NCBI RefSeq assembly: GCF_000152825.2
Contig: NC_014414.1
Coordinates: forward strand, 1,426,001 to 1,490,000
Direction of reading: 5' to 3'
Length of the DNA stretch: 64,000 nucleotides
DNA from: Parvularcula bermudensis HTCC2503
GTDB taxonomy: Bacteria; Pseudomonadota; Alphaproteobacteria; Caulobacterales; Parvularculaceae
Of the stretch, positions 1-64,000 are shown one piece after another. Positions within the stretch are counted from its first letter, which is position 1; every line of letters begins with the position of its first letter. A program made the translations under genes and the position numbers. Under the pieces are notes generated by a model that worked only from the letters and a program-made list of their open reading frames with translations, made no database searches and was not told the DNA's origin.

Positions 1-864
1 GAGGCGGGGGAAACGCGGGAGCATGTCGTCGAGCTGATCGACACCCAACGGTGCTATATGCTGATCAATGCCGGACGGCCCGAGGTCCATTACGATGGCC
101 GGTGCCTGCCGCCCTTTGACACGATCATCCCGCGGATCGGCGCCTCAATCACCGCCTATGGCACCGCCGTGACGCGGCAGTTCGAGGCGATGGGCACGTT
201 TTGCGTGAACGGCTCCCACGCCATCGCCGTCAGTCGGGATAAATTGCATGCCCACCAATTGCTGGCGCGGGAAGGGATCGGCATGCCGACCACGGCGTTT
301 GCGTCATCGCCCAAAGACACCCGGAACCTGATCGATTTGATGGGAGAGGGGGCCACCATCGTCAAACTGCTTGAGTCCAGTCAAGGCAAAGGTGTCGTCC
401 TCACAGAAACCCGTAAAGCCGCTGAAAGTGTGGTCGACGCGTTCCGTGGGCTGAAAGCCGATTTCCTGGTGCAAGAATTCGTGAAGGAGGCCGGGGGCGA
501 AGATATTCGCTGCCTGGTGGTCGGCGGCAAAGTGGTCGCCGCCATCAAACGTCGTGCCGCCCCCGGTGAGTTCCGGTCGAACCTCCACCAGGGGGGATCG
601 GCGGTCACAGTGAAGATCAGCAAGGCTGAAAGGGAAACCGCGATCAAGGCGGCCAAGGTCTTGGGCCTTGGCTTTGCCGGGGTGGATCTATTGCGGTCGA
701 GTTCGGGGCCGAAGGTGCTTGAGGTGAATTCCAGCCCAGGCCTTGAAGGCGTGGAGACGGCGACGGGTAAGGACGTGGCCCGTCTACTGATGGAAGCCAT
801 CGAGAAACGCGCCGCGAGCACGGTCCGTCGCCGCCGTCGCGCCTCTGAACCCGGACAATTATGA
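1..864 (+). CDS. rimK: RimK-type ATP-grasp ligase (ribosomal protein S6 modification protein), 5' partial
   Basis: The frame is open from base 1, so the first Met at 58 is internal and the gene begins left of the window. The product closely follows E. coli RimK in order: the PRIG segment, the RDKL segment, an ATP-grasp core with [11 protein letters not shown], the DIRCLVVG strand, and the metal-binding end [10 protein letters not shown]. The family adds glutamate residues to the C-terminus of ribosomal protein S6 using ATP. The last residues form an Arg-rich tail not typical of the enzyme core. Its stop overlaps the pyrD start as ATGA (861-864), so the two are probably translationally coupled. 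The family call is secure; the substrate is inferred from similarity. Confidence 0.9.
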
Positions 865-1895
865 TCTCAGAGATTGCCATGTCAGCGCTCAGGCGGGTTG
901 ACCCGGAACGGGCACATCGTCTGACCATTGCGGCGCTGAGAACCGGTATCGTGCCTGGCATGGCGGCCGATCAATGGCCCTCTCTGCACACGGAGATTGC
1001 GGGCCTTACCTTACCTAATCCCCTGGGCCTCGCGGCGGGGTTCGATAAAAACGCCCAGGTCCCAGACCCTTGTTTGCGGCTCGGCTTCGGCTTCGTCGAA
1101 GTGGGCGCGGTGACGCTGAAAGCGCAGCCTGGCAACCCCCGCCCGCGAGTTTTTCGGCTGCCGCAGGATTTTGCCGTCATCAACCGCTATGGCTTTAACA
1201 ATGACGGCCTTGAGGCCGTTGCTGCGCGTCTTCGGGCCCGGCGCGGCCGGACGGGGGTCGTTGGGGTCAATCTGGGGGCAAACAAGGACAGCGCCGACCG
1301 GCTCAAGGATTTTGCCGTTGGCGCCGCGGCCCTCTCCCCCCTTGTTGATTTTTGTACGGTCAATGTATCTTCCCCCAATACGCCAGGGCTAAGACACCTT
1401 CAGGAGGCGGACACCTTGCGCAACCTCCTGTCGTCCCTTCCGTCGGTGATGGCGCCCTCGACCCGCCTGTTTCTAAAAGTTGCGCCGGATTTGACCGACG
1501 AGGCTGTTGCTGACCTTGCCGAGCTTGTGCGCTCCACCCCCGTGGACGCGCTGATCGTATCGAACACCACCATCTCGCGCCCTCATTTGACGTCCGACCC
1601 GGAGGAGACGGGGGGATTGTCCGGTCGCCCTCTCTTTGATCTCTCGACCCGCCGGTTGCGTGACTTCGCCTCGCTGCTCAACGGGGATGTTCCTTTGATC
1701 GGTGTCGGGGGAATCGAAGACAGCGACACGGCCTATCAAAAAATCCTCAACGGGGCGTCAGCCCTGCAGCTCTATACAGCCCTCATTTACAAGGGGCCTA
1801 GGCTTGTGGTTGATATCCTTGACGGGCTCGCCGATCGGTTGACTGTCGATGGCTATCCCACCGTCGCCGATGCGGTGGGGGCGGCGCACCGTTAG
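861..1895 (+). CDS. pyrD: Dihydroorotate dehydrogenase, class 2 (quinone-linked)
   Basis: This enzyme oxidises dihydroorotate to orotate in pyrimidine synthesis and passes electrons to the quinone pool at the inner membrane. The 344-aa product has the short N-terminal membrane-associating helix region of class 2 enzymes ([14 protein letters not shown]), the FMN-binding LAAGFDKNA segment, the [11 protein letters not shown] motif near the active site, VSNTT, and the phosphate-binding GVGGI loop near the C-terminus. Length is normal for the class. It starts inside the rimK stop (ATGA overlap). The downstream kinase gene probably starts well after the stop. Confidence 0.95.
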
Positions 1896-2022
1896 GCGAT
1901 CATCAGTCGGTCTGTCTACGAAAAGAGTACCGCTCCGCCAGCTGAGAAGTCAGCAAATTTCCAGATTTCAGCAAGCATTAAGGCAACCTCCTTATAGTTT
2001 GGTGAGGATAAGAGCGCGGGAC

Positions 2023-3645
2023 ATGCCGAACACACGGCCTGAAATTAGGGCATTCGTCGAAGAAATGCGGTCCACACGATCGGGCCGTTTCATGTTGGAG
2101 GCATTGGATTGCCTGCCTAATGGCTTCGTCATTTACGACCCGACCCTCCACCTGATTTACGGTAATCAGGTGGCCCGGGATCGGAATGCCCAGATGTTCG
2201 AATTACTCGAAGCCGGGGTGCCCCTCGACCAGATCGTCCGACGACAGTTGAAGCTGATCCTGCCGGATCTTCCGCCTGACGAGTTTGAGGAGAGCGCCGA
2301 GGATTACATCTACCGTCTGCGTACGGGTCTGCCCGTCGAGTTTCATACGGAGAACGGCCGCACCGCTCAATCGAACTTCTTTGAAATGGAGAGTGGAGAG
2401 CGGGTGGCCGTCACGGTCGATATCACCGCGATCCGCGCCAATGAACAGCGCCTCAGGCTGGCTCGAAGCGAGGCAGAAGCGGCAAATAAGACAAAGTCGG
2501 CGTTTCTGGCCAATACAAGCCATGAAATCAGAACGCCCTTGAACGGTATTCTGGGCCTGACCGAGCATGTTCTGAAGCTCGACCTCCCGACCGAAGCGAG
2601 ACAGCATCTCAATACGATCCACGATGCCGGGACGACCCTGCTCACCCTTCTTAACGATATTCTCGACCTCTCGAAGATCGAAGCTGGGGCGTTCGAACTC
2701 GCGCCGGATGAGAAGGCGCTTTCCGAAACCGTGGGCAAGGTCGAACGGCTCTGGTCAGGCCCGGCGAAGCAAAAAGGTCTCTCCCTCGATGTGGTGATCG
2801 GCCCGGGTGTCCCTGAAAAGGTCATTGCGGACCATCACCGCCTCTACCAATGTCTCTCGAACCTTGTTTCGAATGCGATCAAATTCACCGAAGAGGGGTC
2901 TGTCCATATCCGCGTCGATGCCTCCAAGCCAAAGGCGGGACAATCGGTGGTGACGGTCGCGGTGTCCGATACCGGGCCGGGGATTTCCGACGACATTAAG
3001 ACCCAGCTCTTCAAGCCCTTCACCCAGGCCGATAGTTCCACCTCCCGCACCTATGGCGGCACCGGCCTTGGTCTCAGCATTGTGCAAGGGCTCATGGATC
3101 TAATGGGGGGCTCGGTCGATCTCGAAAGCAAGGTCGGCGTTGGGACGACCTTCCGTGTTCGGTTGCCGGTAAAGGTCCCCGGCGAGATCCATGGGCCAAA
3201 GCCCCAGACCGCCGTGCACATGCGCAGCATTCCCGCGGGGCTGAAAGTGCTCATCGTCGACGATATCGGTCTCAATCGACAGGTCGCGCGGCTCCTCTTG
3301 CAATCCTCCGGCTGTGTCTGCAGCGAGGCGGAGAACGGGCAGGAGGCCTTGGACATGCTGGCGGGTGGCCCCATCGATATCGTTCTGATGGATCTTCATA
3401 TGCCAACGATGGATGGCTTCGAAGCGGTGCGCAGAATTCGTGAGAGCAGTGAGGCCTGGGGCGATGTCCCGGTCATCGCGCTGTCGGCGGATGAAGCGGC
3501 GCGCCGCGACGGGGAGCTGGGGGAAAAGGGGTTCAACGGGTTCATCGCCAAACCTGTGAGCGAAGCGCGCCTGCTTGAGGCGATTTCCGATGTCCTCAAC
3601 GGAGAGAACTATCGCAACGGCCGCGTCTTTGCCGATATCGGCTAG
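2023..3645 (+). CDS. Hybrid sensor histidine kinase with PAS and receiver domains
   Basis: A cytoplasmic two-component hybrid of 540 aa. Residues about 20-130 form a PAS-like sensor (FVIYDP, YGNQVARD). A HisKA helix carries the phospho-acceptor His167 in SHEIRTPLNG. An HATPase domain has the N, G1 (DTGPGIS) and G2 (GGTGLGLSI) boxes, and a C-terminal receiver has Asp457 in MDLHMP and a K in AKPVSE. No membrane segment is visible, so the signal is probably internal. The frame is open from 1849, overlapping pyrD by 47 bases. I chose ATG 2023 because the earlier residues are low-quality and Arg-rich, and because GGTGAGGA lies at 2001-2008, although its spacing is long. The stop TAG lies in a repeat. 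Confidence 0.85.
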   Translation: MPNTRPEIRAFVEEMRSTRSGRFMLEALDCLPNGFVIYDPTLHLIYGNQVARDRNAQMFELLEAGVPLDQIVRRQLKLILPDLPPDEFEESAEDYIYRLRTGLPVEFHTENGRTAQSNFFEMESGERVAVTVDITAIRANEQRLRLARSEAEAANKTKSAFLANTSHEIRTPLNGILGLTEHVLKLDLPTEARQHLNTIHDAGTTLLTLLNDILDLSKIEAGAFELAPDEKALSETVGKVERLWSGPAKQKGLSLDVVIGPGVPEKVIADHHRLYQCLSNLVSNAIKFTEEGSVHIRVDASKPKAGQSVVTVAVSDTGPGISDDIKTQLFKPFTQADSSTSRTYGGTGLGLSIVQGLMDLMGGSVDLESKVGVGTTFRVRLPVKVPGEIHGPKPQTAVHMRSIPAGLKVLIVDDIGLNRQVARLLLQSSGCVCSEAENGQEALDMLAGGPIDIVLMDLHMPTMDGFEAVRRIRESSEAWGDVPVIALSADEAARRDGELGEKGFNGFIAKPVSEARLLEAISDVLNGENYRNGRVFADIG

Positions 3646-3746
3646 AGCATTTTCAAGCGCACTTTGGCGCCGGCTCGCGTCAAGAAAATGCGGCACACAC
3701 CTATCTAAGGATGTCTGACGGCTGGGGTGACCTGAAACGGCTCTAG
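3642..3746. repeat. Intergenic palindromic element with CTAGAGC...TTTCA ends
   Basis: The left end reads CTAGAGCATTTTCA (3642-3655). The right end, read on the other strand, is CTAGAGCCGTTTCA (3733-3746). The element is therefore about 105 bp with imperfect terminal inverted repeats. Its left end supplies the TAG stop of the upstream kinase gene. Related ends occur at 21910 and 60666-60680. No ORF lies inside. It is probably a MITE-like or REP-like repeat family; the mechanism of spread is unknown. Confidence 0.6.
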
Positions 3747-3836
3747 GAACTCCCATTGTCGCGCCTTTCTACACCGAAGGGGGGCCACTTATAGGGGCCT
3801 TGGCACCGATGGTCGGGCGCGCCTATTCTACTCCCT

Positions 3837-4499
3837 ATGAGCGATCCATCGCCGCCGCTGATTATCGCCGTGGACGGGCCTGCTGCCAGCGGTAAGGGAA
3901 CGCTCTCCCGCCGACTGGCGGCTTATTATGGTCTCGCCTATCTCGATACCGGGATGCTCTATCGGGGAGTCGGCTGGGTGATGCTGAGCCGGCAACTCGA
4001 CCCCCGACGCGTGGACGACGCCGAGGCTGCGGCCCGCGCCTTCAGTCTCGACGATATTGCCGATGCGGATATTCGAACCCCCGATGTCGGCCGCGCCGCG
4101 TCGCAGGTCGCTGTGCAGCCGCCCGTCCGGGCCGCGCTTCTCACCTATCAACGGCGCTTTGCGGCCGCGCCGCCCAACGGGTTGCGTGGCGCGGTCCTGG
4201 ATGGCCGCGATATCGGAACCGTGGTGTGTCCCGACGCCCCCGTCAAACTCTATGTGACCGCGGACACTGAGGTGCGGGCCCACCGTCGATGGTCGGAATT
4301 GATGGCCCGCGATGCTCGCTCGCTCTCCTTCGAGAACGTTCTTGAGGATATTCGCCGCCGTGATGCGAGGGATGCGGGCCGAGAAGAGGCGCCGATGCGC
4401 CCGGCCGCTGATGCCGTGATTATCGACACAACAACGCTCGATCCCGATGAAGTGTTCGCCCGCGCCTTGAGGGAAATCGATCGCCGTTTGCCGTCCTGA
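3837..4499 (+). CDS. cmk: Cytidylate kinase
   Basis: CMP/dCMP kinase, ATP-dependent, 220 aa, the usual length. The P-loop GPAASGKGT is at residues 14-22, followed by LDTGMLYR, which binds the nucleotide. DGRDIGTVV and the Arg-rich lid region (RRRDARD) follow. Many alphaproteobacteria have rpsA directly downstream of cmk. Here no rpsA follows; instead there is a noncoding stretch with a candidate small RNA. The ATG at 3837 has no strong Shine-Dalgarno sequence, but the second residue onward matches the family start. Confidence 0.95.
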   Translation: MSDPSPPLIIAVDGPAASGKGTLSRRLAAYYGLAYLDTGMLYRGVGWVMLSRQLDPRRVDDAEAAARAFSLDDIADADIRTPDVGRAASQVAVQPPVRAALLTYQRRFAAAPPNGLRGAVLDGRDIGTVVCPDAPVKLYVTADTEVRAHRRWSELMARDARSLSFENVLEDIRRRDARDAGREEAPMRPAADAVIIDTTTLDPDEVFARALREIDRRLPS

Positions 4500-4623
4500 T
4501 GACCGGACCGCTGTATAAAGTCGTCGACAAATCGTCACAGGTTCGGCGCCCATCGCCGATTATGCCGCAATAACAAGCGACTAATGATGAGCAGTTTTTA
4601 AACCGCCGCACGCAGAGCGCCCA

Positions 4624-4653
4624 TTGTGAGAGCTAGGGGGCGTCCCATATAGT
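4624..4653 (+). promoter_or_regulatory. Candidate sigma-70-type promoter for a small RNA
   Basis: TTGTGA (4624-4629) and TATAGT (4648-4653) are separated by 18 bases, close to consensus -35 and -10 boxes. They lie about 7 bases before the first structured segment. This is my reading by eye; the start of transcription near 4660 is inferred. Confidence 0.4.
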
Positions 4654-4659
4654 CGATAT

Positions 4660-4780
4660 AGCAACGGCGCCGAGCACCTCTCTCCCCCCCTCGCTGGTCG
4701 CTCGGCTTGGTCTTGCCTTGGCAACCCCGTACAGCAAGACACGTGCTTAGGGCCTCGCATTGCGCGAGGCCCTTTTCTTT
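4660..4780 (+). ncRNA. Candidate structured small RNA, class not recognised
   Basis: The segment is bounded by a promoter-like sequence and an intrinsic terminator. GCCGAGC-ACC (4669-4678) can pair with GGT-C-GCTCGGC (4696-4706). TTGCC/GGCAA makes a second short hairpin, and the terminator is the third. There is no plausible ORF. I looked for the signal recognition particle RNA GGAAG-type loop, for the tmRNA tag and CCA end, and for RNase P motifs, and found none. It could be a lineage-specific sRNA, or a 6S-like RNA that I cannot confirm without folding. Confidence 0.45.
4750..4780 (+). terminator. Rho-independent terminator
   Basis: GGGCCTCGC (4750-4758), a 5-base loop, then GCGAGGCCC (4764-4772): a perfect 9-bp GC-rich stem followed by TTTTCTTTT. 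It is the strongest terminator in the left third of the window. It lies 250 bases after cmk, so it may end a separate short transcript. Confidence 0.85.
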
Positions 4781-4866
4781 TGGGGAGATAGATTGCGGGA
4801 TCTTGCTTCCCGTATTGCCGCACCGACTTCAGCAGAATCCGAAGGGGCGGTTCGTCAACCGGGGTC

Positions 4867-5394
4867 TCAAGCGGCGTCGAGGTGCCAATCGGGCCGAACG
4901 AAATGGCATGTATAGCCGTGCGGGTAGCGCTCCAGATAATCCTGATGCTCTGCTTCCGCCTCGGTAAACACTCCAGCCGGCGCCAGTTCTGTCACCAATG
5001 GCCCTGGCCATTTTCCTGAGCGGTCGACATCGGCCATGACCGCTTCGGCTGTTGCCTTCTGCGCGTCGGAGGTAAACCAAATGGCACTGCGATATTGCGG
5101 GCCGATATCATTGCCCTGACGATTGCGGGTCGTGGGGTCGTGAATTTTGAAAAACCAATGCAGCATCTTCTCATAGGACACGACGTCCGGGTCGAAGATG
5201 ATCTCGATGGCTTCGGCATGACCGGTGCGGCCTGTCTTCACATCGTTATAGGTCGGATTGTCGTAGGCCCCGCCGGTATATCCCACACGGGTGCGCAACA
5301 CCCCGGGGACCTTCCGTAAAAGGTCCTGCATGCCCCAAAAACATCCCCCCGCCAAAAGCGCCCGTTCGGTCCGGGTTGCCGTGTCGCTTGTCAT
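4867..5394 (-). CDS. msrA: Peptide methionine-S-sulfoxide reductase A
   Basis: This enzyme reduces the S-epimer of methionine sulfoxide in proteins, using thioredoxin. The 175-aa product has the catalytic GGCFWG motif with Cys18, then VGYTGG, TGHAEAI and the GPQYRSAI region typical of MsrA, and no fused MsrB domain. The start at 5394 is chosen because AAGGAG lies 6 bases upstream; the frame extends to 5583, but the added residues are not family-like. It lies downstream of coq9 on the same strand, with a short gap. Confidence 0.95.
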
Positions 5395-5447
5395 GCCAAC
5401 TCCTTCTTCTTCGGTTGTGGGAGAGATGGGGCGCGGCGGACGGCCGA

Positions 5448-6152
5448 TCAATGTGAGAAAGCGTAGCGGACCTGACCCAGGGCGTTTGCCACTTTCCCGG
5501 GGGAGAGGGGGATGTTCGTCACTCTGCCCTTTGCTTTTTCGAAGGCCATGACATTGTCGATGCGTCGATCGAGAAAGTCCCACGTTTGCGGGAAGGCCTC
5601 CGTCTCTTCATCGAATGTTTGCACCGGCTCCTCGGCGAACCATCGGGTCAGGGTCGACCCATAGACCGAACTCAAGGTGAGCCGCTTTGTGTACCAATTG
5701 AAATCCGTCGAGCGATCCCCGAGGGCCCGCCAGATCGCTCCGGATGTGCGCCACAAATGCCGCACCCCGCCCTGGCTGTAGGGGGGGAGGGCCAACGTGG
5801 CGGCCGCCCGCCGCGCCGCTTCGCGATGATCCGTCAGTTGACTGATCCGCATCCGCACCAGACTGGTGACCTTGTCGCGAATTTTTTCCGGGCGGACGTC
5901 CATCGCCGCCCATCGGTCCGCCATGCGGCGATCTTCTAGCGCCGCCCAATAATCGAGGACATCGAGAATCCCCTTGGGGAACAGGATCCCCAAATGGCCA
6001 TTGGCCATTTGCCCGTGGCTGAGACCCGCCTCATATCCAGCCCGCCGCAAAGAGGTCTCCGTCCACCCCTCGAAGGTCGCCTCGATCAAGAGGGCGTTGA
6101 GCACATCTTGGCGGTCGGCTTCGAGAGGATCGTTCGGTACGGTGGCGGACAT
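5448..6152 (-). CDS. COQ9 family protein (ubiquinone biosynthesis accessory factor)
   Basis: 234 aa with the N-terminal TetR-like helical part ([19 protein letters not shown]) and the C-terminal COQ9 lipid-binding part, including [16 protein letters not shown] and [14 protein letters not shown], which are diagnostic. COQ9 binds isoprenoid lipids and presents ubiquinone precursors to the hydroxylase step. GGAG lies 8 bases before ATG 6152. It is divergent from rpsU; the two genes are neighbours in many alphaproteobacteria, which supports the lineage call. Confidence 0.85.
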
Positions 6153-6179
6153 CGCGAGGCTCCAACTTGGGGATGGTAA

Positions 6180-6240
6180 TGGACTTTTAAGTCCATTTTA
6201 GATATATATTTACGTGTTACAGGCTCCCGGTATAGGAGCC
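6180..6240. promoter_or_regulatory. AT-rich divergent control region with palindrome and leader hairpin
   Basis: A perfect palindrome with a 2-base centre, TGGACTT-TT-AAGTCCA (6180-6195), sits in the AT-rich gap between coq9 and rpsU. A second inverted repeat, GGCTCC...GGAGCC (6222-6240), lies in what would be the rpsU leader. The first could be an operator; the second could be a leader hairpin. Neither matches a site I can name. Confidence 0.35.
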
Positions 6241-6318
6241 GTCGGAAATTGATTTAAGGGCAATGTCCGCCCTGTCACATCCGAACGCCCCACCGCGAGA
6301 GAATTGAGGAGAGCTACC

Positions 6319-6528
6319 ATCGTTACTATCGTCGTCCGTGACAACAATGTTGAACAAGCCCTGCGCGCGCTGAAAAAGAAGATGCAGCGCGAAGGGACCT
6401 TCCGGGAAATGAAGCGTCGCAAGTTCTACGAGAAACCGTCTGAGCGGCGGGCGCGTCAAAAAGCCGAAGCGGTCCGCCGGGCCCGTAAGCTGCAACGGAA
6501 AAAGATGCAGCGCGAAGGGCTGATCTAA
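6319..6528 (+). CDS. rpsU: 30S ribosomal protein bS21, apparent ATC start
   Basis: A basic 69-70-aa protein with [27 protein letters not shown] and a C-terminal KKMQREGLI, all standard for bS21 near the mRNA exit side of the 30S subunit. There is no ATG or GTG at the expected start. The codon at the family's Met position is ATC (6319-6321), seven bases after GAGGAG (6306-6311). The only conventional start in frame is TTG 6304, which would place the Shine-Dalgarno sequence inside the gene and add five residues. I favour ATC. A terminator follows closely. Confidence 0.85.
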
Positions 6529-6554
6529 GCTCATCGCCATATCTCGATGAGGGA

Positions 6555-6587
6555 GCCGTTCCTTGCCTTTTGAGGGACGGCTTTTTT
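6555..6587 (+). terminator. Rho-independent terminator of rpsU
   Basis: GCCGTTCC (6555-6562) pairs with GGGACGGC (6574-6581) with one G-U pair, followed by six T residues. It lies 26 bases after the rpsU stop. Confidence 0.85.
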
Positions 6588-6718
6588 CATGACGTTTTTC
6601 AGGCCGGGACGGCAGAGTGGTCCCGTTTGAATGGGGGCGAGGGCGCCCGTTCGATGCCACTTTCACCGGCCTCGCTGGCTTCTTATCTCTTCTCCATATC
6701 AGAGTGGAGGTGTCTGCC

Positions 6719-7525
6719 ATGCTCGACCCATCATCGACAACGTCGTTGCACCATGACCATGAGGGGGCCGCGGCCCAACCCGCATCTACACCCGTGCCTG
6801 CCTCTGCGCTTCGATTGCGCAAAGCGTCGGATCGCGGCCGGAGTGATCACGGTTGGCTTCGATCCGCCTTCAGTTTCAGCTTTGCGGACTATTTCGACCC
6901 CGCGCATAGCAGCTTTGGCGCGTTACGAGTGATCAACGATGATCGAATTGCCCCCCGGGGCGGTTTCCCCATGCATCCCCACCGCAATTTCGACATCTTC
7001 TCCTATGTGCTTGAGGGCCAGATCGCGCACCGCGATTCCATGGGCAATGGGTCGACGGTGGCGGCCGGCGGCGTTCAGTTCATGAGCGCCGGTAGCGGCG
7101 TTAGACATTCGGAGGTCAATCCGAGTGCCGACGAGCCGCTGCGGATCCTCCAGGTCTGGTTGAGCCCGGCGGTCCTGGATGGTGCGCCGAGATACGAGGT
7201 TCTCGGCCCCGAGGAGGTGGATCGACGGGGCAGGTTAGCACCGATTATCACCCAGAGCGGCCAAGCGGGGACGATCAAGACCGACGCGCCCGCCGATGTC
7301 TATGCAGGCCGCTTTACCGGGGAGGAGGCCGCGCGCTTCACGGTGCGAACGGGACGCCAATGTTGGGTGCAGGTCGCGAATGGCTCGCTATCGGTGGCGG
7401 GCCTCAGGCTCAGCGAGGGCGACGGGCTCGCCATTACGGCCTCAGGTGAGGTCTCCTTGGCAGGTGGCGAAGACGCCGAAATCCTGCTCTTCGATCTCGA
7501 GGCCGAGGCGCCCTCGGCGGGGTAG
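6719..7525 (+). CDS. Pirin family protein
   Basis: 268-aa bicupin. The N-terminal cupin has the metal-ligand set of bacterial pirins: HPHRNFDI (two His) and VRHSEVN (His and Glu). Family members bind Fe(II); some act as quercetin 2,3-dioxygenase, others as regulators, and the role here is not decided by sequence. GGAGG lies 8 bases before ATG 6719. The frame is open upstream to 6617, but those residues are not pirin-like. A His-rich stretch (HHDHE) near the N-terminus is unusual for the family. Confidence 0.85.
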   Translation: MLDPSSTTSLHHDHEGAAAQPASTPVPASALRLRKASDRGRSDHGWLRSAFSFSFADYFDPAHSSFGALRVINDDRIAPRGGFPMHPHRNFDIFSYVLEGQIAHRDSMGNGSTVAAGGVQFMSAGSGVRHSEVNPSADEPLRILQVWLSPAVLDGAPRYEVLGPEEVDRRGRLAPIITQSGQAGTIKTDAPADVYAGRFTGEEAARFTVRTGRQCWVQVANGSLSVAGLRLSEGDGLAITASGEVSLAGGEDAEILLFDLEAEAPSAG

Positions 7526-7594
7526 GGGCTTTGGGTGGATCGACAGAGGCGTGCCGACCTCCTAGGCTTTCGCCAGAATGCGGGGGAGCTTTCG

Positions 7595-8311
7595 ATGCGG
7601 GCAACGATTGGCGTAGCAGGGGCGTTGCTGTCCCTCTTTTTGGGGGGGGCCTCGACGGCGCAGAGTAATGATCTGACCGTCGAGGAGAACCCGCTTATCG
7701 CTGGAGGGGTCGTGCGCTCCCTCGATCTCGACCAATTGAGCGAGGCGATCGCCACCGCCGGGTTTTTGCCAACGATCAGCCACTCGGCCACGGGCCTGCC
7801 CTATATCGTGGCTGAAAAAGCAAATGGTGCCCGCTTGTTCGCCACTTTGGGGGCGTGCGATATGCCCCAGGCCGGCAAGGGGTGCCAGCTGATCGAATAT
7901 CTTGTACTGATGAATTTGCCAGCGTCGAGCCCGGCTCTGGTCAATAATTTCAATATCGAGCGTCGGACCGTCAGTGCAGGCTTTCTCGAAGGAAGTCTCA
8001 CAGGGTTGACCTATCGTCAGGTCCTCCGCGGCGGTGTTCTGGCCGAGAATGTCGGCTTTACCTTCGGCCTGTTCCTGGAGGACGCGAATACGATCCAAGA
8101 AATGGTGATCGAGCAGTCCGGGCCAGGCCCCTTCGAAGTTTCTGTTCCGCCCGATGAGCGTTTCCCCCGCCTCGCGTCGGCCGTTGCCGCCACAGGCTGG
8201 GATGTGTCGAGACTGGTGGCGCGGTTCGGTCCCTTATCCCCTGAGCGCGCCAGTCCGCAGGTCCCTTTTCCGTCTATCACCGGTTTCGGCCTTGCGGTGC
8301 AGGAGGACTAA
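7595..8311 (+). CDS. Secreted YbjN-domain-like protein
   Basis: 238 aa with a signal peptide (MRATIGVAGALLSLFLGG...STAQS) and a single alpha/beta domain resembling the YbjN family (NGARLFATLGAC..., CQLIEYLVLMNL). The function of this family is poorly defined; it is often called sensory transduction regulator without direct evidence. GGGGGAG lies just before ATG 7595. The gene is tail-to-tail with the next one: the two stop codons overlap (8308-8311). Confidence 0.6.
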   Translation: MRATIGVAGALLSLFLGGASTAQSNDLTVEENPLIAGGVVRSLDLDQLSEAIATAGFLPTISHSATGLPYIVAEKANGARLFATLGACDMPQAGKGCQLIEYLVLMNLPASSPALVNNFNIERRTVSAGFLEGSLTGLTYRQVLRGGVLAENVGFTFGLFLEDANTIQEMVIEQSGPGPFEVSVPPDERFPRLASAVAATGWDVSRLVARFGPLSPERASPQVPFPSITGFGLAVQED

Positions 8312-9057
8312 AAGCTGTAACCGATAGAGGCCCTGAGAAGGGTGTCTGTGCTTTCCCGTCCCTCCGGCGGCTCGCTTTCGTAGCTCAGCTTGAACCCGAC
8401 ATTCGTTGATAGTCGGTCGGTCAAGGCGGTGGTGAGCGTGAATTCGTTTGCGAGCGTGGTGTTGGCCTCCGCCAGGGTGGCATCGGCATCCTGCGCAAAG
8501 GTGACCCCGTCCCGTATGGTCCAGTCCACCTCGCTGGCCGCGAAAAGGGCGACCTCTGTCCCGTCGTCTTCTGTCGGCTCTCCTTCGGTCTCGGACACGC
8601 TGACGATACGGACCCCCGGCCCGCCAAGCAGATTCCAGGAGAGATTATCCTTTGCGATGACTTCGACCCCGAAGCCTGAGCCGATAAACCAGCGGCTATC
8701 GAACCCGGAAAAGGCGTCCTCCTCATAGCGCACCCGTCCGTAGGCGAAGTGTCGGTCGCCGGTCTGGGCGTCGAGACGATATTGTACGAAGAAATTATCC
8801 TGGGTCTCAGAGGTGACCTCCTCGCCGTCGGCGTTTTCCGTTGTTGCCTTGGCGTAATTGGCACCCGCATCGAGACTGTTCTTGAAACGGCCAAAGACCC
8901 GCTTGGCACTGAATCGGGCGCCGAGGACGCTGGTTTCCGTGTTGCCTGACGCTGCGGAGGCGGAGAATTCGATACGACCGTCCCAACCATTCGTAGGCTC
9001 ATGTTTGACGACAAGGCCGCCTGCCATCGCCATCATCATGCACACAACACAACTCAT
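8308..9057 (-). CDS. DUF481 family outer-membrane beta-barrel protein
   Basis: About 249 aa with alternating hydrophobic strands, the ASGNTETS turn near the N-terminus, and a C-terminal strand ending in Phe (RASIGYSF), which is the barrel-assembly signal. It resembles the YdiY/DUF481 family of outer-membrane proteins, some of which are salt-induced. Start choice is uncertain: 9057 gives a short hydrophobic leader (VVCMMMAMAGGLVV), while the frame is open to 9189. Tail-to-tail overlap with the YbjN-like gene suggests compact packing, not a shared operon. Confidence 0.65.
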   Translation of the reverse strand: MSCVVCMMMAMAGGLVVKHEPTNGWDGRIEFSASAASGNTETSVLGARFSAKRVFGRFKNSLDAGANYAKATTENADGEEVTSETQDNFFVQYRLDAQTGDRHFAYGRVRYEEDAFSGFDSRWFIGSGFGVEVIAKDNLSWNLLGGPGVRIVSVSETEGEPTEDDGTEVALFAASEVDWTIRDGVTFAQDADATLAEANTTLANEFTLTTALTDRLSTNVGFKLSYESEPPEGRESTDTLLRASIGYSF

Positions 9058-9313
9058 ACCTTTTAGATCCCTTGCCCTGGCGCCGCCTGATCCTCCGGAT
9101 GACGCCGCCGATGATGCCGAGAGGAGGGCGACCCTGTCCCTGTCTCCCCCAAGGCCCTGTCCTCCGACCGGTGTGAGGAACATTATCATGGGATGATTTG
9201 TTCAAAAAACTATCATCATGACAGGAAGCGAAGGGGGAACCGGGGCGCGCGAAGAGAATGCGATGACAAAAAGACGCTGAAAGGCTTCACGACTCCGCTT
9301 GATTGATCCGGTC

Positions 9314-9760
9314 CTAGTATCGACGGATCAGCCAAACACCGAGGGCCAGACAGATCATCCCTGCAATCCGGCCCGGCGTGATTTCACGGACCTCCTGGCC
9401 GAAAGCGCCAAGATGGTCGAGCCAGATCGAGGCCATGAGCTGTCCCGCGATCAACGCCCCGACCCATGTGGCAATTCCGATACGGGGCACACTGAGGGCG
9501 GCCAGGGCGACGCCGGTCGCGCCGATGAGGCCCCCAAGATAGACCCATGGGGGCGCGGTCGCGATGACCGAACTGTTCGGTGCCTGCGGCCGTGAAAGAA
9601 GGATGAGGGCGGCAAGGCTGAGCCAGCCGACCGAAAAAGAGATAAGGGCAGCGACCAGGGGGCCGCCGGCAAAGGCCGCGAGGCGGCCATTGATCGCGCC
9701 CTGTGCGGCGAATATCGCGCCCGACAAAAGGCCCGCCATAACGAAAATCAACGAGGTCAT
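9314..9760 (-). CDS. DUF606/YdcZ-type small DMT-superfamily transporter
   Basis: 148 aa with four or five hydrophobic helices ([20 protein letters not shown]..., [37 protein letters not shown], then a pair at the C-terminus). The pattern [11 protein letters not shown] at the end of helix 1 is typical of YdcZ. Its substrate is unknown. Its ATG overlaps the lipB stop by four bases (ATGA, 9757-9760), so it is probably translated from the lipB message. Confidence 0.75.
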
Positions 9761-10569
9761 GGAGCCGGCCTTTCTTGCCCAGGCTCTGTCTCACCTGCGC
9801 TATGATCGGCCTCCGATTCAACCGCCCGAGCGGCCTCTTCGATCCATCCGGTAAAGGGCTCCCTCACCAACGGTCCGAAGATCGAGGTGAAATGGCGGAT
9901 CAGCGCATGGTCAGCCTCGTCCATCGTGACCGGGCGGCCAAGATCCACAAGGCTGGTCACCCCGTATTGCGCATCGCTGATCCCGCAGGGCGTGATCCCG
10001 GAAAAATGCGAGAGGTCGGGTTCGACATTGAGTGCAATGCCGTGAAGGCTCACCCATCGGCGGATGCGGACGCCAATGGCGGCAATCTTGTCCTCTTTTG
10101 GCATTCCAGGGCGGGAACGATCCACCCACACGCCGACGCGTCCGCGTCGCAGCTCGCCGTCTATGTTGAAATCGCCGAGGCTGGCGATCAGCCATCGTTC
10201 GAGGTCGCCGACATATTTTCTCACATCCCTGACCCGGTGCCGCAGGTCCAGCATCAGATAGGCCACCCGCTGTCCAGGTCCGTGATAGGTGTATTGTCCC
10301 CCCCGTTTGGCGGGATACACAGGAAACCGATCGGCGTCTTTCAGGTCCGCGGGTTTTGCCGTCGTGCCCGCGGTATAAAGGGGCGGATGTTCAAGAAACC
10401 ACAGGCGTTCGGGACCGGTGCCGTCGAGAATGGCCTCGACGGCACGGTCCATCGCTTCGAGCGCGATGGGGTAGGGAATGGGGGTACGGGAAACGGTCAA
10501 ATGAACGGGGCCGGTGGCGAAGCATGCTCCTGGATCCCCAACCGCCCGCGCATAGTCGGCCATGGGCAC
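9757..10569 (-). CDS. lipB: Octanoyl-[ACP]:protein N-octanoyltransferase
   Basis: This enzyme moves octanoyl from ACP to lipoyl domains, the first step of lipoic acid synthesis. The 270-aa product has [11 protein letters not shown], the catalytic Lys161 (KIAAIGV) and the catalytic Cys195 in GITPCGIS. The C-terminus carries a charged extension of about 20 residues ([15 protein letters not shown]). The start may be Met3 (10563) instead of 10569. It reads away from the tRNA-Leu and overlaps the small transporter gene. Confidence 0.93.
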
Positions 10570-10672
10570 GGTGTTCGATAGTTTTGGGCGCTTGTCAAAC
10601 TTAACTCTTGAGAGGGCGACGGCTCTTTGCTATCGCCCGCCGCTCCGAATGGGCCTTCTGGGACCATCCGGC

Positions 10673-10757
10673 GCGGTCGTGGCGGAACTGGTAGACGCGC
10701 AGCGTTGAGGTCGCTGTGGAGCAATCCGTGGAGGTTCGAGTCCTCTCGACCGCACCA
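10673..10757 (+). tRNA. tRNA-Leu (GAG)
   Basis: The acceptor arm GCGGTCG pairs with CGACCGC (10747-10753). The anticodon stem is CAGCG/CGCTG with loop TTGAGGT, giving anticodon GAG (10707-10709). A long variable arm, the GGTTCGAGTCC T-loop and an encoded CCA end (10755-10757) are present. This is a type II tRNA as expected for Leu. Confidence 0.95.
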
Positions 10758-10766
10758 TTTCCCTTG

Positions 10767-10800
10767 CGCACCCGCCTTCGGCTGCTTGAGCGCGGGTGCG
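10767..10800 (+). terminator. Hairpin downstream of tRNA-Leu
   Basis: CGCACCCGC (10767-10775) pairs perfectly with GCGGGTGCG (10792-10800), ten bases after the tRNA. No T-run follows, so it may be a 3'-processing or partial termination structure. The remaining 263 bases to the next gene hold nothing I can support. Confidence 0.4.
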
Positions 10801-11063
10801 GTTCGGGATCAGTCCTCTCGGTGGCATTCGTGAACGGTGAGGTCCAGGCGAGCGCCGCCACCGCAAAAGCGCGGAACTTTGACAACACGCTACACTATTT
10901 CCTCTCAGGTGATACCATTCCCGAAGCGGTCTACCCTCCGCTGGTCGAGATAGACTACACATTCCCCTTGGACGCGCCTGCTGAATAGGCGCGCCGCAGT
11001 TGCGGTCGGCCTCAGTGCCTTCGCGTCTTGCAACAGTATTTGCCGGAGAATGACGTTTTGAGA

Positions 11064-12632
11064 ATGAACCTCTTTCGCCTCTTCCTTACGCTGTGCGCCT
11101 ATTTCGGGGCCACAGCGCAGGCACAAATCCTGCTGCGCGGCAATGACGGTGATCCAGAGACCCTCGACCATCACGGGACATCAACCATCGCTGAATCCCG
11201 GCTGATGGACGATCTTTACTCCGGGCTCGTCGATTTTTCCCCGACTGCCGAGGTCGTTCCGGGTACTGCGGAGCGCTGGGATCTGTCCGACGATGGCCTG
11301 ACCTATGTGTTCTATCTGAGAGAAGACGCTGCCTGGTCGAATGGTGACCCTGTCACGGCGCACGATTTTGTCTTCGCGTTCCGTCGGTTGATGGATCCGT
11401 TGACCAGCGCAAAATACGCCACCATTCTCTACCCGATCAAGAAAGCCGAGCAGGTGAACACTGGTGAGTTGCCGCCTTCTGAACTCGGTGTCAGGGCGAT
11501 TGATGACAGAACGCTCGAAATCAGGCTTGAGACGGCCACCCCATACTTTCTCGATCAGCTGACGCACCAAACTGGCAAGCCACTCCATCAGGCGTCGGTG
11601 GAGGCCTTCGGCGATCAGTTCGTAAAGCCCGAAAACATGGTGACAAACGGCGCCTATAAGCTCGAATCCTCAACGCTCAATGCCCGGATTGTCCTTCGCA
11701 AGAATGAGTATTTCTACGACGCCGACAAAGTGGCGATTGAGGAGGTTCATTATATTCCGTTTGAGGATAGGTCGACCTGTGTCCGGGCGTGGGAAGCCGA
11801 AGAGGTCCATATCTGTACAGACCTTCCCGCCCAGGATCTTCGACGCCTCGAACAGTACGGAGACTCCTTGCGGGTCGTTCCCTATTTGGGCACCTACTAT
11901 TACGCCTTGAACACGCAGGACGAATTTCTTTCCGACCCGGAGATACGTCTGGCGATGTCGTTGGTGATTGACCGGGAGTTCCTGGCCGATGAGATCTGGC
12001 CAGGGATGATCCCTGCCACGAGCCTCGTGCCCGTGGGGATCAACAACTACCCCGGCGGCTCGCCCACGCTGGACATCTACAATATGTCGATGCTCGACCG
12101 GGAGGACGAGGCGATGGCCATCATGGCGCGGAAGGGGATTACCAAGGAAAATCCCGTCCATGTCGAATTGATGTACAATAGCGGTGAGAACCACAAGAAC
12201 ACCGCGACCGCGATTGCGGATATGTGGTCCGAAATCGGCCTCAAGGTAACCTTTAAGATCCGTGATGCCGCTGCCCACTATGCCTATCTGCGCGACAAAG
12301 GACCGATGCAGGTCGCCCGGGCCGGGTGGATCGGCGATTATTCCGATCCCCAGAACTTCCTGTTTCTTCTGGAGTCGTACAATGACGGCTTCAATTACGC
12401 CCGATACGATAATCCTGAATATGACGCGATAATGGTCCGGGCGGCGAACGAACTCGATCTTGACGTTAGGGCGGAAATTTTGCGCGAGGCCGAGGCAATC
12501 GTCCTCCGCGATACGCCTTTCCTGCCGATCTACTACTACTCTTCCTTCACCTTGGTTTCTCCTCGGATAGAGGGGTATGAGAGCAATGTGATGAACAAGC
12601 ACCTCTCCCGCTACTTGACCCTTGTCGATTGA
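11064..12632 (+). CDS. oppA: Oligopeptide ABC transporter, substrate-binding protein
   Basis: 522-aa periplasmic SBP_bac_5 protein. It has a signal peptide (MNLFRLFLTLCAYFGATAQA), then the family hallmarks: LDHHGTSTIAESRLMDDLYSGL, WSNGDPVTAHDFVFAFRRLMDP, YRKN-like KNEYFYDADKVAIEEV, and near the end RAGWIGDYSDPQNFL. This pattern matches OppA more closely than DppA or nickel binders. The frame is open 12 residues upstream; the signal peptide fixes the start at 11064. It heads a four-gene cluster with oppB, oppC and the fused ATPase. Confidence 0.9.
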   Translation: MNLFRLFLTLCAYFGATAQAQILLRGNDGDPETLDHHGTSTIAESRLMDDLYSGLVDFSPTAEVVPGTAERWDLSDDGLTYVFYLREDAAWSNGDPVTAHDFVFAFRRLMDPLTSAKYATILYPIKKAEQVNTGELPPSELGVRAIDDRTLEIRLETATPYFLDQLTHQTGKPLHQASVEAFGDQFVKPENMVTNGAYKLESSTLNARIVLRKNEYFYDADKVAIEEVHYIPFEDRSTCVRAWEAEEVHICTDLPAQDLRRLEQYGDSLRVVPYLGTYYYALNTQDEFLSDPEIRLAMSLVIDREFLADEIWPGMIPATSLVPVGINNYPGGSPTLDIYNMSMLDREDEAMAIMARKGITKENPVHVELMYNSGENHKNTATAIADMWSEIGLKVTFKIRDAAAHYAYLRDKGPMQVARAGWIGDYSDPQNFLFLLESYNDGFNYARYDNPEYDAIMVRAANELDLDVRAEILREAEAIVLRDTPFLPIYYYSSFTLVSPRIEGYESNVMNKHLSRYLTLVD

Positions 12633-12684
12633 TGGCGGGTTCGAGTGAAGTATACGCCCGATTGATATCGCCCGAAGGACGCTT

Positions 12685-13602
12685 ATGCTCTCTTACGCAC
12701 TGAAGCGCATATTGACGATCATCCCGACTTTGTTTGTCGTCATTACATTGACATTTTTCTTGATGCGCGTTGCCCCTGGCGGCCCCTTTGATGAGGAGCG
12801 TCCCCTGGCACCGGCGGTGCTGGAAAATATCCGGGCCAATTACGGTTTGGATAAGCCCCTGATCGAGCAGTATTGGACATATATGGGCAATCTCCTTCAA
12901 GGGGATCTTGGTCCGTCATTCGTCTACAGAGACAAGCGCGTCCATGAAGTGCTGGGGGAGGGGCTTCCTATCTCCCTTACACTGGGCGCGACGGCCTTAT
13001 TCATCGCGCTTTTCGCCGGTGTGCTTCTCGGGACAGTGGCTGCTTTGAACCAAAATAAGCGCACGGATTTTTTTATCGTCAGCTTTGCGACGTTCGGGAT
13101 TACGATACCTAACTTTGTTCTTGCTCCTATCCTGACCCTCATATTTGCCCTTACCTTCAATCTGTTGCCCGCAACGGGCTGGGGAAGCCCCCAACAGATT
13201 GTCCTCCCGGTGCTGGCGCTTGCGCTGCCGCAGGTTGCCATCATCACGCGGTTGATGCGCGGGTCTATGCTGGAGGCGCTTAAATCCGATCACGTACGAA
13301 CCGCTCGGGCTTATGGACTTCCCCTCAGCAGCGTGGTGGGAAAGCACGCGTTACGGTCCGCCTTCCTGCCGGTACTCAGCTATCTTGGCCCTGCGGCGGC
13401 TGCGTTGCTGACGGGCTCGATCATCGTTGAGCAGATATTCGCGATCCCGGGCATTGGGCGATACTTTGTGACAAGCGCCCTCAATCGCGATTACACCATG
13501 GTGATGGGAACGGTCGTGATTGTCGCCACGCTGGTGCTCGTCTTTAATCTGATCGTCGATCTCTTGTACTCGGTTTTCGACCCGCGGGTGCGTTATGAAT
13601 AG
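12685..13602 (+). CDS. oppB: Oligopeptide ABC transporter permease, OppB type
   Basis: 305-aa inner-membrane permease with six predicted helices. The N-terminal MLSYALKRILTIIPTLFVVITLTFFL is typical of OppB/DppB, and the cytoplasmic EAA loop is visible as YVRTARAYGL-like DHVRTARAYGLPLSSVVGKH. It lies 52 bases after oppA and overlaps oppC by eight bases. Confidence 0.92.
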   Translation: MLSYALKRILTIIPTLFVVITLTFFLMRVAPGGPFDEERPLAPAVLENIRANYGLDKPLIEQYWTYMGNLLQGDLGPSFVYRDKRVHEVLGEGLPISLTLGATALFIALFAGVLLGTVAALNQNKRTDFFIVSFATFGITIPNFVLAPILTLIFALTFNLLPATGWGSPQQIVLPVLALALPQVAIITRLMRGSMLEALKSDHVRTARAYGLPLSSVVGKHALRSAFLPVLSYLGPAAAALLTGSIIVEQIFAIPGIGRYFVTSALNRDYTMVMGTVVIVATLVLVFNLIVDLLYSVFDPRVRYE

Positions 13603-14725
13603 TCCTCCCCTCCCGGCACAGCCAGCTGTCACCAGCCGATCCTTGCTTCAGACCGCCCTGTTGCGTCTCAAGCGAAACAAGGCGGCGATGGTGTCCTTCT
13701 GGGTCATTATCGTGATGACCCTCGCTGCGATCATTGGGCCGACTATCTCTCCGCACCCTTACGATGAAGTCTATAACAATTTCGTCAGTGCTAAGCCGTC
13801 GCTCTCTCCCTATCCCAAACAGGATCAAATCGTTCCCATTGCGGAGACGGCGTTCAGGCGGGCCCGGGTCGATGTCGACGCCATCGAAGTGGCAAATGGA
13901 CGTATACAGGTCGAGATCGTCAACCGGAACGCCGAACCGATCGATCCCCGTATCACGCGCTATCTCGTGCGGTCGGATGTTTTTGACGATGTGGATTTGC
14001 AGATCAGCGAGGCTGACGCCACCCGTGCCCATGTTACAGCGAATGTAAAGTCGCTCTACTTTCTGATGGGCACGGATCAGAATGGCCGAGACTTGCTCAC
14101 GCGGATACTTGTCTCGCTGCGCATTTCGTTGCTGGTTGCCGCGCTTGCGACGGGCGTCGCTTTGCTGATTGGGGTCACCTATGGGGCGGTGGCTGGGTTC
14201 GTGGGCGGCCATTTGGACAACGCCATGATGCGCGTTGTCGACCTGATGTATTCCCTGCCCTTCGTTTTTTTCGTCATTCTTCTGGTCGTCTTCTTCGGCA
14301 ACAACATCGTTCTTATCTTCATCGCTATCGGCGCGATCGAATGGCTCGACATGTCCCGTATCGTTCGAGGGCAGACATTGCAATTGAAGCGGCGGGAGTT
14401 TGTTCAGGCGTCCGAGGCGCTGGGGGTCAGTAAGGCGGACATTATTCGCCGACACATCGTGCCGAACCTTGCCGGGACAGTGGCCGTCTACATGACCCTC
14501 CTTATTCCAAAGGTTATCCTGCTTGAGAGCTTCCTCAGCTTTCTGGGGCTGGGGGTGCAGGAACCGCTTACCTCCCTCGGGCTGTTGATCTCCGAAGGCG
14601 CGCGGTACATGCGCAACGATCCGTACATGCTGATATTTCCAGCCCTTGCGATGTCGGTCCTCCTGTTTTCCCTGAACTTCCTGGGTGACGGACTGCGTGA
14701 TGCCCTCGACCCGAAGGACCGATGA
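13595..14725 (+). CDS. oppC: Oligopeptide ABC transporter permease, OppC type
   Basis: 376-aa permease, longer than the usual 300 aa. After the first membrane helix (MVSFWVIIVMTLAAIIGPTI) there is a periplasmic stretch of about 100 residues, followed by MGTDQNGRDLLTRIL, which precedes the permease core, and the EAA loop FVQASEALGVSKADIIRRHIVPN. The inserted periplasmic segment (residues about 55-145) is the odd part and may contact the binding protein. It ends one base before the ATPase start. Confidence 0.9.
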   Translation: MNSPPLPAQPAVTSRSLLQTALLRLKRNKAAMVSFWVIIVMTLAAIIGPTISPHPYDEVYNNFVSAKPSLSPYPKQDQIVPIAETAFRRARVDVDAIEVANGRIQVEIVNRNAEPIDPRITRYLVRSDVFDDVDLQISEADATRAHVTANVKSLYFLMGTDQNGRDLLTRILVSLRISLLVAALATGVALLIGVTYGAVAGFVGGHLDNAMMRVVDLMYSLPFVFFVILLVVFFGNNIVLIFIAIGAIEWLDMSRIVRGQTLQLKRREFVQASEALGVSKADIIRRHIVPNLAGTVAVYMTLLIPKVILLESFLSFLGLGVQEPLTSLGLLISEGARYMRNDPYMLIFPALAMSVLLFSLNFLGDGLRDALDPKDR

Positions 14726-14726
14726 C

Positions 14727-16355
14727 ATGAGCTCGACTTCGTCCCCATCGCCCCTGCTGGATATCCAGAACCTGACCGTGGATTTCGACACCCCGGATGG
14801 CACCGTGCACGCCGTCAAATCGGTGTCCCTGTCTGTCGCGCCCGGAGAGGTCGTGGCCATTGTCGGTGAGAGTGGTTCGGGAAAAAGCCAAATCGCCATG
14901 ACCACGCTTGGACTGTTGGCGTCCAATGGAACGGCGTCCGGCCACATTTTATTCCACGATCAGGACCTCCTCAGCCTCTCGAAAAAGAAGATGAACGATA
15001 TTCGTGGGGTGAAGATTTCTATGATCTTCCAGGAGCCGATGACGTCACTCGACCCTCTTTATTCTATCGGTGATCAGATCATCGAACCGTTGATGGTCCA
15101 CAAACGGATCGTCCGCCGCGAGGCACAGGCCAAGGCACTCGATCTGTTACGACTTGTGCAAATCCCGGACCCGGAGCGCCGGATGAAGTCCTATCCCACC
15201 GAACTGTCCGGCGGCCAACGACAACGGGTGATGATCGCCATGGCGCTGGCGAACGCGCCTGACATGCTCATTGCGGACGAGCCAACCACGGCCCTCGACG
15301 TGACGACCCAGGCAGAGATTCTCAAGCTCCTGGCGTCGCTCAACCGAGAGCTTGGGATGAGTATCATCTTCATTACCCATGATTTGGGCATCGTCGAGGC
15401 GTTCGCCGATCGTGTCTTCGTGATGCGGCAAGGGCAGCTGCTGGAAGAGGGTAAAACGGTCGATGTCTTTGAAAGTCCGAAGACAGACTATACAAGAACA
15501 TTGCTGGCAGCCGAGCCGGACGGCACAAAGAGACCTGTCGATGACAGCGTCGAGGTCGTTCTGGAGGCGAAGGGCGTCCATGTGAGCTATGGCGATTCGC
15601 CCGGATTGTTCCGTAAGGATACGCGGTTTCATGCGGTGCGCGGGGTCGACCTTCGGCTGCGGGAAGGGCAGACCGTCGGGCTCGTCGGAGAGAGTGGATC
15701 GGGCAAATCCACGCTTGGGCGTGCCCTTTTGCGCCTCACGAACTGTGAGGGCCAGATCACCTATCTGGGGCGTGATCTGCTGGCGATCTCCCCACAAGAG
15801 ATGAAGCCTTTACGGCGAGAGTTACAGATGGTGTTTCAGGATCCCTATGGATCTCTCTCACCACGGATGACCGTTCTCGACATTGTCGAGGAGGGCTTGC
15901 GAACCCATGCCGGCCATTTGTCGAAAGCGGACCGCGATGCTCAGGCTCTCGATGCCCTCGAGAAGGTGGGCCTCGACGCCAATGTGAGAAACCGATTCCC
16001 GCACGAATTTTCCGGCGGGCAGCGTCAGCGGATCGCGATCGCCCGCGCCATGGTCCTAAAGCCGAAAATAGTGGTCCTCGATGAGCCGACCTCCGCCCTT
16101 GACCGAACGGTCCAGAAGGAGATGATCGAACTCCTCCGAACGATTCAGTCCGAATTTTTGCTCTCCTACATCTTCATTAGTCACGATCTGGCCGTGGTGA
16201 AGGCAATGGCCGATTATGTCATGGTGATGCGAGATGGCGAGATCGTCGAAGAGGGGATGACGCAGCAGATTTTTGAAGATCCGCACCATGAATATACGAA
16301 GAGTTTGATTGCCAGTTCCTTTACTCTCAAGGATATGCTCACCAATCCAGCCTAG
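14727..16355 (+). CDS. Fused OppD-OppF ATPase of the oligopeptide transporter
   Basis: 542 aa holding two complete ABC ATPase domains. Domain 1 has Walker A GESGSGKS, signature LSGGQRQR, Walker [13 protein letters not shown]; it lacks the long C-terminal Cys cluster of free-standing OppD. Domain 2 has [19 protein letters not shown] and [11 protein letters not shown]. Each keeps a switch His (ITHDLG, ISHDLA). The frame extends to 14685 inside oppC, but ATG 14727, right after the oppC stop, gives the natural N-terminus. Domain order D then F matches the usual oppD-oppF gene order. Confidence 0.9.
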
Positions 16356-16666
16356 CCCTTGCTCGGCACATGCCGGCCGATCATCTGACACGCTCGGTCC
16401 GCTGATACCCCGGCCTCCTTCGCTGCGCGATCAACGCCTCCCGGCGAGGGTCGGGGCTTCGACGTTTCGCTTGGCGGCCTTCAGCGTAGATCGGCTTGCC
16501 AGGATGAGATCCAAGACCGCGTTCCTGAGCCGCCGGCTCTCTCGCTCCCGCCCTTTCCGCTTCATTACTTGATCGGGCTTAGGCGCCTAGAGCTATTTGG
16601 GTTCAACCGTAGTCGGAAAATATAGAGACATTTTACGGCATCGATTGACCTCAAACAGCCCTACGA
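16356..16666. other. Intergenic region between two convergent genes
   Basis: 311 bases without a supportable gene. CTAGAGC followed by TATTTGGG at 16588-16602 may be a degenerate member of the CTAGAGC repeat family. No T-run terminator is seen. Confidence 0.4.
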
Positions 16667-17737
16667 TCATTCGGCCGCGCGGTTCCTTCGGAGGCGTCGG
16701 GAGGTCGTTAGGAACGCATACGCGCCCACACTCCCCAATATTGCCAGGCTCAGGCCAGTGGCTGCGAGGAGCACATCATAGAGGCGCGCACCAATGCCTT
16801 TGCCCAATCGGCCCGAATGGAGGGGGTAGAAGGCGTTGAATGCCTGCACGCCTGGCGTGGCTGACAGGGCATCCGTCACCGACAGAATGGTCCCACGCGC
16901 TGGATCCACCATGATATAGGTGCGCCCGTTCGGTTGCCATTCTGCGGGTTGGCGCAGGCGAATGCGGACGGCGCCTCCTTGACGGGAGGACATCGACACG
17001 CCGCGAATGGCCGCATCCGGAAATGCCGCCTGGGCCGTCTGGTACAGCCTTGGCCAGTTCATCTCACCGCGCGCCGCTGGCGTCACCGTTTCGAAGGGCG
17101 GGGGAGAGGAGCGGCCCGCCAGCATCAGCGCCTTGGCTGCATCCGGGAAGATCATGCCCGCGCCGGTCAGGGCCATCACAATCAGGGGCAGAGCGGCAAG
17201 GACGCCGAGATTGCGGTGGCTGGAGAGGAGATCCTTCCGCTTCGTCGAGCGGGGCAGGACCCGGCTCCCGAGCGATCGACGTGCTGGCCAGACGGCATAA
17301 AGACCTGACAAGACGAGGCCGAACAGGCAAAGTCCAGCGACCCCAACCACGATCTCGCCTGTCTCGCCCATCAGCAAATAATGGTGCAATTCGAACACCC
17401 ATTCTTCCGGGCGGGCATATCCATGCCAACGCGCAAGCTCTGCGCCGGTACTGTCCAGATAGGCAGCCCCACCAGTATGGAAGCGTACACGGATTAGTCC
17501 AAGATCTGGTGCGGGAAACCTGATCGACCGGATTGTGCTTGCGCCGTATTGCGCTTCGGCTCGCTCGGTGAGGGCGGCAATCGTCGCCGGATCGGCCGGC
17601 ACCCCTCGCCGGGCCTGCGGAAAGCTTGCCCGCAGGAAATCATCCTTGAAGACAAGCAGCATGCCGCTCATCCCAATTATTGCGAGCAGGAGGCTCAGTC
17701 CGGCCCCGGACCACGCATGGATACGATGGATGACCAT
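16667..17737 (-). CDS. PepSY-associated membrane protein
   Basis: 356 aa with membrane helices near residues 8-30, 130-150, 190-212 and 325-348, and two periplasmic PepSY-like parts between them. The N-terminal IHRIHAWSGAGLSLLLAIIGMSG and central LSSHRNLGVLAALPLIVMALTGAGM are characteristic of this family. The family often sits with TonB siderophore receptors and may act in ferric-siderophore reduction or uptake. The gene starts 16 bases after the receptor stop on the same strand, so it is probably in one Fur-controlled transcript. Confidence 0.85.
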   Translation of the reverse strand: MVIHRIHAWSGAGLSLLLAIIGMSGMLLVFKDDFLRASFPQARRGVPADPATIAALTERAEAQYGASTIRSIRFPAPDLGLIRVRFHTGGAAYLDSTGAELARWHGYARPEEWVFELHHYLLMGETGEIVVGVAGLCLFGLVLSGLYAVWPARRSLGSRVLPRSTKRKDLLSSHRNLGVLAALPLIVMALTGAGMIFPDAAKALMLAGRSSPPPFETVTPAARGEMNWPRLYQTAQAAFPDAAIRGVSMSSRQGGAVRIRLRQPAEWQPNGRTYIMVDPARGTILSVTDALSATPGVQAFNAFYPLHSGRLGKGIGARLYDVLLAATGLSLAILGSVGAYAFLTTSRRLRRNRAAE

Positions 17738-17753
17738 TTTTCCGCGTTAAGGC

Positions 17754-19913
17754 TCAGAGCTTAGCCCGTAACGACAGGATCAACAGCCGCGGATCGCCCG
17801 GGAAAATCCTCGTATCTCTCGTTCCCCCCGTATAATAGGTCTCATCGGCAATATTCTCCATGCTGAGGGCCATGCGATATTGATCGGCCTCGTAGTAAAA
17901 GCCCAGATCAAGCCGCGTATATCCCGGCAGCTCTACCTGTGTGGAAGGCGACGCATTGGTGACGCGGTCGGATTCGTAATTCACGCCGACAGAGGCCCCC
18001 ACCGTCCCGTTCCAGACGTCACGGGGCAGGTTGTAACGCGTCCAGAAGAAGGCATCGTGCTCTGGCGCAAAGGCGTTACGCCGCCCGATCAGAGCCTCGT
18101 CCGGGCTCTGCGAAATCACTGAGTCGGTATAGGCATAACCAAATCGAACCTGCCAGTTTTCGAGGGGCAAAGCCTGCAATTCGAACTCAGCCCCCTGACT
18201 TTCTAGGCCGCCAAGCAGTTGCAGGTCACCGTTGAGGTTGGTCTCGACGATATTGGTTTTCTCGATGTCGAATACAGCAAAGGTCAGGTTTAGCTGCTCA
18301 TCGAACAGGGAAGCCTTGAGGCCGGCTTCCGTCTGTTCGCCCCGTTCCGGGTTGAAGGACTCACCGTTTGCGTCGCGACGTTGGACTGAATTTGGATTGA
18401 AGGATTCAGTATAGCTCGCATAAAGCGAAAGAGCGTCATTGGGCCGGATCACGATGCCGCCCTGCGGCAGGAACACATCGCTCATCTGGTCGTCGGTGAA
18501 GTCGGTGGTCTGCTCGGTGAAATCGACATCCTGCCGGTCATAACGACCGCCCACCATGACCGTCAGCCAATCGGTGATGGCCGCTACGTCCTGGATATAG
18601 GCGCCATAGTTCAGATAGTCAGTAATCCGATCAGTCCCGGCCGTGATCGCAACCGGCTCGCCCACGCCATATGCCGGATCGAGGATCGAGATATTGGGTG
18701 AGATGGCCGAGCCGAAACGGATGCGCTCGTAATCCGCCCGCTCGAACCCGCCATTTAAGCCAGCTAGCAGGTTGTGCTGCGCGGGGCCGGTGTCGAATGC
18801 GTGGGATATGTTGAGGTCCACGAAATGATATTCGCGCTTGTTGAGCTGGTGACGGTCGCGCCGACGCAGCGTTGCGTCTTCCAGATCCGGTGCATCGTTC
18901 ACACGATTGTTTTCGTAGAGCTTGCGCTCGTCTTCGTGAAACACGCTGCGGAGATTGAGGCGGAGGCGCGTCTTAGCCGAAATGTCCCAATTCACGTGGG
19001 CGAAGGCGACAAGGCCCTCGTCATTGTCGAAATCACCATCCTCCTGATAGCGCACATTTATCGGTGCGGTCTGATCGATATCGTTATTGACGGCGGCGAG
19101 GCCATCGTCAGCGTCGCCGTCTTCCTTCACATATTCAAGCCCGAAGGTGGCTTCCGCCTCCGGACTGACGCGGTAGGTGAGGGAGGGGAAGAGGTACACA
19201 TTATCGTAGCTGACCCCGTCCCGGAAAGTGTCTTGGGTCTCCACGCGGGCGATGAGCCGATAGAGCCATTTGCCGTCATCGGTCAGGCTGCCGGTTGAGT
19301 CGAAGGTGAGGCCGGCGCCTGTGTCATCGCCGAAACCAGAGGTCTCGCTCGCATAACTACGCGTCGTGAAGGTGAGTGTGTTGCTGGCCTCTTCTTCTGG
19401 CCGCTTGGTCACGATGTTGACCAGGCCGCCAGGTTCCATCAGTCCGTAGAGCACCGAAGCGGGGCCCTTCACGACTTCCACGCGCTCAATATTAGCTGAT
19501 GTCGGCGACCCGAAGCGGGAGGCGAGGCCGGGAAGGCCATTGATCTGCACGTTCTGCAGGCTTGCGGAGAGGCCCCGCAGCGTGAAGCTGTTCGCATTGG
19601 TGCCGGACTGACTGAGGCCCAGCGTATAGGGATAGGCATCGGCCAGCCGTTCGGAATGGAGATCTTCCAGGAAGGCTTTGTTGAGCAGGGTCACGCTGAG
19701 CGGCGTGTCCATGAGGTCCAGATTGGTCTTTGTCGCGGTTTCCGAGAGACGCAAATAAGGAATTTGCTCGCCGGTCACGATCACCTTGTCGTGAATTTGC
19801 TGCTCGCCCTCCGCGCGCGCTGACGCGCTGGTCTGCGGTTGGGCCCAGGCGGGCGCGGTGAACAGCAGGATCAGCGTGCTGCAGGCTGCCGAGTGTTTCA
19901 GTGCATTGGTCAT
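17754..19913 (-). CDS. TonB-dependent siderophore receptor
   Basis: 719 aa. A signal peptide ends near AWAQ; then comes a TonB-box-like stretch (DKVIVTGEQ), a plug domain with TNLDLMDTPLSVTLLNKAFLED and VEVVKGPASVLYGLMEPGGLVNIVTKRP, and a 22-strand-type barrel ending in SLRAKL. The plug motifs place it in the FpvA/FhuA siderophore class and not the cobalamin or heme class. The ligand cannot be read from sequence. It is headed by a strong Fur box. Confidence 0.92.
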   Translation of the reverse strand: MTNALKHSAACSTLILLFTAPAWAQPQTSASARAEGEQQIHDKVIVTGEQIPYLRLSETATKTNLDLMDTPLSVTLLNKAFLEDLHSERLADAYPYTLGLSQSGTNANSFTLRGLSASLQNVQINGLPGLASRFGSPTSANIERVEVVKGPASVLYGLMEPGGLVNIVTKRPEEEASNTLTFTTRSYASETSGFGDDTGAGLTFDSTGSLTDDGKWLYRLIARVETQDTFRDGVSYDNVYLFPSLTYRVSPEAEATFGLEYVKEDGDADDGLAAVNNDIDQTAPINVRYQEDGDFDNDEGLVAFAHVNWDISAKTRLRLNLRSVFHEDERKLYENNRVNDAPDLEDATLRRRDRHQLNKREYHFVDLNISHAFDTGPAQHNLLAGLNGGFERADYERIRFGSAISPNISILDPAYGVGEPVAITAGTDRITDYLNYGAYIQDVAAITDWLTVMVGGRYDRQDVDFTEQTTDFTDDQMSDVFLPQGGIVIRPNDALSLYASYTESFNPNSVQRRDANGESFNPERGEQTEAGLKASLFDEQLNLTFAVFDIEKTNIVETNLNGDLQLLGGLESQGAEFELQALPLENWQVRFGYAYTDSVISQSPDEALIGRRNAFAPEHDAFFWTRYNLPRDVWNGTVGASVGVNYESDRVTNASPSTQVELPGYTRLDLGFYYEADQYRMALSMENIADETYYTGGTRDTRIFPGDPRLLILSLRAKL

Positions 19914-19927
19914 AACGCTCCCCCGAT

Positions 19928-19946
19928 ATTGATAATCATTCTCAAT
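19928..19946. promoter_or_regulatory. Fur box upstream of the siderophore receptor
   Basis: ATTGATAATCATTCTCAAT matches the 19-bp Fur consensus GATAATGATAATCATTATC at most positions. It lies 15 bases before the receptor start, so Fur would cover the promoter or early transcript under iron sufficiency. Confidence 0.8.
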
Positions 19947-19984
19947 ACGCGCGGGGCATACATGTCTGGATCAAAGCGTGCAAC

Positions 19985-20003
19985 TGAAAATCATTTGCAT
20001 TAT
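19985..20003. promoter_or_regulatory. Second, weaker Fur-box-like site
   Basis: TGAAAATCATTTGCATTAT resembles the core of a Fur site and lies about 57 bases upstream of the first. It is weaker, and the call leans on its position. Confidence 0.5.
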
Positions 20004-20060
20004 GGGGGCGGCAGCGTTCCCCCCCCAAGGTCATGGTCGTTGCGGCAAGGCCCGGCGTCT

Positions 20061-21257
20061 TCAGGCCATGCCGCCCTCATCGGCGCGTCCAGCGAGGAGA
20101 CGCCCACTCATCTGAGACACCGCGCCAAAGCCCATCAGGGCCAGAAGGAGCCAGAAGATCATGCCGAGAACGGGGATCATCGACAGAAGGGCCACCACCA
20201 AAAATCCAAGGGTGGTCCAGCCGATCCGCCCGACAGGCCCTGGCTCCCCCTCGGCCGAGGTCAGGATGGAGCGGAGCAGGGTTCCCGCGCCATAGGCGAT
20301 TCCGGCCAGGCCCAAAGGACCGAGGACGAGCACGATCGCGCCGAGGAGGAAACTCAGTGGCAAGCCGATGATCGTGACCCCGAGCGCGATCATCAAGGCC
20401 GGGCCGAGCAATCCGATGAGAAGGCCCATGCCGAGGCTCGCCAAGGGTTTTGTCCGCACACGCTCCGCCGTGCCGGAGGTCAGCCGGGGAAGAAGGAGGG
20501 CGACGACGACCGCCAGGAGTCCGGCCCCCAAGAACATGATGACGGCAAGGGCAAAGAGACTGGACACCGCTGACGCTGCGGGAGAATTGCCCCATCCTTC
20601 CTCGTCCTCTGACCACTCCTCTACATCGACCTCCCCGCGGATGGTCGCGGCCGGATCGATCTCGACGTTTTTCGCGCGGTAGGTGAGGTCTCCGCCAATC
20701 ACTGTCAGGGGGCCAAGGGTGAGCGTTTCCGCCCTGAGGACCACGTCACCGTCAATCGGCGCGTTGATGTCGATATCTCCCCCCGCGGCTCGTAATTTTC
20801 CGCCGATCGGCGCCATAAGCCGAAGCTCGCCCCCGAAGGCATGCACAGTCCCCCCGATCCGCAAGGGTTCATCCAGCCGAATCTCACCCCCGGCGATGGT
20901 CAAATCGTCTTCGATGGTACCGCTTCGCAACGTGATGTCGCCCCCGGCGAGAAACCCGTCCTCGATCGTCAGCTCGCTCAATTCAAGCTCACCGCCCGCC
21001 AGAACGAGAGTATCCGCCGTCAATCGCCGACTGATCACCTCTCCGGCGGCGGCGATGACATCATCACGGGAGGTCGCTTCGAGGCGGATCTCGCTACCTG
21101 CGAAAAAGCTGATATCGTTCAGGGTCTTCTCGATCGTGAGCTTTTCACCGGCCTCAACCTCGGCTGCCGCGTGAAACGTCGCCCCCCCGACCGTCAATAG
21201 GGCCAAGAGAACAGCCAAGAAGCCGATAGTCCCCGCTCGTTGCCAGTCAATATCCAT
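20061..21257 (-). CDS. Membrane protein with bactofilin-like beta-repeat region
   Basis: 398 aa. A TM helix (FLAVLLALLTVGGATF) opens the protein. Residues about 35-220 are a run of short beta repeats in which each turn ends in GG, GE or GD (AGGELELSEL, AGGDITLRSG, AGGEIRLDEP, FGGELRLMAP, AGGDIDINAP), like the right-handed beta-helix of bactofilins or polymer-forming proteins. The C-terminal part has about four TM helices. By topology the repeats lie outside the cytoplasm, unlike true bactofilins. A family of such membrane proteins is known, but its function is not. It could organise envelope material. Confidence 0.6.
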   Translation of the reverse strand: MDIDWQRAGTIGFLAVLLALLTVGGATFHAAAEVEAGEKLTIEKTLNDISFFAGSEIRLEATSRDDVIAAAGEVISRRLTADTLVLAGGELELSELTIEDGFLAGGDITLRSGTIEDDLTIAGGEIRLDEPLRIGGTVHAFGGELRLMAPIGGKLRAAGGDIDINAPIDGDVVLRAETLTLGPLTVIGGDLTYRAKNVEIDPAATIRGEVDVEEWSEDEEGWGNSPAASAVSSLFALAVIMFLGAGLLAVVVALLLPRLTSGTAERVRTKPLASLGMGLLIGLLGPALMIALGVTIIGLPLSFLLGAIVLVLGPLGLAGIAYGAGTLLRSILTSAEGEPGPVGRIGWTTLGFLVVALLSMIPVLGMIFWLLLALMGFGAVSQMSGRLLAGRADEGGMA

Positions 21258-21424
21258 GGCGATTTGTCCCTCTCTCCCCCTTATTCGTTGAGATGATGAG
21301 CGGCGCCTTGCGCTAAGTCAAAAGTCCCCAGGGGCGATCGCTTTTGGGGCGGGCATTGATCTATGTCAGACCCCCAAGGATCGGTCTGCGGTTAGTGTAA
21401 CGGGAACCCACCTTGGAGGGAGTT

Positions 21425-21913
21425 ATGTCCAGCCCGACGGCGAGACCTGTCCGCAAATCGCGCGCCCCGCGTTCCGCTGCGCAGACCCACGAGGAACCAA
21501 CAATTGCGGGCGAGGAGACATCGAAGGAGCATGGCATCGCGTCGCTCCTTAAGCCGGCGGAATTTCAATATTGGGCGACAGAACATATGAAGGCCTGCAC
21601 GCAAATGACATCGAGGTCGGCGGAGGGCGTCATGACCCTTTGGAGCGAAATGGGGGCCTTTACCGGCCACCGTCTTCAAGCCGGAATGGAAACCGCGAGT
21701 GCGCTGGCAGGCTGCCGAACCGGGGGCGATATTTTCCGGTGCAGTGCGGATTATTGGGATGGGATGATCAGATCCTATGCTGACGAAACCGCAAAATTGG
21801 CCCATCTGGTCGCCGACATGACCAAGTCCGCGACGACGCCCATGGAAGCCTGCAGCGCATCCGCTCTTCAGAGTATTGCCTCAATACCCGAACATAACGG
21901 TATGTTCGTCTAG
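21425..21913 (+). CDS. Phasin family protein
   Basis: 162 aa, helical. The region AEFQYWATEHMKACTQ through QAGMETASALAGCRTGGDIFRCSADYWDGMIRSYADETAKLAHL follows the phasin pattern (helices of amphipathic residues, then ...CKSPxDF...). Phasins coat polyhydroxyalkanoate granules. GGAGG lies before ATG 21425. The TAG stop is inside a CTAGAGC repeat. The gene suggests this organism makes PHA, which is relevant to the PHB-depolymerase-family esterases elsewhere in the window. Confidence 0.65.
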   Translation: MSSPTARPVRKSRAPRSAAQTHEEPTIAGEETSKEHGIASLLKPAEFQYWATEHMKACTQMTSRSAEGVMTLWSEMGAFTGHRLQAGMETASALAGCRTGGDIFRCSADYWDGMIRSYADETAKLAHLVADMTKSATTPMEACSASALQSIASIPEHNGMFV

Positions 21914-21929
21914 AGCCGTTTCAGGTCAA
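21910..21929. repeat. CTAGAGCCGTTTCA repeat end
   Basis: CTAGAGCCGTTTCAGGTCA is the reverse complement of the right end of the element at 3642-3746, with 19 bases shared. It supplies the stop codon of the phasin gene. No matching second end is obvious downstream, so this may be a solo or decayed copy. Confidence 0.6.
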
Positions 21930-22058
21930 CGACAGTCGTGAACCCTTTGGGTCTTTGGTTGATCGCAATTTCTACAAGCGAACCGGAAATTGACTTGGCG
22001 CAAAGCGATAAGGGTCCCACCTGGCGCAGAGTGATCATGGAGTAGAACGGGTGTCCCT

Positions 22059-22619
22059 ATGAATCGCACTCTCATCATCGCGGCGGCTATTCTGGCGGCG
22101 GTCTCCGCGTTCTTTGTGCTCCAGGGGACATTGGTTCGGCGTCCTGACGCGTCATCGACAGTGACCCCTGGGGCCACACTCTCCCCCGCCCCGATAGCGG
22201 TCGGGGATCCGGAGATCGGACGTCGCCTCTTCGTCGCCAGAAGCTGTGTGAGCTGTCATCAGGTTCATGGGATTGGGGGAAGGGCCGGTCCCTCTCTCGA
22301 TGCAGAGCTTTGGGAGGATCGGGCATCCCCAGAAGCGTTTTTTGCGGGCATGTGGCGCGGGGCGCCGCTCATGGTCGAATTACAGAAGCTCGAAATTGGC
22401 TATCAGATCGAATTGGACGGTGAGGATCTCCTCCATCTGGCCGCCTTCGCGTCGGATAAAGAGGCGCAGGAAGCCTTCAGCCTCGACGATGTCCCGCCGC
22501 AGATGCAGGCGCTTTTTCTTGATAAGCAATACGGGTTCGATGAAACCATGCAGGATTTCTACGACCGATATCGCGGCGAGGAATGGGGGCCGTTCTCCCG
22601 CGATCCGGTCGGCGAATAG
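22059..22619 (+). CDS. Membrane-anchored c-type cytochrome
   Basis: 186 aa. An N-terminal helix (RTLIIAAAILAAVSAFFVLQG) anchors a periplasmic domain with one heme-attachment motif CVSCH (Cys63 to His67) in a class I cytochrome context (GRRLFVARSCVSCHQVHGIGG). The rest does not match a named oxidase subunit, and I cannot assign the axial Met. It may carry electrons to a terminal oxidase. Neighbouring fixLJ makes a low-oxygen respiratory role plausible. Confidence 0.75.
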   Translation: MNRTLIIAAAILAAVSAFFVLQGTLVRRPDASSTVTPGATLSPAPIAVGDPEIGRRLFVARSCVSCHQVHGIGGRAGPSLDAELWEDRASPEAFFAGMWRGAPLMVELQKLEIGYQIELDGEDLLHLAAFASDKEAQEAFSLDDVPPQMQALFLDKQYGFDETMQDFYDRYRGEEWGPFSRDPVGE

Positions 22620-22623
22620 CCGT

Positions 22624-22728
22624 CCGTAAAGTCAGCGCTCCGTAAAGTCAGCACTACGGCGCGGCGGCAATCTCTCAAATCGGGCTCTCAGATCGGGCTG
22701 GGCTCTCAGATCGGCGCCTCAGATCGGC
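22624..22728. repeat. Two sets of short direct repeats upstream of fixL
   Basis: CCGTAAAGTCAGC occurs twice (22624-22636 and 22640-22652, period 16). CTCARATCGGS occurs four times (starts 22674, 22687, 22705, 22718; spacings 13, 18, 13), and a partial fifth copy CTCAGATC ends at 22794. They fill the gap between the cytochrome and fixL genes. They could be regulator-binding iterons or a product of slippage. Confidence 0.6.
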
Positions 22729-22793
22729 GGTGAAAAGTCACCGGCTGCGACTTTACCCATGCGGGCAACCTCGTCCATGATACATCTCAGATC

Positions 22794-23927
22794 ATGGAGC
22801 ATGGTGTCCGACATAGCGCGCCGCATGAGGAACTCGAAGCCCTTGTGACGACGGCCGTTGACGCGATCGTTTCGATTGATCGCTTCGGACTTGTGCGACT
22901 CGCCAATCCCGCTACGGAGAAAATGTTCGGCTGGTCGGCAGGTGAGCTGATCGGGAATAAAGTCAATATGCTCATGCCTGAGGGGCATGCGGCTCATCAT
23001 GACGCCTATGTGCAGCGCTATCTTGATGGGGGAGAGGCGCGGATCATCGGGATCGGTCGGCGCGTTCGGGGCAAGCACAAGGACGGCACGGAGTTTCCGG
23101 TCCATCTGAGCGTCGGCGAATTCTCGGTCGAGGGAGATCGCTATTTTGTCGGTATCCTGCGTGACTTGACTGAGGAGCAGCGGGAACATGCCCGGCTTCA
23201 GCAGCTCGAAGATCAGTTGGCGCTGTTTGCCCGCCGCAGCGCCGTGTCCGAAATGGGGGCTTCCCTCGCCCATGAGCTCAATCAACCGCTTACGGCCATC
23301 GACTTATTCCTGACGGCGGCAAAGCGGGCTTTTGGGGCGGATCCCGACAAGGCCCTCACCCTCTTTGAGGAGGCCCGGCGCGAGGCCCAGCGGGCGGGGG
23401 AAATCATTCGGCGTATCCGAAAAATGGTGGAGGGAAACAGCGGTCGGAAAGAGGTCTTTCCCTTAAAGCCGGTGATCGAAGATGCCATCGATTTGTGCCG
23501 CATTTCCGATGAGACCAATCCGGCACGATTTGAGGTCGTGGGGGCGGACGAGGCGTTGGTTCTCGGCGATGAAATCCAGATCCGCCAGGTCCTGGTCAAT
23601 CTCATCAAGAATGCGCTTGAGGCGACGGCGGGACAGCCCGATCGGTGGATCCGAATCGACGTTGCGTGCCATCATTATGTGACAGTGGATGTCACCGATA
23701 ATGGCCCAGGGGTCGCACAGGACGTTGCCGCCCGGCTCTTTGAGCCTTTCCAGTCCACAAAGGCCGAAGGGCTGGGGATCGGCCTGTCGATCTGTCGCAC
23801 CATTGCCGAAAATCACGGCGGCGAATTGCTTCATATCCCTGTCGCCATCGCAGGGCAGGGGGGCGGCGGGGCGTGCTTTCGCTTGAAATTACCCGAAGCC
23901 GACCAGAAAACGGCGAGCGACGAATGA
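22794..23927 (+). CDS. fixL: FixL-type oxygen-sensing heme-PAS histidine kinase
   Basis: 377-aa soluble kinase. The PAS domain (about 15-125) aligns with Bradyrhizobium FixL: the heme-ligating His200 corresponds to His69 in HHDAYVQRY, Arg206 to Arg75, and the distal Arg220 to Arg89 in IIGIGR. His214 of the propionate-contacting loop is Arg83 here. The HisKA helix has His160 (AHELNQPLTAID), followed by an HATPase domain with DNGPGV and GLGIGLS. This predicts oxygen binding that turns off kinase activity. No Shine-Dalgarno sequence is evident before ATG 22794. It overlaps fixJ as ATGA. Confidence 0.88.
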   Translation: MEHGVRHSAPHEELEALVTTAVDAIVSIDRFGLVRLANPATEKMFGWSAGELIGNKVNMLMPEGHAAHHDAYVQRYLDGGEARIIGIGRRVRGKHKDGTEFPVHLSVGEFSVEGDRYFVGILRDLTEEQREHARLQQLEDQLALFARRSAVSEMGASLAHELNQPLTAIDLFLTAAKRAFGADPDKALTLFEEARREAQRAGEIIRRIRKMVEGNSGRKEVFPLKPVIEDAIDLCRISDETNPARFEVVGADEALVLGDEIQIRQVLVNLIKNALEATAGQPDRWIRIDVACHHYVTVDVTDNGPGVAQDVAARLFEPFQSTKAEGLGIGLSICRTIAENHGGELLHIPVAIAGQGGGGACFRLKLPEADQKTASDE

Positions 23928-24526
23928 CCACCATTGCCATTATCGACGATGATCAAGGGTTGCGACGGGCGCTCGTCGCCTTGCTCGAGGGCAGCAATCG
24001 CGAATTGGTCAGTTATGAGAGCGGCGAAGCCTTTCTTGACGAGGTCGCCGACCGGACCATCGATTTGGCCGTGCTGGATCTGAGGCTCCCGGGGTTGAGC
24101 GGCATTAAGGTGCTGGAACGGCTGCGGCCCCTGTCCTTTCCGGTCGTGATGATGAGCGCCAATGGCGATATTCGGACCGCGGTTGACGCCATCAAACTGG
24201 GGGCCACCGATTTTATCGAGAAGCCTTTCACGCCGGAAGATCTCGAAAGCTTGATCGATCGCGTCTTGGGAGATGAGGAACTGAGGGATGGCACTGATCT
24301 CGCTCCCATGCCCGAGGATTGGCCCCAGCTCGATGCGCTGACCCCCCGGGAACGGGAGGTGGCCTTGGCCCTCAATGAAGGGCTGACGAATAAGGAAGTG
24401 GCCCGCCGCTTGGGGTGCAGCCCCCGCACGATTGAGGTCCATCGGGCAAGGGTGTTCCACAAACTAGGGGTGTCGAACATTGCCGGCCTGGTGCGGACCG
24501 TCTCAGGTTTCGATCTGCCGCCCTGA
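23924..24526 (+). CDS. fixJ: FixJ-type response regulator
   Basis: 200 aa: a receiver domain with acidic pocket IIDDDQG and phospho-acceptor Asp52 in VLDLRLPG, Lys in IEKPF, then a LuxR/FixJ helix-turn-helix (LTPREREVALALNEGLTNKEVARRLGCSPRTIEVHRARV). It shares an ATGA overlap with fixL, so it is the cognate partner. In the family, phosphorylated FixJ activates fixK at low oxygen; the fixK-like gene is 143 bases downstream. Confidence 0.92.
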   Translation: MTTIAIIDDDQGLRRALVALLEGSNRELVSYESGEAFLDEVADRTIDLAVLDLRLPGLSGIKVLERLRPLSFPVVMMSANGDIRTAVDAIKLGATDFIEKPFTPEDLESLIDRVLGDEELRDGTDLAPMPEDWPQLDALTPREREVALALNEGLTNKEVARRLGCSPRTIEVHRARVFHKLGVSNIAGLVRTVSGFDLPP

Positions 24527-24669
24527 CCCGGCTCTGGGATGAAGATGCAACCGTTGACCTTAGGAGAACTACGTATGCGGTGCGATCGGAAGATACGCAC
24601 TCCTACGAATTGGCGGGGATGTCCTGAAATGAGACGCTGCGGTTAGGCAGTCAGAAGGAGGGCAGCGTC

Positions 24670-25278
24670 ATGCGGGCCCTGGACGTCAAGACATTGAAAC
24701 GGGGGCAGACCCTGTATGTGGCGGGGGAAGAGGCCACCGCCTTGATGAAAGTGTGTGCGGGAGCGGTCATTTTATCGGTGATTTTGGAGGATGGTCGTCG
24801 CCAGATCGTCGACTTGGTCGGACCTGGAGATCTCGTCCATTTTGAGGTCGAGGGGCCCCTGGACCATTTCGCCGAGGCGCTGACGGATACGGAGATCGCG
24901 CAGATCGACGGCGCGTCGGCCCTGCAGGACCCGGACTTTCGCGCCTATTATCTGGAACAGGCGAGGGCCCGTATGGTGATGGATCGTCGGCATATTACGA
25001 TGCTTGGTCGGAAATCGGCTCAAGAGCGGCTGGCGGATTTTCTCGAATGTTTGGCGGAGTGCCTCGACTGCGGCCCTTCGGCCATCGACCTTCCCATGAC
25101 CCGCCAGCAAATCGCCGACTATCTCGGGCTCACCCTCGAAACGGTTTCGCGGATTTTCGCGCGTTGGGGGCGGGAGGGGCGGCTGCGTCAAGTCTCCCAC
25201 GATCGCTACCTCCTGAGTGACCCGTCAGGGGGCAGGGGGGAGCCGTCCGTGCCCTTGAGCAGATTGTTGACGGCGTAG
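24670..25278 (+). CDS. FNR/CRP-family regulator, FixK-like
   Basis: 202 aa with a cyclic-nucleotide-type beta-roll (residues about 8-85), a dimer helix, and an FNR-type helix-turn-helix (LPMTRQQIADYLGLTLETVSRIFARW). No N-terminal cysteine cluster is present, so it is unlikely to hold an Fe-S cluster like FNR; FixK proteins share this lack. AAGGAGG lies at 24655-24661. The gap upstream contains CTACGTA, reminiscent of FixJ sites, but I would not rely on it. Position after fixLJ supports a FixK role. Confidence 0.82.
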   Translation: MRALDVKTLKRGQTLYVAGEEATALMKVCAGAVILSVILEDGRRQIVDLVGPGDLVHFEVEGPLDHFAEALTDTEIAQIDGASALQDPDFRAYYLEQARARMVMDRRHITMLGRKSAQERLADFLECLAECLDCGPSAIDLPMTRQQIADYLGLTLETVSRIFARWGREGRLRQVSHDRYLLSDPSGGRGEPSVPLSRLLTA

Positions 25279-25420
25279 GGAGGCTGTCAGTCTGTCTGGC
25301 TAGCTGTCTGTCTGAGATTTCGCGGGCCCCCAGCCGCCGCCTTTGCCCCCTATGATCTACCGCAAAGCGGGGGCGCAGCGGCGGCCCTAGGCTCTCATTA
25401 TTTACGAAGGGAGACCGTCC

Positions 25421-26227
25421 ATGGCGATTGGTACCGTTATCGTCCCCGCCTTCGACCCCAAGGGGGTACAGCAGGCGGTCAGTGCTGCCTTGCCATTTGT
25501 CGAGAGCCAGGGCGCTCATCTCGTTGGGCTCCACCTCCGCGAACGCTATCCGGCGAGCCAAGTGCCGGAGTATAATTGGCACGCCGCCGTCCTCAAGGAA
25601 TTCGAGGCCGGGGTGGCGGCCCGGGCCGACGAAATCCGGCATGCCTTTGAGGTCGCCAAGGGCAGTGCCGACGCCACCTGGCTCCAGCCCGAAGGGTCGG
25701 AGGGCCTTGATTTCGGCCCTGCGCTGCGGGCGGCTGACCTGATTGTTGTGCCCAGCCCAAAATGCTGTGATCGGCCCGATGCGGCGGGGTTGATCGAGGA
25801 TATCCTCATCGGATCGGGCCGCCCGGTCCTCCTGGCCCCGGGGACGGTGCCGCCGGCGGTGCCGAAATCCTATCTGATCGGGTGGAATGGCAGTCTTGAA
25901 GCGGCCAGTGCCGTGGCGGTGGCGCGGCCCCTCCTCGACCTCGCCGAACGGGTCAGTGTTGTGTCCGTCGGCAGAGTGACGGGCCTTGTCCCCACGGCCG
26001 AGGCGGTCGCGGATACCTTGCGGCGGGGCGGTATCGCCGCCGAAGTGACCATGCTCGACAAAAAGGGCAGCGTGATGGAAACCTTGCGCAGCGAAGCGGC
26101 TGCGGCGGACATCGATACGCTGCTTGTGGGCGCCTATTCCCATTCCCGTATCCGTGAACGTGTCTTGGGGGGCGTCACCCGCCACACAGTCACGGATCCG
26201 TTCATGCGTACACTGCTGGTTCACTGA
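25421..26227 (+). CDS. Tandem-domain universal stress protein
   Basis: 268 aa with two UspA-like halves. The C-terminal half ends in LLVGAYSHSRIRERVLGGVTRH, the ATP-binding G...G...G(S/T)-type motif of Usp proteins. The N-terminal half has the fold but a weaker motif. Such proteins accumulate in stress and low-oxygen states. The FixK-like gene just upstream hints at its control, though I see no FixK box of the TTGAT-N4-ATCAA kind. Confidence 0.8.
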   Translation: MAIGTVIVPAFDPKGVQQAVSAALPFVESQGAHLVGLHLRERYPASQVPEYNWHAAVLKEFEAGVAARADEIRHAFEVAKGSADATWLQPEGSEGLDFGPALRAADLIVVPSPKCCDRPDAAGLIEDILIGSGRPVLLAPGTVPPAVPKSYLIGWNGSLEAASAVAVARPLLDLAERVSVVSVGRVTGLVPTAEAVADTLRRGGIAAEVTMLDKKGSVMETLRSEAAAADIDTLLVGAYSHSRIRERVLGGVTRHTVTDPFMRTLLVH

Positions 26228-26464
26228 CCAAGCGCCGGCTCGCCAGACATGGCAGGCGCTAGGGAAGGGGGGCGGTGAATGGAATGGGCCACGGCCTTAG
26301 GGCCGCTGCGCCCAAGAAGGCTCTCTTCCCCTCGAAAAGGTCGTTTCATTCCGGCGCTTGTCGGTCCGGGGCTCATTCCCCTAAGACGCTTTGGCCCTGG
26401 GGCGATGACGCTCCCGGGGACAGCTGTCGACAGATGGACAGCGGGGGACGAAGCGAGGCGACCG

Positions 26465-27535
26465 ATGAGCGGAAAAACGGCACTTATCACCGGCGTTACC
26501 GGCCAGGACGGCGCCTATCTTGCTCGCCTCCTGCTGGAAAAGGGGTACACCGTACACGGCGTGAAGCGACGCTCGTCGTCTTTCAACACCGCCCGGGTCG
26601 ATGATATCTATGTCGACCCCCACGATGAGAATGCGCGGTTCTTTCTCCATTATGGCGATCTGACGGACAGCACCAATCTGATCCGCCTCGTGCAAGAAAC
26701 CCAGCCCGACGAACTCTACAATCTCGGCGCCCAGAGCCATGTCCAGGTCTCGTTCGAGACGCCGGAATACACCGCGAATTCCGACGCCTTGGGCACGCTG
26801 AGATTGCTTGAGGCGATCCGGATCCTCAAGCTCGAGGAAAAGACGCGATTCTATCAAGCCTCGACATCGGAATTATACGGCCTTGTCCAGGAGACGCCGC
26901 AGCGCGAGACGACGCCGTTTTATCCGCGATCGCCCTATGGAGCGGCGAAACTCTACGCCTATTGGATCACCGTCAATTATCGCGAGAGCTACCGTCTCCA
27001 CGCGTCGAACGGGATCCTGTTCAACCATGAGAGCCCGCTACGCGGGGAAACCTTCGTGACACGGAAGATCACCCGAGCGGTCGCGGCGATCCATCACGGC
27101 GTTCAGGATACCCTTTACCTCGGCAATCTCGATGCCCAGCGGGATTGGGGCCACGCCAAGGATTATGTCGAGGGCATGTGGCTGATGCTGCAACAAGATG
27201 AGCCCGATGATTATGTGCTCGGGACGGGGGAGATGCACTCTGTGCGGGAGTTTGTTGAAAAGGCCTTCGCCCATGTCGAGAAATCCATTGAATGGCGAGG
27301 CGAGGGGGTCGACGAGATCGGCGTTGATCGCGCTTCCGGCCGGACCCTCGTCAAGGTCGATCCGCGCTATTTCCGTCCTGCTGAGGTCGATCTCTTGCTC
27401 TCCGATCCTGCAAAGGCCCGGGAGAAGCTTGGCTGGCAGAGCACGACCTCGTTCGATCGGTTGGTCCAGGAGATGATGGACAGCGACCTGCAAGTGATCC
27501 TGACCGAGCAGGATCGGCAGGGCCGCTATGACTGA
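26465..27535 (+). CDS. gmd: GDP-mannose 4,6-dehydratase
   Basis: 356-aa extended short-chain dehydrogenase. It has the dinucleotide fold [14 protein letters not shown], then [14 protein letters not shown], the catalytic Tyr-x3-Lys ([11 protein letters not shown]), and [15 protein letters not shown], which is diagnostic of Gmd. It makes GDP-4-keto-6-deoxymannose from GDP-mannose. The frame opens at 26279, but ATG 26465 gives the family start. It overlaps fcl by eight bases. Confidence 0.96.
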
Positions 27536-28481
27536 TCAGCAGACGCTGTACTCTCTCAGCGGGAAACGGGTCTGGGTCGCCGGCCATCGGGGCATGGTGG
27601 GGAGCGCTCTTCTCCGACGATTGGAGATCGAGGCGCCCGCCGCCCTATTGACCGTGAGCCGGGACGAGGTCGATCTGAGGGACCAGTCGGCGACCAGGGA
27701 ATGGGTCGCGAAGGAGCGCCCCGACGCGGTTTTCGTGCCTGCCGCCAAGGTGGGCGGTATCCACGCCAATGCCGCCTATCCGGCTGAATTCCTCTATGAC
27801 AATGTCATGATTGCCGCGAATGTGATCGAGGCGGCCTTTCGCGTCGGCGTTGAAAAGCTGCTCTTCCTTGGAAGCTCATGCATCTACCCGAAATTCGCGG
27901 CGCAACCGATTGCCGAGGAGGCGCTATTGACAGGGCCGCTTGAGCCCACCAATGAATGGTACGCGATCGCCAAGATCGCAGGCATTAAACTGTGCCAGAG
28001 CTTTCGCCGTCAGTATGGGGCGGATTTTATTTCTGCGATGCCGTCCAATCTTTATGGTCCGGGTGACAATTATCACCCTGAGAACAGTCACGTCCTTCCT
28101 GCCCTCATTCGCAAGGCGCACAGTGCGAAATGTGCAGGACAAAAGGGGATGGAAATTTGGGGGACGGGCACCCCACGCCGTGAATTTCTACATGTCGACG
28201 ATTGTGCCGACGGGTTGGTCCATCTGATGAAAGGCTACAGCGACGAGGCCCTCATCAATGTCGGATCGGGGACGGATATTCCGATATCGGATCTCGCTCT
28301 TCTGGTCATGGACGTGGTCGGTGTTGAGGGAGATCTGTCTCACGATCTCAGCAAGCCCGATGGCACACCCCGAAAGCTGATGGATAATCGCCGGATACGA
28401 GAATTGGGATGGACGCCCGCGATCACTCTGCGTGAGGGGATCGCCCACGCCTATGCGGATTTCCTGGCACGCTACGCCTGA
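27528..28481 (+). CDS. fcl: GDP-L-fucose synthase
   Basis: 317 aa. This epimerase-reductase turns the Gmd product into GDP-L-fucose with NADPH. Motifs include [24 protein letters not shown] (catalytic Ser and Cys region), [13 protein letters not shown] (Tyr-x3-Lys) and [19 protein letters not shown]. With gmd it gives a complete supply of GDP-L-fucose for a polysaccharide or glycolipid; no fucosyltransferase is recognisable in the window. Confidence 0.96.
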
Positions 28482-29413
28482 GGCGGGTCGCCCTCACAGT
28501 CATCTTCGATGCAATCCTGGAAAAACGACCAGATCTGCTGGGTCGTCTGATACCCCTGATAGACGGGAATCCTTAGTGCGCGCTGCCAGAGGGTCGGCTT
28601 ACGCCCCGGCCAGGCATGGCCCGATCCCTTGATCAGGTTAAACTCAACCGTCGCGCCTCCATTGGACGATTGCGCACGGACGGTCTGGACCGGCCCCTGG
28701 CACTGCGACAAGGCATCGTCGAGATCGGGGAGGTCGACATTGCTGGCCGAGGCCCAATAATCGAGCCCTTCTTTGACGGCTGGCCAGCGCCGACGGCGAT
28801 GGGTGAAGCGGCCTCGGCCACCGCGAAAAGGGACGTTTTCGTCGCGGTCGCCATGCACATGGATGACCGAAAGGGGGGCCTCGGCGGGCCGATCGAAATC
28901 CGTCATGGCCCCGGCAACGGCAGCCAGGCCGGCAATGCGTCCGGCCATCGCCGACGCGAATGTATACGCCATGGCGGCGCCTTGGGAGAACCCGGTGACG
29001 AAAATCGCCTTTGGGTCAACCGGAGTGTTGACGACAAGCTCGTCCACGAAATGTTCCAGGAAATCGAGGTCGTCCACCTCCGCGAAGGCAGGGCGAACCC
29101 GCTTGTCGTCAGGTGACGCATTCCAACTGAGCGAGCGGGGACGGCGACCACTGCCCGCCGGATAGGCTGTGATGAAGCCCTCTTGTTCCCCCAGGCGATG
29201 GAACTTCGTGATTTTCGCCATGGCAAGGGGATGAGACTTGCCTGGATGAAGGGCAATGACCAGGGGGAAGGGACCCTCCCCATCCTGAGGCACACTGATC
29301 AATGAACGCCGGGGCTGATCGTCATGGAGAAGCGAAAACCGGCTCAGCCCTTCTTTACGAAGGCGGCGCCGCTGCTTCAGCGCTTTCTTCACAGGACGTC
29401 GACGCAAAGCCAT
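28472..29413 (-). CDS. PHB-depolymerase-family (LpqC-like) esterase, cytoplasmic
   Basis: About 313 aa, alpha/beta-hydrolase fold. The nucleophile is Ser in GFSQGA, the acid is probably Asp in [10 protein letters not shown], and the His is in GSGHAWPG. The family includes PHB depolymerases and feruloyl esterases. No signal peptide is seen; the N-terminus is instead very basic ([17 protein letters not shown]). Its ATG 29413 shares a base with the stop of the propeller gene (TGATG), so the two form an operon. It converges on fcl with a 10-base overlap. A second member of this family lies at 50728. Confidence 0.7.
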
Positions 29414-30924
29414 CAGGTCAGCGGACTTCGATCGGGAGAGGGATTGTCGGCCATCCAAAGCTCAAACCCCCCACGGGGATTGTGATTGTAGCCAAGTAGA
29501 TTGCCATTATCGTCGATGTCGGCAACTTCCGTCGCAAACGGATTGACCGTCCCAATACAAATTCCAAACGGCGTTGAGTGAATAGCGCGAATACCGTAAT
29601 TATAAGGGTTTCCAAAGCCGTTTGTGGTGACGGGCAGCCAATTCTCGCCATCGCAGGTCCGATAGAGTTCTGCGCCGCCAAGTTGATCCTTGATCGCCCG
29701 GTGTCCCATATGGCCGTAGAATTTTTTGAACAGCTCGGGCCAGTTCTCTTTGCTCGAATAGCTCATCATCAAGCTCCAATTGAAGGTCCCAAGATAGAGC
29801 CAGCCATTATGGACACCCTGTCTCCAGAAATAGCCGTTGAAGAAACTCCCAAAGCCTGGACCGTATCCCGAGAGGGGCTTGATTTTCTCGCCGGTGGGCG
29901 TTTCTCTTTCCATACCGACGATCAAGTCCCAGCTGCCGTCTTCGTTGACGCGGACGAGCTCTGGCCCCGCGGGGCCGGTCTTGTTGGGCACGTCGATCCC
30001 ACCGTGCTGGATCCCACTTCCGACAAAGAGAGCATTGCGGAACACGGACAAGCTCGCGACGCCTTGATTTTCCTTGCCGCGATAGGCCCCCTTCTCGATA
30101 ACCCGCTCCCATTTATAGGGGGGTTCCCCCTCCGCATCCGTCCGCCAAAGTTCATAGCCTGATAGGTTGGCGGTTCCGGCGTAGAGATGGTTGCCGAAGG
30201 GCAGCATTTCGAACACGGTCAGATTGCCTGACCCCCTGCCGAATCCGGGTTCGTTACACAGCTTCCAATCGCCTTTGACAGGATCGTCAGTAGAGAAGAT
30301 GGCAGCGAAGTTCGAGGCATTCGGATCCCCCGACCGTCCGGTGGGGGAGGTGAAGAGCTTTCCTTTGAAGGGGATCAACAGGCGCAGGGTCAGAACGAAG
30401 TCCCCGAATTCCTTGGGCATCGGGATCGGGTTGAACTCATATCCATCGACAGTGCGCAGAATATTACAGCCATATCCCCGGGCCGACGCATAGGTACTGG
30501 CATAAAGGCACGGTTCGGGATCGCTCTTTCCTTGAAAGACGGCCATCCCGCGATAGCCAATCTCGCGGGGAACGCGGGACCCATCTCGGCCGGTAATGAT
30601 CGGTGCCCGTCCAATCTCCTCCCATCCGCCGGTTGGCCCGCTCCAGCGGTGCATCTGCGCGCGCATATCGAGGTCGTACAAGTTTTCCGGGCATTTTACC
30701 GGCCAGTTTACGATGTTCGTTTTGACCTTGGAGACGCTGAGCGCACACATATTGGCACGGGTTGTGCCTACATAGAGGTGGTTTTTAAACCAGTACATGG
30801 AGTGCGGATAGGCGTTGAGCGGATCGGAAATTCCGGCCAAAGCGATGGGGGTGAAGTCTCGCTCCCGCGGGCCGGGCGCGGGCCAGGGGGATCCATTCAT
30901 GGCGTCGATCGGAGAATTATACAT
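29413..30924 (-). CDS. Propeller-like protein of unknown function
   Basis: 503 aa, no signal peptide. Repeated blade-like segments recur: HLYVGTTRAN, CLYASTYAS, HLYAGTANLSGYELWRT, ALFVGSGIQHGG, WLYLGTFNWS, GICIGTVNPFA, each with a beta strand, Gly-Thr turn and an (E/Q)LWR(T)-type strand. This suggests a six- or seven-bladed beta-propeller. I do not recognise a named family. It is followed by the esterase gene with overlapping stop and start. The conserved YRTCDGENW and Trp/Tyr-rich tips could bind a sugar or lipid headgroup, but that is inference. Confidence 0.55.
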   Translation of the reverse strand: MYNSPIDAMNGSPWPAPGPRERDFTPIALAGISDPLNAYPHSMYWFKNHLYVGTTRANMCALSVSKVKTNIVNWPVKCPENLYDLDMRAQMHRWSGPTGGWEEIGRAPIITGRDGSRVPREIGYRGMAVFQGKSDPEPCLYASTYASARGYGCNILRTVDGYEFNPIPMPKEFGDFVLTLRLLIPFKGKLFTSPTGRSGDPNASNFAAIFSTDDPVKGDWKLCNEPGFGRGSGNLTVFEMLPFGNHLYAGTANLSGYELWRTDAEGEPPYKWERVIEKGAYRGKENQGVASLSVFRNALFVGSGIQHGGIDVPNKTGPAGPELVRVNEDGSWDLIVGMERETPTGEKIKPLSGYGPGFGSFFNGYFWRQGVHNGWLYLGTFNWSLMMSYSSKENWPELFKKFYGHMGHRAIKDQLGGAELYRTCDGENWLPVTTNGFGNPYNYGIRAIHSTPFGICIGTVNPFATEVADIDDNGNLLGYNHNPRGGFELWMADNPSPDRSPLT

Positions 30925-31070
30925 TGTTTAAACCGCCTGCCCCTAACATCGTTCCTACGGCCGATAAGCGCATAAAATGAATGATGAAGAGTTGTATCTG
31001 GCCTAAACCGGCGTTACCGTCAAAATGTAAAAAGGGAGACAGGGGGAACTCGTTTCCGCCTGTTTAAAGT

Positions 31071-32249
31071 ATGGCAGAGTGGTCACCACGCATAAAGCAA
31101 GTTACTGATGAACAGGATAAGCAGCAGCTTGCCTTCGTCAACAGCTTGTTGACAGAGCGTCGGTTCGACGATGCCAGTAAAGAAGCCGACAAGCTTCTCG
31201 CGAACAACCCTAAATCTTTCGGCGCCCACATGGCCAAGGGGCGCGCGCTACAGGGGCTGCGAAAGTTCAAGGACGCCCTCAATTGTTTCCTTCAGGCGGC
31301 GCAAATCGACCCGTTGCAACCGTCGGCTCATCTGATGGCCGGGATCTGTGCCTTTGTTGTGCCGGATCTGCCCCTCGCCGAGAAAAAGTTTCGCACAACC
31401 CTTGATATCGATAGCAAGAGTTCGGCCGCCCATGTCGGCCTTTCGCAGGTTCTGGTCCGCAATGGGGACAATAATCAGGCTCGGGAGCATCTTGACAAGG
31501 CGCTTCGTATTAACCCTGAGATGTCCATGGCGGTCATCCTCAAGGCGCGGCTCGATCTTAAGGATGGGGATGCCGATAGCGCGATCATTCAGCTTCAAGA
31601 TCAAGTGCGGCGAACGCCGAATAATCGGACGGCCGAATTCGCCCTGATCGGTGCCTACATGCAGGATGAGCGGTGGCAGGAGGCCGAAGCCCTTTTGTCA
31701 CGGATGGTTTCCGACAATCCCAATGATGCCATCATGCATGGTCTGTTGGGGCGGGTACGGGTCAAACGGGGTGATTTCAAAGGCGCCGAAGAGGCCTATC
31801 GCCAGGCCCCGGTGTCCCATAATCGCATCCAAAATCTCGCGCGTAATGTCCAAATGCTTGACGCCCTCGTTCCCCAGGGGAAATACGAGGAGGCGCGAAA
31901 GATCCTGTCCCAAGTGCCGAAAATGGGTCCCCTCGCGGCGATTGTGAATACCCGCTACGGCGATGTGTATAAGGCCGAGGGCAATTATCAGCAGGCGATC
32001 GCCTCGTATCGGGCGGCGCTCCTCCGAGACAATCAGGGGGAGGCAATGGTGGCGGCGGTCGAACAGGCGGTGGCTGATGCGGGGCGGGCGGATGATTCGC
32101 CGTTCGTCGCGCAACGTTTCGCTGACGCTGCCAACGAAGCCTTGGAAAAGAAGCGGAAGTCATTTGCCGATCAGGATTGGCAGGAGATGCTCGAGAAGTA
32201 TCGACCGAACATCATGGCGATGATGGAAGATCGGGATATCGGCGGCTAA
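31071..32249 (+). CDS. Tetratricopeptide repeat protein
   Basis: 392 aa with about eight TPR motifs (for example FGAHMAKGRALQGLRKFKDAL, SSAAHVGLSQVLVRNGDNNQA, IVNTRYGDVYKAEGNYQQAI). No signal peptide or membrane helix. It begins the plus-strand group TPR, AlkP-like, sulfotransferase, with gaps of 47 and 33 bases. TPR proteins act as scaffolds; a link to the sulfotransferase is suggested by co-direction only. Confidence 0.8.
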   Translation: MAEWSPRIKQVTDEQDKQQLAFVNSLLTERRFDDASKEADKLLANNPKSFGAHMAKGRALQGLRKFKDALNCFLQAAQIDPLQPSAHLMAGICAFVVPDLPLAEKKFRTTLDIDSKSSAAHVGLSQVLVRNGDNNQAREHLDKALRINPEMSMAVILKARLDLKDGDADSAIIQLQDQVRRTPNNRTAEFALIGAYMQDERWQEAEALLSRMVSDNPNDAIMHGLLGRVRVKRGDFKGAEEAYRQAPVSHNRIQNLARNVQMLDALVPQGKYEEARKILSQVPKMGPLAAIVNTRYGDVYKAEGNYQQAIASYRAALLRDNQGEAMVAAVEQAVADAGRADDSPFVAQRFADAANEALEKKRKSFADQDWQEMLEKYRPNIMAMMEDRDIGG

Positions 32250-32296
32250 CGGATGAGGGAACAGGCGGGTCGAGATCGACCGCTGGGGAGTGAGCT

Positions 32297-33136
32297 ATGG
32301 AAAACCATCTCGTTTATATCATCATGGACAGCTGTCGATATGACAGCTTCGAACGGGCCAATACGCCGAATATCGATAAGCTCGGCATTGCCTCCCGGCG
32401 GTACAGCTATGCCTCCTGGACCTCGCCGTCGCACCAAACCATCTTGATGGGGATGACCCCTCATGAAAGCCCGAAAAAGGTCTTCGCGTCGGAGGTCTAC
32501 AAAGGCGAATTCGTGAAATGGGTCGATCGTCTTGGGGTCGATAATTTGTCTTTTAAGAAATTTGTGCCCGACCTTTCCCTGGCGAAGGTTCTTAAGGAGC
32601 ATGGATATCAAACGACCGCCAAGGTTTCCATGCCGGTGCTGAACGAATTGTCGGGGTTCAATCGGTTCTTCGATGATTACAAGCTCATGCCCAATCACAA
32701 TGATTTCGGCGGCATGATCAAAGAAACGCGGTTCGATCCGCGCTTCCCGTGCTTCTATTTCTACAATCTGGGGGAGACACACTACCCCTACATGCTGGAT
32801 GATCCAAGCCTGCCGCATATTTCTGGCGTGCACGGTGTATTTAAACGCATGGACGAGATGGTGAAGGCGGGTGAGCAGGCACTCACCGAGAATGCGGATT
32901 TCTTCCCGCGGGATTCAATGGCCGAGCTTCATGCCCAGCAAGTGAAATGTGTGGAGTATGTCGACAGCCTTGTCGGCGAACTCTATCGAAAGGCGCCGCC
33001 GAACACGTATTTCATCATCACCGCCGACCATGGCGAATTATTCGGCGAAGATGACTATTTCGGTCATGGCCCGATCATGCACGAAAAGGTCTTCGAAGTG
33101 CCCTATGTCGAAGGTCTGCGGCCCGACCGAACGTAA
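32297..33136 (+). CDS. Alkaline-phosphatase-superfamily (sulfatase-like) enzyme, short
   Basis: 279 aa. Metal-binding Asp11 (IIMDSCRYDSF), Thr42 at the nucleophile site in WTSPSHQT, and Asp244-His245 in TADHGE are visible. Sulfatases carry Cys or Ser in C/S-x-P-x-R; here the site reads T-S-P-S-H, so a formylglycine sulfatase is unlikely and a phosphodiesterase or phosphotransferase is more likely. The protein ends soon after HEKVFEVPYVEGL, shorter than typical sulfatases (400 aa or more). It sits before a sulfotransferase. Confidence 0.7.
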   Translation: MENHLVYIIMDSCRYDSFERANTPNIDKLGIASRRYSYASWTSPSHQTILMGMTPHESPKKVFASEVYKGEFVKWVDRLGVDNLSFKKFVPDLSLAKVLKEHGYQTTAKVSMPVLNELSGFNRFFDDYKLMPNHNDFGGMIKETRFDPRFPCFYFYNLGETHYPYMLDDPSLPHISGVHGVFKRMDEMVKAGEQALTENADFFPRDSMAELHAQQVKCVEYVDSLVGELYRKAPPNTYFIITADHGELFGEDDYFGHGPIMHEKVFEVPYVEGLRPDRT

Positions 33137-33169
33137 GTCGGTTCTGTGGTGAAGAGATAGCGAGGCACG

Positions 33170-34102
33170 ATGGCGTTCCCGCCTCCTTTGTTCATTCTGG
33201 CGCCTCCGCGATCATTCACCTCCGTCGTGAATGGGGTCATCGGGCAGCACCCTGAGATTATGGGGATGCCCGAGCTCAACGTCTTTCAGGCAGAGATGAT
33301 TGAGGAGTTCTGGACCGGGCGCCGTCCCGACGGCGGCGCGCGGTCACCATTCTGGCACATTATGCGCCATGACGGTATCCTCCGCGCCGTGGCGCAGCTC
33401 TACGCGGGGGAGCAAACCATCGATTCGATCGAGATGGCGAAGCGATGGTTGACGGTCAGATTCGATAAGTCAGCGGGGGAGGTCTATCGCGAGCTTTGTG
33501 AAAAAGTCAGCCCCCGGATCCTCCTTGACAAGAGCCCTGCTTATGCACGCCGGCGCGACTATCTGGACAGGATCATCAAGGCCTTTCCCGATGCCCGCTT
33601 CATCCATTTGATCCGTCATCCCCGTGACCAATGCGCCTCGATCCTGAAGGCCGATGGGGGAGAGCTGATTGCCTTCTTCATGGGGGCGGTCGCGAAGACC
33701 GACGGACAATACTTTATCGATCCGCAAACGCAGTGGCGCGACGCCCATCGGGTTATCATTGAATTCTTGCTGACCCTGCCCCGGAAACAGTGGATGCGGA
33801 TCAAAGGCGAGGATTTCATGAACGATATCGAGGGCGGGGCGATCGAGATTTGCGAATGGCTTGGCATTTCGACAGCCCCCGAAGCCCTCGAAGCAATGCG
33901 CCATCCTGAGAATTCGCCCTTTGCCTCGATTGGGCCGGCGAATGCCCGATTGGGGAATGACCCGAACTATCTCAATTCCCCCGCTCTTCGGCCGACGAAG
34001 ATCAAGACGTCGAATTATTCCGATCCCCTCAAATGGCGCCCTGACGGGGGCGGGTTCGAGGAGGACGTCAAAAAACTCGCTTCCTATTTCGGCTATCAGT
34101 GA
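33170..34102 (+). CDS. PAPS-dependent sulfotransferase family protein
   Basis: 310 aa. The 5'-phosphosulfate loop is at residues 11-20 (APPRSFTSVV) and the 3'-phosphate binding part is in FIHLIRHPRDQCASI. These are the two hallmark motifs of cytosolic and Golgi-type sulfotransferases. The acceptor is unknown. The position beside lipid-synthase genes suggests sulfation of the lipid or a glycan, as inference. A terminator for the opposite gene lies just after the stop. Confidence 0.82.
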   Translation: MAFPPPLFILAPPRSFTSVVNGVIGQHPEIMGMPELNVFQAEMIEEFWTGRRPDGGARSPFWHIMRHDGILRAVAQLYAGEQTIDSIEMAKRWLTVRFDKSAGEVYRELCEKVSPRILLDKSPAYARRRDYLDRIIKAFPDARFIHLIRHPRDQCASILKADGGELIAFFMGAVAKTDGQYFIDPQTQWRDAHRVIIEFLLTLPRKQWMRIKGEDFMNDIEGGAIEICEWLGISTAPEALEAMRHPENSPFASIGPANARLGNDPNYLNSPALRPTKIKTSNYSDPLKWRPDGGGFEEDVKKLASYFGYQ

Positions 34103-34106
34103 GCGC

Positions 34107-34134
34107 AAAAAAAGAGGCGCCCAAGGCGCCCCTT
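34107..34134 (-). terminator. Rho-independent terminator between convergent genes
   Basis: GGCGCC (34116-34121), loop CAA, GGCGCC (34125-34130). On the minus strand it is followed by a run of T residues (A-run at 34107-34113), so it mainly serves the hydrolase gene at 34168. Confidence 0.75.
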
Positions 34135-34167
34135 AATGGTGATTCGGTCTGATCGTGGCCGCGCCCC

Positions 34168-34947
34168 TCAATCCTCGAAGATGAAGTCTTTCTCTACGGA
34201 CTTCCGATGGATGGCATCGAGCACCAATTGATCAAGGCGACCATCCCGTTGCATATAGCGCGCGATTTGGTGCCCGCCTTTTTTATACTCACGGAAATAG
34301 ACGTTAGGCAGTCCCATCATCCGTTCCGCACAGACCGTGTCGATACGGTGCGCGCGAGAATAATGGATGAAGAACTTGGTGTGTTTGTTGGACCCCTGCT
34401 CGAACAAAGGCTTCATATCGAGCAGATCAAGCTCCGCATGAGGATCATTGTAGACATTCGCGATATAGTCATCCATCGTGAAATCGTCATTTGCCAGACG
34501 ATTATCGACGTCGATATAGGTTTGGGGCGCGATCGCCTGAACCTCATCCACCCCCATCAGATAGCCGAGCAGCATGGCGGCGTATCCCCCAGAGGAAACA
34601 CCCACATTGATGATCCGTTTGCCGGGGGCCCGCTCAAGGATCATTTCCAACAAGAACGCCGCTGTCTCGGTGATCGAATGGGTGTGGGGGCGGAGGCCGA
34701 GATGATACCAAGCCCGGTTGATATCCCGTAGATAGATCTTGCTCGCCGGCATATTGATCGTGTTGCGGACGAATTGAAAAGGAATCCAGGTCGTCGGCGT
34801 CAGCGGCATGCCGCGAAAGAGGAGAAGGACGGTATCGGTATCGTCCTGCCAATGGCAATAATACGGCTCATCCGTCGTGGAAATGCCGGGGGGCAACTGG
34901 ACTTTTGAGATGTCCTGTTGGTCAAGGGTCGGTGCATCGGATGCCAT
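34168..34947 (-). CDS. Alpha/beta-hydrolase-like protein
   Basis: 259 aa. LLLFRGMPLTPTTW resembles the oxyanion strand. GVSSGG carries the likely nucleophile Ser, and GGHQIARYM holds the likely His. It lacks a signal peptide. It is the last gene of a minus-strand group: small membrane protein, ACP, acyl-CoA ligase, hydrolase. Release of a chain from an ACP or PKS is a candidate role because PKS1 and PKS2 have no thioesterase domain, but nothing in the sequence proves it. Confidence 0.6.
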   Translation of the reverse strand: MASDAPTLDQQDISKVQLPPGISTTDEPYYCHWQDDTDTVLLLFRGMPLTPTTWIPFQFVRNTINMPASKIYLRDINRAWYHLGLRPHTHSITETAAFLLEMILERAPGKRIINVGVSSGGYAAMLLGYLMGVDEVQAIAPQTYIDVDNRLANDDFTMDDYIANVYNDPHAELDLLDMKPLFEQGSNKHTKFFIHYSRAHRIDTVCAERMMGLPNVYFREYKKGGHQIARYMQRDGRLDQLVLDAIHRKSVEKDFIFED

Positions 34948-35009
34948 TACTCAATCCTTTTCTCGCCGTGGACAAGCCCACATTCACTTTGACAACGGCG
35001 AAACTGGTC

Positions 35010-36965
35010 TCATGAAAATTGTTCGAGCTGCCGGAAAAAATCAAGGGACTCAGGGTTAGCAAGAGCACTTGCGTTCCGAACCTCTCGATTATTCAAGATG
35101 CATTTCACAGCTATTTCCGCCAGCTTTCCGCTCCTTGTCCGAGGCAAATCCGGTGCCGAAAGGACGTAAGCAGGCACGTGATTGACAGTTAATTCACGGC
35201 GAATGCGTTCTTTTATGGCCGCAATAAGCTCATCGGTCAGGTCCTGACCGGCATCCATCTGGACAAATAGCACAATCTGCTCATCGCCCCGGGCCTGATA
35301 GCCAGCTGCCAAGCAGTTGAGCACCTGATTGAAGGTCAAGACCTCGGCATAAATTTCGGCGGTGCCCATTCTGATGCCCTGCGGATTGAGGGTCGCATCA
35401 GATCGTCCCAAAATGACATATCCCCCATGGGCCGTCCGTTCGATCAGGTCGCCATGGGTCCAAATGCCCTCGAACTCTTCGAAATAGGCGCCGCGATATT
35501 TCAGGCCCTCGGGGTCGTTCCAGAAATAGACAGGCATGGACGGGAAGGGGCGCGTACACACCAATTCCCCGGCGCCGGTGGGAATTGAGTTCCCGTCCGG
35601 ATCATAGACGTCCACCGCCATGCCGAGCCCCGCCATCTGGATCTCGCCGGAATAGACAGGGCTCGTGGGGTCGCCGAGCACGAAACAGGAGGACAGATCC
35701 GTCCCGCCTGAAATCGAGGCAAGGTGCAGATCTGATTTCACACTGGCATAGATATATTCGAAATTATCGGTGGAGAGCGGCGATCCTGTCGACATGAGAC
35801 AGCGAAGCTTGCTGAGATCCCGGTTCTCGCCAATCGGCATTTTCCGCTTCCGGCACATGTCGATATACATGGCCGACATGCCCAAATGGCTGACGCCGAT
35901 TTCTTCGGCGAAGGCGAACAGCATGTCCTTTTCCGGCACGGAAGGGTTGCCGTCATAGAGGGCGATGGCGGCGCCGTTCGCCAAAGCCGGGATCATCCAG
36001 TTCCACATGATCCACGCGCAGGTCGTGTAGTAGAACATGATATCGCCAGGCTGCAGGTCGCAGTGAAACCGGTGCTCCTTCATCAGCTGCAAGAGCGGTC
36101 CGCCCGCCCCATGGACGATGCATTTCGGGGCGCCCGTCGTGCCGGAGGAGTAAACGATGACGGCAGGATGATCGAAGGGAAAGCACTCGCCGGGGACCTC
36201 ATCGGTCTCGGCCGTCTTGAGGAACGCCTGATAGGTCTGACTATTCGGCAGATCGTCGAGACTGGGGCTCTCTGTAAGGGTCTGAAGCACGACAATCCGC
36301 TCGACGCTCGGCAGGGACTGCAGCAATTCTTGATAGATCGGCACGCAATTGCGCTCCCGCCGTGCCACGCGGAAGCCATCCACGGCGAACAAGATCTTCG
36401 GTTCGCTTTGCGAGAAGCGCTGCTTGAGGGATTCGACACCGAAATCCGGGGCGCATGAGGTCCAAATGGCGCCGAGGCTGAGGGTCGCGATATACATAGC
36501 GACACTTTCGGGGCGATTGGTGACGACGCCCCCAACGCGGTCGCCGGCGGTGACCCCCGCCGCCTTGAGGGCATGGGCGAGCTGTCCGACGGCGCGGCGA
36601 AGCTCACCGCGGGTCCATTGGCTCGTTTCGTGATCTTCGCAGCGGAAATAAATGGCCGGATCGTCCGCCTTGCCCCGAAGCAGGAGATTGGCCGCCGACA
36701 GGCGCGCCTCCGGGAAAAAACGCCGCTCCCACATCTCGCCGTCGTCGCGGAGGACGGTCGACGTATCGCCTTCCAAGGGAAAGTCGACAACGTCCCGGAC
36801 CGCCTGCCAGAACGCAGAAGGCTGGTCGATCGACCAGCGCCAGAGGGCGGCGGTGTCCGTCCCCGCAAAGCCGTATTTCTCGCCCATTGAGCGATTGAGC
36901 TGACGCATGGCGGTAGCGTCCGCCCTTGCCTCACTCGGTGTCCAGAGATGATCACCCTGCGCCAT
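35010..36965 (-). CDS. Acetoacetyl-CoA synthetase-type acyl-CoA ligase
   Basis: 651-aa ANL-superfamily enzyme. The AMP-binding loop VIVYSSGTTGAPKCIVHG, STGSPLS, and ILGRSDATLNPQGIRMGTAEIY, plus the C-terminal catalytic Lys in TRSGKLAEI, match acetoacetyl-CoA synthetase in length and motifs. The known reaction joins acetoacetate to CoA with ATP. Here the gene lies 62 bases after a free-standing ACP gene, so loading a beta-keto starter onto an ACP is a possibility, along with ordinary ketone or PHB metabolism. Confidence 0.85.
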   Translation of the reverse strand: MAQGDHLWTPSEARADATAMRQLNRSMGEKYGFAGTDTAALWRWSIDQPSAFWQAVRDVVDFPLEGDTSTVLRDDGEMWERRFFPEARLSAANLLLRGKADDPAIYFRCEDHETSQWTRGELRRAVGQLAHALKAAGVTAGDRVGGVVTNRPESVAMYIATLSLGAIWTSCAPDFGVESLKQRFSQSEPKILFAVDGFRVARRERNCVPIYQELLQSLPSVERIVVLQTLTESPSLDDLPNSQTYQAFLKTAETDEVPGECFPFDHPAVIVYSSGTTGAPKCIVHGAGGPLLQLMKEHRFHCDLQPGDIMFYYTTCAWIMWNWMIPALANGAAIALYDGNPSVPEKDMLFAFAEEIGVSHLGMSAMYIDMCRKRKMPIGENRDLSKLRCLMSTGSPLSTDNFEYIYASVKSDLHLASISGGTDLSSCFVLGDPTSPVYSGEIQMAGLGMAVDVYDPDGNSIPTGAGELVCTRPFPSMPVYFWNDPEGLKYRGAYFEEFEGIWTHGDLIERTAHGGYVILGRSDATLNPQGIRMGTAEIYAEVLTFNQVLNCLAAGYQARGDEQIVLFVQMDAGQDLTDELIAAIKERIRRELTVNHVPAYVLSAPDLPRTRSGKLAEIAVKCILNNREVRNASALANPESLDFFRQLEQFS

Positions 36966-37027
36966 ATTTCCCTCCCATAGCGGTCAACGCCTGACCGATG
37001 TCGGGACCGGCGTTGACAGGGCCGTGC

Positions 37028-37270
37028 TTAGCTGACCTTCGGTTCGAGAACCTTCATGATTTCGGCAACCGACGACATTTGCTCGGTTTCTTCCTGACCG
37101 AGTTCGATATTGTATTTTTCTTCGATGGCGAAGGTGATGTCGACATGGGCCACGGAATCCCAAAGTTCTTGATTTTCCATGGATGTTTGCTCGGTCACCT
37201 CAGCCGCTTCGACCCCGATATTGGAGGCGACGATTTCCCGGACGTCGTTCAGCAATTCATCTCTTGTCAT
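37028..37270 (-). CDS. Acyl carrier protein
   Basis: 80 aa, acidic, four-helix ACP. The phosphopantetheine site is Ser39 in ELWDSVAHVDI, followed by IEEKYNIELG. It differs from the housekeeping ACP, which usually has GADSLDTVELV. GAGGGG precedes the ATG and overlaps the stop of the small membrane ORF. The PKS2 phosphopantetheinyl transferase could activate it. Confidence 0.9.
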   Translation of the reverse strand: MTRDELLNDVREIVASNIGVEAAEVTEQTSMENQELWDSVAHVDITFAIEEKYNIELGQEETEQMSSVAEIMKVLEPKVS

Positions 37271-37280
37271 GTTGGACCCC

Positions 37281-37400
37281 TCACTTGCCTGCGCGCCCAG
37301 CTTTGGCCACCTGGCCGACGAAGTTCAAGGAGAAAAGCAAGAATAGGGCCAACAAGCTAAGAACAATGACATCGCGCCATGTTGCAGTTGCGAGATGCAT
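37281..37400 (-). CDS. Small single-pass membrane protein (39 aa), predicted
   Basis: An ORF of 39 codons starting at ATG 37400, ending TGA 37281-37283, ten bases before the ACP start. The product has a short polar N-terminus, a hydrophobic helix (VIVLSLLALFLLFSLNFV) and a basic tail (KAGRAGK), the layout of a tail-in one-pass membrane peptide. No Shine-Dalgarno sequence is obvious. The strict hydrophobic block and tight coupling to the ACP gene argue that it is real. It could dock the ACP or ligase at the membrane. No homologue is recognised. Confidence 0.45.
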   Translation of the reverse strand: MHLATATWRDVIVLSLLALFLLFSLNFVGQVAKAGRAGK

Positions 37401-37774
37401 GGGATAGGGTTGCAATGTGGGGGAGCTGGTGGATTTCCCTCTGTTTTTCCATGGGGTTGTGGGGCTCTACGCTGGCCATTGTGGCCGTGTTTTGGGTGGA
37501 TGGTGCATGGGACGACTTTAATCGACATTAATGTCAGTGCTGGCGTAACTTTTACTTTGTCGCGCGGCTGTTAGGTTAGCCAAAGTAATGCGTGGTTGAG
37601 TGCTGTGGCTCTTTCTGTCATCTATTGTACTGTTGGGGTGCGCGGCTGTTCTTTGCTTTGGCGAGTGAAGCTGATGGGATTGGGCGACACGCGAGTTTGC
37701 GGGCGAGGGGCTGAGTTGCACGAATTGTGCAGCGCTGATCGGCGATTTTCCGCAGGCGCGGTTGTGGTGGGTAT
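37401..37774. promoter_or_regulatory. Divergent control region of the synthase cluster
   Basis: 374 bases between the minus ACP group and the plus PKS operon. It holds a perfect 12-bp palindrome GACATTAATGTC (37524-37535) and a hairpin whose arms are TTACTTTG + GGCT and AGCCAAAGTAA (37552-37588). Local sequence is more T-rich than its flanks. These are good operator or attenuator candidates. Short ORFs on both strands here look random. Confidence 0.5.
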
Positions 37775-38269
37775 ATGGTAGCAGACATGTCAGATCTCCC
37801 GGATTTGGACGAGGCTTGGGAAATGGCCGAGCTTCGGGGGCTGATCGATGGTCTCGATTCCTCTGACGAGCCGGTGCAACGCGGCCTCGACTTCAAGCGT
37901 GTCGTCCAGGATGAGCAACTTCGAAATCTCGGTGTTCATCTGTGGAGAGAGTATCAGGCAAAGATCTCGGTCAGCCGGGAGAAGTTCGACCAGGCCCTAG
38001 AAGCGGAAAATTTGACCCTGGCGGATCTTTGGGCGCCAGGGGTGACCGAAGATATCGATGTCGGCAGCAGTAGCGAAGATGTCGACGCTTTCAAAAAGAA
38101 GCTGATGTTCCGGATCCAGATTCTGGAGGTTCTGTTGAACATCAGCCGAGCGGATTTGGAACGGGCGGAACGGTGGCAGCCGCGGGATGCGGTCCCCGAA
38201 CCGGACGAGGACGCGGCAGGCGCTGAGGCGTCTCATTTTCATGGGCATAAGGCGGGAGATACGGAATGA
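37775..38269 (+). CDS. Unknown protein translationally coupled to PKS1
   Basis: 164 aa, acidic, mostly helical, no signal peptide or membrane helix. The C-terminal tail is Asp/Glu-rich and ends in a His cluster (SHFHGHKAGDTE). I do not recognise a family. Its stop overlaps the PKS1 start (ATGA, 38266-38269), so it is made together with PKS1. Roles such as a docking or chaperone subunit are guesses. The start at 37775 has no clear Shine-Dalgarno sequence; Met5 (37787) is an alternative. Confidence 0.6.
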   Translation: MVADMSDLPDLDEAWEMAELRGLIDGLDSSDEPVQRGLDFKRVVQDEQLRNLGVHLWREYQAKISVSREKFDQALEAENLTLADLWAPGVTEDIDVGSSSEDVDAFKKKLMFRIQILEVLLNISRADLERAERWQPRDAVPEPDEDAAGAEASHFHGHKAGDTE

Positions 38270-41200
38270 GCAATTTGGCGAATTCGGCGACAGGCAAACG
38301 CGACTTCGCGATTTTTGCATTGACGCCGAGCGGGCTCGACAATGTGGATCTCGCCATCGCCGCTTCCCGCGCCGGGGGCGTGGGGGTGCTGAATGCCGAG
38401 TATGGGGAAAATCCCGAAACGGCCGGGGGGCTGCTCGACCACCTTGCCAAGCACGCCCGGGGGGATTTCGGCATCTTGTTGCCGAAAGCGGAAGGGGCTT
38501 GGCTTGACCTCGTCAAGAGCGCCCAGACCCGCCCCCCCTTCGTCGTGGTGCCGGTTGATGGGCTGAGTGCCCGCGGGGTGGAAGAGCTGAAGGCGCTTGG
38601 CTGTACCGTTCTGGGACAGTTGACCGGCTGGAGTGAGGGCGCCGCGGCCTTGGCGGGCTTGGTCGACGGCTTTTGGTTGAAGGGGCATGAGGCCGGCGGG
38701 CTCATCGGAGAGGAGACCAGTTTCGTTCTCCTCAATGATATCAAGCGTCACACGGATCTGCCGCTTTTTGTCCGTGGTGGAATCAACCGCGAATCGGCGG
38801 CGGCCTGTGCCGTGGGGGGCGCGTCGGGGGTGGTGCTCGACGATCAATTGCTTCTGCTCGCTGAATCTCCGCTCAAGGAGCCGCTCGGCCTTGCGCTCAA
38901 GCGGTTCTCCGGGGTGGAAACCATTCTCGGCGAAGACCAGCACGGGGAACGCTATCTGCGCTTTTGGGGGCTGCCGGGCACGCGGACTGCCCGCGACCTG
39001 CGTGATGCGATCACCGCCGCCGGTGATGTGCATAAGGAGCATATCGCAAAGCTGGGATGGACTCTCGACGCCGAGGCGGAGAAGGTGCCGCCTCTCGGGC
39101 AGGACGGGGCGGTCGCCAGCTATTGGGCGGCGGAGTTCGGTAAGGTTTCAGCGGTTCTCAAGGCGATCCGTCAAAGCGTGAAGGAGCTGCCCCGGCGGGC
39201 CGCTCGGGCCGATATTCTGCAAGAGGGGTCCCCCCTTGCGGAGGCCCACGGCACCCGTTTCCCGATCGTCCAGGGACCCATGACGCATGTCAGCGACACC
39301 GCCGATTTCGCGGTGGCTGTCGCGGAGGGGGGCGGGCTCCCCATGGTGGCCGTCTCCCTGATGCGGGGCGAGAAGGTCAAAGATCTCCTGATGGAAACCG
39401 CTGAGAAGATCGGCGACAAGTCCTGGGGCGTGGGGATGCTCGGCTTTGTGCCGACCGAGACCCTCGCCGATCAACGGGCGGCGATCCTCGCGGCCAAGCC
39501 CACTTTTGCGGTGATTGCCGGTGGTCGCCCCGATCAGGCGCGCGAGATGGAGGAGCAGGGGATCCGCTCCTATCTCCATGTGCCCTCGCCAGTGCTCCTC
39601 GAGCAATTCATCCAGAATGGCGCCAAGAGCTTTATTTTCGAGGGCCGGGAATGCGGTGGCCATATCGGCCCCGTGGGGAGCTTCGTTCTCTGGTCGATGA
39701 TGAGCGATGCCCTGCTCGCCGCAAATCTCAGCCGCGAAGAGGCGGGCAAGATCCACATCCTGTTTGCCGGCGGGATCTTCGATGGGCGCAGCGCGGCCAT
39801 GGCGCAGGTCATGGCGACTCGGGTGGCTGAAGCCGGCTTTAAGGTCGGCATCCTGATGGGGACGCCCTATCTCTTTACCGAAGAGGCGGTCACCGCCGGG
39901 GCGATCAACAAGACCTTTCAGGACGTTGCTATTGCCGCCACGGCGACGGCAAGCTGCGCCACGGGACCGGGCCATGCGAGCCGCTGTGTGACCTCTCAGT
40001 TCGTGACGGATTTCCGGACCAAGCGCACGACCATGGCGCGAGAAGGCAAGTCCGGCTCGGAAATCAGTGAAGAACTCGAGGCGATGTCGCTGGGGCGGCT
40101 TCGCCTGGCCTCAAAAGGGGTGTCCCGCCCCGCGGATGGCTCGCGCCGTTACGAAGAGCGCAGCGAAGAGGAACAGCGCGAAGGCGGCATGTATATGATC
40201 GGCCAGACCGCCACGCTGTTGAGCGAGGTGACGACGGTCGAGGCGCTTCACCGGGGGGTGTGCGACGGGGCTCAAACGACCCTCAGCGCATTCGTCCGGA
40301 CCCTGCCGATCGAGGCCAAGGTCGTGGATCAGACCCCCGCCGATATCGCGATCATCGGGATGAGCGCGATCCTGCCTGGGGCCAAAACCGCCGAGCAATT
40401 CTGGGAAAATATCCTCGGAAAAGTGCACGCCATCAAGGAAGTGCCCGAGCATCGCTGGGATGTGGATCAGTTCTTCGACCCCGAAAAGGGCAAGCGGGAC
40501 AAGATCTATTCCCGCTGGGGCGGCTTCATCGACGATGTTCGCTTTGATCCGATGCGGTTCGGCATGCCGCCGAATTCGCTCGAATCGATCGACCCCATGC
40601 AGCTCCTCGGCCTTGTCGCCATGGATGAGGTCATGAAGGACGCTGATCTGTGTCCGAATGGTCTCGATGGGGAAAATACATCGGTGATCCTCGGGTTTTC
40701 CGGCGGTCTTGGTGAGCTTGGGATCAAATACGCAGCGCGGACGGAGATGTACCGGTCTCAAGGGTATGTGGATCCTGAGGATCTCGACTTTATGCCCGAA
40801 TGGACGTCCGACAGCTTTGCGGGGCTGTTGCCGAACGTTGCGCCGGGGCGGATCGCCAACCGGTTCAATCTCGGTGGCGTCAACTTCACGGTCGATGCGG
40901 CCTGTGCCTCCTCCTTGGCGGCGATCTATCAAGGCGTGCTCGAACTTGAGACGGGGCGCAGCGACCTCGTTATCGGCGGCGGTATCGACACCGTTCAGGG
41001 ACCCTTCGGCTTTACGTGTTTTGCCAAGGCCGGGGCGCTATCCCCCCGGGGCATGTCGAACACCTTCGACGAAAAGGCCGATGGGATCGCGATCTCCGAA
41101 GGTCTCGCCATGATCGCCATGAAGCGCCTGTCGGACGCCGAGCGGGACGGTGACAAGATCCTGGCCGTGATCAAGGGGATTGCGGGCTCTTCTGACGGGA

Positions 41201-44200
41201 AGGCGAAGGGGCTGATGGCGCCGCTGCCGCGGGGGCAAATGCGGGCGCTCCGCCGGGCCTACAATCAGGCGGGATATTCTCCCGCCACGGTGGGGCATTT
41301 CGAGGCACATGGGACCGGTACGGCCGCGGGGGATCGCGCTGAAATCGAAAGTCTCAGCACGGTTCTTCTGGAAGAGGGGGCCGAGCCCCGTAGTGCGGTG
41401 GTGGGGTCGGTGAAGACCAATATCGGTCACACCAAATCCTCAGCCGGGGTAGCTGGGCTGATCAAGTCGATTTGTGCCCTGAACGATAAGATATTACCGC
41501 CCCATCGCGGGGTCGACGTGCCGAACGAAGCCTTCACCAAAGAAGGCTTCCCGCTGCATGTCTCCCAGGAGGTGCGGCCGTGGTTCGCCAGTGCCGGCCC
41601 CCGGCGGGCGAGCGTCAGTGCCTTTGGCTTTGGCGGCACCAATTTCCACGCCACGCTCGAAGAATATACGGGCGACTATCGCGAGGCGCAGCCCCTCGCC
41701 CGGCGCTGGCCGGTGGAGCTCTATGTCTGGCGGGAAGAGAGCAAAGACGCCCTGATCGCGGCGATGATGGACACCCTGTCCGCCCTCGATGCGGGGGGGC
41801 AGCCGCACGGGCCCGATCTCGCCCTCAGCTTGGCGGCCAAGGCGGCGCCCGCGGGGCTTGGGGCGGCAATTGTGGCCTGCTCCGTCGATGTGCTTCGGGA
41901 AAAGCTCCGGGGGCTGATCGGTAACATCAATCAGCCGAACGACATCGATCGTCCGGCGGGGGCCTATTATTCTGGCAAGTCGAGCGCCGATGCGGGTCAA
42001 CTGGCGGTGCTGTTCTCGGGGCAGGGGTCGCAATACCCCGACATGTTCCGCAAATTCGCCGCTTACAATGCGGCGATGCGGGACCGGATCGAACTCGCCG
42101 ACAAGCAGACCCGGTCGAGCGAAACCTTCCGTGATGGAAAGCGCCTTGCGGAGCTGATCTACCCCGCCGATCGTTTCACCCCCGCTGAGGATAAGGCCGC
42201 GAAACAAGCCTTGATGCAGACCGAGGTGACGCAGCCGGCCCTCGGCGCCGTTGAGGCGGGCCTCTGGGCGGTGCTGTCGGCGATGGGGCTCACGCCGGCC
42301 ATGGCCGCCGGGCACTCCTATGGCGAGTTTGCCGCCCTTCATGCGGCGGGGTCGATCACGGCCGAAGAGCTCTTTGCCATCTCCGAGGCGCGGGGGCGTC
42401 TCATCTCCAAGGCGTCGTCCGGGGGGGATCTGGGGGCGATGGTCGCGGCATTGGGGCCGATCGAGGAGGTCCGCCGCGTCGTGGGCGACATGGACGATGT
42501 CTATTACGCGAATTTCAACGCGCCGCGGCAGACGATCCTGTCCGGTGGCAAGGACGCCATGAAGGCGGTCGCTGACAAGCTCGACGCGGCGGGGATCAAT
42601 GCGAAGATGCTGCCGGTCTCGGCGGCCTTCCACTCGCCCTACATGCAGCCCGCGAGCGAGCCCTTCAACAAGGTGCTGGGCGACATCGACTTCAAGGCGC
42701 CCCGCTTCCCGGTGTACGCAAATGGGACAGCGGCCCCCCATGACCCTGCCTCCTTGGGGGCGGCCATGGGTGCCCATCTGACGGGACCGGTGAAATTCAC
42801 CGAAACGGTGGAGCGGATGCACGCCGATGGCGCGCGCATCTTCCTCGAAATCGGCCCGAAAACCGTGCTGACGGACCTCGTGAAGGCCAATCTTCTCCAA
42901 AAAGACTTCACGGCCATCAGTGTCGACGGCCATGGGGGCGACCTTGCCGGGCTCTTCCACGGGATCGGCGAATTACACGCCGCTGGGGTTTCGCTCGATT
43001 TGGCACCCCTCTTGAAGGGTAGAGCCAAGCGAATTGACCTCAGAAAGCTCGCGGAGATCCGCCTCGAGCCGCCGATGTCACAGCATGAGTGGCTGATCAA
43101 TGGAACCTATGCACGGCGCCAAGACCAAGTGGTTCACGTCCAAGCCCCGCAGCGGGACACCCCCGCTCTTGGGGCGCCGGGCGCGGGCGCTGCGGTTCAT
43201 GGGGCCCCTAATGGGTCTCTCAATGGATCTGACAATGGATCTGAGGCGCTTCCCGGCGCGGCCCCCCATGGGGCCGGCGGCGCGGCTTCGGCGCCTCAAG
43301 CACCCAACGGCCCGGCCAATGGGACGGGCCCATCCCCTTCTGCGTCGCCATCCCTCCCCGAAGGATGGCGCCGTATCACCGGCAGCGCGGCGCACGGCCT
43401 CGCCGGCTCCCGGTTTTCTCTCACCAATGGCTCAGGAGACAATGCGATGACCTACGATCCACCGCACGGCTCGCCCCTGATGGGTGACGCTGCGCTGCGG
43501 GAATATTTCGGCGTAATGCGCCAATTTCTGCAAACCCAGGAAAGTGTGATGCTTTCCCTCGCCGGGAACGGCGCCGGTTCTGCCATGGCGTACGAAGCCC
43601 ATCAGCAAACGGCGATGCCCGCTCCGGCGCCGGCCCCGCTGGCGTTGCCGCAACCTGCCGCGCCCGCGCCCCAAGCCGCGGCACCGGCCCCCGCGCCTGT
43701 TGCAGAACCGGCCCCGGCGGTGAACGGTCACGCGCTGAACGGCCATGCGAATGGCGCCCATATGAACGGCGCGCATGCCGAGCCGGCCCCGGCCCCGGCG
43801 CCCGCACCGGCTCCTGCTCCGGCCCCCGTGGCCGAGGCGGCCCCGGCCCCTGCGGCCGCGCCCGCGCCTGCGGCGGCTGGCAGCATCGATGTCAAAGCGA
43901 CCCTGCTCGACATCGTCAGTGACCGGACCGGCTATCCTGAGGACATGCTGTCCATGGATGCCGATATCGAAGCCGATCTTGGGATCGACTCGATCAAGCG
44001 GACCGAAATCCTCGGTGCTATGCGCGGGGCCTTGCCCGACAGTGCCACCGATGCGCTCGAAGAGCGCATGCAGGATCTCTCTAAGGCGAAGTCGCTTTCT
44101 GAGATCGAAGGCATCATTGCCGGCGTGGTTGGAAGCGCCGGGGGGGCGGATCAGCGCCCTTTTGAGTTAAGCGGGGAGGCAACGCCGATTGTGCCGATTG

Positions 44201-46761
44201 AGGCACCGTCATCAGCATACGCCGCGCTTCCCCGCTTTATCACCAAGGCGTATGCAGAACCGGTGGCCGATGTGCCACTCGAAACCCCCGACGACGGGGT
44301 CGTGGTCATCCTCGCAGGAGACGCCGCGGCCCTCGCCGACGAGGTTCAGAGCCAGATTGAGACCGCCGGCGGGCAGGCCGTTATTGCCCGTCGGAAGGTC
44401 TGGTCTGACGAGGCGGCTTTTGCCACCTGGCTCAATGACATACGGGCGAAGTACCGGATCCGACGGGCCGTCAACCTGGCGGCAGTCGATTTGCCGCCCT
44501 TTACCCTCGACATGTCGCTCGACGCCTGGCGGTCCCAGATCGACGCGGCGGTGAAGTCGCTCTTCCCGGTTCTCCGGCTCTTGGCCCCCGACCTCATGGA
44601 GGGCGGTACCTTTATCAGCGCCTCAGCCTGCGGCGGCCAGTTCTCCCGCAGCGCGCCCTTTGAGGCGTTCGATGGCGGGCTGCCCAATCCCGCCGCCGGC
44701 GGCGCGATCGGCCTTTTGAAATGCCTGTCCCTCGAATGGCGTGAGGCGCGGGTCAAAGCGATCGACCTCGATCCCAAGGAAAGCCTTGAGGCCCAGGCAA
44801 GCCACCTTCTCACCGAGCTTCTCTTGCCGGGCGGACGGCGCGAGGTCGGCTATCCCGGCGGCGTGCGCACAGTCTTTAAGACGGCACCGGGCTCGGTCAC
44901 CCGCCATGCCGAAAATGCGCGGCATCCGGACGAAAATTGGGTCGTGCTCGCGATTGGCGGGCTCAAGGGGATCACAGCGGAGACCTTGCGCCATCTCGCG
45001 TCCCGTAAGGCGACCCTGGTCCTCGCCAGCCGCAGCGGTATTCCCACGGCTGAGGAAGAGGACACCAAGGGGATTGAGGACGAAGGGCAGCTCCGGGCGC
45101 ACTTTATCCAGAAGGCCAAGGCGGCGGGAGAGAAAATCCTCCCTGCTCAGATCAACAAGAAAGTTTCGCAACTCATCTCGACCCGCGAAGTCTATGCGAA
45201 TTTGCGCGACTTCGAAGCCTTCGGCGCCAAGATCGACGTGCGGTCGGTGGATATGCGTGACGCCGACGCGGTTGGCGCCATGGTCGATGACCTTTACGGC
45301 AAATATGGGCGGATCGATGCGGTGTATTTCGGCGCCGGTATTATCGAGGACAGCCTCCTCATCAGCAAAGAAGACCTCTCAAGCGTTCACCGCGTGATCG
45401 ATACAAAGGTCGACAGTGCGTTCATCCTGGCGAAGAAATTGCGCGTTGACTCCCTCAAATTCTTCGGCCTCTTCACCTCCGTTGCCGGACGGTTCGGCAA
45501 CCCCGGACAGACCGATTACGGGGCGGCGAACGAAGTTCTGAACCAGCTGGGCTGGGCGCTTCGGGCCCATTGGGGGCCGGGGGTCAAGGTCTCTGCGGTG
45601 AATTGGGGCCCGTGGCTGAAGGTCACCAATGGCAAAGGCATGGTGACCCCCGAGACCAAAAAGCAGTTCGAGGCGCGCGGTGTGTCGCTTGTCACCCCCG
45701 CCGGCGGGCTGGTCTACATGGTCAACGAAGTGCTTTATGCGTCCCCGGATGAGGTCGAAGCCATCGCCGGTGACGAAAGCTGGGGGTATCAGGAGGAAGC
45801 CTTCGGGGCCCTGCCGCGGCCATCCGCCCGCAAGATCGGCGGGATGGACTTCCCGCTGCTGCATGGCGCGGAACGAACAAATCTCTCTACAGAGCAATAT
45901 GGTCTGACCAAGTCGGTCGACCTGATCTCGGATCCCTATCTCGATCACCACCGGATCGATCATACGCCGGTCATGCCGTTCATGGGGGCCCTTGAATATA
46001 TCGCTGAGGCGGCAGCCTTCGCCGCGCCGGACAAGACGGTCTACAGCGTGTCGGATATGCGCCTCTTCAAAGGGGTGACCTTGGAGGGCGATCATGTGCC
46101 CCTCGATATCAAGGTCAAACCGACGGGCGAGGGGGCCGAGGTCGAGCTATGGGCGGGCGGCGCACGCCCCGTGCCGGGCTATCGCGCGGCGGTGTCCTAT
46201 ACCCCGCCAACCATTCAGGCCCCGACCTATGTGCCGCCGCCGCAGCCGCGCACAGGGGTGTCGATGGACGAAGCCTATCGCGATTGGCTGTTCCACGGCG
46301 CCTGTCTGCAAACCATCACCAATGTCCGCCATCTCGACGAGCGCCGTCTGGTGGTCGATGCGATGGCGACGGGACCGGGGGATCTCTACCCCCCCGCCAA
46401 GGGCGCAAACTGGATTTTCGATCCGGCTCTCCTCGATGGGGCCTTGCAAATGGTGCTCGTCTGGTCGCGGGTCATGCGCAACGAGACGGGGCTGCCCGCA
46501 AGAATGTCGAGCGTGACGCGCTTTACCACGGCGCCGGTCACCGGCCCTGTGCTGATCGACATGCACTTTATCTCTGCGCATGATGATTCGCGGATTAAAT
46601 GCAATTTTGCGATTTTCGGTCAGAATGGTCAGCCTCTGGTATTTGTCGACCTCTTTGAGGCGACCAGTACCGATGCCCTCAATCGGGTCGGCGGTGTGGT
46701 CGCCGATCGTCTTCCCTTCGGTCAGGGACGGTCCGAAGCCGATGCCCTGAAGCTTCTGTGA
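38266..46761 (+). CDS. Giant type I PKS/secondary-lipid synthase: NPD-NPD/ER-KS-AT-ACP-KR-DH
   Basis: 2831 aa. Residues 10-230 resemble half of a nitronate-monooxygenase/enoyl-reductase barrel (KGHEAGG at 139-145). Residues 325-620 form a second, canonical one (VQGPM, GRECGGHIGP with His466), as in PfaD-type FMN enoyl reductases. KS is about 690-1150 with Cys880 (DAACASS), EAHGTGT, NIGHTK. AT is about 1245-1560 with GHSYGE Ser1351, Arg1376 (EARGRLI) and His1456, fitting malonyl-CoA. A Pro/Ala-rich linker leads to one ACP with Ser1909 (LGIDSIKR, the PUFA-synthase motif). KR has VLAIGGLKGIT at 2226, Ser2405 and Tyr2418. DH hot-dog has His2561 (YLDHH) and MPFMGALEYIAEAA. No thioesterase. It makes reduced chains, product unknown. 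Confidence 0.9.
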   Translation: MSNLANSATGKRDFAIFALTPSGLDNVDLAIAASRAGGVGVLNAEYGENPETAGGLLDHLAKHARGDFGILLPKAEGAWLDLVKSAQTRPPFVVVPVDGLSARGVEELKALGCTVLGQLTGWSEGAAALAGLVDGFWLKGHEAGGLIGEETSFVLLNDIKRHTDLPLFVRGGINRESAAACAVGGASGVVLDDQLLLLAESPLKEPLGLALKRFSGVETILGEDQHGERYLRFWGLPGTRTARDLRDAITAAGDVHKEHIAKLGWTLDAEAEKVPPLGQDGAVASYWAAEFGKVSAVLKAIRQSVKELPRRAARADILQEGSPLAEAHGTRFPIVQGPMTHVSDTADFAVAVAEGGGLPMVAVSLMRGEKVKDLLMETAEKIGDKSWGVGMLGFVPTETLADQRAAILAAKPTFAVIAGGRPDQAREMEEQGIRSYLHVPSPVLLEQFIQNGAKSFIFEGRECGGHIGPVGSFVLWSMMSDALLAANLSREEAGKIHILFAGGIFDGRSAAMAQVMATRVAEAGFKVGILMGTPYLFTEEAVTAGAINKTFQDVAIAATATASCATGPGHASRCVTSQFVTDFRTKRTTMAREGKSGSEISEELEAMSLGRLRLASKGVSRPADGSRRYEERSEEEQREGGMYMIGQTATLLSEVTTVEALHRGVCDGAQTTLSAFVRTLPIEAKVVDQTPADIAIIGMSAILPGAKTAEQFWENILGKVHAIKEVPEHRWDVDQFFDPEKGKRDKIYSRWGGFIDDVRFDPMRFGMPPNSLESIDPMQLLGLVAMDEVMKDADLCPNGLDGENTSVILGFSGGLGELGIKYAARTEMYRSQGYVDPEDLDFMPEWTSDSFAGLLPNVAPGRIANRFNLGGVNFTVDAACASSLAAIYQGVLELETGRSDLVIGGGIDTVQGPFGFTCFAKAGALSPRGMSNTFDEKADGIAISEGLAMIAMKRLSDAERDGDKILAVIKGIAGSSDGKAKGLMAPLPRGQMRALRRAYNQAGYSPATVGHFEAHGTGTAAGDRAEIESLSTVLLEEGAEPRSAVVGSVKTNIGHTKSSAGVAGLIKSICALNDKILPPHRGVDVPNEAFTKEGFPLHVSQEVRPWFASAGPRRASVSAFGFGGTNFHATLEEYTGDYREAQPLARRWPVELYVWREESKDALIAAMMDTLSALDAGGQPHGPDLALSLAAKAAPAGLGAAIVACSVDVLREKLRGLIGNINQPNDIDRPAGAYYSGKSSADAGQLAVLFSGQGSQYPDMFRKFAAYNAAMRDRIELADKQTRSSETFRDGKRLAELIYPADRFTPAEDKAAKQALMQTEVTQPALGAVEAGLWAVLSAMGLTPAMAAGHSYGEFAALHAAGSITAEELFAISEARGRLISKASSGGDLGAMVAALGPIEEVRRVVGDMDDVYYANFNAPRQTILSGGKDAMKAVADKLDAAGINAKMLPVSAAFHSPYMQPASEPFNKVLGDIDFKAPRFPVYANGTAAPHDPASLGAAMGAHLTGPVKFTETVERMHADGARIFLEIGPKTVLTDLVKANLLQKDFTAISVDGHGGDLAGLFHGIGELHAAGVSLDLAPLLKGRAKRIDLRKLAEIRLEPPMSQHEWLINGTYARRQDQVVHVQAPQRDTPALGAPGAGAAVHGAPNGSLNGSDNGSEALPGAAPHGAGGAASAPQAPNGPANGTGPSPSASPSLPEGWRRITGSAAHGLAGSRFSLTNGSGDNAMTYDPPHGSPLMGDAALREYFGVMRQFLQTQESVMLSLAGNGAGSAMAYEAHQQTAMPAPAPAPLALPQPAAPAPQAAAPAPAPVAEPAPAVNGHALNGHANGAHMNGAHAEPAPAPAPAPAPAPAPVAEAAPAPAAAPAPAAAGSIDVKATLLDIVSDRTGYPEDMLSMDADIEADLGIDSIKRTEILGAMRGALPDSATDALEERMQDLSKAKSLSEIEGIIAGVVGSAGGADQRPFELSGEATPIVPIEAPSSAYAALPRFITKAYAEPVADVPLETPDDGVVVILAGDAAALADEVQSQIETAGGQAVIARRKVWSDEAAFATWLNDIRAKYRIRRAVNLAAVDLPPFTLDMSLDAWRSQIDAAVKSLFPVLRLLAPDLMEGGTFISASACGGQFSRSAPFEAFDGGLPNPAAGGAIGLLKCLSLEWREARVKAIDLDPKESLEAQASHLLTELLLPGGRREVGYPGGVRTVFKTAPGSVTRHAENARHPDENWVVLAIGGLKGITAETLRHLASRKATLVLASRSGIPTAEEEDTKGIEDEGQLRAHFIQKAKAAGEKILPAQINKKVSQLISTREVYANLRDFEAFGAKIDVRSVDMRDADAVGAMVDDLYGKYGRIDAVYFGAGIIEDSLLISKEDLSSVHRVIDTKVDSAFILAKKLRVDSLKFFGLFTSVAGRFGNPGQTDYGAANEVLNQLGWALRAHWGPGVKVSAVNWGPWLKVTNGKGMVTPETKKQFEARGVSLVTPAGGLVYMVNEVLYASPDEVEAIAGDESWGYQEEAFGALPRPSARKIGGMDFPLLHGAERTNLSTEQYGLTKSVDLISDPYLDHHRIDHTPVMPFMGALEYIAEAAAFAAPDKTVYSVSDMRLFKGVTLEGDHVPLDIKVKPTGEGAEVELWAGGARPVPGYRAAVSYTPPTIQAPTYVPPPQPRTGVSMDEAYRDWLFHGACLQTITNVRHLDERRLVVDAMATGPGDLYPPAKGANWIFDPALLDGALQMVLVWSRVMRNETGLPARMSSVTRFTTAPVTGPVLIDMHFISAHDDSRIKCNFAIFGQNGQPLVFVDLFEATSTDALNRVGGVVADRLPFGQGRSEADALKLL
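43618..43881 (+). repeat. Pro-Ala repeat coding segment between AT and ACP
   Basis: Codes for runs of PAPAPAP broken by a Gly-Asn-His stretch (NGHALNGHANGAHMNGAH). It is the flexible linker that lets the ACP reach the KS, AT, KR and DH. A second low-complexity block rich in NGS and GA lies just upstream (about 43180-43350). GC-rich period-6 DNA here is prone to length change. Confidence 0.8.
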
Positions 46762-46769
46762 GAGATGGT

Positions 46770-49700
46770 ATGACGAAGCCCCTGGATATCGCCATTGTCG
46801 GCATGGACGGCATGTTCGCCAAAGCGCCGGACAAGGAGATCTTCTGGTCGAACATCCTCAATAAGGTGAATGCGATCACCGAGGCCAGCGACGAGTGGCT
46901 GGGTGAGGAACGCCTGCTCGACCCCGATGCGCCCCTCGAAAAATTGCGGATCTATACGCGTCGCGGGGGCTTCCTGCATGATATTTCGCGGTTCGATCCT
47001 CGGCCCTATGGCACCATGCCGATCTCGGTTCTGGGCGGCGAGGCCGATCAGTTCCTGGCCTTGCATGGAACGGCCCTGGCCCTGCGGGATGGCGGCTATG
47101 GCGAGGATCGGGATTTCGATCGCAGCCGCGTTGGGGTGATCTTCGGCCATGCCATTCACGCCAATCGGGGCAATGTGAATGGCTTCCAACACGCGATCAT
47201 GGTCGATCAGGTGCTGCATACGCTGGACCATCTGTTGCCGGATATGTCGGATGCAACCCGCGACGAGGCGGAGAAGATTCTCCGTAAGCGGCTACCGAAA
47301 TTCAGCGTCGATACGCTCCCCGCTCTGGTGCCGAATATGATGACCGGGCGGATCTGTAACCGCCTCGATCTTCAGGGGCCGAATTATATCCTTGATGGCG
47401 CCTGTGCCTCGACATCGCTTGCGCTTTTGGCGGCGGCGGATGAGCTGCGATCGGGTCGCGCCGATATGATGTTGGCGGGCGGGGTGAACACCACGACCTC
47501 CAGTCTTGTTTACGGGGTCTTCTGTCAGCTGGGGGCCCTGTCCCGGAACGAGCAGGTGCGGCCGTTCTCCGCCCATGCGGATGGGACCTTGCTCGGCGAA
47601 GGGCAGGGGGTCTTCCTTCTGAAGCGTCTCGAAGATGCCCTGCAGAACGAAGATCAAATCCATGCCGTGATCAAAGGGGTAGGGATTTCATCGGACGGAC
47701 GATCCTCTGGCCTCATGGCGCCCTTCCAGCGGGGCGAAGAGCAAGCCATCGCCCGCGCCTATGAGAATACCGGGATCGACCCGAACAGTATCGATCTGCT
47801 CGAAGCCCACGGGACCGGGATCCCGCTTGGGGATCGGACAGAAGTCAACGCCATGCGCGCCGTGTTCGGTGAGCGCACCGGCGGCGTCCCCCATATCGCC
47901 CTAGGCTCCGTGAAATCGATGGTGGGGCACACCATTCCCGCCGCCGGAGCGGCGTCCCTCATCAAAGTCACGATGGCGTTGAAAGAGGGGATCCTGCCCC
48001 CGACCTTGGTGGAGGAGCGCAATCCTGATCTCGGTTTGGAAACAACCCCCTTCTACTTGAACCGCGAGCCGCGCCCATGGCTGCGGCGGAAGGATCAACC
48101 GCGCCGTGCGGGGATCAACTCCTTCGGGTTTGGCGGCATCAATTCCCACATCTCCGTCGAAGAGTCGCCCTATGCATCGATGAGCGACTTGCCGGTCTTT
48201 GGGACGCGGCGAGTTTGGGGCCCGGAACTTTTTACCTGGGCGGCAAATTCCAAAGAGGACCTGCTGGGCACTCTCCGCACGGCTCAAAATGCCCTGGCGG
48301 AGGGGGAAAGTTCGCAGCAGGCGTTCACGACATTCGCGGATCAAACGGTGGATAAGGCCGCAAGCGATGGCGGCAACCATCGTCTGGCCTTTGTCGCGAA
48401 GGATTTCGACAGCCTAAAGAAAAAGCTCGAAACGGCCGAAAAACGTCTCGCCGACAAGGATGAAGCGGACTTTGGCATCGTCAAATCGGGCATCTTCTAC
48501 GCCAGTGACGCCAAGCAGGGGAAGGTCGCCTTTATGTATCCCGGTGAGCATTCCCAATATGCCGGGATGCTGTCCGACATCCTCTTTACCTCGCCGACGA
48601 CCCATCGCTGGATGGAGCGGCTTGAGGACCTGTTTGGCGACAGCCGCGCCATCGCCCATCGGCAGCTCCTGTTCGGGCCGCGGGATGAGTACACGGAAGA
48701 AGAACGCAAGCTCGCCGATGAGACCCTCGCCCGGGTCGAAGAAGGCTCAGAGGCCGTGTTCTTCACGGACATGGCCTATTTCCGCCTCCTGTCGAGCCTT
48801 GGGGTAAAGCCCGATGCGATGATCGGCCATTCCACCGGCGAGAATGCCGCCCTGATTTCGTCCAATGTGATCGGTCTCAACGAAGAGGGGGTCAGCAATT
48901 TCATCCGGTCGATGAACACGATCTTCCAATCGATCGAGGAGCGGGGAGAGATCCCCTCGGGCACATTGTTGAATGTCGGGGCGGTTGCCCCCGAAGCCAT
49001 TCAGGACGTACTCGGCCGCTTTCCGGATGTTCGCTTCACCATGGATAATTGTCCGAACCAGGCGATTATTTTCGGACCGAAGGATGTGATGGAAACCGTC
49101 GGCAAGGAGCTGGCGGGTAAGGGGGGCGTGGTAACGCCGTTGCCCCTCTCCTGGGCCTATCATACTGAGTTCATTAAGCCATTGGCGGATGAATTCCACG
49201 CCCTGTTCCAGGGCGCGCCGATCGGTGAGCCGATCGCCACACTCTATTCTTGCTCAACCGCTGAGCCTTATCCCGATGCGCCTGCCGATATTTTCGACAC
49301 GGCCGCTCAGCAATATATGACGCGTGTACGGTTTACCGACGTGATACAGCGTATGTATAATGACGGTGTGCGGAGCTTCATCGAGGTTGGGGCTGGGTCG
49401 AGCCTGCAGGGCTTTGTGAAGGATATTCTCAAAGCGGATGACGTTCTGGTGGCGAGCTGTGACAATCGTAAGCGCAGCCCGTTGGAAAGTCTTCTCACTC
49501 TTCTGGGGCAGCTCTTCACCGTACAGCTCCTGCCCGATGCGGCGGTCCTCAAACCGACTGTGCGGACGGATTACGAGAATGTCTCGGACGATCCGCGCTT
49601 GCCGAGTGAACTGCCCCTGATCCATCTCGACGAAGACTCGGCGGAGAAACTGCGTCAGACCTTGAAGGTGACGTCGAGCGGTGCGCCCGCCGCCTCCGCC

Positions 49701-50528
49701 GGTCAGGCGGCGCCGTCGGCCCCGAGCTCTCAGCCTTCACCAGCGGCACCTGCTGGCGTTGCGCCCGCGGCGCAGCCGGGCGGGGCAAGACAAACGGTCG
49801 AGCCGGTGTTCCATCGGATTGATCAAATGCTCGCAGTGCCCCAAAGCGTGAGATTATGGCGTGCCCAGGTCGCCGATCGTCCGTCGGAGGACGACCTTCA
49901 GCGGTGGGCCACCCGCCTTGATGAGGGGACCCGGAACGAGTGGGTCCAGCGCTTCGCGAAATCCCATCCGATGCGGCGTCAGGAATGGTTGCTCGCCCGC
50001 ATCCTCGCAAAACATGCGGTGGCGGATTATCTGGGGCTGCCGAGTGGTGACCCGGTCGTGATCGGACAGCACGCCTCAGGCCAGCCGATGGCGGTTGTCA
50101 CCCACGCGGGGGCCGTGCCCACGGCCGCTCCGCCCCTCAGTATTGCCCATAAGGACGGCATGGCCGTCATCGGTGTCGGCGCCTCTGCCATCGGGGCAGA
50201 CATCGAACGGGTTGGGATCGTGCGCGACAGTGTCGGCATGGCTGAGCGGATCCTGACCGACGATGAGCGATATTATCTCGACCAGGCGCGAAGCCGCAGC
50301 GCGGCCCTCGTGACGTTCTGGGCCTTAAAAGAGGCGACGGCGAAATTGCTGGCGGCTCCTTTTGTTGGGCAGGAGCGGGCCTTTGTTGTCGACGCCATCC
50401 GCGAAGATACGGGAGAGGCCATGGTCGGCTTTGCCGGAACGATGGTCCGGGCTTCCTTCCGGGTCGTCGGTGAATATGTGTATGCCGTGGCCTATTACGA
50501 GGCGGCGGCGGCGCAGGCGGCGGAATAG
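46770..50528 (+). CDS. Synthase subunit KS-AT-phosphopantetheinyl transferase
   Basis: About 1252 aa from ATG 46770; GTG 46758 overlaps the PKS1 stop and is an alternative. KS is residues about 5-440 with Cys212 (DGACASTS), EAHGTGI and VGHTIPAAG, a full triad, so it is not a chain-length factor. AT is about 590-900 with Ser688 (GHSTGE) and His798 (WAYHTEF), but the usual GQGSQ is GEHSQ and the Arg that binds the malonyl carboxylate aligns with Met. A Ser/Ala/Pro linker precedes a C-terminal phosphopantetheinyl transferase with Asp1144-x-Glu1146 (GADIERV) and WALKEATAK (Lys1187). It can activate the ACP of PKS1. The two genes are one operon. Confidence 0.88.
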   Translation: MTKPLDIAIVGMDGMFAKAPDKEIFWSNILNKVNAITEASDEWLGEERLLDPDAPLEKLRIYTRRGGFLHDISRFDPRPYGTMPISVLGGEADQFLALHGTALALRDGGYGEDRDFDRSRVGVIFGHAIHANRGNVNGFQHAIMVDQVLHTLDHLLPDMSDATRDEAEKILRKRLPKFSVDTLPALVPNMMTGRICNRLDLQGPNYILDGACASTSLALLAAADELRSGRADMMLAGGVNTTTSSLVYGVFCQLGALSRNEQVRPFSAHADGTLLGEGQGVFLLKRLEDALQNEDQIHAVIKGVGISSDGRSSGLMAPFQRGEEQAIARAYENTGIDPNSIDLLEAHGTGIPLGDRTEVNAMRAVFGERTGGVPHIALGSVKSMVGHTIPAAGAASLIKVTMALKEGILPPTLVEERNPDLGLETTPFYLNREPRPWLRRKDQPRRAGINSFGFGGINSHISVEESPYASMSDLPVFGTRRVWGPELFTWAANSKEDLLGTLRTAQNALAEGESSQQAFTTFADQTVDKAASDGGNHRLAFVAKDFDSLKKKLETAEKRLADKDEADFGIVKSGIFYASDAKQGKVAFMYPGEHSQYAGMLSDILFTSPTTHRWMERLEDLFGDSRAIAHRQLLFGPRDEYTEEERKLADETLARVEEGSEAVFFTDMAYFRLLSSLGVKPDAMIGHSTGENAALISSNVIGLNEEGVSNFIRSMNTIFQSIEERGEIPSGTLLNVGAVAPEAIQDVLGRFPDVRFTMDNCPNQAIIFGPKDVMETVGKELAGKGGVVTPLPLSWAYHTEFIKPLADEFHALFQGAPIGEPIATLYSCSTAEPYPDAPADIFDTAAQQYMTRVRFTDVIQRMYNDGVRSFIEVGAGSSLQGFVKDILKADDVLVASCDNRKRSPLESLLTLLGQLFTVQLLPDAAVLKPTVRTDYENVSDDPRLPSELPLIHLDEDSAEKLRQTLKVTSSGAPAASAGQAAPSAPSSQPSPAAPAGVAPAAQPGGARQTVEPVFHRIDQMLAVPQSVRLWRAQVADRPSEDDLQRWATRLDEGTRNEWVQRFAKSHPMRRQEWLLARILAKHAVADYLGLPSGDPVVIGQHASGQPMAVVTHAGAVPTAAPPLSIAHKDGMAVIGVGASAIGADIERVGIVRDSVGMAERILTDDERYYLDQARSRSAALVTFWALKEATAKLLAAPFVGQERAFVVDAIREDTGEAMVGFAGTMVRASFRVVGEYVYAVAYYEAAAAQAAE

Positions 50529-50647
50529 GCTTAAGACTAAGGACAACCAGGCCGCGGGGGCGGGGCCCAGCCGCCCCTTCGGCTTTTCCGACCACTCTCA
50601 GCTTTCTGGTCGATCTCTCCACAGTGGGAGAGACCACCGGCGCGCCA

Positions 50648-50680
50648 CAAAAAACCGGCCCGCCATGGGCGGACCGGTTT
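50648..50680 (-). terminator. Bidirectional rho-independent terminator
   Basis: AACCGG-C-CCGCC, loop ATG, GGCGG-A-CCGGTT: a 12-position stem with one mismatch. On the minus strand it is followed by TTTTTT, so it ends the esterase gene; on the plus strand only TTT follows, so it may partly end the PKS operon. Confidence 0.75.
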
Positions 50681-50727
50681 CCCGTCATATCGGTCTTTTC
50701 AGCTCAGTCAGGGGAGGGGGAGCGCTC

Positions 50728-51723
50728 TTACCACTTCCCTTCGCTGAAGAACTGCCAGATCGCACTTTCAGCATTGAATGTCTGGGTGGTCTCGATATCG
50801 AGCGCTTTTTGCCAGAATTTGGGTTCCATGCCCGGCCAGGAATGGCCGCCCCCGCGAATGACGCAATATTGGACCGCACTACAGGACGAATAGCAGATCG
50901 TATCGGGTGTCTTTTGGGTCGATTGAATGCTGCCTGAGCATTTGTTCTCACGGCGCCAGAAATCGATCGTCTGCTGCACGGAGGGATAGGAGTCGGCATT
51001 GTTCGCCAAGCTCAAGCTGCCTGAGCCTCCCTCTAGAGGAATATTGGAGTCCTCGGTCCCATGGATGTGGAGGACGCGGACCGGTTTGCTGGGATTGCAG
51101 GATCGGGTGGTCATGGTGGCCGCGACCGGGGCGATCGCTGCAATTGTATCGGACATCCGGCAGGCCAGGAGATAGCTGAACATGCCCCCCTTGGAGATTC
51201 CCGTGGCATAGATCCGGCGTTGATCCACTTTATAACGCCGTTCGATGTCTTGGAGCATCGCCCGGACAAAAGCGACATCGTCGACCCCGCGTTTTTCCGC
51301 AGAGCCCTGGTTCAGTCCGCTGCCGGCGTTCCAGGTGCCGCCATTGGCGCTGCGCCCCTTTGTGCCATTTGGAAACGCCACGAGGATGTTCGCCCGTTCG
51401 GCCAGCTTCGGCAAGCCGCTGAAATCGGCCATATTTTTCGCATTTCCGCCGCCGCCATGGAACGCCATGATGAGCGCCGTTGGCCGCTCGGAATTCAAGT
51501 TGCGCGGGACGTAGAGCAGATAATTGCGGGTCATCCCCCCGGCCCGTACGTCAAATTGGACGAGGCCTTTCTCCGCGGGGGTGCCCGTCGAGCCGCGCCC
51601 TGGTTCAGGGGGCTGGTTCCCATTGTTGCGATAGCCCGGACCGGGGCCGCAGGATATGAGCACGAGGGACAACAGAAATGCTGTAACCCCCTTCAGCAAA
51701 AAAGAAGGTGTCTTACGGGGCAT
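50728..51723 (-). CDS. PHB-depolymerase-family esterase, predicted lipoprotein
   Basis: 331 aa. A signal peptide ends in a lipobox LISC (Cys25), so it is likely an outer-membrane or periplasmic lipoprotein. The alpha/beta-hydrolase core has AFHGGGGNAKN, nucleophile Ser in GISKGG, Asp in HIHGTEDSNI, and His in GGGHSWPGM. Family members split PHB oligomers, feruloyl esters or related esters. Together with 28472-29413, it flanks the synthase genes. Substrate unknown. A Gly/Asn/Pro-rich linker (residues 26-50) follows the lipobox. Confidence 0.8.
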   Translation of the reverse strand: MPRKTPSFLLKGVTAFLLSLVLISCGPGPGYRNNGNQPPEPGRGSTGTPAEKGLVQFDVRAGGMTRNYLLYVPRNLNSERPTALIMAFHGGGGNAKNMADFSGLPKLAERANILVAFPNGTKGRSANGGTWNAGSGLNQGSAEKRGVDDVAFVRAMLQDIERRYKVDQRRIYATGISKGGMFSYLLACRMSDTIAAIAPVAATMTTRSCNPSKPVRVLHIHGTEDSNIPLEGGSGSLSLANNADSYPSVQQTIDFWRRENKCSGSIQSTQKTPDTICYSSCSAVQYCVIRGGGHSWPGMEPKFWQKALDIETTQTFNAESAIWQFFSEGKW

Positions 51724-52004
51724 AGGATCACTCCAAATCTTGGCCGCTTTCCACCGCTAGCAGTCGTCTCGATCAAGTCCATAGTGAGATCCACCGCCGC
51801 CTCTAATTGGCCCGATCCCTGCTATGATCTTGGTCTGTATAGACAACTGCCGGGCAGTGGTCTTAAATGATATAACAGTAATGCCTAAACGCCCGAGACC
51901 GCATCGAGTTCTTGCGGCGGTGCAAAAAAAACGGCATATTGCGGTGCATATAAATGCGCCGTCGTGAATAGGGTGGTGGGCAACCACCTGTTGGGAGAGT
52001 GGCT

Positions 52005-52283
52005 GTGAATTCCGCTGATATTGATCGCGCCGTCGTCGGCATCCTGGAACGGTTTACCGACGATTGGGGCGTCGACCATCAGATCACCCCTGACTCGCAA
52101 ATCGTGGCCGATCTCGAATTCGAGTCGATCGATGTGATCCAGCTCGTGGTCGCCATCGAGCAGCATTTCGGCATCCGCAATATGGGATTTGATGAATTGC
52201 TGATGAAGGACGGCAAATATGTCGACGACCTGACCGTCCGGCAAATTGCGGACTTCATTAACAAAAAGATCAACGGCGCCTGA
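52005..52283 (+). CDS. Acyl carrier protein
   Basis: 92 aa, start GTG 52005 with GGGAGAG upstream; GTG 51999 would add two residues. The phosphopantetheine Ser41 lies in DLEFESIDVIQLVVAIE, with Glu in place of the common Asp before Ser, as in several free-standing ACPs of lipid or polyketide pathways. It sits ahead of the phosphodiesterase and hydrolase genes on the same strand. Confidence 0.88.
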   Translation: MNSADIDRAVVGILERFTDDWGVDHQITPDSQIVADLEFESIDVIQLVVAIEQHFGIRNMGFDELLMKDGKYVDDLTVRQIADFINKKINGA

Positions 52284-52375
52284 CGATGGGGGAGGCACGG
52301 TCGTCTTAAGTCGGACGATGTGGGACTGGCCTCGATCGCGGCGAAATAGAGTTAAATTGGGAAGTGGGAAGAACT

Positions 52376-53974
52376 ATGGTCAAGACACTCTTTATCGGAA
52401 TGGATGGCGCGACCTTCACGGTCCTCGATCAGCTGACCAACGATCCCTATGGCGAAGGCGTGACCATGCCTTTCATGCGAAAGGTCATGAATGAGGGCTT
52501 CCACGCCAAATTGCGGTCTACGCCTCACCCCTTAACCCCGCCTGCCTGGACATCGCTGGTCACCGGACGGTCGCCCGGGCACCATGGTGTCTATGATTTC
52601 GTGCGGTTTGAGGATCGGGGGAACGAGATGTTCTTCACCCTCTACGATTCCCGGGACATTCGGAAAGAGACAATCTGGTCGATTGCGAGCCGTCAGGACC
52701 GCTCGGTGGTGTCGCTGAACTTCCCCATGATGGCGCCGGTCAACCCGGTGAATGGCTCTTTGGTCCCGGGCTTTGTCTCCTGGAAGCACCTCAAGATGAA
52801 TGTCACGCCGCCTGAGCTTTATGACCGGCTCAAGGGGATCGACGGTTTCAACGCCAAGGAACTCGCCTGGGACTTCGAGCGGGAAGCCCAGATCGGGGAG
52901 CAGATGAGCCAGGATGAGCTTGAGCGCTGGGTCACAGAACATATGCCGCGTGAGGAGCAATGGTTCCGTATCGCCGAGGCGCTGCTCAAAGAGGATCAAC
53001 CCGACATCTGTGCGGTGATGTTCGACGGCACCGATAAATTGCAGCACCAGGTCTGGCACGTGCTCGATCCGCAACGGATCGAAGCGGGTCTGAGCGATGA
53101 GGACAAACGCCTCAGGGAGATGGTGCTCAACTATTTCCGGACCCTGGACAGCTATGTCGAGCGTCTGGTCGGTCTCGCCGGCGACGATGTGCAGGTCTTC
53201 TTCGCGTCCGACCACGGATTTACCGGGTCTGAGTACGTATTCCGGGTGAACCGTCTGCTGGGCGAACTCGGCTATCTCAAATGGCGGAAACACGAGGGAT
53301 CGGACGCCGATAAGCGGCGCGAAGATGCGAATTTCGCGGACCTCGATTGGGAACACACAAAAGCGTTCTGCCCGACGCCGTCGAGCAATGGCATTGTCAT
53401 CCGCCTCGCTGAAAATGAGGGCGATCCCGGCGTGCCGATCGAAGAGTATTACGAGTTCCGGCAAAAGCTGATCGACGATCTGATGGCCTTCGAACATCCC
53501 GAGGGCGGGCGGCCCTTCATCCGCGATATTCTTTTGCGGGAAGAGGTTTTCCCGGGCATTGCCCGACGGGAAGCGCCCGATCTGACGCTGATCCTCGACG
53601 ATTACGGCTTCGTCTCGGTGAAGGACCGGGCCCCGACGATCATCAAGCGGCCGGTGATGATCGGGACGCACCATCCTGACGGGATCTTCCTTGCCTATGG
53701 GAACGGCGTTGCCAATACGAGCGTCGATCTCATGAACATCATGGATGTCGCCGCGATCCTCGTTTACAGTCTCGGCCTCGATATTCCCGAGGACTTCGAG
53801 GCAAAGGTTCCGGACGAATTGTTCACGGAAGACTATTTCCGGAGCAATCCGGTGAAAATCGGTGATCCGACCATGGCGGTCCAATTCAACCGTCAGGGGA
53901 CGGAGGGAATGTCAGATCACGATAAAGAGAAGATCTTCGATCAGCTCCGGGCATTGGGCTACCTCGAAGATTAA
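52376..53974 (+). CDS. Type I phosphodiesterase/alkaline-phosphatase-superfamily enzyme
   Basis: 532 aa from ATG 52376, with GGGAAG upstream. Metal ligand Asp10 (IGMDGATF), nucleophile Thr59 in PPAWTSLVTG, then DGTDKLQH, SDHGFTG and GTHHPDGI complete the two-metal site of the nucleotide pyrophosphatase/phosphodiesterase group. No signal peptide, so cytoplasmic. The reaction could be hydrolysis or transfer of a phosphate-bearing headgroup. It follows the ACP by 92 bases. Confidence 0.85.
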   Translation: MVKTLFIGMDGATFTVLDQLTNDPYGEGVTMPFMRKVMNEGFHAKLRSTPHPLTPPAWTSLVTGRSPGHHGVYDFVRFEDRGNEMFFTLYDSRDIRKETIWSIASRQDRSVVSLNFPMMAPVNPVNGSLVPGFVSWKHLKMNVTPPELYDRLKGIDGFNAKELAWDFEREAQIGEQMSQDELERWVTEHMPREEQWFRIAEALLKEDQPDICAVMFDGTDKLQHQVWHVLDPQRIEAGLSDEDKRLREMVLNYFRTLDSYVERLVGLAGDDVQVFFASDHGFTGSEYVFRVNRLLGELGYLKWRKHEGSDADKRREDANFADLDWEHTKAFCPTPSSNGIVIRLAENEGDPGVPIEEYYEFRQKLIDDLMAFEHPEGGRPFIRDILLREEVFPGIARREAPDLTLILDDYGFVSVKDRAPTIIKRPVMIGTHHPDGIFLAYGNGVANTSVDLMNIMDVAAILVYSLGLDIPEDFEAKVPDELFTEDYFRSNPVKIGDPTMAVQFNRQGTEGMSDHDKEKIFDQLRALGYLED

Positions 53975-53995
53975 TCGCGCCAAGGGGGTTTGGCC

Positions 53996-54892
53996 ATGGA
54001 AGTTGTCTCGTGCCGGGGGGCGCAAATCAGCGTTACCCAGCTTGATCCGCTGGGGGCGGAGCGTCCCAATGCGCCGGACATCGTCCTGGTGCATGGGCTC
54101 GCAAGCAATATGGCCTTCTGGTATGGCGGCGTCGCGATGATGCTGCGGGCCTTCGGTCGGGTGACTGTGCTTGATCTGCGCGGCCACGGCCTCTCTTCCA
54201 TGCCCGCTACCGGTTACACGGCTGAGGCCATGGCGGAGGATTTGTCCGATGTGCTCGATTTCCTCGGTCTCGATCGGGTGTTTTTGATCGGCCATTCCTA
54301 TGGTGGCCTGGTCAGCTTCTGCTTTGCCACCAATTGGCCGGACCGGGTCCGGGCCTTGGTCCTCGCCGACTCTCGCCTGCCCGTGGTGCAGCCCCGTATG
54401 GCCCTTGGCAGCTGGTCACAGGGGGGCGCGCTGAAGGGGATGCTGAAGGAGCTGGGGGTTGTTCTCGATGAGAATGACGGTGAATTCGGCGTCGCCCTGC
54501 TCACAGCGATTGCGCGGCTGAAACTCGAAAGCCCCGAACGCGCGGCGGTTCTTGAGCAAAAAGTGATCAATAGCGGTCGGGTCATGGGAAAGCGGTCGGC
54601 CAAACGCTGGATCGAGCTGCTCGATAACACGACCGCGGCCAAAGATTTCCAGTTTGGGACCGACCGCCCCGTCGAGGCCTTGAACGTGCTGAAGGCGCCG
54701 ACCTTTGCGCTTTACGGGCGCAAGAGTATGACGCTGAAATCCGGCGTCGCACTGGCGCGGGCATGTCCAAGGGCGCGGTTCCATGTCATTCCTGGGGCAG
54801 GGCATTTCTTCCCCGCATCACGGCCAAAGGAATTTGCCATGCGTACGGCGGCTTTCTTGACCCAAGAGGGCGGGATCCGGCCCGCGGCCTAA
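53996..54892 (+). CDS. Alpha/beta hydrolase
   Basis: 298 aa. VLVHGLASNMAFW is the oxyanion region, GHSYGG holds the nucleophile Ser, and GAGHFFP the His. AAGGGGG lies upstream of ATG 53996; TTG 53990 is a weaker start. It is the last plus-strand gene of the synthase group and could be a free-standing thioesterase, missing from PKS1 and PKS2. The family is broad, so this is a guess. Confidence 0.82.
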   Translation: MEVVSCRGAQISVTQLDPLGAERPNAPDIVLVHGLASNMAFWYGGVAMMLRAFGRVTVLDLRGHGLSSMPATGYTAEAMAEDLSDVLDFLGLDRVFLIGHSYGGLVSFCFATNWPDRVRALVLADSRLPVVQPRMALGSWSQGGALKGMLKELGVVLDENDGEFGVALLTAIARLKLESPERAAVLEQKVINSGRVMGKRSAKRWIELLDNTTAAKDFQFGTDRPVEALNVLKAPTFALYGRKSMTLKSGVALARACPRARFHVIPGAGHFFPASRPKEFAMRTAAFLTQEGGIRPAA

Positions 54893-55374
54893 AACAAATC
54901 ACTACTTCTGTCATACAGGCTGAGCAAGTTGAGCCTTTTATGTCGCGAACAGCGACGATTCCCGTTCTCTTATGAGGCGTGGAAATCGCGTGTATGACAT
55001 CCGGCGCATCAGGGGCATCGGTTCGCCGGGGATAGGGGGCCGACTTCCCCCATAAGGGGGACGACGCCGAGCGATCTCTCCCCCCCGTCTGCGCGGGCGT
55101 CCACCCAGCGAAAGGGAAATCCCGGCCTTTTGTGAATGGGGACGCGCGCGAGGGGGCTGCCGAGCGGGGCCTCCGCGCCATTTCTGCATCTTATCGATGG
55201 GGCCCGCGCGTCCTGTCTTCATGGGAACCAGCGCCCAGTTCACGTGAAAATGCTTAAGCCCTAGGAACGGGGGAGGCCGGAAGGCTTCGTGAAGCCTCTT
55301 TAAGGGGGCACGCCGGGCCGGAGACGGGGGAGACAGGGCGCCGCTTTGGCGCCCCGTCACCCCGCCGCTGGGTC
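54893..55374. other. Intergenic region between convergent genes
   Basis: 482 bases with no supportable gene. AGGCTGAGC and GAGCCT form a weak hairpin near 54917-54936, soon after the hydrolase stop. GGGCGCC-GCTTT-GGCGCCC (55337-55355) is a perfect 7-bp stem close to the end of the minus-strand export gene, without a T-run. Confidence 0.4.
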
Positions 55375-57798
55375 TTAGGGGAACCAGGACCAGACTTCGA
55401 CCTGGAAGAAGCGGATCAAGAACAAGAGATAGGCCCGCCACAGCGGCATCGTATCGGTCTCGATCTTCGCATACCCTGTCATATTCGAGGGGAGGTCGGG
55501 AACCTCTTCATCAATACTGGCCACGATCCGCAGCACCTGCTCGCCGCGCTGGGGATCGACCGTCGGCGCAATCGAGTTGACCGTACCGTAGGTGACATCG
55601 TCGCTGAACCCCCAGGTCCGGATCCGAACCCGCTGCCCCACCTCAAGGAACCGGGCTTCGTTTTGGGACACGAATACCTGCACTTTTGGGCGCTGCATGT
55701 TCTCGATCTCGACGAACAGATCGCCAACGCGGAGATAATCGCCGAGACGGAGCGTCTCTTCGGGGGTCACGACCTGACCACCAATGGTTGCACGGAGCGT
55801 GGTCCGGCTCACCTCGTCCTGTCGGTAAGACAGATCCTGCTCCAGCCGGGTGACATCGGCCCGGGCCGCCGCGATTTCTGACGGTGTGGCGTCCCGGTCC
55901 ACGACGTCGAGATTGGCCCGGGCGACACCGAGATCGGAGAGGGCTGAGCGATATTCAGACCGGGCCAATTCAACGGCGCGGTTCGAGGTATAGCCATCGG
56001 CGGACAAAGCCTGCTGGCGCTCTAATTCGGCGCGCCGAAAATCCAGCTGGCTGGCCGCCCGTTCCACCTGACGACGGGCCAGTTCGACTTCCTCATCGGT
56101 GGAGCCTTCAAGCAGGCGATCGAGAACGGCGCGGGACTGCGCCAATTCGGCCTCGATAACGCGAATATTACGCTCCGCCTGCCAATTGGTCACCTGCGCA
56201 AGGGGCGCTCCTGCCTCGACGATGTCCCCTTCTTGGACATAAATCTCAGTGATTTCCCCCTCAATGCGCGCGCGTACCTGCGCCCGCTCTTGAGGAAGAA
56301 CTTCGAAATTACCGCCGGGCTTGTACTGATAAGGCCACCAGAGGAACAGGAAGGCGATCACCAAAAGGGCAATTAAAACAGGCTTTGCCCAGCCCGCGCG
56401 GGTCGGCGGGGTGATCTGTGGCAGCGAGGTTGTTTCCTGCTGCGGATGGCGCGTTTTGATATCGATCACGGGGGCCCCAGCTTTTTTCGACTTCTCAGGC
56501 CCGGGCAAGGCGCGTGCCTGATTGCCATCGCGCAGGGCTTGAACATTCTGACGCAGCTTTTCCTGCATCCGATGCGACGCATTTCGGGCGAAATAAAGCC
56601 AGAGGGCCGAGATCATCAGGATGACCGCGAAGATGCCCATTCCTGCGCCCCCGAGATTTCGCTCGAGAACAATGGCCAACATGCCGAACACAAGGGTGAC
56701 GACCGCGATGACGACCAACAGGCTGATGGTAGAAAACAACAAGGCGCCGGTCTTGTCCCATGCTCCCATCTCGTCGGGCGCCTTTTTCCCCCGAAGCACC
56801 ATGCCGAGATACCGGAAAGACCGCTCCCGTAGGAAAGGCTGGCCGATATAGGCGGCAATCCAGCGATAACCGTCGGTGGGGAAAAAGGGCAGGGCCGTGA
56901 CGATCAGCGCGGCGAGCGACATGTGGCTCAGCAGCAGCATGAGATCGGACAGAAAGACCGCGTTCGGCCGCAAGGCCAGCCACATCATGGCGAAAAAGCC
57001 AAAGAGGAACATCCGGGTCAACATCGCTGAGCCGAAGACGCGGCGCTGCGCCTTATAATCAAGGCCCATGATCGCCCGGTGATCGATATAGAACCGGGGG
57101 AAGAAGCCGAAGAATACGTTGATCCCCAGGCTCTGCACGGGGGCGCCATTGACGTAAGCGGCCGTCCCTTGAACCAGTTTACTCACCAGGTTGACGCCGA
57201 AAAGGCTGAGCACGACGAGTACGATAACGCCGACATCGAAAACGGCGCGGCGGAAATCGACCCCCATGGCCTCGCCATGATTGAAATAAACACCAAGACC
57301 CAAGGCGAAAATGGGCAGCGTGATAAAGGATAAAAACCCGAAGGCCGGCCGCAATTGCCCCATCATCGCAAAAAAGGCGGTGGGATCCAGCAAGGTCCGC
57401 CGGAACGGTGTCGCACGGGGATCGGGATCGTCGGGATCGAGGATCCGATCGATCACAGAGGCTTGGTTTTCCTTGGTGGCCGAGACATCCTGGATGATGC
57501 CCATGCCCATCAATTCCTGGGCGAAGGCGGTGAAATTGTTGAGGGTCAGAGTCGTGTCGAATTGGGCTTCAAAGGCGGCTTTCAATTCCACAAATGAGAC
57601 ACGGCCATCCAGACGGGTACAGAAGAAGTATTCCTCCTCTCCGACCTCGAAGATTTTCCCTTCTGGGGTCTTCAAGTAAAAGCGTTTGCGGCCATCGACG
57701 ACATCGGTCGACTGGCTGACGGTCACATCGGGACGAAGCCGATATGGAAGCGGAAGATGGTCTGAAAATTCAGGGCCTTGCGACGCTTTACTGCTCAC
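55375..57798 (-). CDS. PqqD-like / inactive M50-like membrane / HlyD adaptor fusion
   Basis: 807 aa in three parts. Residues about 25-105 look like a PqqD peptide-binding domain (YLKTPEGKIFEVGEEEYFFC...LELKAAF). Residues 135-405 have about eight membrane helices and follow the M50 peptidase fold of YydH-like proteins; the HExxH zinc site aligns with Ser206-KLV-Gln210, so it should be inactive, although FYIDH and PTDGY of the fold remain. Residues about 470-790 are a HlyD-type membrane fusion domain with two coiled-coil stretches. This could be the inner-membrane and periplasmic part of an exporter with TolC. No ABC ATPase is nearby. Confidence 0.7.
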   Translation of the reverse strand: MSSKASQGPEFSDHLPLPYRLRPDVTVSQSTDVVDGRKRFYLKTPEGKIFEVGEEEYFFCTRLDGRVSFVELKAAFEAQFDTTLTLNNFTAFAQELMGMGIIQDVSATKENQASVIDRILDPDDPDPRATPFRRTLLDPTAFFAMMGQLRPAFGFLSFITLPIFALGLGVYFNHGEAMGVDFRRAVFDVGVIVLVVLSLFGVNLVSKLVQGTAAYVNGAPVQSLGINVFFGFFPRFYIDHRAIMGLDYKAQRRVFGSAMLTRMFLFGFFAMMWLALRPNAVFLSDLMLLLSHMSLAALIVTALPFFPTDGYRWIAAYIGQPFLRERSFRYLGMVLRGKKAPDEMGAWDKTGALLFSTISLLVVIAVVTLVFGMLAIVLERNLGGAGMGIFAVILMISALWLYFARNASHRMQEKLRQNVQALRDGNQARALPGPEKSKKAGAPVIDIKTRHPQQETTSLPQITPPTRAGWAKPVLIALLVIAFLFLWWPYQYKPGGNFEVLPQERAQVRARIEGEITEIYVQEGDIVEAGAPLAQVTNWQAERNIRVIEAELAQSRAVLDRLLEGSTDEEVELARRQVERAASQLDFRRAELERQQALSADGYTSNRAVELARSEYRSALSDLGVARANLDVVDRDATPSEIAAARADVTRLEQDLSYRQDEVSRTTLRATIGGQVVTPEETLRLGDYLRVGDLFVEIENMQRPKVQVFVSQNEARFLEVGQRVRIRTWGFSDDVTYGTVNSIAPTVDPQRGEQVLRIVASIDEEVPDLPSNMTGYAKIETDTMPLWRAYLLFLIRFFQVEVWSWFP

Positions 57799-58033
57799 GA
57801 TGATCTCACCATCCCCAGGTTGTACACCAACGCATTTCGCCGTTGCTCGTTATCCTATTCAATAAAGAGCCCAGATGGCAACGCGCTTGCAAAAAACAAA
57901 ACCAATCCGTCCCATCGTCCTTTTCTGAAATGGAATTGTACGATAGGCCATGTAGGCGAAGCACAGCTTGTGCCAGGGCGGTACCGATCAGGGAGATGGT
58001 CCGACTCTATTTGCGGATTAAAAGGAAGGTATC

Positions 58034-58708
58034 ATGAGCCAGTTGTCCGATAACGTACCCGAGCATGAAATCGAAGAGCGCCGCCAGCGGTTGATGGCGC
58101 TGAAATCGCGGGCTGCCGGCCTCAATGCAGGCGGGGCTGCCCCCGCTGCGGCGGCCCAACCCGCCGCCGCGCCGCCGCCGCCGAGTGCGGCCCCCAGTGC
58201 CGCGCAATCATCGGGCCCGGGCGGCGCCGCCGATGCCTATAGCGGCGACCGCAGCAAGTATTTCGCGGGCGTTCTGCTTAAGACCCTAAGGGCGCGCCCG
58301 GAGGGGGAAGAAAACCCCAAAATGATCCCCGGAACGGCGTTCACTGAGTATGGGACCAAACGCCTGCTCGAAGAACTGGAAACCCGGAGCGACCAGGTCG
58401 GTGCCCCCGGCAAAGGCATGATGCGCCGGTTCCATGAGTTCCTCACGGCGAAGCCGACCGACGGCCAACAAGCCTATGAGAACGTCAATCTCGAACATTT
58501 GGAACGCTTTGCGAATTTCCTGACCAAAATGCAGCAGGTCGGATGGGAAGGCGTTCGCCAGGACTTCATGCAATCGAGTGAGGGCCAAGGACTCCTTGAA
58601 GCCTTCGCGAAACCGCGTGTCGACAAAATCGACGAAGAAATGAAGGAAATGAAGGCGGAGATCGCGGCGCTGCGCGAAGAGGTCAACAAGCTCAAAGCGG
58701 TTCGCTAA
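58034..58708 (+). CDS. Unknown protein with Ala/Pro linker and C-terminal coiled coil
   Basis: 224 aa. A charged helix (HEIEERRQRLMALK) leads to a low-complexity Ala/Pro/Gly linker at about 33-70, then a helical domain (YFAGVLLKTLRARPEG..., FHEFLTAKPTDG...), ending in a heptad coiled coil (KIDEEMKEMKAEIAALREEVNKLKAVR). AAGGAAGG precedes the ATG. I know no family. It is divergent from the HlyD fusion and upstream of tolC, and ends in a strong terminator. A cytoplasmic or scaffold role in export is one possibility. Confidence 0.65.
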   Translation: MSQLSDNVPEHEIEERRQRLMALKSRAAGLNAGGAAPAAAAQPAAAPPPPSAAPSAAQSSGPGGAADAYSGDRSKYFAGVLLKTLRARPEGEENPKMIPGTAFTEYGTKRLLEELETRSDQVGAPGKGMMRRFHEFLTAKPTDGQQAYENVNLEHLERFANFLTKMQQVGWEGVRQDFMQSSEGQGLLEAFAKPRVDKIDEEMKEMKAEIAALREEVNKLKAVR

Positions 58709-58797
58709 GCTTTATTCAGGTAGGTCGGCCTTCCTGGCGCAGACTTGCCGACTGGGAAACGACCTGTCGAGGTGCTCAGCACGTCCCCCATGCCATT

Positions 58798-58839
58798 GGG
58801 CATGAATGCAGTGGGCATGAATGGCGGGGGGCATGAGTG
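58798..58839 (+). repeat. Three short direct repeats
   Basis: GGGCATGAATG (58798-58808), GGGCATGAATG (58813-58823) and GGGCATGAGTG (58829-58839), spaced 15-16 bases. They lie between the unknown gene and its terminator. Meaning unknown. Confidence 0.6.
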
Positions 58840-58857
58840 ACAGGACCAACCTCCAAG

Positions 58858-58884
58858 AAAGGGCCCCATCTGGGCCCTTTTTTT
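58858..58884 (+). terminator. Rho-independent terminator
   Basis: AAAGGGCCC (58858-58866), loop CATCT, GGGCCCTTT then a T-run: a perfect 9-bp stem. It separates the unknown 224-aa gene from tolC. Confidence 0.88.
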
Positions 58885-59013
58885 GGGTTTCTGCCTTCTA
58901 CGCGCGTAGACAGGGTCGACTGCAATTTGTGTGGCGCCATCGGTTCGAGATTTGCATTCCTGGGCGAGTGGGCGCCGTCCGGTGAAGGGATGCGCCCGCG
59001 GCTGTCGGTCAGG

Positions 59014-59032
59014 CCGCCGAGCGGCGGTTTTT
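59014..59032 (+). terminator. Second terminator-like hairpin
   Basis: CCGCC, loop GAGC, GGCGG, then TTTTT. It lies about 130 bases after the first terminator and 150 before tolC. It might end a small transcript from 58885-59013 or be a leader attenuator; no promoter is clear. Confidence 0.45.
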
Positions 59033-59182
59033 ACCAGGGTCGATAATAACCGGACGAAAAAGATGAAGTCGCATGAAATATCAATCTCTCTTGCTTAATC
59101 ACAGATGAGAGGTCTTGATGGGCGGCCAGATAAAAAAGCGGGAAACCAAAGGCGTTGTATGGTTTCGGGGAGTAGAGTTGGA

Positions 59183-60571
59183 ATGGTTGGGGTAAAGAAG
59201 CCGCTTATCTGCGCGGCTGTTATGGCGATAACGGCGGTCTGTCCGGCTGTCGCTCAGACGCTGACGGCATCCATCGACCAAGCAATGCAAGCCGATCCCC
59301 GGATCCGTGAGGCTCAGAGCCTGATGGCTGCGGCGGAAGCCCGTCTCAGCGGTGCCCAGAGTGGTCGCATGCCCCTCATCCGCCTTCGGGGCCAGGCCGA
59401 TTATTTGTCCTCCGAGACGACCTCGGAAAGTGACCGGGTTGTTGCCGGGGTCGAGATCGACGAGATTTTCACCACCGAGACGGACAATGAGCGTTACCAA
59501 GGCGCGGTGGACGCGCGCCTCGAACTCTATGCGGGGGGGCGCATCCGAGGCGAGATCGCCAGTGCCAAAGCGGCGGCTGAGGCTGCCCGCGCGGAAATCC
59601 GTCAAGTCGAACTCGAAATCTATCGCGATGTCGCGGATGCCTATCTTGAAACCTATGTCGATCAGGAATCTTTCCGGCTGGCTGAGGACAGTCTTTCTCT
59701 GTCGGAGCAACGCTTGCGGCGTGCCCAACGCCAATTCGATCTTGGTATCCTGACACGCACCGATGTGTTGCAGGCCGACGCTCGCCTCGCCGGCGCGCGC
59801 GCCGCCCTTGCCGACGCCCGAGGGGATCTGGCGATCAGTCGCTATCGCTACATCGAGCTTGTCGGGCAGGCCCCTGAGGATTTGAGCTTGCCGACCTTAT
59901 CGCCCCCGGCGAATGTCGATCAGCAAAGCGTCGTATCCACCGCCCTTTCGGATGCGCCGTTGGTCGAAGTTGCCGAACATCTCGAAGCGGCGTCCAGTGA
60001 AGCGATCCGTGTGGCGCGCGCCCAGGGCCGTCCGAATGTCGCCCTCGGGGCCACATACGAATATACCGACGGGACCTCGACCTTGCTCGACACTCGGGAG
60101 GAATTTCTCGTGGGGGTGAGGGTCGAAGTGCCGCTTTATTCCGGCGGTCGCGTAAGCGCGCTGATCCGTGAGGCCGAAGCGCTCAATCAGCGGGACCAAG
60201 AGCGTCTGGCCCAGGCCCGCCGCACGATCGAGCGAACAGCCTTTGAAGCCTTTGAACGCTATCGCCAGTCCCTTGTGGCTGTGGACTTCGCCGAGGAAGT
60301 GGTGGAGGCCAACGAAGCGGTGGCTGAGGGGGTGCGGGTCGAGTCCGAAAATGGGATTCGTACAACGCTGGACTTGCTGAATGCCGAGCGGAATTTGCTC
60401 GATGCGCGGACCAATCTTCTCGAAGCTCAGAAGGAAGCGACCCTGGCAACAATCGACGTGCTGCTCGTTCTCGATTGTATGCCTGGTCGGGACATTAGCT
60501 GCGCGGTCGGGGACGTCGTGATGTTCGAGGATCCAGCCCCCGATGGGGCCGACACGACCGCCGCCCTTTAA
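59183..60571 (+). CDS. tolC: TolC-family outer-membrane efflux protein
   Basis: 462 aa from ATG 59183, chosen because it gives a signal peptide (VGVKKPLICAAVMAITAVCPAVAQ); the open frame reaches 59105. Two repeats of the outer-membrane efflux fold are seen, with heptad helices (AAAEAARAEIRQVELEIYRDVADAYLETYV) and GILTRTDVLQADARLAGARA and ENGIRTTLDLLNAERNLLDAR. It forms an outer-membrane/periplasmic trimer. Next to the HlyD fusion, it is the probable partner. Confidence 0.92.
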   Translation: MVGVKKPLICAAVMAITAVCPAVAQTLTASIDQAMQADPRIREAQSLMAAAEARLSGAQSGRMPLIRLRGQADYLSSETTSESDRVVAGVEIDEIFTTETDNERYQGAVDARLELYAGGRIRGEIASAKAAAEAARAEIRQVELEIYRDVADAYLETYVDQESFRLAEDSLSLSEQRLRRAQRQFDLGILTRTDVLQADARLAGARAALADARGDLAISRYRYIELVGQAPEDLSLPTLSPPANVDQQSVVSTALSDAPLVEVAEHLEAASSEAIRVARAQGRPNVALGATYEYTDGTSTLLDTREEFLVGVRVEVPLYSGGRVSALIREAEALNQRDQERLAQARRTIERTAFEAFERYRQSLVAVDFAEEVVEANEAVAEGVRVESENGIRTTLDLLNAERNLLDARTNLLEAQKEATLATIDVLLVLDCMPGRDISCAVGDVVMFEDPAPDGADTTAAL

Positions 60572-60642
60572 ATCATTGGGCGACGGGGCGGGGGGCGCAG
60601 GCCTATTTGTCCGCCCACCTCTCGCCGCAGCCTCGCCGCAAT

Positions 60643-60680
60643 AGCCGTTTCACGACACCGTTGAGCTGAAACGGCTCTAG
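60643..60680. repeat. Inverted-repeat copy of the CTAGAGCCGTTTCA family
   Basis: AGCCGTTTCA (60643-60652) and TGAAACGGCT (60667-60676) form a perfect 10-bp hairpin, ending CTAG at 60680. The core CTGAAACGGCTCTAG matches the element end at 3732-3746. On the minus strand it supplies the TAG stop of the next gene. It lies between convergent tolC and the membrane protein gene and may also act as a terminator. Confidence 0.6.
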
Positions 60681-61504
60681 AGTCCCACGAAGGACAGTCC
60701 GGCATTTAGGACGAGAAACGCCACGGCGCCGCTGACAACCTGAAGGATGGCGAATCCGAGCCCGGAATGAGCGGATCGGCGAAATCGCCCCCGCCAAGTG
60801 TTGCCCGTTGCCGGCCAGCGACTGGCCACATACGCGGCGACGATCAAATGCCGGATCCCCAGGAGAATGAGTACGGCCACCAAAAGCGTCGCATTGAGCT
60901 GACCGAGACCGGCCTCATTCAACTCATGACCGAGCGCGAAGATCGCCAGTCCAATGGCGATATTAGTGGCGACAAGAGAGGAGAAATAATAGCCGAAGGT
61001 CTTCAGCCATGAACTATCGGGATATTGATGGAACGTCGCATCCCATAGGGCCTTTATAAGATTAAAGAATACAAGGGCCGCTATCGGTGCGAGGACAATG
61101 CGGAGATCGCCGGCGCCAAGGGGGGCCGTGGCGCCAATGACGCTGGCGCCAACGCTTAAGACCCCGCCATAAAGGAGGAGAGCGATGGCTGAAACCTTCC
61201 GCTCTCGGCCCGGCATCATCCAGGTCGTGCGGGTATCGGCCAGAACATAGAGCCACATCGGAACGAGAATATGGCGCCAATGCGGATAGAGTGTCCAATC
61301 GACGCCCACCCATCGCGCAATGGTCGTCGTAAGGGCGTCCATCAGCGGCTTAAGGCCACCAAGGAAGACCGTTATCGCTCTGTCGTAATAGGTGAGCAGA
61401 GCTTCGAGTGCCGAAACGAAATCGACCCGCAACGCATAGTCCAGCAATAGGACAATCGACAGACTGCCGAATAGGACACTGAGAAAGGGAAGAACTCGGA
61501 GCAT
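60677..61504 (-). CDS. Polytopic membrane protein of unknown function
   Basis: 275 aa with about seven hydrophobic helices (VLPFLSVLFGSLSIVLLLDYAL, LVPMWLYVLADT, SAIALLLYGGVLSVGASVIGA, IVLAPIAALVFFNLIKALW, YYFSSLVATNIAIGLAIFAL, LNATLLVAVLILLGI, GFAILQVVSGAVAFLVL). No recognised family. Its stop codon is in a repeat. It follows the receiver-kinase gene by 65 bases on the same strand, so the two may be cotranscribed. Confidence 0.7.
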   Translation of the reverse strand: MLRVLPFLSVLFGSLSIVLLLDYALRVDFVSALEALLTYYDRAITVFLGGLKPLMDALTTTIARWVGVDWTLYPHWRHILVPMWLYVLADTRTTWMMPGRERKVSAIALLLYGGVLSVGASVIGATAPLGAGDLRIVLAPIAALVFFNLIKALWDATFHQYPDSSWLKTFGYYFSSLVATNIAIGLAIFALGHELNEAGLGQLNATLLVAVLILLGIRHLIVAAYVASRWPATGNTWRGRFRRSAHSGLGFAILQVVSGAVAFLVLNAGLSFVGL

Positions 61505-61569
61505 ATCAAACGGTACGCGTCACCGCCCCTGAGCGTAAGGGCCCCTTATCGGAAGGCCTATCGGGCAGA

Positions 61570-62760
61570 TCATCTTGGCCGTTGATCGCTCTGGGCGTGT
61601 TCATTCACGGCTGTCGGGGGACGTCGCACCGGCATTCTGACTTCTACGACGGTCCCCACCCCTTGGGTGCTGAATGCCTCGATCTCGCCACCGGTCGCTT
61701 CGATGATCTCCCGACAAATCGATAAGCCCAGACCCGATCCGCGATCGGGATCCGCCTTTGTCGCCTTCCCAAAGGGTTCGAAGCACGTTTCCAGGGTTTC
61801 CGGTGGCATCCCCCTTCCCGTATCCCGGACGCTGACAACCAGAAGATGTCCATCATAATCGGTCGTGACGGTGATCGTGCCCGTATCGGTAAATTTGATG
61901 GCGTTCGAGACCAGATTACCTAGAACCTGACCGAAGCGCAGGGGATCGAATATCAGACGGGTCGGCACGTTCTGACGAATGCGGCAGGTCAAAGTGAGCC
62001 CCTTTTTGGCGGCGGCTTCTCGATGAACCCTCAGAACAGTCTCGATCGCATCGGGGACGGACGCCACTTCGACTTCGATCGACACGCCCTTGGCTGAATT
62101 TTCAGCCTGTTCGAGTATGTTGTTTACAATCTGTAGGAGTTGATTGCTCGCCTCGTCCAAAGCCCCCACCAGCTCGGCCTGTAAGTCGTCAAGGCGAGAG
62201 CTCCCAAGGGCTTCGGCCATGCCGATAATACCGTGTAGCGGTGTTCTGATCTCATGGCTTAAGAGCGCGATAAACTTGCTCTTGGCCGCCGCCCCTTCTT
62301 GCGCCTCCGACTTTGCCCGACGAAGCTCGGTTTCTGTCCGTTTCCGCGCGACCGCATAGGCCAGGACCCGTGACAAGAACGGTTCTGACAATTGATCTTT
62401 TAGGATAAAATCATCAGCCCCCACCCAGAGGGCGCGGGAGGAAATATCTGCCTCGTCACCGCCGGTCATCAATATCAGCGTCGCAAGAGGGTCGAGAGCC
62501 CGAGCCTGGCGGACGAGATCCGTCCCATAATCCGCGCCCAAATATTCGTCAATCAGGAGGACATCGAAGCGCGCCGGCGCGAACACCTCCAAGGCCTCCG
62601 CAACCGATCGAACGCGGTGTAGTTCCCCATAGGGATTTGCCCATTTAAGGTAACGCTGTGTGAGGACCGCGTCGACATCGTCATCCTCCACAAGGAGAAT
62701 TCTCAGCCCAGCCTTTCCCATAGGCGAGAACATGGTGGGAGCAACTGTCGCCATTGTCAT
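61570..62760 (-). CDS. Receiver-histidine kinase hybrid
   Basis: 396 aa. The N-terminal receiver has the acidic pocket VEDDDVD and phospho-acceptor Asp71 in LLIDEYLG, with Lys in ILKDQ. Then a HisKA helix has His169 (SHEIRTPLHG), and an HATPase domain has NLVSNAIKF, DTGRGMP and GSGLGLS. With REC first, it is likely driven by an upstream kinase instead of sensing directly. No membrane helix. The partner is not in the window. Confidence 0.88.
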   Translation of the reverse strand: MTMATVAPTMFSPMGKAGLRILLVEDDDVDAVLTQRYLKWANPYGELHRVRSVAEALEVFAPARFDVLLIDEYLGADYGTDLVRQARALDPLATLILMTGGDEADISSRALWVGADDFILKDQLSEPFLSRVLAYAVARKRTETELRRAKSEAQEGAAAKSKFIALLSHEIRTPLHGIIGMAEALGSSRLDDLQAELVGALDEASNQLLQIVNNILEQAENSAKGVSIEVEVASVPDAIETVLRVHREAAAKKGLTLTCRIRQNVPTRLIFDPLRFGQVLGNLVSNAIKFTDTGTITVTTDYDGHLLVVSVRDTGRGMPPETLETCFEPFGKATKADPDRGSGLGLSICREIIEATGGEIEAFSTQGVGTVVEVRMPVRRPPTAVNEHAQSDQRPR

Positions 62761-62885
62761 TTACACTCACTACTTGGCTTCACTAACCCCCACAACCATT
62801 TAGGGAATTGGCTCTAGTTCACCGCAAACGTACTCACCGCGAATGATCAAAGTGCTTAGCAAATAATTGATCGAGTCGCTAGGCG

Positions 62886-64000
62886 TCAGGGGCGTGAGTC
62901 GACTAGTAAATTTAGTCCTTCGACAATGTCTTGTCGAGAACTAAGGCGAAAATGCGGAGTGTTCTCGATGGCAAGGCCGAATTTCTTGGCGTCGTCAACG
63001 GCGATACGCAAATGATATGTGTCGTAGGGTAATTGTTCGAAAATATAGAAACCATCGAATTCAGTACGGGTCCGATCGATGAGAACTCCTTCCCCATCGA
63101 GCAATTCCAAGGGGAGGCCCGCAATGGGCCGACCAGTCTGACGATTGATGACGGTCCCCAGCACCTCACCGGTGGGGATGAGGGGAAAATCAATGCTCTG
63201 TATTCGTCCCGGACGCGGTACGATAGCCACTGTATCGCTGATACTCGGTTTCAAAAAAGGATCGTCAAGGGAGGATAAATCGAGCTCGACTCGGACGGGT
63301 TGGAATGCAGGAAGGTTCGTCAGCATAAGGGCGTTTGACGAGGTTGGGCGGTCCTCGTCAACAGGGCGCCCATTAACCGCAGCCTGTACGCCGCCAAGCA
63401 GAGGCTCGTTAGCCGATAATTTGCCATCGGCATTCTGGTCGAGAAAAGGCCGTACCATGATCGTGCCATGCTGGGTAAGCGGCTGCCCGCGGGCCTGCCA
63501 ACGGGCTGCTCCCGGCGGTTTGAGGAGAGAGGAGGTCAGATTGACCCCGACGCTCAGATCCTGATCGCTGCTGATGCGGGCAAAGGCGCCGATCGCCACT
63601 GAATCGAGGCGGGTCGACCAGCCGATTTCACCAAATGACTGGGCATTTCGGAATAGATAGCCGCTCCTTATGCGCGTTGTCGTGGCCTTGCCGATGAGCC
63701 ATTGCTTATCGAGGGACAATTCTTGCAGCTCCCATGTGGGAGAGAATTGATAGTCTGCGTTGAAGCGCCAGGGGCCTGATGACGTATTTTGACTGATGAG
63801 TGTTGTCCCCGTGGTCACGTCGTGAGACGTGAGGGTCCCTTGCTGGTGCTGGTGCTGGATCGCCGTCGTCGCATAGGTGTCGCCGAGGCGGGTCGACGCT
63901 CTCGCACGCGCATCGATCCGCCCAAGGCCCTCCTCGTTTTCCGACCAGGCCGCCGCAAAGGCAGCGACCAGGGGAACGTCGGTCTCCTGTAGAAATTGGG
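62886..64000 (-). CDS. Outer-surface protein with C-terminal beta-sandwich domains, 5' partial
   Basis: The frame is open from base 64000 to the stop at 62886, so only the last 371 residues are present; GTG 63818 is internal. The upstream half has barrel-like alternation (WELQELSLDKQWLIG, SVAIGAFARISSD). Then MVRPFLDQNADGKLSANEPLLGGV resembles an SdrD-B or Cna-B turn, and VLGTVINRQTGRPIAGLPLELL...GFYIFEQLPYDTYHLRI is a carboxypeptidase-regulatory-like sandwich. It may be an outer-membrane usher or adhesin. The full protein is needed for a name. Confidence 0.6.
   Translation of the reverse strand, partial: QFLQETDVPLVAAFAAAWSENEEGLGRIDARARASTRLGDTYATTAIQHQHQQGTLTSHDVTTGTTLISQNTSSGPWRFNADYQFSPTWELQELSLDKQWLIGKATTTRIRSGYLFRNAQSFGEIGWSTRLDSVAIGAFARISSDQDLSVGVNLTSSLLKPPGAARWQARGQPLTQHGTIMVRPFLDQNADGKLSANEPLLGGVQAAVNGRPVDEDRPTSSNALMLTNLPAFQPVRVELDLSSLDDPFLKPSISDTVAIVPRPGRIQSIDFPLIPTGEVLGTVINRQTGRPIAGLPLELLDGEGVLIDRTRTEFDGFYIFEQLPYDTYHLRIAVDDAKKFGLAIENTPHFRLSSRQDIVEGLNLLVDSRP

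Follow-up and report, generated by a model that had tools for sequence, protein, structure and literature searches.

A Pfa-like two-protein synthase and a polyketide synthase-related sulfotransferase in a conserved gene cluster of Parvularcula bermudensis

Introduction

A stretch of 64,000 nucleotides from Parvularcula bermudensis HTCC2503 (NC_014414.1, positions 1,426,001 to 1,490,000; hereafter the window) encodes two large multidomain proteins, PKS1 and PKS2, with the features of a lipid or polyketide synthase. What does this locus make, and which of the neighbouring genes take part? A first-pass annotation had confined it to 37028..54892. Synthases of this kind are already known, and the present one may be the secondary lipid synthase designated Type O. 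P. bermudensis, Dinoroseobacter shibae and Gloeobacter violaceus are listed under this type, which is among those with uncharacterised products, in Shulse and Allen (2011, PMC3098273). The same paper gives a PPTase motif, hShxH (P1b′), for Types M-T, O included. The PPTase of PKS2 fits this motif (LSIAH).

Results

Domain organisation of the synthase

The first-pass annotation had read PKS1 as NPD-NPD/ER-KS-AT-ACP-KR-DH and PKS2 as KS-AT-PPTase, and the Pfam domain search bore this out. Coordinates are those of the window.

37775..38269, plus strand: orphan open reading frame, 164 aa, sharing 4 bases with the start of PKS1
38266..46761, plus strand: PKS1, 2831 aa (Pfam, NCBIfam, and motifs aligned with 13 relatives)
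about 38266-39165: PKS1 NPD1
about 39238-40275: PKS1 NPD2/ER
40342-41514: PKS1 KS (Pfam ketoacyl-synt, aa 693-958, and Ketoacyl-synt_C, aa 966-1083)
42010-42900: PKS1 AT (Pfam Acyl_transf_1, aa 1249-1545)
43900-44034: PKS1 ACP (Pfam, one PP-binding stretch, aa 1879-1923, with LGIDSIKR)
44944-45615: PKS1 KR (Pfam KR, aa 2227-2450)
45853-46674: PKS1 DH (Pfam PKS_DH_N/PS-DH, aa 2530-2803)
46758..50528, plus strand: PKS2, 1256 aa (Pfam)
46785-48008: PKS2 KS (Pfam, aa 10-417)
48531-49451: PKS2 AT, PfaB-like (Pfam, aa 592-898)
50187-50492: PKS2 PPTase (Pfam ACPS, aa 1144-1245)

Four bases (46758-46761) are shared by the PKS1 and PKS2 genes. The orphan reading frame upstream has no counterpart within the stretches fetched from eight relatives. 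Pfam found three NMO/NPD stretches in PKS1, and the second NPD also gave a FabK-type match in NCBIfam (aa 325-670). The catalytic His is missing from NPD1 in all 14 rows of an alignment of PKS1 with 13 relatives, and to judge from its sequence this domain looks degenerate. The earlier proposal of a pair equipped for iterative full reduction, together with its own PPTase, is supported at the level of domains. The PPTase carries a KEA..K motif.

The two AT domains differ. The malonyl-binding Arg is present in the PKS1 AT in 14 of 14 aligned rows and absent from the PKS2 AT in 10 of 10; the latter keeps GHSxG (as GHSTG). The equal roles first assumed for the two KS-AT halves were therefore not upheld: because its AT lacks this Arg, PKS2 resembles PfaB, a long-chain transferase. 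The PKS2 KS retains all three catalytic residues (C-H-H) and may therefore elongate.

TIGR02813 (PfaA) was the top NCBIfam match of both proteins, PKS1 scoring 973.9 bits, below the cut-off of 1010.1. This match and the KS, ACP, KR and PPTase domains agree with the original description of a Pfa- or secondary lipid-like synthase. So do the Pfam matches of the two proteins with the description of a single ACP and no CLF, tandem ACP, AGPAT or thioesterase domain. A thioesterase candidate is nonetheless encoded as a separate gene (53990-54892).

In a KS tree the domains of both synthases formed subtype clades (support 86/93 and 100/99); four rows in which the domain-cutting motif is missing (G023, G022, G006 and G011) were left out. 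Homologues from the same taxonomic order (G025, G029, G033 and G037), which at first resembled PKS2 orthologues, were rejected as such; they are KS-AT-ACP-ACP proteins with a KS clade of their own, and the KR as well as another large KS-AT protein are encoded separately. Other polyketide synthases from the taxonomic family (G004, G006, G011, G019, G022 and G023) are KS-AT proteins with no NPD match in the fetched stretches. A scan of genome contigs yielded one distant relative.

Extent and conservation of the cluster

Pfam matches bore out a sulfotransferase, two AlkP-superfamily proteins, two alpha/beta hydrolases (50728-51723 and 53990-54892) and two discrete ACPs around the synthase.

28472..29458, minus strand: a further alpha/beta hydrolase of the ABH kind, adjoining H503
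29413..30924, minus strand: H503, an unnamed protein with repeats that look propeller-like on visual inspection only
31071..32249, plus strand: TPR protein (Pfam), first in a TPR-AlkP-sulfotransferase run
32297..33136, plus strand: AlkP-superfamily enzyme, 279 aa, Thr42 at the nucleophile position, distantly STM4013-like
33170..34102, plus strand: sulfotransferase (PF13469), nearest PDB entries 4GOX and 4GBM
35010..36965, minus strand: acetoacetyl-CoA synthetase-like ligase, membership doubtful
37028..37270, minus strand: ACP1, discrete carrier protein above the Pfam cut-off, membership doubtful
50728..51723, minus strand: lipoprotein-type esterase, scoring above cut-off as a type 1 extracellular PHA depolymerase (NCBIfam)
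51999..52283, plus strand: ACP2, discrete carrier protein above the Pfam cut-off
52364..53974, plus strand: PDE, type I phosphodiesterase-like AlkP enzyme (PF01663)
53990..54892, plus strand: ABH, alpha/beta hydrolase and thioesterase candidate (Ser103, Asp127 after strand 6, His272)
55375..57798, minus strand: HlyD-type membrane protein (Pfam HlyD), exporter candidate
59105..60571, plus strand: TolC-type outer-membrane protein (Pfam OEP)

The 279-aa AlkP enzyme, the sulfotransferase and H503 occur together in all eight relatives, and PKS1 and PKS2 accompany them in seven. ACP2, PDE, ABH and the HlyD-type protein were each found in 6/8. The gene set is found again, rearranged, in two classes of the phylum. 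The limits first drawn leave out conserved members at either end (29413-34102 and 55375-57798). An esterase-like protein is present in seven relatives (24-38% identity) and the TPR protein in four (23-48%), where the TPR likeness may be generic.

Two genes first counted as members fared less well. The 'acyl-CoA ligase' exceeds the NCBIfam cut-offs for acetoacetate-CoA ligase and adjoins the cluster in one of the eight relatives (G1022); in five of eight other genomes searched it lies elsewhere in the genome. As for the two extra carriers, ACP2 is retained, but ACP1 has no counterpart within the stretches fetched from the eight relatives.

The 279-aa AlkP enzyme is 55-69% identical among the eight relatives, five of which were found through the AlkP gene itself. 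Formylglycine sulfatases have the nucleophile motif C/S-x-P-x-R. The window enzyme and its relatives have T-x-P-S-H, with Thr at the nucleophile position, in 7 of 7 rows, so that by its motif this 'sulfatase' is not of the formylglycine type. A neighbourhood in Mesorhizobium has the AlkP in common (50%), with weak likeness to PDE, and offers no functional clue. H503 has no Pfam or NCBIfam match (best PDB E value 0.25), and is fused to ABH in four relatives. The N-terminus of the lipoprotein-type esterase has a signal-like stretch and a Cys. The N-terminal half of the HlyD-type protein weakly resembles an M50-like membrane metalloprotease (daptide_HExxH, 43.8 bits, cut-off 300). The TolC-type protein, found in 1/8 relatives, is possibly its partner.

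Relationships of the sulfotransferase and of ABH

Against the PDB the sulfotransferase scored 63.7 bits with 4GOX, labelled 'Polyketide synthase', and 59.6 with 4GBM, the CurM sulfotransferase; the third-best entry reached 20.2. We take 4GOX to be the Ols sulfotransferase. First copies from the window and the eight relatives (n=9) scored 57-96 bits with 4GOX. Thirty control sulfotransferases, chosen non-randomly as the best PF13469 match first, one per genome and one from the window's own genome, reached at most 36 bits, so that the window enzyme outscored 30 of 30; three control frames differ by >40 aa from their listed length. Second copies in G669 (28.1 bits) and G989 (18.7 bits) fell inside the control range, and that of G1048 gave 50.3 bits with 4GOX and 30.6 with 4GBM.

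The cluster sulfotransferases formed a clade of their own (100/99) outside the clade of PKS/NRPS sulfotransferases (100/97), and the two clades were joined against the controls in 84% of 200 bootstrap trees. Four of the 30 controls (<150 aa) and the sulfotransferases of G1022 and G1048, which were scored separately, are absent from this tree. In the three outside megasynthases examined, the sulfotransferase directly follows a carrier domain. An NPD-type synthase is present in 7 of the 8 genomes with a cluster sulfotransferase, against 10 of 398 genomes overall (P = 3e-12; 5e-5 when counted by genus with the window's own genus excluded). These relationships suggest that the sulfotransferase probably sulfonates a carrier-bound chain. 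As this kind of enzyme acts on synthase-held chains, an unusual lipid, either sulfated or ending in an alkene, is a possible product.

In the PDB, plain esterases rank first for ABH, and no PKS thioesterase is among its matches listed (the best 60 in each of two lists and all 24 in a third). By our reading, the sequences of ABH and of the Calothrix thioesterase behind a sulfotransferase agree in having the nucleophilic Ser followed 24 residues on by an acid (Glu/Asp). Both have Ser at the strand 7 place of the usual acid, where a control hydrolase from A. vitis has Asp.

Discussion

Comparison with known synthases

The first-pass annotation had called for comparison with Pfa, Hgl and enediyne systems, and neither the PUFA (Types A/B), the Hgl nor the enediyne definition describes PKS1 and PKS2. 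An enediyne PKS is a single PKSE with KS-AT-ACP-KR-DH-PPTase; the present pair has N-terminal ER domains and carries the PPTase on a second KS-AT protein. PUFA synthases of Pfa Types A/B have tandem ACPs, a CLF, two DH domains and a PfaA above the TIGR02813 cut-off, whereas here there are one ACP, no CLF and one DH (Pfam), and the PKS1 score lies below that cut-off. Unlike Hgl synthase, whose HglC-like protein is KS-CLF-AT and which has no DH (PMC3098273), the pair is without CLF and with DH. It does correspond to the broader Pfa-like secondary lipid synthase, which the same paper defines by a PfaA-like protein that carries KS, ACP and KR and frequently has an associated PPTase.

PfaB, as described in PMC12895367, lacks the malonyl Arg, moves long chains and has GYSxG instead of GHSxG; the KS-AT order of the DHA type is given in PMC3098273. 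PKS2 shares the lost Arg and the domain order, but differs in its GHSxG, its full KS active site and its attached PPTase. PMC3098273 includes Beijerinckia indica among the carriers of Type P, and we infer that the locus on pBIND02 is the one meant. Like PKS1, it joins NPD-NPD-KS-AT-ACP-KR in one protein with a PPTase protein nearby; that protein shows no KS/AT, however, with two KAS III/type III PKS-like genes in between. No sulfotransferase, AlkP or H503 is present in the stretch fetched from pBIND02.

Cyanobacterial OLS and CurM offer the nearest solved sulfotransferases and include a thioesterase-like hydrolase in the set. The Calothrix OLS-type protein, however, combines KS-AT-KR-ACP-ST-TE in one chain, where the window has separate genes and an iterative reducing synthase. 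The window sulfotransferase lies outside the OLS/CurM (PKS/NRPS) clade, and in sequence scores above the 30 PF13469 controls with its members of solved structure. The CurM thioesterase has Ser, an acid after strand 6 and His; the triad places of ABH match those of the Calothrix thioesterase, although the PDB ranks plain esterases first. The literature searched showed no link between such synthases and a sulfotransferase, and 'sulfo' does not occur in the text of PMC3098273.

A proposed pathway and its alternatives

The best overall explanation, to which we give about even odds (probability roughly 0.5), is that the cluster, conserved but patchy in its distribution, serves the synthesis and export of a specialised long-chain lipid. 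The PKS1 AT would load malonyl units, and the chain would grow on the single PKS1 ACP. KR, DH and an FMN-type ER would carry out the reductions of each turn, NPD2 being the ER and NPD1 a partner without catalytic function, and the PPTase of PKS2 would activate the carriers. The PKS2 KS-AT would then take over the finished chain and pass it to ACP2, its possible acceptor. While the chain is carrier-bound, the PKS-type sulfotransferase would sulfonate one of its hydroxyls, in the simplest case a 3-OH remaining from a final KR-only turn, and ABH would release the chain. The two AlkP enzymes would process the released product, which would leave through the HlyD-type protein. Sulfonation on the carrier may give a chain with a sulfate ester or, upon elimination, a terminal alkene; we consider the retained ester a little likelier. 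The scheme builds on the domains, the motifs, the conserved gene set, and the relationships and co-occurrence of the sulfotransferase; its sequence of steps, the 3-OH, the carrier used, what becomes of the sulfate and the export are inferences.

Olefin synthase logic dispersed over separate genes is a tentative alternative that we think unlikely. A sulfonated 3-hydroxyacyl chain would be hydrolysed by ABH and lose sulfate and CO2, giving a long terminal alkene or alkene-ended lipid; such a sulfonation-elimination mechanism is described in PMC3903477. The identity of the two closest PDB relatives of the sulfotransferase favours this course, as does the triad layout that ABH has in common with the Calothrix enzyme and not with the A. 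vitis control. A plain alkene, however, would need no AlkP enzymes, H503 or exporter, and among the PDB matches listed ABH has no special likeness to PKS thioesterases. Its acid position also occurs in some dehalogenases, and a relative of ABH stands beside a Streptomyces synthase with no sulfotransferase annotated in the fetched stretch. In its fullest form, which seems to us improbable, the cluster would be a dissociated olefin synthase: a self-activating iterative full reducer whose finished 3-hydroxy chain is transferred by the PfaB-like AT to a free ACP, sulfonated there and cleaved by a separate hydrolase. Alphaproteobacteria and one more class of the phylum would then use cryptic sulfonation to build, de novo from malonyl-CoA, long terminal alkenes or exported lipids ending in an alkene.

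The phospho- or sulfo-modified headgroup proposed at the outset is now one reading among others, since the PKS enzymes to which the sulfotransferase comes closest sulfonate the carrier-bound chain itself. It would make the product a sulfated surface lipid, with a long hydroxy fatty acyl chain placed on a headgroup modified by the sulfotransferase and the AlkP enzymes. The joint recurrence of the sulfotransferase, two AlkP-type enzymes, esterases and exporter candidate is consistent with this. So is the sole NCBIfam match of the sulfotransferase, NodProtNoeE, presumably the Nod-factor sulfotransferase, at 25.6 bits against a cut-off of 500. We nevertheless hold it doubtful: no glycosyltransferase or headgroup acyltransferase is found among the conserved members with a Pfam match, the sulfotransferase is kin to carrier-bound chemistry, and the 279-aa AlkP motif is not that of a formylglycine sulfatase. 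That PKS1 and PKS2 form an ordinary synthase of PUFA or saturated secondary lipids for membrane phospholipid, with neighbours assembled by chance, is very improbable. The PfaA model does head the NCBIfam matches of both proteins, but the neighbours recur in eight relatives of two classes, and the window has one DH and no CLF by Pfam.

If the proposed pathway is correct, Pfa-type secondary lipid synthases would be joined with carrier-bound sulfonation, two chemistries unconnected in the literature searched. Malonyl-CoA would be converted to a long functionalised chain by a compact two-protein route. A testable product class would be gained for an orphan synthase, which may be the Type O enzyme listed without a product since 2011, and its cluster would offer a defined gene set for knock-out.

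Domain architecture of the synthases

Pfam searches gave the order NPD-NPD-KS-AT-ACP-KR-DH for PKS1 (38266-46761, + strand) and KS-AT-PPTase for PKS2 (46758-50528, + strand), bearing out the arrangement read in the first-pass annotation. The two genes overlap by four bases. The window belongs to a single contig of 2,902,643 bases, and the ketoacyl-synthase family had six matches in the genome: PKS1, PKS2 and four short proteins (open frames of 422-450 aa). A 164-aa orphan open reading frame (37775-38269) shares four bases with the start of PKS1, as if translationally coupled to it.

In an alignment of PKS1 with its counterparts from 13 relatives, all 14 rows retained the KS Cys-His-His, AT Ser-His, ACP Ser, KR Ser-Tyr-Asn and NPD2 GGH residues; the DH residues, His and Asp, were intact in the seven rows with a DH at that place. 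In NPD1, the other N-terminal domain of this type, the catalytic-place His of GGH was replaced in 14/14 rows of the alignment, and because of this replacement NPD1 is read as a putative non-catalytic partner of NPD2. The two ER domains of thraustochytrid PUFA synthases form a heterodimer, according to PMC13311796, and both retain the His, whereas PKS1 has it in NPD2 only.

The PKS2 KS triad was retained in 9/9 aligned rows having the KS, and the PPTase motif KEA..K was found in the 11/11 rows, except for one KES..K and one KEV..K. A second PPTase motif, hShxH (LSIAH in the window), agrees with Types M-T as set out in PMC3098273. A long DH-like stretch lies between the PKS2 AT and PPTase in the alignment rows of G464, G749, G785, G825, G669 and G989, with a Pfam PS-DH match shown in G785 only; no such stretch is present in the window or in G1048.

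The Arg that binds the malonyl carboxylate was present in 14/14 PKS1 ATs and absent from 10/10 PKS2 ATs. The same Arg is missing from the AT of PfaB, which transfers long acyl chains (PMC12895367). Since its AT likewise lacks the malonyl Arg, we read PKS2, by analogy, as a PfaB-like protein, fused to a PPTase, that would handle the chain once it is finished. PKS2 retains GHSxG and a complete KS, however, which argues against equating it fully with PfaB.

A conserved gene set

AlkP (a 279-aa protein, 32297-33136), the sulfotransferase ST (33170-34102) and H503 (an unnamed repeat protein, 29413-30924) were found together in eight loci of other genomes:

G1022, G1048: same family as the window
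G669, G989: another family of the same class
G464, G749, G785, G825: one genus of another class

The NPD stretch led to G669, G464 and G749, and AlkP to the five others, so the AlkP count is partly a matter of choice, whereas those of ST and H503 are not biased in this way. PKS1 and PKS2 were present in seven of the eight. In G1022 (20,000 of 26,663 bases examined) the acyl-CoA ligase sits right at the contig end, and the synthases may therefore lie beyond it. ACP2 (51999-52283), PDE (52364-53974), the alpha/beta hydrolase ABH (53990-54892) and the HlyD-type protein (55375-57798) were present in six relatives, and missing from G1022 and from G989 (58,000 of 95,856 bases examined). Neither AlkP nor H503 was found in the stretches examined of eight other NPD-type loci, one of which (G672) had a weak ST (22%). 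In four relatives ABH and H503 form a single 860-aa protein, with a DUF6316 stretch between the two parts in the one fusion scanned. The fusion ties the distant window gene at 29413-30924 to ABH at 53990.

The ligase (35010-36965) and ACP1 (37028-37270) had been counted in the locus, but neither is supported as a part of it. The ligase and the 34168-34947 protein adjoin the cluster in G1022 only; a ligase homologue lies elsewhere in the genomes of G749, G464, G825, G785 and G332, and none was found in G669, G989 or G485 (E 1e-60). ACP1 and the 164-aa reading frame had no counterpart in the stretches of the eight relatives. GDP-mannose 4,6-dehydratase and epimerase genes (26279-28481) adjoin the cluster in the window, and G989 has homologues of both (65 and 57%) near its own cluster.

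AlkP and the candidate release enzyme

AlkP contains T-x-P-S-H in 7/7 rows, and D11, D244, H245 and H257 are invariant. The sulfatase formylglycine motif differs from this. Because the motif is not of the formylglycine type, phosphate-ester or transfer chemistry appears the likelier for AlkP, and a sulfatase is not supported. PDE, the other enzyme of the AlkP superfamily, is a PF01663 protein. Plasmid p_3 of Mesorhizobium huakuii (L084 2466-16927) carries a 50% identical AlkP beside radical-SAM, aminotransferase and BtrH-domain genes. As no PKS is annotated nearby, proteins of this AlkP family may also take part in other biosynthetic pathways.

ABH has Ser103, Asp127 and His272. The acid 24 residues past the Ser is Asp in six rows and Glu in the Streptomyces row; Ser246 occupies the usual acid place after strand 7 in all seven. 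Read by eye, the Calothrix thioesterase behind an ST shares this arrangement, its acid being Glu, and the Agrobacterium vitis plasmid hydrolase has Asp at the usual place. The ABH arrangement would fit a CurM-like thioesterase. PDB searches with the protein, a profile and the C-terminal half put plain esterases on top (among the best 60 matches listed for protein and profile). An ABH relative accompanies the Streptomyces synthase, for which no ST is annotated in the stretch examined. We rate ABH as the candidate chain-release enzyme.

The sulfotransferase

The best solved relatives of ST in a PDB search were 4GOX (63.7 bits; listed as 'Polyketide synthase', and presumably the Ols ST) and the CurM ST 4GBM (59.6), followed by 3RNL (20.2). 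Scores of 30 control proteins (PF13469, same class) against 4GOX and 4GBM reached at most 36.4 and 38.2, respectively. The first ST copies of the window and six relatives scored 57.0-95.6 and 57.1-73.0; those of G1022 and G1048 scored 62.4-63.2 and 51.4-61.5. A second, diverged copy lies within the cluster in G669 (L052 441-1352), G989 (L081 2771-3769) and G1048 (L138); these score lower against 4GOX (28.1, 18.7 and 50.3). A tree of 40 rows (9 cluster STs, 5 PKS/NRPS STs and 26 controls) placed the cluster STs in one clade, including the second copies of G669 and G989 despite their low scores against Ols and CurM, and the PKS/NRPS STs in another. As these separate clades were joined against the controls in 84% of 200 bootstrap trees, ST is, as judged from sequence, the nearest neighbour in this sample to the PKS STs and not one of them.

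An ST homologue (E 1e-12) was found in 8 of 398 genomes of a phylum sample. Seven of these are among the ten with an NPD-type match (hypergeometric P 3e-12; 5e-5 by genus, own genus left out); in the eighth, G467, ST is one domain within an NRPS of 2832 aa. Of four plasmid matches, two were PKSs of cyanobacteria and one an NRPS of A. vitis; the fourth was annotated as a sulfotransferase. ST stands directly behind a carrier domain in 3/3 megasynthases examined (Calothrix, A. vitis, G467). The G467 NRPS (L127 7168-15663) has condensation, adenylation and carrier stretches, two of each, its internal ST following the first carrier domain. The A. vitis NRPS (plasmid pRvVAT039a, L126 10021-13668; A-PCP-ST-TE) adjoins cysD/cysN for sulfate activation and a diaminobutyrate transaminase (L126 4910-7746, 8677-10002), and seems to belong to a further small pathway of carrier-bound sulfonation.

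Distribution and relation to known systems

AlkP was found in 3/62 genomes of the window's own family and 0/9 others of its genus (E 1e-20), in 3/59 sampled genomes of G464's genus (a sample excluding G749, known from the NPD search) and in 2/198 of G669's family (E 1e-40). The NPD-NPD stretch matched 2/385 genomes of the class and 10/398 of the phylum (E 1e-40), some matches covering part of the stretch only. This patchy distribution, together with the common gene set, suggests horizontal transfer; GC contents (PKS1 0.642, AlkP 0.521, flank 0.598) neither prove nor exclude it. In the KS tree, PKS1 and PKS2 of the subtype (window and seven relatives) each formed one clade (86/93 and 100/99). 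Another synthase set occurs in the order relatives G025, G029, G033 and G037 (L019-L026): a KS-AT-ACP-ACP protein, a KR encoded separately and a KS-AT protein of 2000-2500 aa.

The window cluster is probably the Type O cluster, of unknown product, listed for Parvularcula bermudensis, Dinoroseobacter shibae and Gloeobacter violaceus by Shulse and Allen (PMC3098273). That 2011 paper was the only one found in open-licence literature for the three organisms with polyketide synthase. In that literature a PUFA, Pfa or secondary-lipid synthase was found together with a sulfotransferase in one paper only, a review of marine myxobacteria with a single mention, and no closer link came to light. The olefin-synthase mechanism is treated in PMC3903477. 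The first-pass annotation was right in what it observed, and its reading of a lipid product holds broadly, the ligase, ACP1 and sulfatase apart. New here are a conserved subtype, a proposed division of roles between its two ATs and a PKS-type ST as its signature enzyme.
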